NCBI GenBank assembly: GCA_963681505.1
Contig: OY811988.1
Coordinates: 5,632,739-5,696,738, forward strand
DNA: 64,000 nt
Source of the DNA: Eunapius fragilis
Taxonomy: Eukaryota; Porifera; Demospongiae; Spongillida; Spongillidae
Direction: 5' to 3'
The notes below the pieces were generated by a model, which was given only the letters and a program-made list of their open reading frames with translations, did not search any database and was not told the origin of the DNA. Position numbers and translations under genes: made by a program. Of the stretch, positions 1-64,000 are shown in pieces; the stretch's first letter is position 1; every line of letters begins with the position of its first letter.

Positions 1-1532
1 AGGGATGTACTTATGGGCACATCTGAGGTTAGAAGGGATGTACTTATGGGCACATCTGGAGTTAGAAGGGATCTACGTATGGCCACATCTGGGGTTAGAA
101 GGGATGTACTTATGGCCACATCTGGGGTTAGAAGGGATGCACTTATGGCCACATCTGGAGTTAGAAGGGATCTACGTATGGTCACATCTGGGGTTAGAAG
201 GGATGTACTTATGGCCACATCTGGGGTTAGAAGGGATGCACTTATGGCCACATCTGGGGTTAGAAGGGATGTACTTATGGCCACATCTGGGGTTAGAAGG
301 GATGTACTTATAGCCACATCTGGGGTTAGAAGGGATGTACTTATGGCCACATCTGGGGTTAGAAGGGATGTACTTATGGTCACATCTGAGGTTAGAAGGG
401 ATGCACTTATGGCCACATCTGGGGTTAGAAGGGATGTACTTATGGCCACATCTGGGATTAGAAGGGATGTACTTATGGGCACATCTGAGGTTAGAAGGGA
501 TGTACTTATGGCCACATCTGGGGTTAGAAGGGATGTACTTATGGCCACATCTGGGGTTAGAAGGGATGTACTTATGGCCACATCTGGGGTTAGAAGGGAT
601 CTACGTATGGCCACATCTGGGGTTAGAAGGGATGTACTTATGGCCACATCTGGGGTTAGAAGGGATGTACTTATGGCCACATCTGGGGTTAGAAGGGATG
701 TGTACTTATGGTCACATCTGAGGTTGGAAGGGATGTACTTATGGCCACATCTGGGGTTAGAAGGGATGTACTTATGGTCACATCTGGGGTTAGAAGGGAT
801 GCACTTATGGTCACATCTGGGGTTAGAAGGGATGTACTTATGGTCACATCTGAGGTTAGAAGAGATGCACTTATGGCCACATCTGGGGTTAGAAGGGATG
901 TACTTATGGCCACATCTGGGGTTAGAAGGGATGTACTTATAGCCACATCTGGGGTTAGAAGGGATATACTTATGGCCACATCTGGGGTTAGAAGGGATGT
1001 ACTTATGGTCACATCTGAGGTTAGAAGGGATGCACTTATGGCCACATCTGGGGTTAGAAGGGATGTACTTATGGCCACATCTGGGATTAGAAGGGATGTA
1101 CTTATGGGCACATCTGAGGTTAGAAGGGATGTACTTATGGCCACATCTGGGGTTAGAAGGGATGTACTTATGGCCACATCTGGGGTTAGAAGGGATGTAC
1201 TTATGGCCACATCTGGGGTTAGAAGGGATGTACTTATGGCCACATCTGGAGTTAGAAGGGATCTATGTATGGCCACATCTGGGGTTAGAAGGGATGTACT
1301 TATGGCCACATCTGGGGTTAGAAGGGATGTACTTATGGCCACATCTGGGGTTAGAAGGGATGTGTACTTATGGTCACATCTGAGGTTAGAAGGGATGTAC
1401 TTATGGCCACATCTGGGGTTAGAAGGGATGTACTTATGGTCACATCTGGGGTTAGAAGGGATGCACTTATGGTCACATCTGGGGTTAGAAGGGATGTACT
1501 TATGGCCACATCTGAGGTTAGAAGGGATGTTA
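1..1532. repeat. 33-bp minisatellite in alpha1 intron 12
   Basis: About 46 head-to-tail units of 33 bp (aagggatgtacttatggcca then catctggggttag), running off the left edge. Variants (ggtcac, gggcac, ctgaggtt, ctgggatt) recur in the same order about 663 bp apart, with the odd unit gggatgtgtac at about 697 and 1360, which shows a higher-order duplication. Read on the minus strand each unit holds CTAACCCCAG followed by ATGTGGCC, the 3' splice junction of an integrin alpha propeller exon; the matching real junction is visible in the alpha2 copy at 29841. Long ORFs across the array only reflect a stop-free unit with a period divisible by three. Confidence 0.95.
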
Positions 1533-1790
1533 GCAGTCACATAACAATGTAATAGCATCTTGCTTTCTGTAGCTATTACACAAAGAACTATGCTACTAGG
1601 CTTCTAGTTTATATACATATACAATGTACACAATTCATCTCTACAATACACCCCTACAATCTCTACAATGCACCCCTAAAATACACCTCTATACTACACC
1701 CCTGTAATCTCTACAATACACCCCTACAATACACCTCTATACTACACCTCTATAATGCACACCTAGAATACATCTCTACAATGCACACAC
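1533..1790. repeat. Degenerate 12-15 bp repeat in alpha1 intron 12
   Basis: The part from about 1630 is made of loosely repeated ctacaatacacccct / ctctacaatgcaccc units. The rest is unremarkable intron sequence. No exon or RNA gene is apparent. Confidence 0.6.
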
Positions 1791-4292
1791 CTTCCAGGCC
1801 ATCTCCATTGATGTCCCCAAGGTTGGCCATGGCATAACCAAACCTCCCATAGCTGTCGCCATTTCCAAGCAGCTTGCTCACAAACTGAAGACTTTTCCCC
1901 TACATGGATGAGTTGCAAAGCACCAGGCAACACAAATGATAACTGCAGCCAACAAAAGCACAATAGCCATAACGTGATTTCCATTCGGCATCCATGCATT
2001 AGGATCACAAAGAATGTAAGTAATGGATGTAGTAATGGATGCTTTAGGCCCTGCCACATGGGCAAACACCACCTCCAATGTGTAGGCCTATCTTAGGCTT
2101 CGCCAATGCACCAATTACAGCCATTAAAGGTACTCATACAACATCCTCTACAGCCATTATAGCTACACATACAAAACTCTGTACAGCCATTATATCTACA
2201 CACTTACTGCATTATTTCTGTAAACGTAAACCCTTCCAGCCTCAGGGTTTTGAACAGGTGAGTAGTTAGGTGCCCCCACCAGTACCTCATCATACCTGCA
2301 TGGGGAACCCTACAGTACTGAATGGTGGTCATCACTAAACACACCAACATACCCATCTCCATTGAGGTCTGCTGTGATGATTGAAAACCCATAGTACTCC
2401 GACAGCTGGAGGGAGAACAAGTGTGTGTGTTTTTATTAACTGTGGACATGGGGTAGGTAAAAGTAATAATGCACATTTAATTGGTGTAAGAAAAAAAAAA
2501 GGCTAGTGTGACATTTTTCAGTACATATGTTTATAAAAATGTTCACACCACATTCTCATCATTTCTTCCTTTCTTTCCTCTTAACCCTCCCTTCAATTTA
2601 TCCCATCTCTTATCCCTCCTTCCCATCTCCTCCTCCTCCTCCTCCTCCTCCTCCTCCTCCTCCTCCTCCTCCCTCTTCCCCTCCCCTACCTGTGTTCCCT
2701 GCAGTGATTGTGAGACAACAGACACCGTGGCTGAGTTCATCACCAGGTTGACCTGTTAGGGAGAGGTACTAATGAATAACAATGACCATCTCAGTGCACA
2801 CTCACCACTCCCATATCATTAACCCTCGGAGCAGAGACCAAAAAATCTAATTGAAGAAGCCACAAAATTTCAAGAATGAGTGGAGGGGGGGGGAGGGGTG
2901 TGGGCACATGGCATGCATTTGATGACAAATACAAGACCACATCACGTATGCTTTTGCATTATCAGTAGCTCATGCCTGCTAAACCCACAAGTATACCTTC
3001 AGTAGTTTTCTGAAGGATGCGACCACTGGCCACTGCATATCCTTGGAAACCATTTTCAATTGTTCCAGCCCCAGAGGTTGTGCTTTGAAATGTGGTAGTC
3101 CCTGCAGTCGCTCTAAATATTCGACCTAAAGATGGCATAAGAGGCATAAGGATTATCTTAATATAGCAGAAAACCATAACTCCTTCCCCTTCTATTCCTT
3201 TTCCCGTCTGTCCCTTCCCTCCCACCTTTCCCTCCATTCCTCCTATTTCTTTTCCCTCCTCTCCCCTTCTCCACTTACCACTCCAGCGACTGGCTCCAGG
3301 TGCTCCAATAGCAGTGAATGCACCTCCTGTTGTGTTCTATGATGACATCATGGACAGTATCACTACAGATAGCACATGTACACACACAACACTTACACCA
3401 ACAGATGCACCAGCACCAGCCTGACACAAGTCACCTGAAAGTTAGTGAAGATATGTTACATTTTTTAAGTACCCAGCACCAACCCAATGTTCCACAGCTA
3501 AATTGTAAGTCTTCTTGTCTTACCCTACTGAGCCATGCCAACTAAATGTTTTATGAATATGGTCTGGGCCTTTGCATCAACGTGCATGAATGTGATCACT
3601 GTATACTTTAAAGCTGGCACGAGTTGATACAACTCTACGTACGATAAGTGCCCCCTCTAGTATACATCTGACCATTAATAATGAGCAAAGTACTCCACTA
3701 TATTGAGCACTTACTGCTTGAGGCACACGGTTCATATGCCTTGAAACCTATCAGGCTGCTGTCTGATATGAAGCAGCGACCATTGGGAGTGTACTGAGGC
3801 TTGAAGTACCTGTGTCCACAGATCTGATGGGGAAGGTGGAGGGGTGTGGGAGGGGGTGGGGTGGGGTGGGGTGGGGTGTGGGGAAGACAGTTCAACTTCA
3901 AAGAACCTTCTTTCCCTGTTTGCAATACACTGCAGTGACTGCACCTCTGTTACTTGAACTTTGTGACCACCCTTACGAACATACTAACCTCATATAGCCA
4001 TGCCCTGTATGCTCACACATTGATCACACAACTGTTGCACTCCACATCGGCCTGCATTTCACATGGCCAGCCACAATCAAATCAGAACTAATCTGCCCCA
4101 CCGCCTGATACTCCCACTGGCATACTACTACATAAGGTCAACCCATAAAATGTCATCCATCTTCATGCACACATCCAAAGTGCATACTTACCACAACCAA
4201 ACCTCTCCTGCTGATAACCGTTCCACCTAAGAACTGCCCACTTTTCTGCTCACCCACAGTGTTTGCTGTCAGGGATGTTGTGTGTGTGTGTG

Positions 4293-4340
<48 letters not shown>

Positions 4341-7300
4341 GTGTGTGTGTGATGTGTGCAAATATATATATATATATATATAATAATTATATATATAATT
4401 ATGTATAATTATATATATAATTTTTTCAAGGTTTATTATTACTGATTATAATTTTTATTATTGGAGTACAAGAATAAATATTTAGGAGGAGAAACAACAT
4501 GCATGAATTATTTATAAATCATGCTAAGATGGGAGCCACCTGGAAAGGATTTGCCCTCACCAGATGCAAGTTGAGCCTGCTATACAGTTCAGACAGCACA
4601 ACTGACTTTGGTTTGCCCGATATGATGGCAAGACGGGAGGCAAGCATCTTAAACGAGCCCGTGGTATAATAATAATAATAATGATTAAAGCTGGTCTTTG
4701 TCACACTTTTAAAATATGTATCACGTGGTTGGTATACCCACAACGGACCCGTGCGGTACGGTTTAATTAACATATTTGGTGCCGTTTACCAACCGATATG
4801 AACACTGAATCGATCGATAATGAAATATGCAAATTAGTTTCTGAGACAAAAAGCATGGATATTAGAGGTATATCCATGCAAAAAGGACTAAAATCGGGAG
4901 TCGCACGACCGAATCGTGAAAGTTGAAGGGGTCAAATCTTACTCAGAGACCAAGGCCACGGTGAAAATAGGACTGCATGACAACGAGAAATTAAAATGGG
5001 CACGAGCATTTTTTTTTTCTAAAGGCACGATGTTACGACACGAGACCACATCTACCTCTTTCAAAGAGCAGTAGAAATTAAAATGACGCAGCAGATTGTT
5101 GTATCAAGCTGTCAGTGGTATCACGAGAACTGGCAAGCACGCATATTGTGTCCGTACATCCCTCCTACGAGACCGACATACATGCTGCAGCATTATACGG
5201 TGAAGGTACAGTAGAGATATAACTACAGCATTCATGCAGGTAGCTGAGTTAAAGTTAGATACATGTATAGTAGTGGCTCGCACATCAGGAAACTGCTGTT
5301 GCCATAGATACCAATGTAACGGTATGGGTATGAGAATGGGAGGAGTAGGACAAGGATAAGGAGGGGAGGAGACGAAAGGGGAGGAGGAGAGGGGGCATGG
5401 ACAAAAAGCTTCGCAATCGTTTTGTACACCGATGAGGCTGGAATCAGAATTAAAATATACATGTATATTATTTACATTCTGATGTTAGTGGAACAAGCAG
5501 ATACACTATGCAGCATGTGTGGTGGTACGGACAGGCTATTATGGCCCCCTCCCCTCCCCCTTCACCAAGCGAGCATTTATTAGAGTAATCTATCATTGGG
5601 TGTGGATCAGATAGAAACCAATGTAAAAGTGGCGCCTGAAAGCACCTTAACTGGGTCACTATTTGTCCCCAAAATCTTCACGACAACACACACTTTTTAT
5701 CATACATTCTGTTAGTTGGATACTTTTAGAACGGTTTTAGAGCACAACAAGAGTTGTATCCCCCTTTTTTAGTTCGTTATAATCAATGGAATATTTTAAT
5801 TAGCACAAATTTTGTAATATTATATTTAGCGCATTAAAAAAAATTGTGTACAAGTCTATGGAGTATCATATTTTCTAAAATGGTCTCCAGAATTTTGGAC
5901 GATACATGATACAAAATTTGAAATCTAAACATGATTTAGAGTAGTTTTAGTGCATAGCAAAAGCCGTAACTCAACTAATTAATTAAAATGTAAAAACGCT
6001 ATACATTTTCTATGGAGCGTGCCGCGGAAAGAATCCGAAAAAATTACAAACCGCAACTTTCGTGACCGTTCATTTCTCCACATGTGTGGAAAAAATTGAG
6101 TTAGATTGCAATGAAGAAAACTATATACATATGCATTTACCTGAAATTGAATCATGGATTGGGGAATAGTGGAGGAAGTATTGAAAAGAACTAGGTGAGT
6201 TATAGAATCAGCATGATAGCATGCATAAATCATGCAAATGAACACACTCAATAACAAAAAAAAAAAAGATAACCAGTTCGCGCGCATGTAACAGGGTCGT
6301 GTGGTTTTTTTTTTTTTTAAAACTTTAAACATTGTTAAAAATTGGCAAAGGTCGAATAAATAACGATGAAGCAGTTTAAACTTGCGGGGTGCAAGAGATG
6401 TGAATCAACTTAGCATCAAGAGCGGTCCCAACAGATATGGATTTGCTATGTACACTGACAGCTCACTTTAAATTCGGGTGAACGTAGTCATGTTTCCTGA
6501 TGTACAGACATTTTAATATCCTGATGTACGAGCCGCTACTGTAGCCAGGAAATAAAAACATTCTCTAAAGTTCGATAGATACGACATCGGAAGGCATGCA
6601 GTGTGAAAAGAAGAATTTCAATATAGGGCGTCAATAATTATGTCCTTCCTTTTAACACTTTCATCATTGCCGTGCATGCAATATGCAATCCTGTATATAA
6701 TATTCACGTATCCAGCGAACTGAATTTGGTACAACTGCCATTCCTCAAAACTGTCAAGCTATAAAAAATGGGACTGAGTACGAGAAGTTGGCACGAGCAG
6801 TTTAAAAGCGCGCGGGTTTTGACATCAAATGACGTAGAAATGAACTGTTCGTTTTGCTTCATTTACCGGCTGAAGTCGCGTTCTCGAGTGAAGAATGATG
6901 TCACCAAGAGCACCTTATACCCCAACAGTAGGCATGCATTCAGTAGATACGAAACACCCATGGCGCGCCATGAGATTCTTTTGTAAAGCATGCAGCTGCA
7001 ATTGAGCATCCCGCATACTATACGGCTTACCGCTCGTGTCGTACAGCAGACCGTCCGTAGTTGAGCTGGATCTTGTGAATGCCGTCAGACCAGAGCACGT
7101 GCCAGGACTTAATGGACACACGTACACCAGCCCAGTATTTTTCAGTGCCGAGCCCGGAGCCGTTCCGTTTGGAGCTCCTATTACAACCCTGTGTAGGAGC
7201 AAATGAGGTTATAATTCTGTATGAAATTATGTGCATGCACATGCACCGTCACAAAATTTTTTTTGTATAGTCCCTAAGGCTTGAAGCCTGTTAGTTTAGA

Positions 7301-8659
7301 TAAAAACCGGTTGTAAGAGGTCATTAAAATTTTAAAAAAAACCAGCCGGTTAAGGTGATTGTTTAAAAAATAACCGGTTGGTTGAGGTTGTTCGTTTTAA
7401 AATAACCGGTTATTTCCGGTTTAACAATTATTATCGATTATTTATGCATAATCAAAAGCTAAACTAGTTGGGCGTAGCCCGACCTTCGCGTATTGGCGGA
7501 AGGTCGGGTACCAAACCTGTACAGTTTTTTTACAAGCTGCAACGGGGATTGCAGTCCAATCAGAATGCAGCATTTCAATGCGGGCCCAATAAATACATAG
7601 TACGCTTAATTTATACAATTATTCATTGATCCCGATTGTATAACACGAGCGTGTTATACTATCGGGATTAATGAATAATTGTATAAATTAAGTGTACATC
7701 AGATTGGCTTTACTACCAGCTGCGCAGAATATATTTATTGGGTGCCCTCATTGAAATTTTGATGATGACGACGAGGCAGGTACATCACAAATCAATATTG
7801 ACGTTGTTCGCTCTCGCCCGCTTATAGTTTTCTCGTGCCCATGCAGCATTAAGACGTGTACATGCATGGCGTTCCTCTATAAAATCAACCGGTCGGTTGT
7901 GGTTGCTAGCAACCGGTTGAAGCGGTTATTGAGCTGAAATAGAACCGGTTGAGGCGGTTGTTTGATCCACGCGATTGGTTAACTGGAGCTCCGGCGCAAC
8001 CTGTTTCAAGCGCCTTAATTGGTCACACATATTTCTCGCAATTTGCATGGGGCTGTCGTCAAGGCTTCGGATTTTCTGGCGACAAATCGTTCAGGTGTAC
8101 GTGCTATCATTCTTATCTTACTAGATTAATCGGTTGTACGCTATCGGTGGGATGAGTTAGCACGACTCATTGAATGGTCATGCACTACTCCCCCCCCCCC
8201 CCCCCTCCCACGTCCTCCGCGCCTCCATTCCAAAAAGCAACACTGAATATAGGAGTGCATGCATGGGGGGCGCGTATGCACACGCACACACATGCACTCA
8301 CACACAATATGCGGTGCAGAAATGGCACTACATGCATGTATATGCCGCACGCATGAGTCGCGCAAAGTTTTTACGAACCTATAAAAAATAAATAAATATA
8401 TATATGTAGCTATCACGGCGAACGCATCAACGCTCCATAATCGGACCGCACTGCAAAACAACTATCTAGTTAGTGCATCTTACACCGGAGCAGTAGGCGT
8501 TCTGTGCAGAGCAACGCTGTACCCGAAGTAGTCCGTATTCGTTAGGTCCGGGGACGTCCGTATGATCGGCTGCTTCGTGTCGATGGTCTGAGCCATGACG
8601 CAAGCGACCATCAGAAAGAAGGCACACAGGACGGCGAGAGGCTTCGTAGGTGGCAGCAT
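1791..8659 (-). CDS. Integrin alpha subunit, copy 1 (5' part, 12 exons)
   Basis: Minus-strand gene whose 3' part lies beyond the left edge. Exons in transcript order: 8484-8659, 7031-7188, 4192-4265, 3715-3823, 3397-3434, 3279-3336, 2997-3125, 2806-2846, 2690-2752, 2353-2405, 2208-2295, 1791-1899. Each is bounded by GT-AG and the phases join without stops (about 365 codons). The start is the ATG at 8659, followed by a hydrophobic signal peptide (AVLCAFFLMVACVMA). Then come FG-GAP propeller blades: FGYSVALHR, VVVIGAPNGTAPGS, the Cys loop CGHRYFKPQYTP and CQAG, AIGAPGASRWSG, GYAVASGR, DFLVSAPRVND, then DLNGDGYDEVLVGAP and DINGDGLE with calcium-binding loops. No I domain is inserted. In known integrins this propeller binds the beta I-like domain to make the ligand site. 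The last donor (1790) leads into the 33 bp array. Copy 1 is open throughout, so it looks functional as far as seen. Confidence 0.93.
4283..4425. repeat. (GT)n and (AT)n microsatellites
   Basis: About 80 bp of GT repeats followed by AT-rich palindromic sequence in alpha1 intron 2. The equivalent place in alpha2 (34475-34503) has a much shorter GT run. Confidence 0.9.
4519..4680 (-). mobile_element. Relic of a retroelement polyprotein C-terminus
   Basis: Minus-strand reading shows ASRLAIISGKPKSVVLSELY then SRLNLHLVRANPF, beside a short (TAA)n run. A related but stop-interrupted stretch lies at 23340-23530. From memory this resembles the conserved tail of pol-like proteins of invertebrate non-LTR-type elements; that family call is tentative. 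Confidence 0.45.
4690..7030. other. Alpha1 intron 2 remainder, no gene seen
   Basis: Mostly unique AT-rich intron sequence. Stretches at about 4710-5260 and 6590-7030 match alpha2 intron 2 (36060-36120, 37321-37460, 38890-39130 and 39190-39965), the matches in alpha2 being interrupted by insertions. The middle part (about 5280-6580) has no counterpart there and shows no recognisable coding potential. Confidence 0.6.
7276..8036. mobile_element. Non-autonomous insertion with AACCGGTT repeats (alpha1 intron 1)
   Basis: About 760 bp present in alpha1 intron 1 and absent from alpha2, where flanking sequences join near 40208 (gtacggtccc then acaatttgcatgg). It is rich in aaccggttg motifs near both ends (7300-7420 and 7890-7960), has weakly matching ends (TAAGGCTTGAAGCCTG against the reverse complement of the other end, TTAAGGCGCTTGAAACAGG) and no coding capacity. 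Subterminal short motifs of this kind are common in hAT-type elements; the superfamily is a guess. Confidence 0.55.
7606..7695. repeat. Near-perfect palindrome, ~45 bp arms
   Basis: The arm cgcttaatttatacaattat is repeated inverted as ataattgtataaattaagtg; the centre is gtgtta/taacac-like. It lies inside the 7276-8036 insertion. Confidence 0.85.
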
Positions 8660-8827
8660 CTAGTCCACGTAACGATTGCGAAAAAAAAAAAGAACACAGG
8701 AATACGAAGTCTGATTGAAACCTTCAAATTAAATCGACGTTCATGCGTGTTCAGGTGATATAATAGGGCGAATTTCCACAAAAAATTATTGAACGCGTTT
8801 CACGCGGATCTGTTAGAAAGGATCTAT
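8660..8827. promoter_or_regulatory. Putative bidirectional promoter, alpha1/beta1
   Basis: Only 168 bp separate the two divergent ATGs, so both 5' UTRs and the core promoters must lie here or overlap. Blocks shared with the second cassette (40810-41021) include acaggaatacgaagtctgat and gcggatctgttagaaagga, the latter just before the beta start. No clear TATA box was assigned. The promoter role is inferred from gene arrangement. Confidence 0.6.
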
Positions 8828-11800
8828 ATGTCGATTTGCTTGCATAAATGGGCGTTATTGTTAGTGACAGCATCCCTGTCCCTCCCTAGTAATGGTAAGT
8901 TGACCTCTGTTGTTTCTTGCGTGGCTATATATATATAGCATGCATGTGTGTATACATAACTCGATGGCTTCTCTCAGTGAATTTATGTGTTTACGTGCAT
9001 GTTAGCGTCGTGTGTATGCATGTGTGCTCGTGCCTGTGTGTGTATGCATGTGTGCTCGTGCCTGTGCGCGCGCTTTATATCATGCTTACAAAGCCCAGCA
9101 GCTCTGTAGTTCGCAAACATCCTGTAGCAGTTGTATCCAAGCATCGCCTTCATGCAGATGGTGCTCCGATCCGGTACGTTAGATCAGTTATTCGCGGGCT
9201 CCGCATTCCTCCCCGGCCCCTTATTCCTGAGTGTGTCCCGCGTTAATTGAACAAGTCCGGTGTGTGACTGTCGTAACATCTTCCACAGAGCTACTCTGGA
9301 TATAGGTGTTTCGCTTCCGACACCCCTACCGTCAACTGCAGCAATACTTACATACAGAACCCTATCGGCTCGAAGACCGCACAAACGATGGTAAGGACGT
9401 ATACATACATCCATGCAGACATGCAGCTATATATAATATGTGCATGCATTCTACATATGATTTTGCCTAAGGATGTACTGGGACCATCAGTCCAGATAAC
9501 GCCCAGTGTTGTCAACATCACGGTCAGACCTGGTGAGCTTATAAATTACATCCCTATAATTTTCCACATGTTCAGCTACTGTGGGTAATACTCGTTTAAT
9601 TTATTATATAATATATGGGAGTGTCCAGCAAAATCATCCTTCTGGGTAGTTTTTCAAGTTTTATTTTTCTTTTCTGTGAACTCCAAAGAGCTTCTGTCAA
9701 ATGGTTCTTACGCATCCTATCCGTCATAAAGTTATTGGGCACTGAAGTTTTAATTAGCCATACATTTCAATGCGAGCGTTACTTTTCTTTTGCTTGTCTG
9801 GCTGGAAAATTAGAAAAAGTATCAGAAGGGTGATTTTGCTGGACACTGTTCCAACCTCCGTATTGGGTGTACATGCCTCCACATTACATTGGGCGCCACA
9901 TTGGGTGTTTATGGTATGTATCTCAGCATTGGGTGACATGCCTCCACATTGGGTGTATATGCCTCCGCATTAGGTATGAATACCTCCGCAATACCTCCAA
10001 TTTGGGTATACCTCCGCGGGGTGGGGGTGGGTCACGTGCCATCCCCCTCCCCTTCAAGAATTTATGCGCAACATCAGCGCTATAATTGCATGTACGTCTC
10101 AAGAAATGTTCAAGCTATACAGAGCGTCTGGGGTTGAGCCCGCGGTGGCGCTGGAGGTCGCGCTCTTACGGTGGCCCTGGTGGTCGCACTCTCGACCTGT
10201 GAGCTTCGAGCGGTTATTGCATAGCGCTCAAGACGCAAATTCTGTTCCGCCCAAAGCAATGACGCAATTAGCGTTTCGACTGTAGGCAATCACGTGAATA
10301 CGCCTCAAACCAATGATGCCTCAAGGCGATAACGCAATTAGCCCTAGCGCAGCGTTTAGTCTCAAACCGAGTTAGACTCAAGGAGAACTATGGGATGGAT
10401 AACATAAATTACGTCATATACGTGCACGTGCGTGTTTACGGTGTCGTATGATGGAGAGACTGATTTGCAAGGTGCTTCGCAACGATCTGACGTACGATGA
10501 TAGGCGCTCGTTTTTTAGGGTAGATGTTTTCATCCTTGTACTGCGTTATTGGATGCAAAACAAGACAATCACACTCAAAGCCACTGAACAACCTAGAGAA
10601 ATGCATACTTCAGTGTCTTATTTTGCAATTACTATTCATGCCCTGGCCATAGAACTATCAGCAACAGTACAAAATTTCTGCTTGTTTTTGTTTATAAAAG
10701 CCATAATTGCAGTACAGTGGCGAAAGAAAAATAGCACCAACAAATCTACATTATAAGAGTAAAAAAGGACTTTCACGATCCGGATTTTCAATCGAATGTA
10801 AAAAAACAATAGCAATGACCGTACGCCGAACTGTACACGGCGCAATTTTTTTTTCCATGGTACTTCCATGATGTATTCAGGTTCCTGATCATGCTCAACA
10901 TCACAGTGTGTGTTAAATAGTGGGGCACGAGATAGTGTATCCCCTTGGTTTACACTACATGCCTGTACATACAACGTACCAATCCAGTACATGCAAGATA
11001 CCAGTCCAGGGTGAGGGGGGCGGGGCACCATTGAGGAGCAATGGGGAGCAGTATAAATTTCATGTTTAAAATAAATGGCTTATCTGCTCCCCAGACCAAT
11101 AGCTGTACAAATACCAGTTTCTTTCTCTACGTTCCAAACGGGACACCCACACAACTTCTATAGCGGTGACTGCGAGACGCAAGCAATTATCGGAAACGAT
11201 GTTTTTAATGACATTCACTATACGACATATAGAACCTGCTGTTCGATTGGGGACGTCGAGACACTCGAGATGGTGTGGGTCTGGGTACGAGACTGCCATA
11301 CGCGAGTACATACCCAGCGGGGGGGGGGGGGGGCGGGGATCCATGCCTAAGTCATTAGGGTCTCGGTGGGTGTAGTATAGCACCCCATGCTAGGTGGGGG
11401 GTAGTGGGGCTCAGTACAGTGGCCCTGGAGATGGCGCTCTCGACCTATGAGCTTCGAGCGGTTATTGCGTAGCGCAAACTCTGCTTGCACATGTGTTGTA
11501 AGTCTCTCCGCATGTGTTGTAAGCCTCTCCACATGTGTTGTAAGCCTCTCCACATGTGTTGTAAGCCTCTTCACATGTGTTGTAAGCCTCTCCACATGTG
11601 TTGTATGCCTCTCCACATGTGTTGTAAGCCTCTCCACATGTGTTGTAAGCCTCTCCACATGTGTTGTAAGCCTCTCCACATGTGTTGTATGCCTCTCCAT
11701 GCATACGTGTTGTAAGCCTGTGTTGTAAGCCTCTCCACATGTGTTGTAAGCCTCTCCATGCACACGTGTTGTAAGCCTCTCCACATGTGTTGTGAGCCTC

Positions 11801-14800
11801 TCCACACGTGTTGTAAGCCTCTCCACATGTAAGCCTCTCCACATGTGTTGTGAGCCTCTCCACATGTGTTGTAAGCCTCTCCACATGTGTTGTAAGCCTC
11901 TCCACATGTGTTGTAAGCCTCTCCACATGTAAGCCTCTCCACATGTGTTGTGAGCCTCTCCACATGTGTTGTAAGCCTCTCCACATGTGTTGTAAGCCTC
12001 TCCATGCACATTCTCCACATGTGTTGTAAGCCTCTCCACATGTGTTGTAAGCCACTCCACATGTCTCTCCGCATGTGTTGTGAGCCTCTCCGCATGTGTT
12101 GTAAACCTCTCCACATGTATTGTAAGCCTCTCCACATGTGTTGTAAGCCTCTCCACATGTGTTGTAAGCCTCTCCACATGTGTTGTAAGCCTCTCCATGC
12201 ACATGTGTTGTAAGCCTCTCCACACGCGTTCTCCACATGTGTTGTGAGCCTCTCCACATGTGTTGTAAGCCACTCCACATGTGTTGTAAGTCTCTCCGCA
12301 TGTGTTGTGAGCCTCTCCGCATGTGTTGTAAACCTCTCCACATGTGTTGTAAGCCTCTCCGCATGTGTTGTAAACCATGCACTCCACATGTGCTGTAAGC
12401 CTCTCTCCACATGTGTTCTACCACCCGTGATTTTAAGCCACTCCACAAGAAAGTTAGAAACAAACCCTATACTTTTCAGGAGTATTAATGAAGGCAGGGG
12501 TTTCAACATTACTGTCGGGCGCCTAGCAACACTCGTATACGGGGCGCGCGCGTAAATGACGTATTGCAAAATTAAGTATGATTTGAAAATTCGTTGAGGT
12601 TGTACCATGCTAATACTATCGATTTGTGTGTGTGCGTGCATGCGCGCGGGTGTGTGCGTGTGTTATATCGCTTGGTTTTTGGGTCTTTGAGCATGCATGT
12701 GTGCGCGTTTTTTGACTGCGAGCGCGTGCTTTTTTGTGCCTATATACGTAGGCCTACGCGTGTGCACAGGAAAAAATATCGTATTCCCAGCCCTGGGTTT
12801 AACCTGGGTTTTGCTCGACGATCCCAGGTTGATAGGCTATTAACAAAATTCACAGTTGACTTGACGGACCTGAATGGTTGATTTAGTCGTTATCTACCTG
12901 GGATCGTCGAACAAAACCCACGATATTTTTTCCTGTGGTGTTCGTATGCACACACATGCACACACACACACAATGGCACGACACGTACACATGTACACGC
13001 ACAACTCACATGTGAGTACAACACACACAAGGAAACACGCACAGTCCTGCACAAAAAACAGATACCGTTTTGTGTGCAGGGACTGTACCTGTTTCCTCTG
13101 TTGTTTTTGTGTGTGTTGAACTCACATGTGAGTTGTGTGGTGTGTACATGTGTACGTGTTGTGCCATTGTATTGGAGGAAGTGTTTTCACACACCCTTTT
13201 TGTACATATACATATAGAGTGGCTAGAATCCCAAAGCTGCATTTGGTTGCTTCTGCCATCTGCTTAATAGTCAATGTTTATTTTTCACTAAGCCTATGCA
13301 CGAATTATATAGATGGCATAGTTCGTGCAGTAATGCATGGATATCTAAATGGACGAGAAGCAGCGCGTACATGTAGAATTACATTCATAGAAATAAACGA
13401 AGATTCTTATTTGTTGGATCGATAAGAAAACTATCCTGTTATACGTCAGACGCTACCATACGTACGTAACACCGTCGGAGTAACCTTACATCAGCCATAC
13501 GAACCTCAGGTAAACAAAGTCACAGGCAGTCAACCGCGCCCTTATGCAACTGCATACAAACAAGGCGGATGTAAGAAAGTAGCATGCTATCGATGTGGGA
13601 ATAGTCATCCTTTTGCTGAGTGCAGATACAAGAATGCAGTATGTCAAGAATGTCTCAGTCACAAATACACGATCGACAGCACGTGGGGCCTGTGTCCGAG
13701 AAAAAAAAAAAATGAATCACCCACGTATGGTCCTGTACTAATATTAATGCATCCCACTTTACCATGCCACGATCGTCTCTTCAAACGGAACAATATCTGA
13801 ACTAAACTGAACTATTCTGATTTGCAAGAATTATAATAGAAAATCTTGAATTTATGCATATACACGTGTTCCTTTGATCTGTAGGATGCTTGCTATTGAA
13901 TGTCATTTATTTGCCAAAAATATTAAAGTGTACACAGATACGCATTATTTACCGATGAAAGGAACAAAAAAGAATTGTTCAGTTTAGTTCAGACATTGTT
14001 AACGGTAACAAAGGATGGGAGATTCTGTAGTTGTCCCTCGCGACATTACCATTGGATGGGATAAAATGATGCAATATATGGCCGCATGAATTGATACGGG
14101 TGCGAACAAAATTTCTACGACACATTTCCGGACGTAGGATTTTCAATTTATCATGATATTATTATTATTATGTACAATATTACATTGTATTATTATGTGA
14201 CATTGATTCAACATTACGCGATGAGGCCATCTTAAACATACGTTTTGATACTTCTGAGTTATTTGATCAGATCAAATTAGCTAGTCGTTATGCCGTGTCA
14301 ACCACCTACCGGCAACACAGCAAAGGCTTATAGTCGATATAAACAAGCTCAATCAGTGGACCCAGTGTGTCCTTCGGTAATGAAATGCTGCAAGGGAGAA
14401 TGGCCCGACAAACCTCATACATGTTAAATCAGCTCTCGAGCCATACTGGAAGGTTCGAGGGGAGCTAATCAGGCAGGATCTATTGCTACATGGCCGGTGT
14501 ATCGTGGTACCCAAGTGCCGCCAGAAAGAAACATTACAGAAGATTCATCACGAACATCTGGGTATAAAGATGTAGACTCCTCTAGAGCTCAGTGTTCTGT
14601 ATGGTGGCCAGGGATTTCAAAAGACATCAAAGTCTTGATTGTGCGTTGTCCTGTTAGTACAAAACACTATTCACCACATCACGAACCACTATAATATCCA
14701 CAATTTTGCTAGCAAATGATATTGTCGGGCCAAAGGCCAATTCTTTCTGACCAACCTCTGTTTCTAAAAGACCCAACAAATGTTAATTTTGGAGTGATTG

Positions 14801-17800
14801 GTCCATGGCTATATTGTAATTGACATTAGGTTGCTGACAAGGAAACGTTTCAATATTACTCAGGTGTACGGATCTGGAGTCCACATTACAACCTGGTTAT
14901 TAAAGTTCAAACACTTTTCTTGTTGTATAGTAGCCTTCATTGTAAATGTCTTGGCTATAAAACGTCTTTCCCTGCATTTTGTAATACAATAAAACAATTG
15001 ATAAATCAAACAGAATGAACTAATGAATAGTCGTTAATAAATTAAATTAATTCAACATTTCTGAACACTCACAGGCTCTGTCACCAATTTCACTCTGAGC
15101 ATACGACCAGCCAGGAACTATCCTCTGGACCTATACATTCTAACAGACCTCTCTTATTCCTTCAATGATGACCTAGCCAATTTGAAGAAACTTGGAACCA
15201 CCATTGGTAATGACTTACACTTGTTATCAGTTCTCAAGTGTTGCACATTCAAATGAATGTATCCCAATGTCACGTGATTGCATTTTGTGTAATCATATAC
15301 CCACAGTATCACCAAAATGTTTCCTAACACCACATGCCTCTCTTTGCAGCAAACTCATTACAGAACATCACTACAGACTACAGAATTGGTTTTGGGTCAT
15401 TTGTTGACAAAAAACTGTCTCCATATGTTGCTGTTGATCCAACAAGGTACAAGCGAAGAAACGAGTGGTCAAACATTACTTTTAACTCTCTTGGTTTCAC
15501 AGCTTAACTGATCCATGTGGAAAGAAATGCAATGCTCCGTACAGCTTCAGACACAGCCTCAGCCTAACTAGCAACACTACCCTCTTCAACGTAAGATGCC
15601 ACAAGAAAATCATTCGATCAGCAGTGTCTTGCATCTAAAGACTGACATTATATAAGGGGGCCATTTTCACATCTGTCATTCATGTTTGGATACAGAAATG
15701 ATATCAATGTAGTTATTGTTAGCCCTGCAAAGGCTAAGTTCCATTACAATATTTGTGGTTTAAATAACCTGATATTACCCACATTGACGGCACTTTACCA
15801 GCACCACTCACATTAATGGCACTATGATGTAACACAGTTGTCCATGCCTATTTCAGGCCAGACTACAATCTCAAATTATTTCTGGAAACCAGGATGCCCC
15901 AGAGGGAGGTTTTGATGGTCTCATGCAAGTCCTCCTGTGCAAAAAGGTTTGTACTGCTAACTGGTGTGTTGCTTATAAAATTCCTGACTTGGTCCCTGCC
16001 ACACCATTCCTGATGATGTAATCATTTGTAATATGAATTGCCCCTGTTCCTTGTGGTGATGCAAGCTAGCACATAAAATGGATGTGTTGTTTTAAAAAAT
16101 GATCTTGATCTCTCTTCAGCTGATTGGTTGGCGTGACAACGCTCGTCATCTCCTCCTATATGATACTGATGCTGACTCCCATCAAGCTGGGGACGGAAAG
16201 GTGAGCATTAATTAGGAATGGGCAATCCCCAAATCTTAATTGCAATGCTGCTTACTGCACACATCTATTGAACAAATAAGATTATTATATTCATACATGC
16301 ATACGCACACAACATGCAAGACAATCAGTGTTCTGGAAATCTACCAAAGCAACAAACACGTTCATCATTCCTCATTACATGATATAAATTCCTTGACTAC
16401 GTTAAATTTGCTCATAACCTGGTGGTAATGCAAGGGAGCCTAAGGGTCCCCCCCCCCCCCCCCAACCCCCTGCCCTGTTACCACGCTGCTTCGCTGCCAT
16501 GTCATAATATCCACCTAATAGCTGAACCCACCTAATCACTGTACCCACCTAATCTCTGTACCCACCTAATCACTGTACCACCTAATCGCTGAACCCACCT
16601 AATCACTGTACCCACCTAATCTCTGTACCCACCTAATCTCTGTACCCACCTAATCACTGTACCCACCTAATCACTGTACCCACCTAATCACTGTACCCAC
16701 CTACTCACTGTACCCACCTACTCACTGTGCCCACCTCCCTGCAGCTTGGTGGAGTCGTTAAGCCCAACCCCCATGTGTGTCTAATGAATGACACCTATGG
16801 CCTTCAGGATGTGGACTACACAGCATATGGCCTCTATGTGAGAACCAGACTATAACACAATATGTCATCCTGGTCATCATGATTGCATTTCCCCTGGCTG
16901 AATTAGGATTATCCTTCTCTTGGTGACATCAGGGAACAACTACGCATTAACAATGTCATCCCCATCTTTGCTGTGACATCGGACCAATTCTCCCTTTACT
17001 CTGTGAGTATCAGTCGACCAGATGAATCAAGGAAGGTCTATTCTCTCAGATCTGAGTTCCAATTCATTCATCTCTGTGCCAATCCTATATATACACCCTC
17101 CTTTCTTTCCATATCGTGGATATGAGAGGGGGGGGGGGGGGAGGGGGGGGGGGGGGGGACAACATGGTTTTGGCCCACCTCCCCCCTTTCAAAACGTTCT
17201 GCATCAGCCCTGTTGTTGTACTGCTATTACCTTACATGGACATATTCCCCACCCCCTCCCCACTTTCTCAGGGCTATGCAGCAGAGCTGCAGTCAGTAGG
17301 AGCCACTACAGGCCAGCTGGCTGCTGATTCCAGCAACGTTGTAACTTTGATTAGAACAGCTTTCAATGTGAGACATGGTGCCTGTGGATGGTACCTATGG
17401 GAGAGGGAGGGGGTGGGTATCTATGGGGGAGGGGCATCTAGGGGGAGGGGCTGGGTATCTATTTAAGTACTGAATGTCACCTGATGGTCCCTACCCAGAG
17501 TGTCACACAGAAGATTGTGTTCGACCCTGTGTTACCTCCCAGCATATCATCATTGAAGTTTATCCCTGTCAACTGCCCACAGTAAGCCTGAAAGATCACA
17601 CCTCTTATTTGATAAGACTTCCAGCAAACATGCGGATGGTGTACACTAACATATGGGCAAAGCTTGAGGCTATAACTCCGTAAATTAATACTACATGTCT
17701 CTGTGCATTCTTTTTTTTACCTGATATCGTAAGGTTGACAATACAAAAGCCTTAAAAAATGATAACGAGATGAAGTCTTGAAGACTTTCCTGTTTATGTC

Positions 17801-20800
17801 TGGCTGTAGTTTTTCATTGCTATGGCTAGGTGTGAATCACAACACACATACATGCAGCAACACACACACATGTACACACCCTCATACCCACACACCGTAA
17901 CACACAAACACACAAACTTTCATTATGTCATAAACGTGTGCGATGGAAAGAAAAAAGGATTGGGGTTAAAGAGGGGAAATTGATAGTTAAGCCACCAAAC
18001 CTGTTCTGCTCTTCCAACACATCATCAATATTTCATGTATGCTCTAGTTCTGCCCAAAATGTGTTCACATATTTAGCGCTCTGCATCAAGCAAGCCATTT
18101 ACCTCTCCCTCTTCCCCAGACTTGAAAGTGATGGAATCACGTGCTCAGGTGTCCAGATTGAGCAGACCATCAACTTCACAGTGCAAGTCCAGCTGGCATC
18201 CTGCGCCACCAATCAGATCATGCAGTGAGTTCATGTGTGCTTTGAGTGTAAGTACAGAAACAGTAAACATAGCCACACACCCTGTGATACATGGTGGAAG
18301 TGGTAACAGCAGTGGAATTCAGAGGGAGAAGTAATGTAGGATGGGGAGAGAGATCTATAAATGGGAAAGTGACTAATGAGGCAAATAATGCTGTGCATGC
18401 ACTAGTAATTCAATTCAACTGGTCGAACTTTAAGTTAGAGTGGAAGGGTGTTGTGCATTGTCCTCACCTTCATTTTATGTTAACCTAAAGACTGCTGTGT
18501 GATTTCATAGAATGTTATTAACGTCCTCTCCAGAATTCCAGTTCGTGTTGTTGGCTTTGGAACATTCACCATCAATGTTCAGCCGATCTGTAGCTGTGGA
18601 TGCGAAACATCAACACCTGTAAGTGTTTGTTGAACCACCAACTGTGCCCGCTCATGGGTGCCACTAATTTTCTATTTAATGCCCGCAGGCATCTAACACC
18701 ACTGATTGCACCAATGGCAATGGGACTCTCTCATGTGGCGTGTGCAGCTGCAATTCTGGAAGGTTGGGGTGTGCATTAATTGGGATCAAATGTTACATTA
18801 CTATTTATTTTAAAGGTTTGGAAGCCAGTGCCAATGCAACAGTCAAGGTATTGGTCAAGAGTCCAGCACCAGTTGTCCGTAAGTGACCAATTGTATGACT
18901 TGAATTTAATATTGATCATTGATAATAATTATACCAAGTAGATTCTGCATTCCATAGTATATGACTCCCCTCACTCCTAAATACCTAACTGTTCCACTAT
19001 CCCTCTTCCCCAGGACTGGCCCTAACCAGCTGCAGTGCTCCGGACAGAGCAGAGGGATATGTGTGTGTGGGAAATGTGAGTGTGCCACATTTCAGGTAAG
19101 GTTATTAATGCTAAGCAAATATATAATTTTACTATTTTTTGATGGTATCTATGTAGTCCTGTCTCATAATTAGATTTGTGCTATTTAGAAAAATATGTCG
19201 CAACAACTATTTTCCTAACTAATGCTAGTGGTGAGGCTTTGTGACATTATTTCAGTGTTTCTATGAATAAATTATGCGCAGTAGAGATGAAAATTTTGTC
19301 GTGATTTCAGTCTTGATGCATAATGTCACTACATGAAAAACACATATAATAATCAGAATGATTTTTAGCACATGGTAGACCTGTTTAAAATTCATTTTAA
19401 AAAATAAAAGAAAGGGATAGCATTTCTGGATATGCTGGACCATATCAGTAAGATAGCCATTATTCTGTGCAGCCGTGATAATATCGCTCTGGGCAGCTGT
19501 GATCATGTCACTATGGGCAGCTGTGATCATGTCACTATGGACAGCTGTGATCATGTCACTATGGACAGCTGTTATCATGTCACTATGGGCAGCTGTGATC
19601 ATGTCACTATGGGCAGCTGTGATCATGTCACTATGGGCAGCTGTGATCATGTCACTATGGACAGCTGTGATCATGTCACTATGGGCAGCTGTGATCATGT
19701 CACTATGGACAGCTGTGATCATGTCACTATGGACAGCTGTGATCATGTCACTATAGTCAGCTTTGATTATGTCACTATGGACAGCTGTGATCATGTCACT
19801 ATAGTCAGCAGTGATCATGTCACCATGGACAGCTGTTATCATGTCACTATGGGCAGCTGTGATCATGTCACTATGGGCAGCTGTGATCATGTCACTATGG
19901 ACAGCTGTGATCATGTCACTATGGGCAGCTGTGATCATGTCACTATGGACAGCTGTGATCATGTCACTATGGGCAGCTGTGATCATGTCACTATGGACAG
20001 CTGTGATCATGTCACTATGGACAGCTGTGATCATGTCACTATGGACAACTGTGATCATGTCACTATGGACAGCTGTGATCATATCACTATGGGCAGCTGA
20101 GATCATGTCACTATGGACAGCTGTGATCATGTCACTATGGGCAGCTGTGATCATGTCACTATGGACAGCTGTGATCATGTCACTATGGCAGCTGTGATCA
20201 TGTCACTATGGACAGCTGTGATCATGTCACTATGGACAACTGTGATCATGTCACTATGGACAGCTGTGATCATATCACTATGGGCAGCTGAGATCATGTC
20301 ACTATGGACAGCTGTGATCATGTCACTATGGGCAGCTGTGATCATGTCACTATGGACAGCTGTGATCATGTCACTATGGCAGCTGTGATCATGTCACTAT
20401 GGGCAGCTGGGATCATGTCACTATGGGCAGCTGTCACCCTTGTGTTCCCATCTCCAGGACTCAAGGTTTGGCACCACCTCAACATACTTTGGTAGTGCCT
20501 GTGAGTGTGACAACTCTCGCTGTGACACAACCAATGGGCAGCTCTGTGGTGGGCCCAGTCAGGGCATATGTCAGTGTGGGGGCTGTCAGTGTCTGGGGTC
20601 CTTCTATGGCAGTGCTTGTCAGTGCTCCAACACATTCTGTGTGGACCCCAAAGATAGCCAGGTAGGGCACCCTGAGGAGGTGTGTATGTGTGTAAGAGAG
20701 GATGGGGTGGGGTAAAGGAGAGGATTACTTGATTTTTCCAGGAGGTGAGAGAGGAGAAAGGGAAGTGAGACGAGGGAAGCAAAGGAAGGGGAGGAGAGGG

Positions 20801-21053
20801 AAGGGGAGGAGAGGGAAGGGGGAGGAGAGGGAAGGGGAGGAGAGGGAAGGGGAGGAGAGGGAAGGGGGAGGCAAACAGATACTCCTCTTTGTAATATATT
20901 TGCAAACCGCTGTAGAGTAGAGACCTTTCCTATACAGTTACAACTGCAGTAAAATATGCACAAGGCTAATGCAAATTCTTTCATGTGAGAAGACACTTTT
21001 GGTCTTTCATGTGAGAAGGCACTTTTGGCCCATGCAACAATGCATGCCTATTA

Positions 21054-21101
<48 letters not shown>

Positions 21102-22613
21102 TACTGAGACCATATACCTGCATATTTTAAACCTTTCATTGTCTTCCCCATCCCCTCAAACAATAATAATGAATCCCACAGGGGAGGGTATGCAATGGAT
21201 GCGGGACCTGTTCCTGTAACCAATGCAGTGGCTGCCTCCCTCCCTTCACTGGTGTCTACTGCCAGAGCTGTCAGGCCACCACCCCTGGTGCCTGCGCTAG
21301 CTTCCTGTGCCAGCCCAACCTGGTCTGTGCTCAGTGTGCCCTGGGACTGCTCAACGCCACATCCCAGTGCACTTCATGTCCCAACCTCTTCCTCACCAAT
21401 ACCACAAGCACCACTGGCATTGAAGGTGTGCCAACATGGTTTTAGATTATTCATTACTGACCACACCCCTTCATTTTGCTACTACTCCACATTCCTACTC
21501 ACATGCCAACACTATTCAACACACCCACATATCCCCTCCACACATCAACACCTACACTTATCCTATTCCCCCCCCCCCCCCCCCCCCCCGACCAATCTTT
21601 GGTGCTGCAGGAGCTCTCACTGAGTGCCAGTTTACGGATTCCAATGGATGCACATACATATACTATACAGTGGTGGACAATGCTGGTGTCTTGCAGTCTG
21701 TTTATGTGGTTTCAATTCCAGGTATATACCCCCACTGCTCTTCTAACTTCCTCCAACCCTTCACTCTACCACTTCTGACCTGTCTAACTCAATCCTTCCC
21801 CAACCTATTCATTACTTCCGTCTCCCCCTGTCCTCTCTCCTCCCCCCCTCTCTCTCCTTCCCTCCCTCCCTCCACCAATTCCTTTCTCTCCCACACTAGT
21901 CTGCCCAGAGGTACTGAGTCCAGGTAGTATTGCTGCCATTGTGGTCACACCTCTGGTTGTCATTGCCATCATTGGTATACTCATCCTTCTCTCAATTATG
22001 CTAATGTTCTATCTTCTGGTAAGCGGTTCAGCTATCCAGTTTGTCAGATGTATTATACTTATCAAATGAATGGAACAATATAAATTGCTTCCAGAATCGA
22101 GCTGAGGTGCGAAGGTTTGAGAGAGAGTGTGCCAAAGCCTCCTTTACAAAGGTACAACCCACTTCCTTCATTTCTTGTACATGTGTTCTCCTATTCAGTG
22201 GTTTCTCAAAATTGTACCCTCCTTGGATGCATGTCCTTCTTTGATTAACATTTGACCATCCAAAATCGCTTGTATTGGTTGTTGCCTGCATGATACGAGT
22301 TCTTGGTGGACTAGACCTGCTGAAACAATTTGCTAAGCAACCATTTCCTGGTGACTGACAGCAGATAATATGGTTAAGTCAACGTTTATCAGCATGGCAC
22401 GGGATATGGGGTAGCGGACCGCATTCACTCACCATCATGTGATTATCATTCTCAATGTCACACGACCATCCATTACTCTGCTCACATTCCTCCTCTCTTC
22501 TTTCTTTTTTTTACCCTCAGAATTCAAATCCCCTTTTCATTGCTGCCAGCACTGACACAGTGAACCCTATATTTGATGATGGGCGCACTGCAGTTAAGGG
22601 TACTCGTATGTAG
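8828..22613 (+). CDS. Integrin beta subunit, copy 1 (24 exons, 800 aa)
   Basis: Exons: 8828-8894, 9094-9173, 9289-9390, 9472-9532, 15075-15206, 15350-15446, 15503-15590, 15857-15946, 16120-16200, 16745-16837, 16907-17002, 17272-17367, 17499-17581, 18120-18224, 18534-18618, 18689-18762, 18816-18878, 19014-19095, 20458-20661, 21182-21425, 21611-21721, 21900-22018, 22095-22151, 22521-22613. They total 2403 nt with compatible phases. Order: signal peptide; PSI domain (CSSQTSCSSCIQASPSCRWC); hybrid start; I-like domain with MIDAS DLSYS (D128, S130, S132), GNQDAPEGGFDGLMQ and IGWR; Cys-rich I-EGF repeats (exons 15-20); beta-tail; membrane helix (exon 22); a short tail with NPLF and NPIF at the places of the two NPxY/F motifs that bind talin- and kindlin-type adaptors in known integrins. 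It is divergent from alpha1. Intron 4 (9533-15074) carries most insertions. Confidence 0.96.
9617..9852. mobile_element. MITE, TGTCCAGC family
   Basis: The ends are gggagtgtccagcaaaatca and, inverted, tgattttgctggacactgtt. Interior blocks (tgcgagcgttacttttcttt) match copies at 39267, 43004, 43257 and 43459. Non-coding. Confidence 0.8.
9853..10020. repeat. Degenerate tandem repeat (cctccacattgggtgta)
   Basis: Around eight imperfect units of roughly 17-25 bp built on cctcc(a/g)cattgggtgta, directly after the MITE end, in beta1 intron 4. Confidence 0.7.
10168..10245. repeat. Direct repeat, copy a (partner at 11409-11485)
   Basis: Contains ctctcgacctgtgagcttcg followed by agcggttattgcatagcgc; nearly the same block recurs 1.24 kb downstream, right before the 21 bp minisatellite. 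Function unknown. Confidence 0.75.
10250..11400. other. Beta1 intron 4, unassigned segment
   Basis: No counterpart in beta2 intron 4. A 91-codon open stretch at 11075-11350 (plus) follows a good acceptor-like ctgctccccag, but is not recognisable and ends in a G run (about 11321-11332); I do not call it a gene. Confidence 0.5.
11409..11485. repeat. Direct repeat, copy b (partner at 10168-10245)
   Basis: Second copy of the block with ctctcgacctatgagcttcg and agcggttattgcgtagcgc. Confidence 0.75.
11486..12425. repeat. 21-bp minisatellite in beta1 intron 4
   Basis: About 44 units of gtaagcctctccacatgtgtt with partial units (cacatgtaagcc, ctccatgcacac) that break the phase. Absent from beta2 intron 4. 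The long ORFs reading VERLTTH or CCKPLHM in several frames are by-products of a stop-free period of 21. Confidence 0.95.
12765..12937. mobile_element. Inverted-repeat element (MITE-like)
   Basis: cacaggaaaaaatatcgt and gggttttgctcgacgatccc at the left are matched inverted by gggatcgtcgaacaaaaccc and acgatattttttcctgtg at the right. About 170 bp, non-coding. Confidence 0.7.
12972..13170. repeat. ~200-bp imperfect hairpin
   Basis: caatggcacgacacgtacac at the left pairs with gtgtacgtgttgtgccattg at the right; inner segments such as actcacatgtgagt and the ctgcacaaaa/ttttgtgtgcag region also pair. Immediately follows the previous inverted repeat. Confidence 0.75.
13480..13710 (+). mobile_element. 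Relic with gag-type CCHC zinc knuckle
   Basis: An open reading gives VACYRCGNSHPFAECRYKNA then VCQECLSHKY. The spacing CX2CX3HX4C is the retroviral-type zinc knuckle of LTR-retrotransposon Gag/Pol proteins. No LTR or start is evident; with the integrase relic 0.6-1 kb downstream it probably marks a decayed Ty3/gypsy element. Confidence 0.6.
13797..13994. mobile_element. Small TIR element (MITE) in beta1 intron 4
   Basis: Left end ctgaactaaactgaactatt, right end gttcagtttagttcag inverted. About 200 bp, non-coding, between the two gypsy fragments. Confidence 0.6.
14285..14695 (+). pseudogene. Ty3/gypsy integrase fragment (frameshifted)
   Basis: Conceptual reading across at least one frameshift shows ALEPYWKVRGELIRQDLLLH, then GRCIVVP, HHEHLG and CSVWWPGISKDIKVLI, then HHEPL. 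This is the RNase H-integrase junction and H2C2 zinc-binding region typical of gypsy Pol (pYw..R.eL, RivvP, H..H.G, vwWPgi). Stops and frameshifts make it a relic. Absent from beta2. Confidence 0.7.
16449..16741. repeat. Poly-C run and 17-bp minisatellite beside a 3' splice site
   Basis: A C run (about 16449-16463) precedes, after a short spacer, about 14 units of acccacctaatcactgt, which end directly at the acceptor (cctccctgcag) of beta1 exon 10. Each unit carries cctaat, a branch-site-like motif. Beta2 has only about two units at the same place (47327-47361). Confidence 0.85.
17125..17160. repeat. Poly-G tract in beta1 intron 11
   Basis: About 32 G with a single interrupting A (gagggggggg); the beta2 intron has a shorter tract at 47750-47768. 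Confidence 0.9.
17582..18119. other. Beta1 intron 13, no gene seen
   Basis: AT-rich sequence with a short imperfect CA-rich stretch at about 17839-17920. The beta2 intron (48226-48804) is collinear but with a longer (CA)n. Confidence 0.6.
19475..20440. repeat. 24-bp minisatellite in beta1 intron 18
   Basis: About 40 units of ctgtgatcatgtcactatgg(g/a)cag between I-EGF exons 18 and 19, ending 17 bp before the exon 19 acceptor. A segment around 20060-20190 is repeated at about 20235-20390, including the shortened unit atggcagctg. Beta2 carries the same array at about 18 units (50763-51190). Confidence 0.95.
20745..20873. repeat. Purine-rich (ggaggagagggaag)n, beta1 intron 19
   Basis: Tandem gggaggagagggaagg units. 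The beta2 intron has a longer, more variable version (51470-51705). Confidence 0.85.
21040..21100. repeat. (CA)n microsatellite, beta1 intron 19
   Basis: About 18 CA units after ttaacacatacac; the beta2 counterpart at 51890-51945 is interrupted. Confidence 0.9.
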
Positions 22614-24036
22614 TGCATACTGAGGCAGATTTTTTAGTGTTAGTAATAGACTAATGAGAACTGTTTCCAATGACATTATTGGTGCAACATTTTAAAAACC
22701 TGAAGCAATATATTGGACTGTGCCTTGAAAATTCACTCTAACTTTTTGGGGTAACAATTTTTGAAAAATTGTATGTTACACAAGTATGATTCTCTTCAAT
22801 AGAGGACTGCAAGGCAATAGTGGCATCAATGAAACAGATCTACATTTGGCACATGTGCACTATAATGTCCTATATACATGGAACCTTTGACAATGACATC
22901 ACCATATTTAACCTTTATACTGCCAAAATAGAAAGCCTCAAAGGCTCCTTTAGATTTACAATATGGACAGCGAGTTTGTATGTACAACTATTGCATAATA
23001 TATAATTACTCACTATTTATTGAAATAGTAATACAAGCAAAAAATAAAATAAAACAAGCAATTACGATTATTACTTATATCTAAATCTAAATCTAGTTAA
23101 AGCAAATGCAACTGCTATACTTACTAGATGCTTTGCCTTGGACGTGTAGACTGTTTAGATTAGGTAGTTATATATTACATATATATTCATGTTTTAGTGT
23201 ATGAAATTGATGTTTAGCATTCTATATAATAATTATATACAAGTATATTATTTAACATTAATATACAGTAACAACACTGATTAAATACAAAGTTCAGCTC
23301 TATGGTAGACAAGCTGTCCTAGAGAGGATAGCTGTAGCATTAGCCCTGACCAGGTGGAGATTTAGTCAGCCATAGATCTCATTAAGTACGATGGACTTTG
23401 GCCGACACATGGAAGTGGCAAGTCTTGAGGCTACAGAGGAGTTAATGGCAGTGGCTTGTTTTTGCCAGGCTCCATAGTTTTCGATGACCATAGGGACACA
23501 TACCCATCCTAGATCTGAGCAATTATATATATTATATTTATTATTATTATTATTGTATATACATATGCCCTCCAACTGCAAGAATTGTTGGTACCTGGTT
23601 CACTGCACACAAATACGGAGCAGACGAAAAATAAGTTCACTATTGAGGAATTTATAACTTAAGTAATGTCTTGCTCTACTATAGGCAGTAACTGAAACAT
23701 ACACTAGCATACATACACAGAACATCAGCCGATTGAGCCAACAGAGCTGATTCATTCAGTATATAGGTGGGTGTACTGTTAAGAAAAGGTTTCGATTTAT
23801 TTTATTTTTTTACATATATGTAGGTCTAATATGAGGAACACTGACACATGTAGCGATGTATATGAAAAACACAAAAGCACATATACACATCTATGGCATG
23901 TGTGCCCACTTTATTGCACCCTTTTCATGTCTAACTATTCTTTTAATTGATTAATCAGCATGAATCAAAACCAGTCAGATTAACTGATACACTTCTATTA
24001 AAAACTGTCGCAATCGTGCAATGAAAGTAAAACACA
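22614..24036. other. Beta1-alpha2 tail-to-tail intergenic region
   Basis: 22614-23160 is collinear with the beta2 3' flank (54563-55100), so it includes the beta 3' UTR. AATAAA-like motifs occur at 23043-23052. The rest is AT-rich with one retroelement relic (23340-23530). At 23935-24030 the sequence matches 58490-58600. Confidence 0.65.
23340..23530 (-). mobile_element. Relic of a retroelement polyprotein C-terminus
   Basis: Minus-strand reading gives LGWVCVPMVIENYGAWQKQA then VASRLATSMCRPKSIVLNEI, a stop, then LNLHLVRANATAIL. The arrangement (wxxVPmvvE..GaW, ASRLA, KPKSvvLsElY, LNLHLVRAN) recurs in many invertebrate reverse-transcriptase polyproteins as I recall them. Same family as 4519-4680 and probably 56560-56940. 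Confidence 0.5.
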
Positions 24037-24127
24037 TTAAAGACGGCCATCTGGAAGTGCATCATTCTGTGGCTCAAAATGATAGCTGTTTCCAGTAAAA
24101 TCAAAACCACTGTTAGCAGAATCATTA
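24037..24127 (-). pseudogene. Displaced ancestral alpha2 C-terminal tail segment
   Basis: Minus-strand reading DSANSGFDFTGNSYHFEPQN then DALPDGRL and stop at 24037. The same tail, contiguous with the membrane-proximal exon, is seen in the third relic (63049-63212). Here it is split from alpha2 exon 31 by about 1.6 kb of inserted sequence, so alpha2 now ends earlier, at 25740. Confidence 0.6.
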
Positions 24128-24131
24128 GTTT

Positions 24132-24795
24132 ACCACAGTAAGGAGTTCTTTATACTCCCAGTGATGGTATCATGATGCATGCTGTATAACATACAGTGAA
24201 GGTTGTCACTATGGAAGGTCCCAGTGACGATGCAGATGTGATGTTTGGTGTTGCAGTAGTTGATGTGGAGCTCAAAATGATTTGTTCTGGTTTGACAATG
24301 CTGGTTGATGGGCTGGCAGGTTACAAAAGATTGTCGTGTGACCACCTTACCCAATGGGATCAAGTGACAGCACACTGACAGCTGTGACTTTCATTGGCAC
24401 AGATGCAGATTTATCATCTGGTTATCTGGGTTCTGGCTGTGAGTAATAATATTAATGTACATCAAATGTTAATAGCAACTGGAAGTCTTGCCAGACCTGG
24501 AGACATTAAATGCCAGTGGAATGTATCCTTGTGATGCATCAATGGTGGCAGAATGTTCTATTCTAACTGCTATTAAGCTCTAACATAATGAAATAAAATG
24601 AATTAGTATCTCATATAATGGACCCAATTGGCTGTACATACATAATTACCCACCTGCCAGTGGATTGGCTATTTGGCAAGTACAGATGAAGAGTGTGGGG
24701 AGTAGTTCTGGACTGAGGACAGGTCTCGCAGCGAACAGAGTACTAGTAGAGTTGTGACTTTGGAACAATGAATGTTGAGAACTGTGTAGCAATTG
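24132..24795 (-). pseudogene. Partial duplicate of alpha2 calf exons 21-25
   Basis: Nearly identical in order to 27340-28090: blocks match exon 25 (tttgttctggtttgacaatg), exon 24, exon 23, exon 22 and part of exon 21. Small deletions break the reading frame in the exon 24 copy, and the exon 21-22 junction is directly abutted with the intron lost. It lies 3' of the alpha2 stop codon, so it is probably untranslated. Confidence 0.8.
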
Positions 24796-25042
24796 GCTTA
24801 CTGCTATTGGGGGACACATAAGGGTCCCCGATCGTTGTGTAGCCCGGCTCTCTAAACAGCTCGACCCGCTCCAAGTCTGTTTCGCCATTGAGACTTCAGC
24901 ACGTTGCCACGACAACGGTAAACGGGCGAGTTGTTGACGTAATGCAGTTGAGAATGAAAAGAATTTATTTATTTTTTAGGGGTAATGGAGCACCGTGGTT
25001 GTCCCACCCCTGATAGAAAGAAGGCTTTTGGATTGAGCGATT

Positions 25043-25236
25043 TCAGAGGCGGATTTAGGAAGGGGGGTATACCCCGCCCCCCCCCCCCCCCCCCCCTCGC
25101 TCCCCCATGCCAATTATATCTCATTAATTGTTCAACGACTAATTGTTATATGAGAATCAGTTGTTAATTTGTGTTGTTAACTTGTGAATTTCATTAATTA
25201 CCCCCACCCGCAAATTTTTCCTAGATCCGCCTCTGG
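25043..25236. mobile_element. MITE with CAGAGGCGGAT ends and poly-C core
   Basis: Ends cagaggcggatttagga and, inverted, tcctagatccgcctctg. The core has about 20 C. The CAGAG start suggests a hAT-type element, but the flanks do not show a clean 8 bp duplication. Confidence 0.6.
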
Positions 25237-25739
25237 TCATTTGGCTCCAAATTGTATAGGTGGATCAGATTCATTTACCAATGGAAACGCAGGAAGTGCA
25301 GCAGTTGATTGCAAAAGTTTTACTTCATGCTCTTAAAAAAAGAAGTATCAGGTCAGCCAAGGATGAGATGGTTTGTTGTGGAAGTACTAGTAACGTAAAT
25401 ACGTACGGTATACACGAACTGGTGCATAAAGTGGGTGCTGTCCTGTCTGACAGGTCGCCAAGCCAACTGGCTTACAGCAGCCTTGCCACCATTGAGATGG
25501 AGCGGAGAGAAGAAAAAATAAGTGATATCCTGGGTAAGGGCCGGGCCCTAAAAAGAGGTGGGGTTCCTCATGCAGAATTAAATGGCGGAAGGTGCATGTT
25601 ATAGGATGTTGAAATTCTTATATCCATGTACACATTAGATAACATGCATACGAAAGCACTAATGTACAGTCGAAATTTTCTAATTGATAAATGTCAGAGC
25701 AGTGCAATAAAGCTCACTAACTAAAACACTCTTGAAAAA
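25237..25739. other. Region 3' of alpha2, unassigned
   Basis: An open reading of 114 codons on the plus strand (25260-25604) has no recognisable motif and no support from splice or repeat context. It may contain the alpha2 3' UTR on the minus strand. Confidence 0.4.
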
Positions 25740-28700
25740 TCATTTCTGTGATACCACTTTAGAAACTTCAGCACCGTTATCAGAAACATGAACTGTCTTC
25801 CCAGCAAGTTGCCCCTCATACTTGTCTTTAATTGCCTTTCTTCTTTTGATAAATATTATAGTCACCTGTGTTGGAAGGAAATCAACCACATCTCACTGGC
25901 CTCTCATCAAATGGCTTACGGTTTACAGCAGAATACATACACACACAGTTTGCATACCACCACAATGAGGGTCACAATGATCAAAACTAGCAGGATGGAG
26001 AGTCCTGCAATCAGCCCGCCAACCCAGGAAGGTCTTGCCAATGGGGCAGGGTTGTTAACAACTACATTTTGGAGTACTTTTATGGTTGCCTAAAAAAAAA
26101 AAAAAGAGAATAACAACTATTTGTGTTTGAACTTTAACTGTCATACTCACTGTAGCACTTTTAGCAGTGGAAGTCTGGATGATGTAATTAGCTCCACCTC
26201 CTCCTATGGAAACGTTCACGTATGGAATGAAGGTGAACTGTGTGTTTTTGTCCTGTATGGTAAGGAGAGATGGAAGAAGGTGGGACGGTGACAAGGCCAA
26301 CTAATTCACGATGTTCATCCTTTGCGGACATGTGGGCCTGAGCAACAGCAATCAAAGTTGTGTCCCAATATTAATTTACTGGGGACCATGCAATATTTGA
26401 AGGTTCACAGGAGGACCCTTTAATGGTTGACTGCTTCACACGGGTAACAAAATCAAACATTAAGGTGCTCAAGGTAACACTTACTGCAAAATACCGCAGA
26501 TCCGTTGAGGCATTGATCGTGAACTGAACTTGACTTTGGGTGAGCTGTGAAACGTTGCATTGTATCCTGACACAAGATGATGGCTCCATTTGACAGTCCT
26601 GAAACAACCAAACAAACACAGATGGTTGTATTTTGTGCCCGCTACTGCAGCTGTCCAGCAGATAATCATTGCACAAGTTGATTAAACAACTTTAACTAGA
26701 GGATTGCTCGATCTCTTTTTAAACAAAAATATATATAAATATTCCATAATAAAAGGCTCTTTAAACACATTCTACTTCAACATGCTTGATTCTTTTGCAA
26801 AATTTATATGTGCTCTTAAAATTGTGTGCTAGAAATAACAAATTGAATCCATTTAAAAACTGCTGTGACCAACATGATATAATTAATGAGAGCTTACGAT
26901 AGTTTTATTTCCAGTCTGTGGCACTGATGAGGTCTGCTGGCTAGCCTGCCTTTTCTTGTTCCCTCCACCTGTGGCTGGAGCCTGAGTTGTGTTGGAGCTT
27001 GACACAAACAGGTTTGAATACAGGTAGGTTGTGTCACATTGTGTGAAGAACGTTGTTGTTGATGCCTGCAGAAACAAATGCATGCATAAACAGAACACTG
27101 TACAAATGCCATCCTCAACAAGGTATTGTATACTACAGTTGCAGTTTTTAGTATGAATGCTTATTATGCACAACACAGCGCAATGTAGACACAGTGTTGG
27201 GTTAATTACTTGGAGTGAAGTAGGAACAAGGTAATATAGGCTTCCAGTCTCTGAGCTGTTAAGAGGCCAGTATATATACAGTTGCACCAGTGGTATTGTG
27301 GAAGGCCCAGCATTTCTCACCTGTGGTCACCAGAGTAAGGAGTTCTTTATAAATCACTAAACACTCCCAGTGATGGTATCATGATGCATGCTGTATAACA
27401 TACAGTGAAGGCTGTCACTATGGAAGGTCCTAGTTTTGATGCAGATGTGATGTTTGGTGTTGCAGTAGTTGATGTGGAGCTCAAAATGATTTGTTCTGGT
27501 TTGACAATGCTGGTTGATGGGCAGGCAGGTTACAAAACAATGCATAAGTATTGACCACTTACCCAATGGGATCAACTGACAGTCCACTAACAGCTGTGAC
27601 TTTCATTGGCACAGATACAGAGTTATCCTGTAGAGTTGTCTGGTTATCTGGGTTCTGGCTGTGAGTAATAATGTACATCAAATGTTACTAGCTACTGGAG
27701 TATTGCCAGACCTGGAGACATTAAATGCCAGTGGAATGTATCCTTGTGAAGCATCAATGGTGGCAGAAGGCTCTATTCTAACTGCTATTAAGCTCTAACA
27801 TAATGAAATTAAAAGTATTAGTATCTCATGCAATGGCCCCAATTGGCTGTACGTACATAATTACCACCTGCCAGTGGATTGGCAACTTGGCAGGTACAGA
27901 GGAAGAGTGTGGGGGAGTAGTCCTGGACTGAGGACAGGTATGCCTACATGGTATGGAGGTCACATGACATCAGCTCACCAATATCCCATCTCTACACTGA
28001 CCAGATTTGGCTCGCAGCGAATAAAGTAGAGTTGTGACTTTGGAACAAAGAATGTAAGAACTGTTGCAAAGGCACTATCTCCACGATTGGATACATTAAA
28101 CCAGATGTTAAGGTTAGTGGTTTGCTGGGCCACTAGTGACTGCCCAGTACCATTGGAGTTCCTTCCAAAGACAAGAAAGTAAACATTAACAATTATGCAC
28201 ACTGTTTATGAATCCTTTGTCACCAATATAGCAATGTATACTTTTGACAGGATAACAGCAACACATGCTAATGACTTACTCATATGAAGTGTACAAGTAA
28301 TTGATGGCCAGATTGGGAACTGGAAAACATGAGGCAGAGCTACAATTTCCCCTGTCAATGTTTGTCACCTAAGTGAAGGGTAATTACAAATGCAATGTTT
28401 AACACTTAACTCATGCAGACAAGTAAGGTATTGGTTCCCCCCCCCCCCCCCCCCCCCCCCCTTCATGCATCCAAATGGGGAATGATGATGATCATCCATT
28501 ACCATGGTGATGCATTACCTGTACCGTACTGGTTCCCCGAAAAGACAGAATTGGGAAGCTGGACAGGTCAATGAGTGTCCCATTCCCATTCTGAGGTGTG
28601 GGCGCAAAATCCTGGACTGATGCACTCATTTGCATTGTGAATCCATTCAATTTGTCAAGTATTCCATTCTGTGGTTTATAAGGTTCAAACAAATATCCAC

Positions 28701-31700
28701 ACATTCATTTCTTTTATTTTTTGAAAAAAGAGAACATGTACACCCTAGCTGGGATGACACTCTTACCTTGATGTAAACTTGTATGCTGGTGCTGTACTGT
28801 ATGTTCTTGGTAACAGTAACTGTGGTTACATACGTGGAAGTGGTAGAATTGTTTCCAATGAATACTCTTGATGCCAGGCCCAGGGCCTGGTTAGAGGTGT
28901 CTCCAGCAATAGTGAAGGTTAAATCTGATGGGCAGATAGGTGAATAAAAAGGTAATCAACGCAGCTGTCAACATTGTTATCACATATTCAGATAAATATT
29001 GCTAAACTTGTATTCTCCCATGTTCATGCACCTACCTAGTTGGTTGCTGACTCCATTTCCAGTGTAGATTACATTACCAGTGAGATTGAAACTGAAGAGA
29101 GGTCACAGAATTATTGCATACACCTGCACACACACATACACCTGCACACACATATACACCTGCACACACACACAACCTACCATGCATAAATTATACCATT
29201 CAAAGAACATGATGGATCGAGCCCATTGGTCAGCTGAACAAGAACAGGGTTGGCTGTTAACGCCATGGTAACCAAAGCTGTGGGGCGTGTCCTAAGATGT
29301 TTGGGGAGCATTGTGAGGGTCAAAATATCCCTTGTGCTACTATGGTGATGGCTTACCTTAAAACAAAAACTTGGCCACTGTTATATGCTCCAATAGCAAG
29401 ATCTTTAAAATAAAAAAAAACAACTTTAAAGTTAAGCCTATAACACAGGCTGCTTCATACCATTGTATGTGTTTCCATCAATGTCTACTCCACTGGACAG
29501 AGATGTTCCAAAACTGGTAAGATTGGCTAGACTTAAAGTAGTTGACAGAGATTTTCCTTCAATGACCTAACACATCCATAGGTAGTGTTGTATGCATATT
29601 GAATCGAGTAAAATGAATATTCCATTTATACCACACTTCACATTACGTTAGCTAGATTGCATATACTTAGTACACACTATTAGACTAATGGAGAATGGGG
29701 ATGGGTAAGGAGGGGACAGAGAGGGAGGAAAGGATAATATCATTACCTGGTAAGGGGAGGTGCTAATGGTGGTAGTGGTATCTCCATTATAGATGAACAC
29801 TTTTCCTCCTCCACTGGCGAAGGGGGCACTTATGGCCACATCTGGAGATAGAAGGGATGTACTTATGGCCACATATCTGGGGTTAGAAGGGATGTACTTA
29901 TGGCCACATCTGGAGATAGAAGGGATGTACTTATGGACACATCTGTGGTTAGAAGGGATGTACTTATGGCCACATCTGGGGTTAGAAGGGATATACTTAT
30001 GGCCACATATCTGGGGTTAGAAGGGATGTACTTATGGCCACATCTGGGGTTAGAAGGGATGTACTTATGGCCACATCTGGGGTTAGAAGGGATGTACTTA
30101 TGGCCACATCTGTGGTTAGAAGGGATGTTTTTATGGCCACATATCTGGGGTTAGAAGGGATGTAGGGATGTACTTATGGCCACATCTGAGGTTAGAAGGG
30201 ATGTACTTATGGTCACATCTGGGGTTAGAAGGGATGTACTTATGGCCACATCTGGGGTTAGAAGGGATGTACTTATGGCCACATCTGGGGTTAGAAGGGA
30301 TGTACTTATGGCCACATCTGGGGTTAGAAGGGATGTACTTATGGACACATCTGTGGTTAGAAGGGATGTACTTATGGCCACATCTGGGGTTAGAAGGGAT
30401 GTACTTATGACCACATCTGGGGTTAGAAGGGATGTACTTATGGCCACATCTGGGGTTAGAAGGGATGTACTTATGACCACATCTGGGGTTAGAAGGGATG
30501 TACTTATGGTCACATCTGAGGTTAGAAGGGATATACTTATGGCCACATCTGGGGTTAGAAGGGATGTACTTATGACCACATCTGGGGTTAGAAGGGATGT
30601 AGGGATGTACTTATGGCCACATCTGAGGTTAGAAGGGATGTACTTATGGCCACATCTGGGGTTAGAAGGGATGTACTTATGGCCACATCTGGGGTTAGAA
30701 GGGATGTACTTATGGCCACATCTGGGGTTAGAAGGGATGTACTTATGGACACATCTGTGGTTAGAAGGGATGTACTTATGGCCACATCTGGGGTTAGAAG
30801 GGATGTACTTATGACCACATCTGGGGTTAGAAGGGATGTACTTATGGCCACATCTGAGGTTAGAAGGGATGTACTTATGGCCACATCTGGGGTTAGAAGG
30901 GATGTACTTATGACCACATCTGGGGTTAGAAAGGATGTACTTATGGCCACATCTGGGGTTAGAAGGGATGTACTTATGGCCACATCTGGGGTTAGAAGGG
31001 ATGTACTTATGGGGTTAGAAGGGATGTACTTATGGCCACATCTGGGGTTAGAAGGGATGTACTTATGACCACATCTGGGGTTAGAAGTGATGTACTTATG
31101 ACCACATCTGGGGTTAGAAAGGATGTACTTATGACCACATCTGGGGTTAGAAGGGATGTACTTATGGCCATATCTGAGGTTAGAAGGGGTGACTTATGGC
31201 CACATCTGGGGTTAGAAGGGATGTATTTATGGCCACATCTGGGGTTAGAAGGGATGTACTTATGGCCACATCTGGGGTTAGAAGGGATGTACTTATGGTC
31301 ACATCTGGGGTTAGAAGGGATGTACTTATGGCCACATCTGGAGATAGAAGGGATGTACTTATGTCCACATCTGGGGTTAGAAGGGATGTACTTATGGCCA
31401 CATCTGGAGATAGAAGGGATGTACTTATGTGTGGTTTCCCCTGAGATACACGAAACTGTGGCTGATTACAATAATTTTAAACTGCAAAAAGGCCGCAAAT
31501 TAATGCACCTGTCTCTTGTGACATTCTGTACACCAGACATCATCATGACACTATACACCAGGAGCAAATGACAAAGATGACACCATGCACATCAGAATGA
31601 CACTGCAATGAGTTCATGATATTACCTGATCCATGATTATAAATACCAGCTGGACTGGTTAAGACATGTGTTACGTTAGTTGAGACCATCTACTGTGCTG

Positions 31701-34700
31701 ATTGTTCAGTGTCATGTGACTACTGTGCTGATTGTTCAGTGTCATGTGACTAATTTGCACGGGACCCACATTACAACACCATGAATATCAGGCATGGCAC
31801 CATGAATACAAGGATGACACCTGTACATCAGGCTTGACACTTGCACCATACAGCACTGTATGGCGTAAGTGTCAAGGCGGAATAAAAATGAACCCAAAAC
31901 AACGGAGATTTATGCATAATCAAGGTATAGGCTAAACGTGCCTTGGCTTCAGGGTTATTACCAGTAGTATCAAAGATTATAGGCCGTCAAACACTTAATT
32001 GCCATTTTGGTAACGGTTTTGTTTGCTGGGAAATCTACACCAGGAAGAAATTCACTCAATGCACACACCTTCTAGGCCATCTCCATTGATGTCCCCAAGG
32101 TTGGCCATGGCATAACCAAACCTCCCATAGCTGTCACCATTTCCAAACAGCTGCTTCACAAACTGAAGACTTCCCTAAATGGTCAAGGTTAAGTACACAA
32201 ACAACAACAAAGCACTTACACAAAATAGATATAAATTGGATTCCATACCACTTAAACACACACTACACATTGAAATCATTTAGAGCAATGGATGGTTTAT
32301 GCTATGCCTGTAGGCAAACACAACCTCTGCGAAAACTATTTCAGGCTATTCATGTACCGTAAAGTATCACTTGTAAGCTCCCCTCCCTCCGCCCCCAATG
32401 AAAAAAAAAAGGGTCGTGTTTGAACATGTGTATCTCCGTAACCTGAATGTTTATGCATACCATCTTTCCTAATCATGTAGGAGTTTTACTTCCTGAATTG
32501 TTCTAAACGTTCAAAGTATTCACCTCTATGGAGATACAATAGTTTAAACACGAGTCCTTTTTTGATGGGGGGGGGGGGGGGGGGGGGGGGGGGGGAAGGG
32601 ATAATACCTAATACGGTACTCCCTATACAGTCATTGTAGCTTCACACTCACTGCATTGTTACTGTAAACATAGACCCTTCCAGCCTCTGGGTTTTGAACA
32701 GGTGAGTAGTTAGGTGCCCCCACCAGTACCTCATCATACCTGCATGGGGAACCCTACACTACTGAATGGTGGTCATCACTAAACACACCAACATACCCAT
32801 CTCCATTGAGGTCTGCTGTGATGATTGAAAACCCATAGTACTCAGACAACTGGAGGGAGAACAGGTGTGTTTTAATATGGAATAATATCAATGTAACCAC
32901 AAAAAGACTAGTGTGATGCAAGATTCACATCCAATGTTCCTCTCATTCCTTTCCTTCCTCCCACCCTCCCCTTGTCTCCTCCTCCTTCTCTCACCTCCTC
33001 CCCCTCCCCTCCCCTACCTGTGTTCCCTGCAGTGGTTGTGAGACAACAGACACTGTGGCTGTGTTCATCACCAGGTTGACCTGTTAGGGGGAGGTACTAA
33101 TGAATAACAATGACCATCTCAGCACACACTCACCACTCCCATGTCATTAACCCTCGGAGCAGAGACCAAAAAATCTATACGAAGACGCCAAAACATGTCA
33201 AAGGATGAGATGGAGGAGGCACATGACATGCATGTAACTAAAAGTGTGTATCACGTGACCACATTGCATTGCCCATCACTACTCATGGCCACACATATGT
33301 CATATCAGTAGCCATTTGTTGTAACACAGTTGCTTCATACTCATGCGTACCTTCACTTGTTCTCTTAAGGATGTGACCACTTGCCACTGCGTATCCTTGG
33401 AAACCATTGTAATCTGTTCCAAGTGTGCCTATTGTGCTTTGAAATGTGGTAGACCCTACAGTCGCTCTAAATACTTGACCTAAAAATGCAGACGAGACGA
33501 ATAATGATTGCCCCATCAGTAACAAATCTTTCCCTCCACCTTCTCCCCTTCACCCCTCCCTACCACTCCAATAATAGGCTCCGGGTGCTCCAATAGCAGT
33601 GAATGCACCTCCTGTTGTGTTCTATGATGACATCATGGACAGTATCACTACAGATAGCACATGTACACACACAACACTTACACCAACAGATGCACCAGCA
33701 CCAGCCTGACACAAGTCACCTGAAAGTTAGTGGAGATCTGTTACATTTTTAAGCATCCAGCACTAACATAGTGATAGTCTCCAGTCTTGTGAATTAATCA
33801 CTTTTTACTTAACAAATTAATTTAGTGTTGCTACAGGCACATGTAAAAGGTCTGACCATTAATAGTGAGCAAAGTACTCCACTATATTGAGCACTTACCA
33901 CTTGAGGCACATGGTTCATATGCATTGAAACCTATCAGGCTTCTGTCTGATATGAAGCAGCGACCAATGGGAGTGTACTGAGGCTTGAAGTACCTGTGTC
34001 CACAGACCTGATGGGGTAGGTGGAGGAGAATAAAGGGAGGGGGGGGGGTGTAGTATGGGAGTATGGGGGGGGATGACAGTTCAATTTCACAGAACCTTCT
34101 TGCAATGAGCAAGAGGTATACTGCATCCCTGTTAGTTGAACTTCAAATGTGACATCTGGTCATGCTCTGTGCTCACACATAACTGTTGCACTACACCTCG
34201 GCCTGCATTTCATATGGCCAGCCACAATCAAATCAGAAAGCGTGTACCATTTAGAGTATGCAACACTCTTCCAACTGTGCAAGGTCTTTATGATGAATTT
34301 CCCACAGCAATACTACTACACAATCAAGGTCAACCCATGAAATATCATCCAGCTACATGCACACATCCAAAGTGCATACTCACCACAACCAAACCTCTCC
34401 TGCTGATAACTGTTCCACCTAAGAACTGCCCACTTTTCTGCTCATCCACAGTGTTTGCTGTAAGGGATATGTGGTGTGTGCATGTGTGTGTGTGTGTGTG
34501 TGTAAATATTATTTTTAAAATTGTGTACCACCAACCACCTGTTGTGACTTTTAGTTGTGCTTTTTATATATAGTTGTGAGTGTGTCATTCTTTATATACT
34601 TGTTTTGTACATGATGTAATAACTTTTTGGATTATTGTTATTGCATAATCATGATAACCTGTGAATATATACAAGCATCTTATGAAATCTTTATATGTCG

Positions 34701-37700
34701 CATGTGAATGTTATGGCATTATTTCCTGAGAAGCACAATTTTTATATTGAAATGTAGTTGCATACACTCAAAACTATTGCTGTCAAATTAAGGGTGAGTT
34801 CATATTTTGAGTCTGCATGTTCAAGTGAATGTTATGGCATTATTTCCTGAGAAACACAACTTTCACTCAAAAGTCTGTCATTATTGCTGTCAAAGTATTA
34901 TATGAGTATTTTGAGTCTCCATGTTCAAATGAATGTATCAGCCATTGAGGCACATGTGGCTGGCTAGTCTCCTGGCTATCCTCAGTAAATTAACACAGCT
35001 TCACAATACCAAGATATTTGTGTAACTGATTCCAGACAACCTTGGAAGGGTATAATATCACATGCATGCCACATGTCTACCTGCATGTAATGGCTGCAGA
35101 AATTGAAGGAAATGCAATAATGCCACATCCTGTGTCATGCATATGGAATTAACTGAGATTGTCCCAAAAAAGAACAGAAGAACAAATAAGGTACATTACA
35201 TCCAGCATCCTATACTGCTGATACGATGATAAGCAAAGAGCAATTTATGAGGGCATTATTAAGGGCAAAAAGAACACTATAGAAAGGCAAGGAAGTTTGC
35301 AGTGTTTGAAAGGCAAGGAAGCTTGTAGTGTTTGAAAGGCAAGGAAGCTTGTAGTGTTTGAAAGGCAAGGAAGCTTGTAGTGTTTGAAAGGCAAGGAAGC
35401 TTGCAGTGTTGGAAAGGCAAGGAAGCTTGCAGTGTTTGAAAGGCAAGTATTTGCAAGTGCAGTGTAATGTCCTTTAGTGCATTTTGTGTGTTTTTCAGTC
35501 TTCTGTTTGTTTTTTTTTTGTTCCTTTTTGCTTGGTCTGTTTACTTGCATAATTCTGCTGCATGAATATCAAAGGGCAGCAATGTAATGCAAACTGCTTG
35601 GCCAATGCCTGTGTTGGCATGCTGTTTTGAAAACTTTACAGTAGTTTCGCAGTCCTTGAGTCAAGGGCTGCGAAAGTACTGTAGAGTTTTCAAAACAAGT
35701 CAAGGGCTGCAAATGTAAACAGCATGACGCCATGTCAAGGCTTGACATAGTATCATACTGCAGCCCTTAATCGACATGATGTTGGAAGTCCTGTAAACGT
35801 TTAAAATGTTCACCCATTACTCGCTTGCTATCCTATAACATTCTCTAGAGAATGCTTCTACCTACTTGCTTAATGAGTTGATACCCATGTAGACATCAGA
35901 CAGATCCCGCGGCCGCCTATTCTATTTTGTCCCAATCTGATTATACACACAGAGGCACAACAATTCTGAGTTATTGCTTTCGTACAGTCCGAATCAGCAT
36001 CATCACAGCAGCATTTGAACATGTGGCTATCTTATTTTAATAAAAATACTTTACGCGTGGTTGGTACACCAATGACGTCGAACCCGGTGCGGTACGGTTT
36101 AATTTGGTGCCGTATACCAAAGATTATTTAGACAGGGATTGGAAACGGGTCACGTGAGCCATACATTTTACGGTAGAAGGCTATGCACCGTCAATATTAT
36201 AATGGATAGCACCTTTTGAGTTTGGCGGGAAAATGTCTTATAGCTGGTTTTGGTGAAATCCGTATCATGTAGAGTCTCGAATGTATTCCACCCAATTCAT
36301 GAAAGGTAAGGTTTGTCTAGAAACGTGTTTGAAGTTCTAGTGAACGAATCTTCGGGAGTTTTTAATAAAAACTGAGAAATGAAGCTATGTCAATCCTTTC
36401 TGGGCGTGCAAAAACTGTTCTGTACGTTTTTTGACCTTCATTTTTTGTAAATAAGTTCTTCGTAGCAATCTGAATAGAACTAGATAGGTTTTGCCCTTTT
36501 CCCTAGCTTTGAAAACATAAAGTGGCACGAAACAGCGTTTTAGACATACAGTCAGTTCTGGGCGTATAACTACTTTTGTAAATAGTGAAAACGCGGTTCG
36601 AAGGTTTCATCCTCTAGTGCACTCATTTTGCGATAGAACTGGGCTATGGACTAAGCCAGGGAGTGTTGGTATGAAGTTATAAAAAGTTCGCTTTACATCG
36701 ACTATCGCGTCAATCATTAGGGACACGGCACGAATAGACTAGGCCGTACTGGCAGTTCTGGGCGTATAGCTACTTTTTTATATAGCTTTAGAAGGGTTTG
36801 AAGGTTATATCCTCTAGTGCACTCATTTTGAGATAGAACTGGGCTATGGGCTATGCCAGGGAGTGTTGGTATGAGGTTATAAAGAGTTGGCTTTACATCG
36901 ACTCTCGGGTCAATCATTATAGGGATACGGCGCGAATAGAATACTGTCAGTTCTGGGCGTATAGCTTCTTTTAAAAATAGTATTAATGGGGATTGAAGGT
37001 TTCAACGTCTAGTACACTCATTTTGCGATAGAACTGGGCTATGGGCCTATGGCTATGCCAGGGAGTGTTGGTATGAGGTTATAAAAAGCTTTACATCGCA
37101 TCAATCATTTGGCACGGCACGAATAGAGTAAGACTGCTGTCATTTCTGGGCCTGTGGCTACTTTTGTAAATAGGGGTTTGAAGGTTTCATCCTTTACTGA
37201 TACTCCTTTTGCCATTCCAGATTTAATAACTACTACAATAACCTATCTTCCGCTATAACACAGACGGAGCTGTTAATTGGCGTGCACGTGATCCGTTTTC
37301 AATCCCTGTCTAAATAATCTGTGCGTATACCAACCGAAATGAACACTGAATCGATCGATAATGGAACATGCAAAATAGTTTCTGAGATAAAAAGGACTAA
37401 AATCTGGAGTCGCACGATCGAATCGTGAAAGTCGAGGGGGTCTGCAATCTTACTCAAAGTCCAAGGCCAAGGAGAATCGGAACCTACGCGAGTAGGTTCT
37501 ATATAGGAATCCTGCAGTATCATGAATGTCATTAAAAAAACGTCACTCTCATCTAGCGGGACAGCCAAGAGTCGGGTCACGTCGTTCTTAGTGGCAATCG
37601 AGCAATATCAAAAAGGAGAACAGTTCTGCGTTATATCTGTGTCATAAGACGGTGTACTTTTAGAGAACAAACATACTCGTCCCCATCGTCCGTACCCAGT

Positions 37701-40700
37701 CCCACCTAAAATTTCTCCTCCGTCGTCTTCTTCTTCTTCTTATTCTTCTTCTTCTTCTTCCTTCGGGATAGCATAACTCACGACAGGAACGTTTGTAAAG
37801 CACGCCATGCGTACCAATCGCTTCAGGATGTGTCCGCATGTTATCTTCAGGTATCTGTTAGACGCCTAACCGATCGGGCAATTAGCTGAAGCTAGTTGTA
37901 CCTTATTTGGTATTGATCTACAAATAGCACATTACATCAGCTATCGCAATGTTCATGACGCACCAGTATAATATAACCAGCGTTATCAAATTCGATGGTT
38001 TTACCATACATGCAATCTCAAGGACAAGTCTGACTCCACTCGAGCATCTAAAATCCAGATACTGCCAGATCTGCAAAGCGTGCGTATGTCAAGCGCGGTA
38101 CCGAAAGGAACAACAAAACGACCACCCAAAGGTACGTTACGGCATCGATAAATGTTGGATCGATAAATGATGAGCATGCATGGTATATCGCTAAAATGGA
38201 ACGAATAGTTTAGTTACAGCGGTAGATACTGCGTCTCTCTGTTTTATAGTAATATGCGCTGTTTGAAATGTGTGTATAACGCCAAAGTTGCTTACGTCAA
38301 TTTGGTCATGTATTGTGGTGCATGGTTTATCTGATTGTACCGTGAGATCAGTTTACTTAGAGTACATTTATCCTATGTATTACATGGCTTCGCTTTTAAC
38401 CTTTATCAATCCTTTGCTCCTCAATGGAGATAGTCTGGAGACTAGTGTAATATTTGGTATACACCTCAACAAAATTGCGGATTCTAAAATAAACCTGTCA
38501 TGATCGCGCAAGTTGACGTTTATGCTACCTGATTCTATGCGTTTCAAGAACTAAATACAATACTAAATCCACCAGAAAAATTTAGGAAACAAGTAATAAA
38601 AACATTCTCTACACGAGAAGGTTGGTGGTATATAGGAATCAAAGGTGATGGTGGTGTAAAAAGCAAGGGAACAAGACTTCTGATTGAAAAGGAAAAATGA
38701 AATAGACCTATATTAGCACGTACATTTAAATATGACAACATGCTGCTAATATAGGTCTATTTCATTTTTCCTTTTCAATCAGAAGTCTTGTTCCCTTGCT
38801 TTTTACACCACCATCACCTTTGATTCCTATATACCACCAACCTTCTCGTGTAGAGAATGTTTTTATTACTTGTATATATAGGATTGACGAGAAATTAAAT
38901 GGGCACGAGCAATTTTGTTTTCTAAAAGCACGTCTACCGCTTTCAAAGAGCAGTGAAAATTAAAATGACGCAGCAGATTGTTGTATCAAGCTGTCAGTGG
39001 TATCACGAGAACCGGCAAGCCACGCATATTGTGTCCTACGAGACCGACATACATGCTGCAATATTATACGGTAAAGGTATAGTAGAGATATAATCATGCA
39101 GGCAGCTGAGTTAAAGTTAGATAGATATAAGTAAACATTGGAGTGAAAAGAAGCATTAATAAATACACAATAGTTGATAGGATGTTAATAATTAAGTTTT
39201 GGTGCATTCATTTCCTTTCTTTTAACACTTTCATTGCCGTGCATGCAATCATATATATATATATATGGGACAGTGTCCAGCTAAATCACCCTTATGGTAC
39301 TTTTTCAAAATTTCCAGAACACTGAAGCAAAAGAAAAGTAACGCTCGCATTGAAATGTATGGCTAATTATAAATTCAGTGCCTAATAACTTTGTGATGGA
39401 TAGTCCGATTTAGGATGCGTAAGGACCATTTGACAGAAGCTCATGGGTGTTCAAGGAAAATCAAAAAATTTGAAAACTTGAAAAACTAGCCAGAAGGGTG
39501 ATTCTGCTGGACACTGTCCCATATATATGTATGCATGTATCCGGCTTTATCGAAGAGAACTGAATGTTTGTAGAGCTCTATATCAGAGAAGGTGCTACTC
39601 GCTTTGATATTTTGCAACTTGTTCAACGTCATCCGACCCCTAAAGGCACCATAAGGATATATAGACTGAAGCTATGGTACAACTGCCATTCCTCAAAACT
39701 GTCGAGCTATAAAAAATGGGACTGAATACGAGAAGCGGGATGAGTAATTTTAAAAAGCGCGCGGTGTTATGACATCAAACGACGTAAAAATGAACTGTTC
39801 ATTTTTATTTAACACTGTTTACTGAAGAATGATGTCACCAAGAGCACCTTATACCCCAACAGTAGGCATGTATTCAGTAGATACGAAACACCCATGGCGC
39901 GCCATGAGATTCTTTTGTAAAGCATGCAGCTGCAATTGAGCATCCCGCATACTATACGGCTTACCGCTCGTGTCGTACAGCAGACCGTCCGTAGTTGAGC
40001 TGGATCTTGTGAATGCCGTCAGACCAGAGCACGTGCCAGGACTTAATGGACACACGTACACCAGCCCAGTATTTTTCAGTGCCGAGCCCGGAGCCGTTCC
40101 GTTTGGAGCTCCTATTACAACCCTGCGTAGGAGCAAATGAGCTTATAAATCTGTGGAAAATTATGTACATGCATATACACCGCCACGAAATTTTTTTTTT
40201 TTGTACGGTCCCACAATTTGCATGGGCTGTCGTCAAGGCTTCGGATTTTCGGGCGACAAATCGTTCAGGTGTCCATGCTATCATCCTTATATATCTTATT
40301 AATCGGACTCATTGAATGTTCATGCACTACTTCCCCCCGTCCTCCGCAAAAAGCAACACTGATTATAGTCCATTCCAAAAAGCAACACAACATGATTACA
40401 TGAATGGCCTCCATTCCAAAACAGCAACACGGAAATAGGTTTGGATGCATGGGGCGCGCGTACGCACACGCACATGCACACGCACACGCACACGTACACA
40501 ATCTGGTACTATATGCCACACGCATCACGCAGTTTCGTAAATTACGAACCTATATATAGCTATCACTGCGAACGCATCAACGCTCCATAATCGGACCGCA
40601 CTGCAAAACAACTATCTAGTTAGTGCATCTTACACTGGAGCGGTAGGCGTTCTGTGCAGAGCAACGCTGTACCCGAAGTAGTCTGTATTCGTTAGGTCCG

Positions 40701-40809
40701 GGGACGTCCGTATGATCGGCTGCTTCGTGTCGATGGTCTGAGCCATGACGCAAGCGACCATCAGAAAGAAGGCACACAGGACGGCGAGAGGCTTCGGAGG
40801 TGGCAGCAT
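25740..40809 (-). CDS. Integrin alpha subunit, copy 2 (31 exons, 1054 aa)
   Basis: Transcript order: 40634-40809, 39965-40122, 34384-34457, 33899-34007, 33682-33719, 33564-33621, 33351-33479, 33134-33174, 33018-33080, 32797-32849, 32652-32739, 32069-32174, 29747-29841, 29461-29566, 29357-29402, 29181-29291, 29036-29091, 28767-28924, 28519-28668, 28280-28368, 28002-28161, 27868-27943, 27712-27781, 27563-27658, 27404-27509, 27210-27320, 26898-27065, 26485-26598, 26151-26252, 25958-26089, 25740-25865. Sum 3165 nt, all phases join; the exon 16, 21 and 30 donors are chosen by frame. Signal peptide, FG-GAP propeller (GAPGAYYWSG; calcium loops DLNGDGYDE, DINGDGLED, DIDGNTYN), RTRP thigh start, calf-2 NAGPS and IYWP, membrane helix in exon 30, then IKRRKAIKDKYEG. 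The usual GFFKR is absent. It should pair with beta2, its divergent neighbour. Confidence 0.94.
28438..28461. repeat. Poly-C tract in alpha2 intron 19
   Basis: Over 20 consecutive C (G on the transcribed strand) in the short intron between exons 19 and 20. Confidence 0.95.
29842..31432. repeat. 33-bp minisatellite abutting alpha2 exon 13 acceptor
   Basis: About 48 units, the same family as 1-1532. On the minus strand the last unit runs without a break into exon 13: its CTCCAG is the real acceptor and ATGTGGCCATAAG is the exon start (DVAIS). Earlier units keep CTAACCCCAG then ATGTGGCCATAAGT, so each carries a potential 3' splice site. Irregular units (catatctgg at 29873 and 30007, gggatgtagggatg at 30157 and 30595) break the 33 bp phase. 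A segment of about 438 bp is repeated within the array. Confidence 0.95.
31433..32068. other. Alpha2 intron 12, non-repetitive part
   Basis: No exon seen. Contains a 30 bp direct repeat (actgtgctgattgttcagtg plus tcatgtgact) twice at about 31693-31751 and several cac-rich degenerate repeats (acaccatgaata). Confidence 0.6.
32175..32651. other. Alpha2 intron 11 with poly-G tract
   Basis: Over 25 consecutive G at about 32570-32595 flanked by a long imperfect inverted segment: ccgccccc...aaaaaaaaaagggtcgtgtttg and caaacacgagtccttttttgat. The inverted flanks suggest a small MITE-like insertion (about 32380-32600). Confidence 0.55.
35282..35450. repeat. 26-bp tandem repeat in alpha2 intron 2
   Basis: Six to seven units of gaaaggcaaggaagcttgta followed by gtgttt. 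Not present in alpha1 intron 2. Confidence 0.95.
35535..36100. repeat. Dispersed repeat, copy a (partner 58000-58470)
   Basis: Shares gctgcatgaatatcaaaggg, tgtgttggcatgc, gcggccgcc then attctattttgtcccaatct, and actttacgcgtg with the segment at 58.0-58.47 kb in the same order. Copy a contains a hairpin (about 35625-35697: ttttgaaaactttacagtag against its inverse) that the partner lacks. Confidence 0.75.
36121..37320. mobile_element. 1.2-kb TIR element carrying a 198-bp satellite
   Basis: Ends are 36 bp inverted repeats (agattatttagacagggatt at the left; its inverse aatccctgtctaaataatct at the right) with two mismatches. The flank cgtataccaa occurs on both sides, while alpha1 has the uninterrupted site near 4775 (gccgtttaccaaccg). 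Between the ends are about three tandem units of about 198 bp starting tcagttctgggcgtata at 36552, 36751 and 36948, with a diverged one at 37139. No transposase. Confidence 0.85.
37490..37870. repeat. Dispersed repeat, copy a (partner 41990-42365)
   Basis: Shares ttcctatataggaat-type start, tcgtccccat, a (CTT/CGT)n stretch, gtataactcg-like and atcttcaggtatc blocks in the same order with 41990-42365. Absent from alpha1 intron 2, so inserted after the duplication. No ORF of note; type unknown. Confidence 0.65.
37871..38588. other. Alpha2 intron 2, unassigned insertion sequence
   Basis: No match in alpha1. Weak open stretches (37949-38170, 38270-38503 plus) lack recognisable motifs. Probably part of a decayed element. 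Confidence 0.4.
38589..38873. mobile_element. Fold-back MITE, ACAAGTAA family, copy 1
   Basis: Almost the whole 285 bp is a perfect inverted repeat with arms of about 130 bp (acaagtaataaaaacattct / agaatgtttttattacttgt) around a short loop near 38730. Related to 42660, 43827 and 55103. Alpha1 lacks it. Confidence 0.9.
39267..39520. mobile_element. MITE, TGTCCAGC family
   Basis: TIR gggacagtgtccagctaaat / attctgctggacactgtccc, 254 bp, flanked by (TA)n. Interior in the opposite orientation to the 9617 copy. Confidence 0.88.
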
Positions 40810-41021
40810 GTAGTCCACGCGTAAAGACTGCGAAAAAAAAAAGAAAAAACACAGGAATACGAAGTCTGATTGAAACCTTCAAATTGAATTTTTTTAAAAA
40901 GTTTATTCGACGTTCATGCGCGTTAAGGTGATATATATATATAATTTAATATACATATAGGGCAAATTTCCACATGCAAAAATTTATTTAACGTTTCTCG
41001 CGGATCTGTTAGAAAGGAGCT
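40810..41021. promoter_or_regulatory. Putative bidirectional promoter, alpha2/beta2
   Basis: 212 bp between divergent start codons. Same conserved blocks as 8660-8827 (acaggaatacgaagtctgat, gacgttcatgcg, gcggatctgttagaaagga), plus an AT-rich insertion (tatatatatataatttaata) not in cassette 1 that could alter expression. Confidence 0.6.
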
Positions 41022-42224
41022 ATGGCGAATTGCCCGCATAAATGGGTGTTTTTGTTAGTGACAGCATCCCTGTCCCTCCCTAGTAATGGTAAGTTGACCT
41101 CTGTTGTTTCTTGCGTGGCTATATATAGTTGTAGATGGCTTCTCTCAGCGAATTTATGTTTATGTTTGTGCGCCGCGTGTCTGCATGTGTGCGCGTGCCT
41201 GTGTGTCTGCATGTGTGTTTTGTGCGCGCGCGCTTTATACCATACACAGCCCAGCAGCTCTGTAGTTCGCAGACATCCTGTAGCAGTTGTATCCAAGCAG
41301 CGCCTTCATGCAGATGGTGCTCCGATCCGGTATGTTAGTGCGTTTATTCGCGGACTCCGCATTCTTCCCCGACCCCTAGTCTATTCCTGAGTGTGTCCCG
41401 CGTTGAAAAAGTCCCGGGTGACTTCATAACATCTTCCACAGAGCTACTCTGGATATAGGTGTTTCTCTTCCGACGCCCCTACCGTCAACTGCAGCAATAC
41501 TTACATACAGAACCCTATCGGCTCGAAGACCGCACAGTCGATGGTAAGGGACGTATACATACATCCAGACATGCAGGCTATAATATGTGCATGCCTTCTA
41601 TACATGATTTTGCTTAAGGATGAACTCGGACCATCAGTCCAGATAACGCCCAGTGTTGTCAACATCACGGTCAGACCTGGTGAGCTTGCATGTATATTCC
41701 ATCCCTATATAGTTTTCAAAATTTCAGTTGAAGTAATGTGTACAATGCAAATATATTAAACGACTGCATCACAATCAAAAGCACATCCCACACTTCGTGG
41801 ATGAAGCCCCGCAAATGGATACCCACACGTGCATTTATTCATCGCTCATTTGATAATAAACGCCCAGCGTATAACATCAACAGTGGTGTGCGCGTCCCTT
41901 CCGTGTGGGCATCTAGCATCCAAACATCCCCTTTCTGAAACACGCACTGCCCGATACTCTCATATATCCACAGCTAGAATGGAGCCTTATCAGGAACTAC
42001 GATAGTAGTTCCTATATAGGAATTGACCCGGGTCGTGAATATCATTTTTTTAAAACGCAACCAGCGTACAACTCGCGTACCAAGAAACGGATAGTTTAGC
42101 TCTTTGTTCCTATCGAGCCAGAAGGCAAAGACGGTCATTTTAATGTTTTGTTCCAGTCTTCAAACCGTTTGCTTTAAGAGAACAAAAAGTTCGTGTTTTA
42201 CCTCGTCCCCATGCCACATCTTCT

Positions 42225-42259
<35 letters not shown>

Positions 42260-45200
42260 TTCTTCTTCTCGGGTGAGTATAACTCGGGATAGAAATGGTT
42301 TTAAAGAGCGCCAATTATACAATCGCTTTAGAATCTCCTGGAAGGACATCTTCAAGTATCAGAGATATGAATAAAGCTTAAAACGTACATACGTAATCAT
42401 TACGTAATGCGTAGTGTTAAATAGAAGCGTTCCCATGGCGACATTTACGTATATTTAGAATTGTGCAAACAAAGAGGAGAGCAGATGACGAGTTAGAATT
42501 CTCCCGCGTTCCTTACAGTGATCCCAAACAAAGCGGGCGTCTGCTCGTGACGGTAATTGAAGCGGAGGGGGGAGGGGTGGGTGGTGGGGTGGGGGGGGGG
42601 GGGGGGGGGCACTTGCCAGTATAATCGATAAAAAAAATGATAATTAAAAAATAGAGGAAACAAGTAAAGAAAAACATTCTCAAACGAGAAAGTTGGTGGG
42701 ATATAGGAATTGGAGGCAATGGTGGTGTTAAAAGGAAGGGAACAAGGTTTTGAGAAAAGGGTAATGAGACAAAAATCCTATATTGAGCACGTGTAAATGT
42801 AACAGAACCAAAAGAAGTGCTAAATATAGGATTTTTGTCTCATTACCCTTTTCTCAAAACCTTGTTCCCTTCCTTTTAACACCACCATTGCCTCCAATTC
42901 CTATATCCCACCAACTTTCTCGTTAGAGAATGTTTTTCTTTACTTGTCTTATTTCATATAGGCTAATAGCAGCTCAGCATAATTATATATAAAATAATGA
43001 TATGGGACGGTGTCCAGCAAAATCACTCATCTGGATAGTTTTTCAAGTTTTCAAATTTTTGGATTTCCGTGAACACCAAAGAAGTTCTATCAAATGGTCC
43101 TTACGCATCCAAAATCGGGCTATCCATCATAAAGTTATGAGGTACTTAGCCATACACTTCAATGCGAGCGTTACTTTTCTTTTGCTTGTCCTGTAAAATT
43201 TGATAAAGTATCATAGGGGTGATTTTGCTGGACACTGTTCCATATTATTATTATATGGGACAGTGTCCAGCAAAATCAACCTTCTCGATGGTTTTTCAAG
43301 TTTTCAAATTTTTTCATTTCCCGCGATATCCATCATAAAGTTATTAGACACTGAATTTATAATTAGCCATACATTTCAATGCGAGCGTTACTTTTCTTTT
43401 GCTTGTCCTGGAAAATATGATAAAGTATCATAAGGGTGATTTTGCTGGACACTGTTCCAGGACAAGCAAAAGAAAAGTAACGCTCGCATTGAAATGTATG
43501 GCTGATTAAAAATTCTATGATTATAACTTCATGATGGATAGCCCAATTTTGAATGCGTAAGAACCATTTGATAGGAGCTCTTTGGAGTTCACGGGAAAAA
43601 AAAAGATTTGAAAACTTGAAAAACTACTCAGAAGGGTGATCTTGCTAGACACTATCCCATATATATATATATACGTAAGCCCGCTCTATCCAGCTAGTCT
43701 TGATGAAACCAATCCACGAGACAAGCATGCAGGATTTGTGCTTACATACTGGACCGCTGTGCCCCTGAAAGTATGAGATAATGAAATATATATATAGTTG
43801 GCTATATAGTTGTGACATTCATTATAACAAGTAAAGAAGAACATTCTACAATGAGAACGTTTATAGTAATTGGAGGCAACAGTGGTGTAAAAAGGAAGGG
43901 AACAAGGTTTTGGGGAAAGGAAATGAGACAAAATCCTACATTTAACATTTTTTGGTTCTATTACATTTACAAGTGCTATGTACATATAGATTTTTATACG
44001 TCTCTTTTTCCTTTCCCCAAAACCTTGCTCTCTTTCTTTTACATCACTGTTACCTCCAATTCCTATATTCCACAAACATTCTCATTTCTTTGCTTGTTTA
44101 TTTTTTTCACTTAACAAAATACTGATAAGTGTCAGTTGACAAATGAGAGTTAGATTAAGATTAAGTAGTTGATAACTGACGTACAGCAGGTTGCTTCTTT
44201 TCGGCATTCTCTCCAACTTTATGACAGTGAACTGCGGAACATATTATGTTCAATAACAACACCTTTCTTGATGATTGTGCGTGTTTGCAAGCTTCACTCC
44301 CTGTAAAGTCTGGAGATTTGGGATAAGGCATGCTGTTCACCTTGCTCCAGATGCATATTTACGGGTTGTATACTCTCCTTTATCATATTACCACACCCCG
44401 TTGCAGGAATCACCACTCTCCTCTCGGAATTTATTGATTAATCAAAATGAATTAACTGATGGATGTGTCAATTAATTGTTCATCATTATAATGTAATAAA
44501 TTATTCACCATATGTCAAATTTCTGCACACTCACAGGCTCTGTCACCAATTTTACTCTGAGCATACGACCAGCCAGGAACTATCCTCTGGACCTGTACAT
44601 TCTGACAGACCTCTCTTATTCCTTCAATGATGACCTTGCCAATTTGAAGAAACTTGGAACAACCATTGGTAATGACTTACATTTGTTATCAGCTCTCAAG
44701 TGTTATACATTCACAGTAATCATATACCCACACAGTATCACAAAGATGTCACATAACACCACATGCCTCTCTTTGCAGCAAACTCATTACAGAGCATCAC
44801 TACAGACTACAGAATTGGTTTTGGGTCATTTGTTGACAAAAAACTGTCTCCATATGTCAGCATCATTCCAACATAGTATGATCAAGATGTGTATCAGTGA
44901 AGAAACAGGTGTAAAAGTATTATAATTTAACCCCTTGATCCCTTGCCATCCACCCCAGCTTAAATGACCCATGTGGTGTAGGATGCAATTCTCCCTACAG
45001 CTTCAGACATAGCCTCAGCCTAACTAGCAACACTACCCTCTTCAACGTAAGCAATGCGTATGAAAGCAAAATAAATTGGCTGTGTCTGCACACGTATTGC
45101 AGGTCAGGCTACAGTCTCAAATTATTTCTGGAAACCAGGATGGCCCAGAGGGAGGTTTTGATGGTCTCATGCAAGTCCTCCTGTGCAAAAAGGTTTGTAC

Positions 45201-48200
45201 TGCTATCTTGCGTGTTTATGATTCACGCCATGCCACCACTACTGAACATTGCACATGAAATCTATTACTTTTGGCTTTTTTCCAGAGTTTAACTCAGTGC
45301 ATTCCACTCCTGTAATCAATTTGCATGTGATAATTTCACCCCCCCCCCCCCCCCCCCCCCCCCATCCCCTCCCCTTCTCATGACGACACAAGCACACAAA
45401 TTGTTGTATGGTTGATAATGTAATGTACTTGTAATAACCAGGGTTGACCCTGTGACGCCAATTGTAAATGTGGTACAATCAAAACTGAACTGCACACTTC
45501 CCAAGAATCAGTGAAATTTTGCCAACAGCAGAAGTAGATTACTTATAGACTGCTGACCTTAACCTTCTTCAAACTGCTATGTCCTTATTATAATTTTGAA
45601 AGTTTCATGTAAGCAATGTTTATGAAGAATTTCAACAAGGAACTAGGACCTAACTGTCTTTGTATGTACTGGCCAAATGAAAATATCCAATTGAACATTT
45701 GAATTACACCATCACTACATAACTTGTGTTATATGTGGAATGTTATTTGTAGCTAACTTAAGTAAAGTGTGAAAATGTGTTCACACTTTACTTTTTTGCC
45801 CGTTTTCATCAGGTGAACATGATCTAAAGTAGTGAATCAAAATAGTAAAGTACTGCATCCCAATGGTGATAGTGGGTATCAAGGCCCATCTACTGCATCT
45901 TAGCTCATCTTTATTAGATGCTTGTGTATGGAGCACAGTTGCATCATTGGTACAGTGTGCACACCTGTGCACACTGTACTAGTAAATATACATACGTTCA
46001 ATGCTATGACAGGATTGTTTTGGACTATGACATCTAGAAAATATGTACATGTATCAGAGCGATGTTCCCTTCCCTAAGTCCTTGCCCATTTCATATCATC
46101 TACGTGGCTGCAGAGAATGGCATGTGTGCATGACACATTCAGCGCTTACAGCTGCATGGAAAGATGAGATGTTGGGGAGTAGCTACAAGCTAATGCATGA
46201 CAACCAGTGCGTTGTGCAGTATCCCTTCGCATAGCGAGCAACTCATACTTTCGCATGCATCCACCCTTTGTGGCTAATGCACCCCTTCAAACTCATCGTC
46301 CTTATCAGAAACAATGTGCTAATCTTGTTAAACTGCCCAACGATCATTCTCCATTCTCACTGGGTTCACTGACACTGCATGCTCTTGCACAGCCCTCTAT
46401 TTAATGGCATTCATCATTCACTCTCGTATAGGTTCCAATTTTTGTTGTTGCAATATCTGGGTTAGTACACACACCCACCATCATTTTCTGTACCTATCCT
46501 TGCTAGTCTGACATGTTGTCCCTGGCTGCTTCTATTGCAGCACCCTTCATTTTGATTCCTAGCTAGATACCACTAAAATGGCCACCATGCAGGGGTGCGC
46601 ATAAGCACATTGAGAGAGTCATAGTCCTTTCCTTAATAGAAAAAATCCATGAGAGTTTTTTTCTTTTTGAAGCCTACTGGAAATCGGCTTGGAAAGTTTA
46701 CATTTGTCCTGAACCATGAAGAAGATGAACTTTGATGGACTTTAAACCATACTTAAGTCTAGGTCAGAAGGCCTGGCTCCTCCCCTAAGGGTCCTGGATA
46801 GGATATGCTATGGGTTTTTTTTGAGCTAAAATTCATACCACACCCCTGAACCATATATATTTAAGGATACGCTAGCATAAGCGCCTATATACTGCCTGAG
46901 TGAGTATAATTAATAGCTATACCCAAATATGTGTATTTTATCATTGCTCACCCATCCACAAGTCTTTTCCTGCATAATATATAAAATTGAGGACCTCTGT
47001 TCATGAGGATAGAATAATACAGAGCTGCAGTAAAGTGCAAACACCTGTGCATACTGTGCGTGCAGTGTGCACAGGTGTTCACATGGATGCAGATAAACAA
47101 TATGATATGCCACATCTTTAGCAGACATGCAACAGGCATTTTGCTAGCATGAATATAATGATTGAAAAATGATCTTGATCTCTCTTCAGCTGATTGGTTG
47201 GCGTGACAACGCTCGTCATCTCCTCCTATATGATACTGATGCTGACTCCCATCAAGCTGGGGATGGAAAGGTGAGCATTAATTAGGAATGAGCTAGCCCC
47301 AAATCACTATTTATGTTTTGATTACTGTACCCACCCACTCACTGTACCCACCTCCCTGCAGCTGGGTGGAGTCGTTAAGCCCAACCCCCATGTGTGTCTA
47401 ATGAATGACACCTATGGCCTTCAGGATGTGGACTACACAGCATATGGCCTCTATGTGAGAACCAGACTATAACACAATATGTCATCCTGGTCATCATGAT
47501 TGCATTTCCCCTGGCTGAATTAGGATTATCCTTCTCTTGGTGACATCAGGGAACAGCTACGCATTAACAATGTCATCCCCATCTTTGCTGTGACATGGGA
47601 CCAATTCTCCCTTTACTCTGTGAGTATCAGTCGACCAGAGAACAGATCAAGGAAGGACCATTCTCTCAGATCTGAGTTCCAATTCATTCATCTCTGTGCC
47701 AATCCTATATATACACCCTCCTTTCTTTCCATATCGTGGATATGAGGGGAGGGGGGGGGGGGGGGGGGACAACAAGGTTTTGGCCCACCTCCCCCCTTTC
47801 AAAACGTTCTGCATCAGCCCTGTTATTGTACTGCTATTACCTTACATGGACATATTCCCCACCTCCTCCCCACTTTCTCAGGGCTATGCAGCAGAGCTGC
47901 AGTCAGTAGGAGCCACTACAGGCCAGCTGGCTGCTGATTCCAGCAACGTTGTAACTTTGATTAGAACAGCTTTCAATGTGAGACATGGTGCCTGTGGATG
48001 GTATCTATGGGGGAGGGAAGGGGAGGGTATCTATGGGAGGAGGAGCATCTATGGGGGTAGGGGTTGGAGTATATATGGGGGGAGGGGCTGGGTATCTATT
48101 TAACTATTGTCACCTTATGGTACCTTTCTTTCTTCTTCCCAGAGTGTCACGCAGAAGATTGTGTTTGACCCTGTGTTACCTCCCAGCATATCATCATTGA

Positions 48201-48476
48201 AGTTTATCCCTGTCAACTGCCCACAGTAAGCCTGAAAGACCACACTTTTTACTTGTTTAGCAAACAAGCAGATGGTACACGCTAACATATGGTAAAGCCT
48301 GAGGCTATAACTACGTAAATTAATACATGTGTCTGAGGACCCCTTTTTTACCTAAAATTGTAAGGTTGACAATACAAAAGCCTTAAAATATGATAACGAG
48401 ATGAAGGAAAGTCATATGCAGATTTTCCTGTTGATGGCTGTATTTTTGTCTTTGCTATGGCTTGGTGTGAATCACA

Positions 48477-48511
<35 letters not shown>

Positions 48512-51500
48512 CACACACACACGCTCACGCACACTCAGCAACACACACATGTACACACCCTCATACTCACACATTCACACACTGCAACACACGGAAACAC
48601 GGAAACACAAACTTGCATACATGTGTGATGGAAAGAAAAAGGGATTGGGGTTAAAGAGGGGAAATTGATATTTAAGCCACTGAACCTGTTCTGCTCTTCC
48701 AACACATCATCAATATTTCATGTATGCTCTAGTTCTGCCCAAAATGTGTTCACACATTTAGCGCTCTGTATCAAGTAAGCCATTTACCTCTCTCTCTTCC
48801 CCAGGCTTGAAAGTGATGGAATCACGTGCTCAGGTGTCCAGATTGAGCAGACCATCAACTTCACAGTGCAAGTCCAGCTGGCATCCTGCGCCACCAATCA
48901 GATCATGCAGTGAGTTCATGTGTGCTCTGAGTGTAAGTACAGAAACAGTAAACATAGCCACACACCCTGTGATACATGGTGGGAGTTGTTGCAGCAGTGA
49001 AATTCAGAGGGAGAGATAAGGTAGGATGGGGAGGAGAGATAAGGTAGGATGGGAGGAGGGATAAGGTAGGATGGGGAGGAGAGAAAAGGTAGGATGGGAG
49101 GAGGGATAAGGTAGGATGGGGAGGAGAGATAAGGTAGGATGGGGAGAAGAGATAAAGTAGGATGGGGAGGAGAGATAAGGTAGGATGGGGATGAGAGAAA
49201 AGGTAGGATGGGGAGAAGAGATAAGGTAGGATGGGGAGGAGAGATAAGGTTGGATGGGGAGGAGAGATAAGGTAGAATGGGGAGGAGGGATAAGGTTGGA
49301 TGGGGAGGAGAGAAGGTAGGATGGGGAGGAGGGATGGGAGAAGGGATAAGGTAGGTTGGGGAGGAGGGATAAGGTAGGATGGGGAGGAGAGATAAGGTAG
49401 GATGGGGAGGAGAGATAAGATAAGATGAGGAGGAGAGATAAGGTAGGAGGGATGGGAGGAGGGATAAGGTAGGTTGGGGAGGAGGGATAAGGTAGGATGG
49501 GGAGGAGAGATAAGGTTGGATGGGGAGGAGAGATAAGGTAGGATGGGGAGGAGAGATAAGGTAGGATGGGGAGGAGGGATGGGAGGAGGGATAAGGTAGG
49601 TTGGGGAGGAGGGATAAGGTAGGATGGGGAGGAGAGATAAGGTTGGATGGGGAGGAGAGATAAGGTAGGATGGGGAGGAGAGATAAGGTAGGATGGGGAG
49701 GAGGATAAAAATGGGAAAGTGACTAATGAAGCAAATAGTACTAGTAATTTTAGCAATTCAAACTTTAAGTCAGAGTGGAAGGGTCCTCACCTTCCATATC
49801 ATACTTTTATTAGACTTCATAGAATGGTTTTTAGACTTCATAGAATATTATGTAACATTTTTCTCCATATGTCCAGAATTCCAGTTCATGTTGTTGGCTT
49901 TGGAACATTCACCATCAATGTTCAGCCGATCTGTAGCTGTGGATGTGAAGCATCAACACCTGTAAGTACATTGGCATTGAAATGGTGCAACTAGTGTTCC
50001 ATTTAATGCCCACAGGCATCTAATCCTGCTGATTGCACCAATGGCAACGGGACTCTATCATGCGGCATTTGCAGCTGCAATCCTGGAAGGTTGGGGTGTG
50101 CATTAATTGGGATCAAATGTTACATCACAGAGGGTTTTTTTATTTTAAAGGTTTGGAAGCCAGTGTCAATGCAACAGTCAAGGTATTGGTCAAGAGTCCA
50201 GCACCAGTTGTCCGTAAGTAACCAATTGTATGTGCTTACATGTGACTTCATGCTACACAATGACCACATGATTAGTTGATCATGACATTTTAAAATTAAC
50301 ATTACTGCGTTATTTGAAGTTCTTGAATTAAACATTGATCATTGATATAATTTTATATAATTTTGCATGTTTAATATACTAAGTAGATTCTGCATTCCGT
50401 CGTGTATGATTCCCCTCACTCCTGTTCCACTATCCCTCTTCCCCAGGACTGGTCCTAACCAGCTGCAGTGCTCTGGACAGAGCAGAGGGACATGTGTGTG
50501 TGGGAAGTGTGAGTGTGCCACATTTCAGGTGAGATTATTAATGCAAAGCAAATATATAATTTTACTATTTTTTGATGGTATCTACATAGTCCTGTCTCAT
50601 AATTAGATTAGTGCTATTTAGAAAATATGTCGGAACAACTATTTCCTAACTAGGGCTAGTGGTGAGGCTTTGTGACATTATTTCAGCGCAAATTATGCGC
50701 AGTAGGGATTAAAATTTTGTGTTTATTTTAGTCTTGATGCATAATGAAAAACATATATTATATCATGTCACTATGGGTAGCTGTGATCATGTCACTATGG
50801 ACAGCTGTGATCATGTCACTATGGGCAGCTGTGATCATGTCACTATGGACAATTGTGATCACGTCACTATGGGCAGCTGTGATCATGTCACTATGGGCAG
50901 CTGTGATCATGTCACTATGGACAGCTGTGATCATGTCATTATGGACAGCTGTGATCATGTCATTATGGGCAGCTGTGATCATGTCACTATGGACAGCTGT
51001 GATCATGTCACTATGGACAGTTGTGATCATGTCACTATGGACAGCTGTGATCATGTCACTATGGGCAGCTGTGATCATGTCACTATGGACAGCTGTGATC
51101 ATGTCATTATGGGCAGCTGTGATCATGTCACTATGGACAGCTGTGATCATGTCACTATGGACAGCTGTGATCATGTCACTATGGGTAGCTGTCACACTTG
51201 TAATTACCATCTCCAGGACTCAAGGTTTGGCACCACCTCAACATACTTTGGTAGTGCCTGTGAGTGTGACAACTCTCGCTGTGACACAACCAATGGGCAG
51301 CTCTGTGGTGGGCCCAGTCAGGGCATATGTCAGTGTGGGGGCTGTCAGTGTCTGGGGTCCTTCTATGGCAGTGCTTGTCAGTGCTCCAACACATTCTGTG
51401 TGGACCCCAAAGATAGCCAGGTAGGGCACCCTGAGGAGGTGTGTATATGTATAAGAGAGGATGGGGTGGGGTGAAGAGGAAGAGAGGGAAGAGGAGGAGA

Positions 51501-54500
51501 GGGAAGGGTGAGGAGAGGGAAGAAGAGGAGAGGGAAGGGGAGGAGAGGGAAGAGGAGGAGGAGAGGGAAGAGGAGAAGAAAGGGTGAGAGAGGGATGAGG
51601 AGGAGGAGAGGGAAGAGGAGTAGAGAGGGGAGAGGAGGAGGAGAGGGAAGAGGAAGAGGAGGAGGAGAGGGAGCGAGAGGAGAGAGGTAAGAGGAGGAGG
51701 AGAGAGTAGGGGGGGGCATACAGGTACTCCTCTTTGTAATATATTTGCAAACCACTGTAGAGCAGAGACCTTTCCTATACAGTTACAACTGCAGTAAAGT
51801 ATGCACAAGGCTAATGCAATCACTTTCATTTGAGAAGACACTTTTGGTCCATGCAACAATGCATGCCTATTAACACACGCAAACATAAACATACACAAAC
51901 ACACACACACACACACACATGCACACACACATGCCCACACACACATACCTGCATATTTTAACCCTTTAATTTCCTCCACCCATCCCCTCAAAAAATAAAT
52001 CCCACAGGGGAGGGTATGCAATGGACGGGGGACCTGTTCCTGTAACCAATGCAGTGGCTGCCTCCCTCCCTTCACTGGTGTCTACTGCCAGAGCTGTCAG
52101 GCCACCACCCCTGGTGCCTGCGCTAGCTTCCTGTGCCAGCCCAACCTGGTCTGTGCTCAGTGTGCCCTGGGACTGCTCAACGCCACATCCCAGTGCACTT
52201 CATGTCCCAACCTCTTCCTCATCAACACCACAAGTACCACTGGCATTCAAGGTGTGCCAACATGGTTTTAGATTATTCATTACTAACCACAACCTTCCTG
52301 CTCCATATTTCTGCTCACATGCCAACACTATTCAACACACCCACATATCCACTCAACACATCAACACTTACACTTTTTATATCCCCCCCCCCCCCCTCCC
52401 TCCCAATGTATGGTGATGTAGGAGCTCTCACTGAGTGCCAGTTTACAGATTCCAAAGGATGCACATACATATACTATACAGTGGTGGACAATGCTGGTGT
52501 CTTGCTGTCTGTTTATGTGGTTTCAATTCCAGGTATATACCCCCACTGCTCTTCTAACTTCCTCCAACCCTTCACTCTACCACTTCTGACCTGTCTAATT
52601 CAATCCATCCCCAACCTATTCATTACTTCCTCCCCCCCACCCCCTCCCCCTCTCTCTCTCCTTCCCTCCCTCCCTCCCTCCCTCCCTTCCTCCCTCCCTC
52701 CCCCCCTCCCTCCCTCCCTCCCTCCCTCCCTCCCTCCCTCCCTCCCTCCCTCCCTCCCTCCCTCCACCAATTCCTTTCTCTCCCACACTAGTCTGCCCAG
52801 AGGTACTGAGTCCAGGTAGTATTGCTGCCATTGTGGTCACACCTCTGGTTGTCATTGCCATCGTTGGTATACTCATCCTTCTCTCGATTATGCTAATGTT
52901 CTATCTTCTGGTAAGTGGTTCAGCTATCCAGCTTATTATACTTATCGAACGAACTAAACAACATTGAATTGCTTCCAGAATCGAGCTGAGGTGCGAAGGT
53001 TTGAGAGAGAGTGTGCCAAAACCTCCTTTGCAAAGGTAAAACCCACTTCCTTCCTTTCTTGTATGTGTGTTCTTCTATCCAGTGTTTTCTCAAAATTGTA
53101 CCCTCCTTGGAAGTATATAATTCATTGATTGATGTTTGACTATTCAAAATTGCTTGTATTTGGTTGTGTTGCCTGTAGGGTGTGTAACCTTTTTTATAAA
53201 TCAAAATCGATTATTTCGACTATGAAAAGAAGTCCAATCGATTTTTATAGCAACTTGTAAATCGGTTATTAGAAACATTAAATCGATTTTGGCGATTAAT
53301 GCACTATTAAATTGCCAACTTTTTTCCAGGTTTGTCCTTTTTTAATAATGACACGATAAATCACAGTTTCTCAAGTCTAATACAAGTATAGCCAGTTTTA
53401 TTGCTTATCCGTTGCTTACGCCAACTTTAAATCATTAAAACAACAAAGATAGTACCCACAGGGACTGGGAACGATGTGCATGCCGGCGGATTGCTTTTTT
53501 TTTTTCACCGAAAAACACGTGGCTATTTGTTCGCCCGCTACCAACGCACTCAGTACTAAGTATGGGGACAAGTAAGGTTTTAGTTTTACTGAGATAAAAA
53601 CGAAAATGAATAGTTTGTCCACTCCGCAGCTTGCGCTCTTTTCTGGTACAAAATGTCTTAAACACGTACATCATGTATCATTCCCATCCGCCACAATTGG
53701 CAGTTATTATCCATTATTCGCCCTCAATATACAATTCAAGAAGTACTGAGCAGTACCAGCTAGAAACCTCATGGTGGAACACCGCTCCACGCATATGACA
53801 TACTTGGACACCTGTCACCTGTGCAAAGAGTACGTAGCGCGTTTGATTAATGCACATGTACAATACTGCAGAGAAAGTGCGAACGTATTTAAATTGCCGT
53901 GCCCACTGCGCGTATATTGAGGGAGGGCACTGATGGTTACCTTCAGCCGGGTCCTCAGACGTGCGACTAAGTATTGATTACATCATAATGATTCTTTTTA
54001 ACCTATTAATTAACCCGTTAGCTATATAGTATGCCTTTGTGCGAGGGCATATAAAAAGATTTGCTACCGATTTCTGCATATGAATATCGACTAATCTAAG
54101 AAAAACAGAATCGGTTATTTCGACTAAAGGAAATTCTGAAATCGATAACCTGCTATTCTACTAAGTGCATAGTCGACTGAATACATGTAGGTAGTCGCGA
54201 ATAATCGATTAAAACCTACAAAACCTGAAAATCGGTTACACACCCTAGTTGCCTGCGAGTTATTGGTGGACTAGACATGCTGAAAAAATTTGCTAAGCGA
54301 CCATTTCCAGGTGACTGACAGCAGATGATATGGCTAACCATTCAGTCCACGCTTATCAGCATGGCTCGTGAAATGGGTAGCAAACCGCATTCACTCACCA
54401 TTATGTCATTATCATTCTCAATGTCACATGACCATTACTCTGCTCTTCTTTCTTTTTTTTAACCCTCAGAATTCAAATCCCCTTTTCATTGCTGCCAGCA

Positions 54501-54562
54501 CTGACACAGTGAACCCTATATTTGATGATGGGCACACTACAGTTCAGGGTACTCGTATGTAG
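41022..54562 (+). CDS. Integrin beta subunit, copy 2 (24 exons, 800 aa)
   Basis: Exons: 41022-41088, 41250-41329, 41442-41543, 41619-41679, 44537-44668, 44779-44875, 44959-45046, 45103-45192, 47190-47270, 47362-47454, 47524-47619, 47882-47977, 48143-48225, 48805-48909, 49877-49961, 50016-50089, 50151-50213, 50447-50528, 51217-51420, 52008-52251, 52422-52532, 52792-52910, 52979-53035, 54470-54562. Every exon has the same length as in beta1 (2403 nt total). Same domains: PSI (CSSCIQAAPSCRWC), MIDAS DLSYS, GNQDGPEGGFDG, I-EGF repeats, membrane helix, NPLF/NPIF tail. I count about 40 replacements against beta1, eight of them in residues 175-191, the specificity-determining loop. A Cys of the I-EGF region (CNGCGTC in beta1) is Arg here (CNGRGTC). 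Introns carry several post-duplication insertions, the largest a hAT element in intron 23. Confidence 0.96.
41990..42365. repeat. Dispersed repeat, copy b (partner 37490-37870)
   Basis: Includes (CGT)n at about 42226-42260 and the shared blocks listed for copy a. In beta2 intron 4. Confidence 0.65.
42585..42609. repeat. Poly-G tract, beta2 intron 4
   Basis: About 19 consecutive G after ggtggggt, just upstream of a fold-back MITE. Confidence 0.95.
42660..42947. mobile_element. Fold-back MITE, ACAAGTAA family, copy 2
   Basis: Arms of about 125 bp: acaagtaaagaaaaacattc / aatgtttttctttacttgt, with a loop around 42800. Internal ggtggtgttaaaaggaaggg matches copies 1 and 3. Confidence 0.9.
43004..43241. 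mobile_element. MITE, TGTCCAGC family
   Basis: gggacggtgtccagcaaaat / attttgctggacactgttcc. First of three adjacent copies. Confidence 0.85.
43257..43459. mobile_element. MITE, TGTCCAGC family (internally shortened)
   Basis: gggacagtgtccagcaaaat / attttgctggacactgttcc; lacks part of the interior present in the others. 15 bp after the previous copy. Confidence 0.85.
43459..43658. mobile_element. MITE, TGTCCAGC family (inverted, one end missing)
   Basis: Starts at the interior block aggacaagcaaaagaaaagt and ends atcttgctagacactatccc. Fused directly to the preceding copy in the opposite orientation. Confidence 0.75.
43827..44097. mobile_element. Fold-back MITE, ACAAGTAA family, copy 3 (diverged)
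   Basis: acaagtaaagaagaacattc at the left, inverted partner gcttgtt at the right; arms less perfect than in the other copies, so probably older. Confidence 0.8.
45193..47189. other. Beta2 intron 8, enlarged
   Basis: 2.0 kb against 173 bp in beta1. Holds a poly-C run (45340-45363), hairpins near 45765-45795 (aaagtgtgaaaatgtgttca region) and 45948-45980 (gtacagtgtgcacacctgtg / inverse), another at 47035-47090, and the motif aggtgtgcacac-like in each. Probably one or two decayed insertions; no coding region recognised. Confidence 0.55.
47750..47769. repeat. Poly-G tract, beta2 intron 11
   Basis: Counterpart of the 17125 tract in beta1, about 18 G. Confidence 0.9.
48476..48615. repeat. (CA)n microsatellite, beta2 intron 13
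   Basis: Over 20 CA units followed by imperfect acaca-rich sequence; longer than in beta1. Confidence 0.95.
49018..49705. repeat. ~23-bp minisatellite, beta2 intron 14
   Basis: About 30 units of ggtaggatggggaggagaga plus taa. Beta1 has a single unit at the same place (about 18332-18352: tgtaggatggggagagagat), so the array arose after the duplication. Antisense ORF LISPPHPTLSLLP is a by-product. Confidence 0.95.
50763..51190. repeat. 24-bp minisatellite in beta2 intron 18
   Basis: About 18 units of the same ctgtgatcatgtcactatgg(g/a)cag family as beta1 (19475-20440), in the same intron. Confidence 0.95.
51470..51710. repeat. Purine-rich (gaggagagggaa)n, beta2 intron 19
   Basis: Long homopurine run in variable 12-18 bp units. 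Confidence 0.9.
52380..52397. repeat. Poly-C tract, beta2 intron 20
   Basis: Counterpart of the longer run in beta1 (about 21571-21589), near the exon 21 acceptor. Confidence 0.9.
52625..52766. repeat. (CCCT)n microsatellite, beta2 intron 21
   Basis: About 30 ccct units before the exon 22 acceptor; beta1 has only about three units (21858-21873). Confidence 0.95.
53176..54247. mobile_element. Non-autonomous hAT element in beta2 intron 23
   Basis: TIRs TAGGGTGTGTAACC / GGTTACACACCCTA flanked by a perfect 8 bp duplication gttgcctg (53168-53175 and 54248-54255). Beta1 has the single empty site ttgttgcctgcatg at about 22276. The 8 bp duplication and T/CAGGG start fit hAT. Subterminal aatcgatt motifs occur near both ends. 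No transposase reading remains in 1072 bp. Confidence 0.92.
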
Positions 54563-55102
54563 TGCATACAGAGGCAGATTTTTAGTGTTAGTAATAGACT
54601 AATGAGATGTTCATGAACTGTTTCACATTATTGATGCAACTTTTTAAAAACTTGAAGTAATATATTGGACTGTGCCTACAAACATCACTCTTTTTGGTTA
54701 CAGTTTTATCACTATGAAAAATTGTATGTTACACAAGTATGATTCTCTTCAATAAAGGACTGCAAGGCAATAGTGGCATCAATGAAACAGATCTACATTT
54801 GGCACATGTGCACTATAATGTCCTATATAACATGGAACCTTTGACAATGCCACCACCTGTTTAACTATTTACCTGTCAAAAAAGAAATTAAGCCTCAAAG
54901 GCTCCTTATAATATGGACATCAAGTTTGTATTTACAACTATTGCATAATATATTATTACGACTTCTTTATTTGTTGAAATAGTAATACAAGCAATTACGA
55001 TTATTAATTATATCTAAATCTAAATAGATAAAGCAAATGCAACTGCTATACTTACTAGATGCTTTGCCTTGGACGTGTAGATTGTTTAGATTAGATAGTT
55101 AC

Positions 55103-55328
55103 ACAAGTAAATAAAAACATTCTCTAACGAGAGAGTTGTTGGGATATAGGATTGACCAATGGTGGTTAAAAAGCACAGAAACAAGAGTGACAAATTTTAC
55201 TGGAAAATTGAAATAGGTCTATATTTAGCCCATTACTCAGGCATGCGCTGCTAAATATAGGCCTATTTCAATTTTCCAGTAAAATTTCTCAACAACTCTC
55301 TCATTAGATAATGTTTTTATTTACTTGT
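55103..55328. mobile_element. Fold-back MITE, ACAAGTAA family, copy 4
   Basis: acaagtaaataaaaacattc / aatgtttttatttacttgt with arms of about 100 bp; downstream of beta2 and missing from the beta1 3' flank (near 23158). Confidence 0.88.
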
Positions 55329-55339
55329 CTCATACGTTT

Positions 55340-56281
55340 TTTTTCACCCTATTGTAGTCAATAATCAAATCTAGGAAGAGTGTTTAGAATTTGGACGATC
55401 CCCTCTATCTCTTAATGCAATAACTAATAACTTTAACAATAATAAGAATTTGTGGCATTTGTCCTCGCCCAAACCCTCTTCTCCTGCGGGCACTCCTCCC
55501 CAGCCTCCTCGCCATGCTGGTTCTGGCCAGGTGGGCCAGGGGGTAAGCACTGCTGGTAGTGCTGGCCAGAGCAGCACTGTTGGTGGTAGTGGGGGCAGCA
55601 CTGGTGGTGGTGGTGGCAGCAGGGCTTCTGGAGGTGGCAGGGTGAAGGGGAGAGGAGTCGGAGGATGAATGTAGCAGTACTCTTCATCCTCTTCCTCCTC
55701 CAACCCCTCGTTGGTAAAAAAAATCCCCTCAGGTCTTCAGCTGCCATCTACATGTACGTGACAGAGAGTATGATTAAATTTTAACCTTTCTTTTTTCAAG
55801 CAAAGTGCAAAGCCTTTACACGTGAATCCACATAGAGTATTATTAAAGTTTTACCTCCTTTTGCAAAGTGCACTATTCAGCAGGTGAGTGGCTTTGATAC
55901 CTGCAAAGCTTTTACACGTGTGCGGACTGTGCTATAATTGTATTGGTCAAATTTGATACTCTTGTATGCTCCAATCTAAACATGGAGGTGTAGCCTACAT
56001 GCAGTTAAGTTGTATAGATGGATATAGTGGGAACTCAGGAAGTGAACTAGATGGCAGCATGTAGATCGATAAGGATATGTTCTCAGGTGGCACATGGTAA
56101 CCTTATCTCTGTTCCCTAACTCCTCTGACACTACACACCTACCATTGAGGTCTACTGGAATGGCCCCAAGTCGTTTTGTGTAAGTGTACAAAGTATTTAA
56201 AAAGTAAGGTTCAGAGCCAGCAGTATGATGCCTATGCCCTACTTAAATATCATTTTCTCCTAATTTCATTGCGGATAGTTT
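55340..56281. other. Unassigned intergenic segment with GC-rich stretch
   Basis: A G/C-skewed stretch (55480-55670) gives Gly/Ser-rich or Pro/His-rich readings in several frames; low complexity, not a credible gene. The rest shows a repeated cttttacacgtg block (55814 and 55909). Confidence 0.5.
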
Positions 56282-56482
56282 TTAGCAATGACCCTGCTTT
56301 TGACCCAGTCTTACCTTACTGCTGCATGCACGGGCAGATCTAGTAACAACCTTTTGAGCTAGCAATGGATGAGACTTACAAAAGGCATCATTTTCTTCAC
56401 TTAGTAGCTCACTATCCCTAAGAATAGCTTTTCCAAGACCATCATTATACTCCATTAGTGCATGAGATTTGGGTTCATACAA
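56282..56482 (-). other. Short open reading of unknown nature
   Basis: 66 codons on the minus strand, just 3' of a retroelement relic on the same strand. Not recognised; may be a further piece of that element. Confidence 0.3.
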
Positions 56483-56559
56483 GGAGTAGCTATATGGGAG
56501 GATATGGTTGCAGTTGTTTTCATTTCATCCAGTTTTCTCAGAATCCAATTTGGTGCACT

Positions 56560-56940
56560 TCTGGTCATCATTGGCCGTATGTTTCCTGCCTCAGCAGCCT
56601 GAGCTGCTGCACCAGCTGTTGCACCCGCTTAAGCTTCTTTTAAAATATTTGCATTGAGCGGTGAAACAACAGTCAGGTCCAGAGCCGCAAGCTTACCATG
56701 ACCAGTCAAAAATTAGGATGTCTGCAGGCCGAGAGTTAGAATGATCATGGCTGAGACCAGAGCCACTGAGCCAGCCTCAACTTGAACATGAATGTGGGCC
56801 CGATTGAGTGATTCGACCAGAATGTCCCTTAATTTGTTGTGCCTTAGGACAGCATCACCACCACGTTTGCAAGTCGCAGCAAGATGGCCAAGAGGGTAAA
56901 TTAAGGGCGCTATCGGGGCAGAGAACACAATTGGAGCCAT
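56560..56940 (-). pseudogene. Retroelement polyprotein C-terminal relic
   Basis: Conceptual minus-strand reading across frameshifts shows LGHLAATCKRGGDAVLRHNK, LRDILVE, NSRPADIL and then AALDLTVVSPLNANILKEA. The order H..TC..GGD...RHN.LRD, RPAD, aLDvTVvsPL is a conserved block of invertebrate reverse-transcriptase polyproteins as I recall it, lying upstream of the ASRLA/LNLHLVRAN tail seen at 4519 and 23340. Confidence 0.55.
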
Positions 56941-56965
56941 AACTATAATTTTTATACTGTATACT

Positions 56966-57993
56966 CAGGGTTGCCGAAGGCCGGCCGACCTTTCAGGCCG
57001 ACCTTTCAGGCCGGACCTTCTGGCCTGACCTTCAGGCCAGAACCCGGCCTGAAAGGCCACTTATTAAAGATGTAATTAGATTATTAAACAATATCATCTC
57101 AAGATTATATACAATCACTATGAATTAATCAGTCACACGATATGCCGCATACATCAGTAAGTTGCGCAGATGAACCAGATCGCCGAGACCGGTCCAGACT
57201 TAACTAATCTAACAGTTCCGCACCCATGCATTGTGCTTAAGCATTATACACGCCTCCAGTCGCTGGGGAAGAAGATTCCATCTTTGACGCTGTTGAATAA
57301 GCTTGGCTCTAGAAAATACCAGCTCAGATGGTGCAGAAAAGGCCAAGCTAGTACTTTCTTGCAAGCTTAGAAATTCTTGGAAAACGCGAGTCGTGCAATT
57401 TCCACCATGCAAGGGGATCTATGCATAGATAGTACTATCTATGATCTATAGGAGAAGTAGCATTCACTTGTCGTGTTTCGGGAACTGAAAGCCAAGCATC
57501 AAACTCATCCTTAACTTCTCTACGTATATAGATCGTTCGACAAAGGGCTTGTGGCAGCGGTTTCACCAAGCTTTGTCAGCAAACCCTTCATATCCTCTCT
57601 TTTCATGACATTTGTACAATTTGAAAGTGCCCACACCACGGAGGGTTGTTTGCGTCGTTGCGGGTACCTGATAAGCTCATCAGTGTTATAAACCCAGCGG
57701 TCTGGGTTTATAGGAGACACAAGCTTATGGGATATATCTGCTACAGAGGAGCCACCAGTCCCACCACAATCACCTGAAGCTGTATTCGTAGCGCTAGTGA
57801 CGGCGCTAACGAATGAATAAACGTCACGCGCGTCACGTGTACTTGTTTCATATATTGTAAATTAATGTTCAATAATTTTAACATCAAATTTAATAACTGT
57901 ATCTTTCGGGTCGACCTTTCAGGCCACGGGCCGGAGCCCTGGCCTGACCTTCAGGTCACAGGCCGGACCCTGGCCTGACTTTCGGCAACCCTG
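56966..57993. mobile_element. Defective hAT element with intact ends
   Basis: TIRs CAGGGTTGCCGAA / TTCGGCAACCCTG with a perfect 8 bp duplication tgtatact (56958-56965, 57994-58001). Subterminal repeats of ggccgacctttcaggcc and ggcctgaccttcaggcc lie at both ends. 1028 bp, internally deleted, with transposase remains on the minus strand. Confidence 0.95.
57209..57412 (-). pseudogene. hAT transposase C-terminal dimerisation fragment
   Basis: Reading FSAPSELVFSRAKLIQQRQR then WNLLPQRLEACIMLKHN. The pattern (s.sE..FS.ag.i...R..L.p...e....l..N) is the C-terminal dimerisation region of hAT transposases. The catalytic part is missing; a further minus-strand stretch at 57520-57720 may be another piece. 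Confidence 0.75.
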
Positions 57994-57999
57994 TGTATA

Positions 58000-58470
58000 C
58001 TTGCATAAATCTGCTGCATGAATATCAAAGGGCAGCACTGAAAAGCAATCTGCTTGGCCTGCCTGTGTTGGCATGCGCTCTACAGTACTTCGCAGCCCCT
58101 GACACGGTGTCATACTGCAGCGCTTAATTGAAGTCCTATAAACGTTACTGTTTTTCTTATCATCCATTATTCCCTTGCAATCCTATAACGGTCTGGAGAG
58201 AATGCATGCTGTTGTCTACTTGCTTAATGAGTTTATATAAATATGATACCCAGGCAGACATCAGACTCAAAAGTGGCGATCAGTCCTGGCCCGCGGCCGC
58301 CCATTCTATTTTGTCCCAATCTCACACAAATAACAGAAGCACAAAAATTGCTTTGTGTCATATAGCCAGTCGGAGTCAGAATCAACATCATCACAACAGC
58401 ATTTGCCATCTTTAAAAAAAAAAAAAAACTTTACGCGTGTATCACGCGGTACCGAACAGGTGAGGTACGG
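58000..58470. repeat. Dispersed repeat, copy b (partner 35535-36100)
   Basis: Collinear with part of alpha2 intron 2; immediately 3' (58490-58600) the sequence switches to a match with 23935-24030, the region beyond the alpha2 tail. Confidence 0.75.
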
Positions 58471-59010
58471 TTAAAACGTCTGACTTTTCTTTTAATTGAT
58501 TAATCAGCGTGAATCAAAACCAGTCAGATTAACTGATACACTTCTATTAAAAACTGTCACGCATGCACAATTGTGCAATCAAATTGAAATGTGAATTCAC
58601 ACATTTTAACACCGCATCCGCGAGTAAACTGGGTCACCATTTGGGGGCATTTAAAAAAAAAAAAGGTCCGCTAGTAATGCAGTCGTAACCACTATATGAA
58701 ACTCTAGTACAAGAACCTATTGGATTATACTAAGAATCTATCCTGTACCAAATGGATGTGTTGTAGAAGAGATGTGCATACTTTTAATAATGCGGTTCGG
58801 TACTCAAAAAGGCATGTATAAAGTGGATTTTGAATGCTAATACGAATACTAAAACCCTTCCCGATCACGTACTTACTTGTGGGAGAGATAAAAATTACAT
58901 TTTAATCCTGTAAACAAATGCCCATTCGCCAAACAATTGCGATGAAGCTTATGGGACCAGTCCAAATACTGCAGTTAACTAACCACCAATAGTTAATCTA
59001 CACGGGATCA

Positions 59011-59490
59011 ATGGATTCCAAACAGCCTCATCGTTGCAAATGCAAAGTTGGTTCATGGCCATTGTGTGGCAGCGCATGCAAAATGTGCGGATGTGCTTGC
59101 GATGGTGTATAGAGCCTGGAGTGGCGCTTGCTCGGAGTACTGGGCAACGAGGTCCGAAGCGACTATCGATTGGCAGCGAGCAAAGAAAAGCAGCTAGAAT
59201 TGAGATAGCAAAGGCGACGTACAGAGCTAGAGGAGCCAACCATTGTATCATAACCATAAACACCAATTGCAAGGTTGGGCGTCCGCAGCGAGGGGCTCAG
59301 TATGGTCGAGCATATACTTGGAACCGTATACAACATAAGAAGGATATTTGATCAAGGAGCTCGAGTTTCCTCGGACAAAATGAGTCCATGTGCTATGTTA
59401 GAGGAGCTTCAGTCACTCTATCCTGGTCGCTACACCTTACCTGGGGAGAATGAAATACGTGCAGAAATTACCAAGTTGTTTGGTATATAG
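59011..59490 (+). pseudogene. Cys-rich / LPGENEIR hypothetical reading, broken
   Basis: Opens with a 33-residue Cys-rich stretch (HRCKCKVGSWPLCGSACKMC then GCACDG) ended by a stop at 59112. Reading continues in a second frame (ARSTGQRGPKRLSIGSEQRK) and a third (MLEELQSLYPGRYTLPGENE then IRAEITKLFGI, stop at 59490). I do not recognise the family. The frame changes suggest a degraded or spliced transposon-borne gene. Confidence 0.35.
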
Positions 59491-60375
59491 GAAGAAGGCC
59501 AATGATGAGGACAATGCAGGTAGTGATCATGATGAAATGAAAAATGGAAGAGGAAACTATCTACCAAAGCAGTATGTTAAAACACCTTGAAGAATAGAGC
59601 GTAATCCCATGCACAATCAAGCCTGCAGAAGCCCTGAGAAATCTCAAGGCTGCACTATGCCTACCACATCCCTTGGAACATGATAAAGCAATCAAACGCA
59701 AAGTTAGTAGTTTAAAAATTAAAATTCAGAGAGAAAGCAAACATTTTGTAATCTTTATTACCGTTATCAATGGTGTACATGCATGTACGTGTGTATCGAT
59801 ATGAGGCTATTTTACCGAAATAGAAATAGTTTGCCTCGCGACATTGTGTACAGCTATAGCCTGGCTCCAGTGACTATAGGGAAGGAGAGCATTCACAGCC
59901 AACACTGGTACAGTGACTGGTGGACTTTTACACTATTGTATGGATTGATTTACATAAAGTACATGTTGGGCGCTCCTATCCAAGCGCTAGCGCTATACAT
60001 CTCCACCCCGATACATACAGCGGTGTTGCTTGTAAAACGATTTTCAACACAAATGACAATCCCAAATTCACAATTTCATTTCAGTTCATATACAGTGCAC
60101 TTCTGGAGCATTTTGGACGATCAAAACATCGGATGCCACTGATGTCGACCGGTCACTTGCCAGCTCGTAGATAGCATGCGGCAGACCAATGGTCCTCTCA
60201 CTGAACGCATCAAATGTTGTCTCAAGAGTTGTAGTAACAGTATCCTGTGTCAGAAAAGAAAAATAATAATCAGCGGACCTTTTATATTTTAAACCTCCCC
60301 CAAATTTTGGCCGTTTTCACCCACTTTACTCGTGGACGCGGTGTTAATTTAATTTTAATTAAATTTTAATTTAAT
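59491..60375. other. Left part of composite insertion, unassigned
   Basis: Includes an 84-codon open stretch (59920-60174 plus) with no recognised motif, then an AT-rich ttaatttaa run leading to the piggyBac-like end. Confidence 0.4.
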
Positions 60376-63033
60376 TTAATGTTTGATCGTCGCCTACGCG
60401 TAGGCGTCTTAACCTACGCGTAGGCGTTCGCATATCGCAAAGTTTGGAAAATAACTATAGCCCTACTGTAAATAATACAGCGAATTGGAATACAGTTTTG
60501 AGTAAATGTATGATAGCAGCATAAAATGTACGCAAAGAATTCATGTCAAACACATCGCTTGAATCAAGTAATTATAATTGCTTTCTTGCTCAAAGCGCGA
60601 TCGCAACTTGGTCAATGTGAAAAGCCAGGCACGATGTAAATCCAGGCTTTGTACTTCCAGGGTTACAAATAGGAACGATCTCCTCATTTAGCTGCGTGCA
60701 CTCATCGCAATAATATACTGTCTTTCTTTCACAGCAGACGCTACACTTCCGTTGCACACTTGGTACACGGGCAATGTGTGAGGTGCCTTCTTCATCTTGC
60801 TCCAGTCGCTGACGCTTGTACTGAAACACTGGACACTCTCTCATGTTAGTTTTTAGAGTGTGTCTGCTCATTATCTTTGCAACTACTGTCTGTAATGGCT
60901 GTACAGTGGGCGCTACAGGCATGTGTTTCCGAAGACGTGCGGAAGGCCCAGTGTCGTGGAACGACGATTTATAGGTAAGTAGCTGCAAAGATAGGCGCTC
61001 AGTATACTCTCTGTGGGAAAGATTGGGAGCAAGAGGATGAAAATACCGGAAGGCAAGATATGCATCAGTCTCGCACATGCCGAAGATAGTAGCAAAATTG
61101 CGATGCCACCACGTGTGCGTTTTCCAATGACGCTCCAACTCAAGGCCCCCCTGGCGTAGATGGTTATGGACATCAATAGCATTTGCGTTGTCAAAATATG
61201 CCTCCACAACTGCTGGCCTCTTTACTTCTTTATAGAAAACAACACATGGTGCACTTGTTCTGTCTTCTGGTGTGGATTGACGAAAGCGCTTCTTGTACGC
61301 AGGGTAGAGTGCTTCAGTTGTCCTGCTGGTACTAGAAACGAACATTTTCAGTTTCTTGTCACTCCAGCCCACAGCCATGTACTGCTTTCCATCAATATTG
61401 GTCTGGAACACACAATGGTCACCTCTATTAGTGTAAGGATATTTCTGAAGCCATGCTTTCGGAAATCGCTTGTGAGCAGTCTTCACTAGGCCAATGAAAC
61501 GAAGACCACGATGTTTGTGGAGTGCTTCTGCTGTCTTCAACGAAGCAAATGCTGAGTCTGCAACAACCGTACGGTCAGATCCACTCCAGTATCTGGTCAA
61601 CCGTAAAAGTGATGATGTGCCAGGGCCATAATCCTTTGCATACTCTTTTTCTTGCATTGGAACCTTACCTTCTTGGATCTCCAGTTGCAGCATGATCTTG
61701 GTCTCCCCACAGGACAGTGTGCGGTATTCAGTTCCAACCCCTTCTGGTTTCCTTGCAATTTTAGTTACATGCGGTAACCCTACAACAGCATCATCTACAT
61801 TAGCAGACAATCCTCGCCAACTTCCCATACTCTCGTCAGCACACAATGTTACACCAGGTGAGATGCTCCCTCTGCGATTCCTATTGAACGAATCCACTGC
61901 ACTTCGAATAGGCAACCATGGATCATCTGCTAACTCTTCATCGGTGTACACACACAGCTTCAAGTTCCGAAGTATTCTTTCGAAATCATGGCAGGCCATA
62001 TACCTTCCAAAAGCAGGGGCAGGGAATGGCCCATTTGATTCTGTTCTCCACATATCCCTCCGCTCACCTCCTGAAACCAGAGTCATTGCATGGAGAATGC
62101 CAAAGAAATGCTGCAGCTGCTCATAATCAAGAGGTTTCTCTTCCATTTCAGTATGCAGGTTGGTGGCTTCGATGATGTTGCGCATGAGATCTGCAGGCAT
62201 CATCATTTTCCAAAAATCCAGCTCCGTGGACCTCTCGTGCAATGGATGGTGTAATGCAGCCTTGCGCTGATATGCTGGCCCGTTCAGTTCAACAGTTACG
62301 TCACCCATTTTACGCCATTCAACACCATCGAGTACTATTCTATCGTCATCGACATTAGACCCTGCTGCCGTGTCCCGATTGCTCCAGTTGGTCCTTCTGC
62401 ATCACGCAAAATGCATGCGGGCATAAACAAAGAGATGTATTTGATAATGAACCGCAACGGATATTGAAAATTGGGAGTCTTACCCTTCTGAAACGTCGCT
62501 TGCTCGACGGGATGCTCCATCTTCATCTACTTCACGCATCTCATCACTGTCACTGGTGCTGTTTTCATCTGAGGAAGTATTGGAGCTGCAGGAGTCTTCT
62601 TCCTCCTGAGAAACAGCCCTGATGGACGTTGAGGGGGGCGGAATTAAATGCCTTTGCTCCAGTTCCAACGTCCTAGCTGAAAAACGCTCCAAAACACCGC
62701 CATTCAGCTTTACTATCCATTTTCGTGCCCGTCCTACTCCTTCCGACGCTTGCACAACTCCTTTCTGTGTGGAAAACTTGCCTCTCAAAACCCGCACTCC
62801 GCTACCAACTTTTATGCCCTTCGCCATTGAAAGCATGCACGCGACGATTCGGTTAAGAAATGAGAACGAAATAACTTTTAATAGAAAGAGAAATGTTTCA
62901 GCTTCGCATGGTATCAATTTGCGAATTTTTACAACACGAAAAAGTACCTTAGCATTATACAAAAGAACGCCTACAGGTAGGCTTAAATTGCGTTTTTCGC
63001 CTACACGTAGGCGCTTGTTCGATCTATCATTAA
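60376..63033. mobile_element. piggyBac-like transposon, ~2.66 kb
   Basis: TTAA at both edges (60376-60379, 63030-63033). The left end TTAATGTTTGATCG and reversed right end TTAATGATAGATCG agree at 12 of 14 bases, and both ends carry the 16 bp palindrome CGCCTACG(C/T)GTAGGCG, with a further copy or variant inside each end. It holds one spliced transposase gene on the minus strand. TTAA targeting is diagnostic for piggyBac. Confidence 0.9.
60590..62827 (-). CDS. piggyBac-like transposase, two exons, ~716 aa
   Basis: Exon 1 62827-62484 (MAKGIKVGSGVRV start; upstream ATG at 62836 also in frame), donor GGGTAAGA; exon 2 62396-60590 after acceptor GATGCAG. Together 2151 nt with no stop, the 87 bp intron being needed to join frames. 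The N-terminal part is basic then acidic and Ser-rich (EEEDSCSSNTSSDENS). The DDE domain shows CADESMGSWRG, VVADSAFASLKTAEAL and YFDNANAIDVHNHLRQGG, placed as the three catalytic Asp regions of PGBD/piggyBac enzymes. It ends with a Cys-rich zinc-binding segment (CSVCCERKTVYYCDEC). Its action would be cut-and-paste at TTAA. It appears full length and could be active or recently so. Confidence 0.9.
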
Positions 63034-63048
63034 TTCACACATTTTAAT

Positions 63049-63212
63049 TTAATTATCTGGAAGTGTATCATTCTGAGGCACAAAATGATAGCTGCTTCCA
63101 GAAAAATCAACACCACTGTTATCAGAATCATTATAGTTGTCATCGCAGCAACTGAGTTGCCCTCATACTTGTCCTTAATTGCCTTTCTTCTTATGATAAA
63201 TATTATAGTCAC
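63049..63212 (-). pseudogene. Third integrin alpha 3' end (frameshifted tail exon)
   Basis: After an acceptor identical to alpha2 exon 31 (CCAACACAG then GTGACT) it reads VTIIFIIRRKAIKDKYEG. A one-base loss in a C run (CCC at 63160-63162 against CCCC in alpha2) then shifts the frame; beyond it the old frame gives DNSGVDFSGSSYHFVPQNDT and a stop. The membrane exon is not found upstream within the window (sequence diverges after about 63250). Likely a remnant of a third tandem copy. Confidence 0.75.
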
Positions 63213-63249
63213 CTGTGTTGGAAGGAAATCAGCCACATTTCACTGGACT

Positions 63250-63782
63250 TTCAAAAAATGGTTTAGGGTTTGCAGCAGAATAAAAGGAAGAACCAGGAGG
63301 GCTAGGGATACATGTTGCATTTACAGTACAGTGTGATCAATATGTGATCAATATGCATCAATTATTCATAGTGCATTCCACTTTTAAAATCATTCTGGCG
63401 CCTACATGTCATTTCCTAACTATCAGCACATGCCATCGGCTTGTTTTCGTCCTTACACTAGTACTATGTATGCGTAAACATGTTCTGGAATTCTACTTGT
63501 TTTCATCCTTTTATTTCCATCACCAGAGGTTTTTTTTTACACAAATCATCATTGGCATGTTTTTTTCCCTCTTTACGTAAATTCAATTATAACTCGCTTT
63601 TTCTTTTTTTTCTTCTTGAATATGTATCTCATAAGTTCATTTAATCGAGGGGAAAAGCAGCTTAGGTTCTATTCCCAGACATCTCTTACTAGAATTGGGT
63701 GGCCGGAGGTCATGCCAATTGAGCTGAGCCTGTATTTATGTATTTACGTGAATCCACACTGTAAAAACGGATTGGTGCATGT
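63250..63782. other. No gene seen
   Basis: AT-rich sequence without recognisable exon, repeat or RNA gene. Confidence 0.5.
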
Positions 63783-63848
63783 CACTAGAAATCGTGAATG
63801 GGGCACTCGATTTTGAGAAATCGAGTGCCCTATTCACGATTTCTAGTG
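63783..63848. repeat. Near-perfect hairpin, 31-bp arms
   Basis: cactagaaatcgtgaatggg gcactcgattt pairs with its inverse across a tgag loop, one mismatch. Possibly the remnant of a small palindromic element. Confidence 0.9.
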
Positions 63849-64000
63849 CAGAGGAGCAGGGTATGATGGCGGGTTGGTTACACAGGGGTACACAAGGAGC
63901 GCTAGAGGTAAGTCCGGGTACATAGAAGAGAAGGGTATGGTAGGTAAGCAGAAGTATAGCACGTATACGTGCGTATAATGTTCCAATATAGTTTTTACAT

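Follow-up and report, generated by a model that had tools for sequence, protein, structure and literature searches.

A 64,000-bp stretch of the Eunapius fragilis genome (C18:5632739–5696738, the window hereafter; assembly of 219 Mb in 24 contigs) carries two tandem cassettes, each consisting of an integrin alpha gene and an integrin beta gene in divergent orientation. These are probably co-duplicated integrin heterodimer cassettes that have been amplified as a unit and are diversifying in ligand specificity. In the best-studied animals, the genes for integrin alpha and beta subunits are generally not neighbours, and partners are chosen after expression. Here, the whole pair appears to have been copied and the copies differ most at the ligand grip, so sponges may build a matched receptor set. 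In the proposed mechanism, the short interval of a divergent alpha/beta pair would serve as a two-way promoter, the pair would travel as a unit so that every duplication would give a balanced receptor, and a balanced receptor copy could subsequently acquire an altered ligand pocket in both of its subunits. Co-located divergent partner genes copied as a unit would offer a testable route to new heterodimer specificities without lost balance.

Genomic organization of the locus

The window contained no N and falls in a single contig (5616710–5706992) edged by 200-N gaps. Both cassettes lie in that contig, each with alpha on the (−) strand and beta on the (+) strand, and the distance between the two beta ATGs was 32,194 bp; the tandem repeat of about 32.2 kb and the divergent orientation described in the initial annotation were thus confirmed. 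In the first cassette, exons 1–12 of 31 of alpha1 occupy positions 1–8659 (−; ATG at 8659) and beta1 occupies 8828–22613 (+; 24 exons, 802 amino acids), as determined for alpha1 by a comparative gene model and for beta1 by a gene model, in both cases together with Pfam and PDB matches. The left edge of the window cuts alpha1, of which the stop codon lies at about −4583 and the full gene comprises 31 exons encoding 1070 amino acids. In the second cassette, gene models placed alpha2 at 25740–40809 (−; ATG at 40809; 31 exons, complete in the window) and beta2 at 41022–54562 (+; 24 exons, 802 amino acids), where the stop codon of beta2 ends at 54562.

The second cassette might be an assembly artefact, namely the other haplotype of the first, and the assembly does have one apparent case: a 15.2-kb segment with beta4 occurs at 5.53 and 6.00 Mb (C18:5520583–5535815 and 5990434–6005674), is 99.86% identical between the two places and ends at 200-N gaps. 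This pair is best read as an unmerged overlap of assembly contig ends, which is in line with one additional base in exon 2 of the 5.53-Mb copy that is absent from the 6.00-Mb copy, and cassette 4 was counted once despite the two places. In contrast, copies 1 and 2 share one gapless contig, differ in length and have dS values of 0.087 (alpha) and 0.074 (beta), and distinct third and fourth copies exist. An artefact is therefore very improbable, and the haplotype duplicate that had been considered in the initial annotation is not what the second cassette represents.

Relics of alpha genes could be detected by tblastn between beta1 and alpha2 (24153–24775, −; approximately residues 671–826 of alpha2) and between cassettes 2 and 3 (63159–63212, −; an alpha last exon). 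A direct repeat pairs 24132–24724, at the first relic, with 27329–27939. The window also contained a 603-amino-acid ORF at 60593–62401 (−), which matched the transposase domain model DDE_Tnp_1_7 (E=1.6e-41) and which we take to be piggyBac-like. Palindromes were present at 38589–38873 and 42660–42947 (approximately 285 bp) and at 55188–55291 (approximately 100 bp), with relatives elsewhere in the region; these are possibly foldback or MITE-type elements.

Gene structure and domain architecture

Exons were predicted by copy comparison based on codon conservation, splice sites and coding score, and some ends were corrected by hand. The exon-length agreement pointed out in the initial annotation was reproduced, as all 24 beta exons were equal in length between copies 1 and 2, together with 11 of the 12 alpha exons in the window, exon 12 having 109 vs 106 nt. 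Over the whole alpha gene, 28 of 31 exon lengths were equal between these copies, with exons 12, 25 and 27 off by 3 or 9 nt; compared to copy 1, 26 of 31 were equal in copy 3, and in copy 4, where 23 exons are visible, 21 were equal. Exon 23 of both alpha3 and alpha4 enters an assembly gap. Beta exon lengths were equal in 23 of 24 cases between copies 1 and 3, and beta4 differed in exon 1 (64 vs 67 nt) and in exon 24, where the stop codon comes earlier. Internal splice sites of beta1 and beta2 were AG/GT throughout, and copies 1 and 2 encode four complete proteins, each with a single, terminal stop.

The identification of the genes as integrin alpha and beta was borne out by PDB and Pfam matches. 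The beta1 protein matched integrin beta-1 (PDB 8oxz_Q; E=1.3e-133) in an alignment spanning residues 25–791, which included the PSI start, cysteine-rich I-EGF repeats, the beta tail and one transmembrane helix. Its beta-I (VWA) domain was recognized by PF00362 (E=2.3e-89), and the MIDAS motif DxSxS is present as DLSYS, invariant in the four copies. The Pfam models for the PSI domain (PF17205) and the tail (PF07965) gave no match in beta1 at E≤0.001, and PF18372 (I-EGF_1) scored 25.2 bits, under its cut-off of 26.1. The cytoplasmic tail of beta1 matched PF08725 (E=1.8e-9) and has two NPxY-like motifs, NPLF and NPIF; their counterparts in the integrin beta-1 alignment are NPIY and NPKY, with F replacing Y in the sponge protein.

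The alpha1 protein matched integrin alpha-4 (PDB 9p95_A; E=1.2e-62), and its FG-GAP propeller and three Ig-like (thigh/calf) domains were above cut-off for PF01839, PF08441, PF20805 and PF20806. When profiles were searched against the whole genome, PF01839 had 6 matches, including 4 on C18, and PF08441 gave none, likewise none in 14 controls, which makes the PF08441 result uninformative. In alpha1, KKRQ forms a basic stretch, a hydrophobic segment is present, and IFIKRRK stands at the place where GFFKR, the usual membrane-proximal motif of integrin alpha subunits, is expected; IFIKR was found in alpha1, alpha2 and alpha3, which counts against the preferred reading of the locus.

Two introns contain tandem arrays. 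In alpha intron 12, a 33-bp repeat lies at 1–1530, 29819–31429, −197 to 0 and 77612–77999 (window coordinates). The unit contains the 3′ splice site and the first bases of exon 13, so intron 12 holds 45, 30, 9 and 19 acceptor-like copies in alpha1 to alpha4, respectively. A coding role of this repeat was considered and dropped, since read-through meets stop codons in three of the four copies, with alpha3 staying open. In beta intron 18, a 24-bp tandem repeat was observed in copies 1–3 (19466–20434, 50762–51192 and 90203–90950, window coordinates), and the stretches holding beta4 have a long array in steps of approximately 24 bp.

Additional cassettes and a diverged pair

Four cassettes could be located on this chromosome: the two in the window, one to the right and one, inverted, farther off. 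Cassette 3 lies outside the window at 71953–92692 (window coordinates) and has a gap inside alpha3, with the start interval and beta3 being free of N. At 1.8 kb beyond beta3, an alpha copy without most of the middle exons was found at 94516–97495 (+). In cassette 4, alpha4 is visible to exon 23, and the 3′ half of another alpha gene lies to the left of this cassette at 5516006–5518286 (+).

A diverged head-to-head pair occurs on another contig, C1, with beta on the (−) strand, alpha on the (+) strand and 304 bp between starts, where start codons were assigned on the basis of signal-like sequence in open frames. The C1 beta was closest to EMCRGX_G012580 (51–82% by exon). The best match of the C1 alpha was P0006, which groups with Em0004g132a in a tree built without the C1 genes. 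As the C1 pair is also head-to-head, the layout is probably older than the tandem copies, and its occurrence in two diverged pairs of a single sponge raises the question of how old the arrangement is in animals. At three other beta-like loci (two on C20, one on C10), a search with 19 relatives against two 10-kb stretches and one 3.3-kb stretch revealed no convincing alpha; the outcome was the beta part of P0042 and one weak, stop-containing match on C20 (P0006, E=0.042). P0042 is a predicted protein of Dysidea avara in which an integrin alpha propeller is followed by a beta-I domain, and it either represents a genuine fusion or results from the merging of gene models.

Intervals between the start codons

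The gene models reproduced the ATG distances of 168 and 212 bp given in the initial annotation for the window cassettes. The 168 bp separating the start codon of alpha1 from that of beta1 (8660–8827) represent the candidate shared promoter of cassette 1, and the 212-bp interval of cassette 2 lies at 40810–41021; cassettes 3 and 4 have 209 and 216 bp. With the C1 pair included, the start codons of five divergent pairs are 168–304 bp apart, and the definition of a bidirectional promoter (≤1 kb) concerns transcription starts. From this layout, the short interval may act as a bidirectional promoter shared by alpha and beta, and a cassette would then give balanced expression of the two subunits.

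An alternative is that the genome is compact and the array arose by ordinary tandem duplication, in which case alpha and beta would be chance neighbours that were copied together, the layout would have no regulatory role and the pocket differences would reflect relaxed drift. In Amphimedon, 45% of the genes have the potential for a head-to-head arrangement, and sponges commonly have divergent genes at short distances (PMC4773876), which makes the spacing weak evidence when taken by itself; tandem clusters are also common in Ephydatia muelleri, as far as the available text of PMC7385117 describes. Most of the interval sequence was, moreover, unalignable between cassettes 1/2 and 3/4. The 8-mer GCGAATTT was common to the intervals of cassettes 1, 3 and 4, with one mismatch in copy 2, and this sharing was equalled in 1 of 60 shuffle sets, five word settings having been tried; longer or looser shared words in the cassette intervals gave nothing or weaker results, and the 8-mer is a weak candidate for a shared promoter motif. 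Against chance neighbourhood, four cassettes all have a spacing of 168–216 bp, and the diverged C1 pair shows the layout again. Together with the conservation of the beta-I domain outside the pocket loops described below, this makes ordinary duplication an unlikely account of the locus.

Evolution of the copies

The dN/dS ratios (Nei-Gojobori, six pairs each) ranged from 0.28 to 0.40 for alpha and from 0.24 to 0.40 for beta, and purifying selection acts over both proteins. Copies 1 and 2 were the closest pair for both subunits. Nucleotide trees of the four copies had the same topology, (1,2)|(3,4), with support of 100 for alpha and 94 for beta (200 replicates each). The agreement of the alpha and beta trees points to pairs copied as units, though agreement alone is weak since four copies allow only three topologies; outgroup-rooted protein trees disagreed on the outermost copy, which was copy 4 for alpha (support 0.089) and copy 3 for beta (0.88). 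The alpha/beta pairs were probably duplicated as units.

Identity between cassettes was 89–93% for alpha and 92–95% for beta, which makes cross-pairing plausible, and the subunits might mix freely between cassettes to give combinations. Such mixing is compatible with the co-duplicated cassettes favoured here, as it concerns the pairing step, and is a possible outcome that falls short of being probable: the agreement of the nucleotide trees and the changes in pocket loops on both sides both argue indirectly against it. Each alpha may pair mainly with its own beta.

Variation in the ligand pocket

When the copies are compared, the columns that vary most cluster in the ligand-pocket loops of both subunits. 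In beta1, the specificity-determining loop is encoded by exons 6–7 (15350–15590, +), where strong differences among beta paralogues were observed; in alpha1, copy comparison pointed to exons 6–7 (2997–3336, −), which encode the propeller loops aligned to Tyr187 and Lys213/Phe214 of alpha-4. The pN/pS ratio of alpha exon 7, pooled over six pairs, was 1.18.

For the beta-I domain, three pocket loops were defined, namely the specificity-determining loop, NQDxPEGG and FAVTxD (S/W/V/A), which together comprise 41 of 262 columns. Ten of the 14 variable columns fell in these loops, as did all five columns with at least three residues (Fisher p=7.6e-5). In the alpha propeller, where 73 of 426 columns were variable, four of the nine columns with at least three residues were located in three loops comprising 22 of the 426 columns (p=5.7e-4). 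Plain variable columns were not significantly enriched in the alpha loops (7 of 22 vs 66 of 404 elsewhere, p=0.063), a point in favour of ordinary duplication. The pN/pS values in the loops were 1.13 for alpha and 0.68 for beta, compared to 0.32 and 0.07 elsewhere, the loop sets having been drawn after the variable sites had been inspected. The strong conservation of the beta-I domain outside the loops (0.07) indicates that drift is not general, which speaks against relaxed drift as the source of the pocket differences.

Contact residues were mapped with numbering offsets assumed to be 33 and 20. The residues themselves came from an outside list of 11 alpha4/beta1 ligand contacts obtained by docking, as given in the available text of PMC10108353; 10 of the 11 letters agreed in the mapping, and L225, which lands on G, was still counted. 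Three of these 11 residues coincided with three-state columns (0.22 expected, p=0.001), and four with variable columns (1.18 expected), a modest enrichment (p=0.02). This test is less biased than the one based on loop sets. The positions of alpha-4 Tyr187, Lys213 and Phe214 are occupied in the copies by R/Y/S/S, E/Y/S/S and N/N/N/D, respectively, and that of beta-1 Ser227 by A/G/A/T. Among the alphas of E. muelleri, this triplet is variable as well (AEL twice, YYN, ADF and ASL). At the beta AVT site, S was present in all five E. muelleri cluster betas, several of these gene models lacking some exons, and the beta AVT variation is therefore not repeated there.

Based on these residues, the cassette copies may be receptors with different ligand preferences. 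A further step would be a cassette-based receptor repertoire, in which alpha, beta and the shared promoter are copied together and selection alters the pockets of both subunits in every copy, yielding matched receptors for adhesion or recognition, possibly of self/non-self or of microbes; this extension is tentative and rather doubtful.

Comparison with other sponges and known systems

The closest relatives of the cassette genes were integrins of E. muelleri, with five alphas of 68–74% identity and five cluster betas of 64–80%. Several of these have adjacent gene numbers (alpha Em0002g211/beta g212, beta g215/alpha g216, beta g219/alpha g220, and alpha EMCRGX_G008287/beta G008288), where gene numbers alone give adjacency and not orientation. 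The alpha Em0002g208 had no adjacent-number beta among the 120 matches listed. Alpha and beta relatives share one longest-contig figure in Halichondria panicea (6,511,711) and in Geodia barretti (130,148), which suggests alpha/beta linkage in these sponges, and the two figures differ in Dysidea avara (37,586,944 vs 50,264,139).

According to the available text on the E. muelleri genome, scaffolds 2 and 4 carry large clusters of integrin genes, and many clustered duplicates are identical in intron-exon structure (PMC7385117). The E. fragilis locus resembles these clusters in that the integrins are clustered, the duplicates share intron-exon structure, the E. muelleri genes are its nearest homologues and three alpha/beta pairs have adjacent gene numbers; alpha/beta pairing, orientation and shared promoters are not described in that part of the source (PMC7385117). 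In protein trees, the copies of E. muelleri are separated from those of E. fragilis, so expansion or homogenisation was separate. Vertebrate integrin beta genes are separately located according to the available text of PMC4030831. The novelty suggested in the initial annotation therefore has to be narrowed, as integrin clusters were already reported in E. muelleri (PMC7385117), and it would apply to the head-to-head alpha/beta cassette. No description of such cassettes was found in the titles and abstract openings among the open-licence matches listed, an absence that is no proof.

Human integrins include alpha-only gene clusters, and ITGA2B and ITGB3 lie on one chromosome arm, well apart; integrin genes are near each other in both cases, but they are not known to form repeated head-to-head pairs. 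The collagen IV genes COL4A1 and COL4A2 are likewise arranged head-to-head, encode partners of one complex and are divergently transcribed from a short shared promoter. They differ from the sponge cassettes in encoding unrelated proteins, and they are not known to form a tandem array with diversification at a ligand pocket. Neighbouring divergent genes that encode heterodimer partners with diversified recognition are also known from the fungal HD mating-type pairs and from HLA-DPA1/DPB1, which belong to other protein families than the sponge integrins, with their putative role in recognition.
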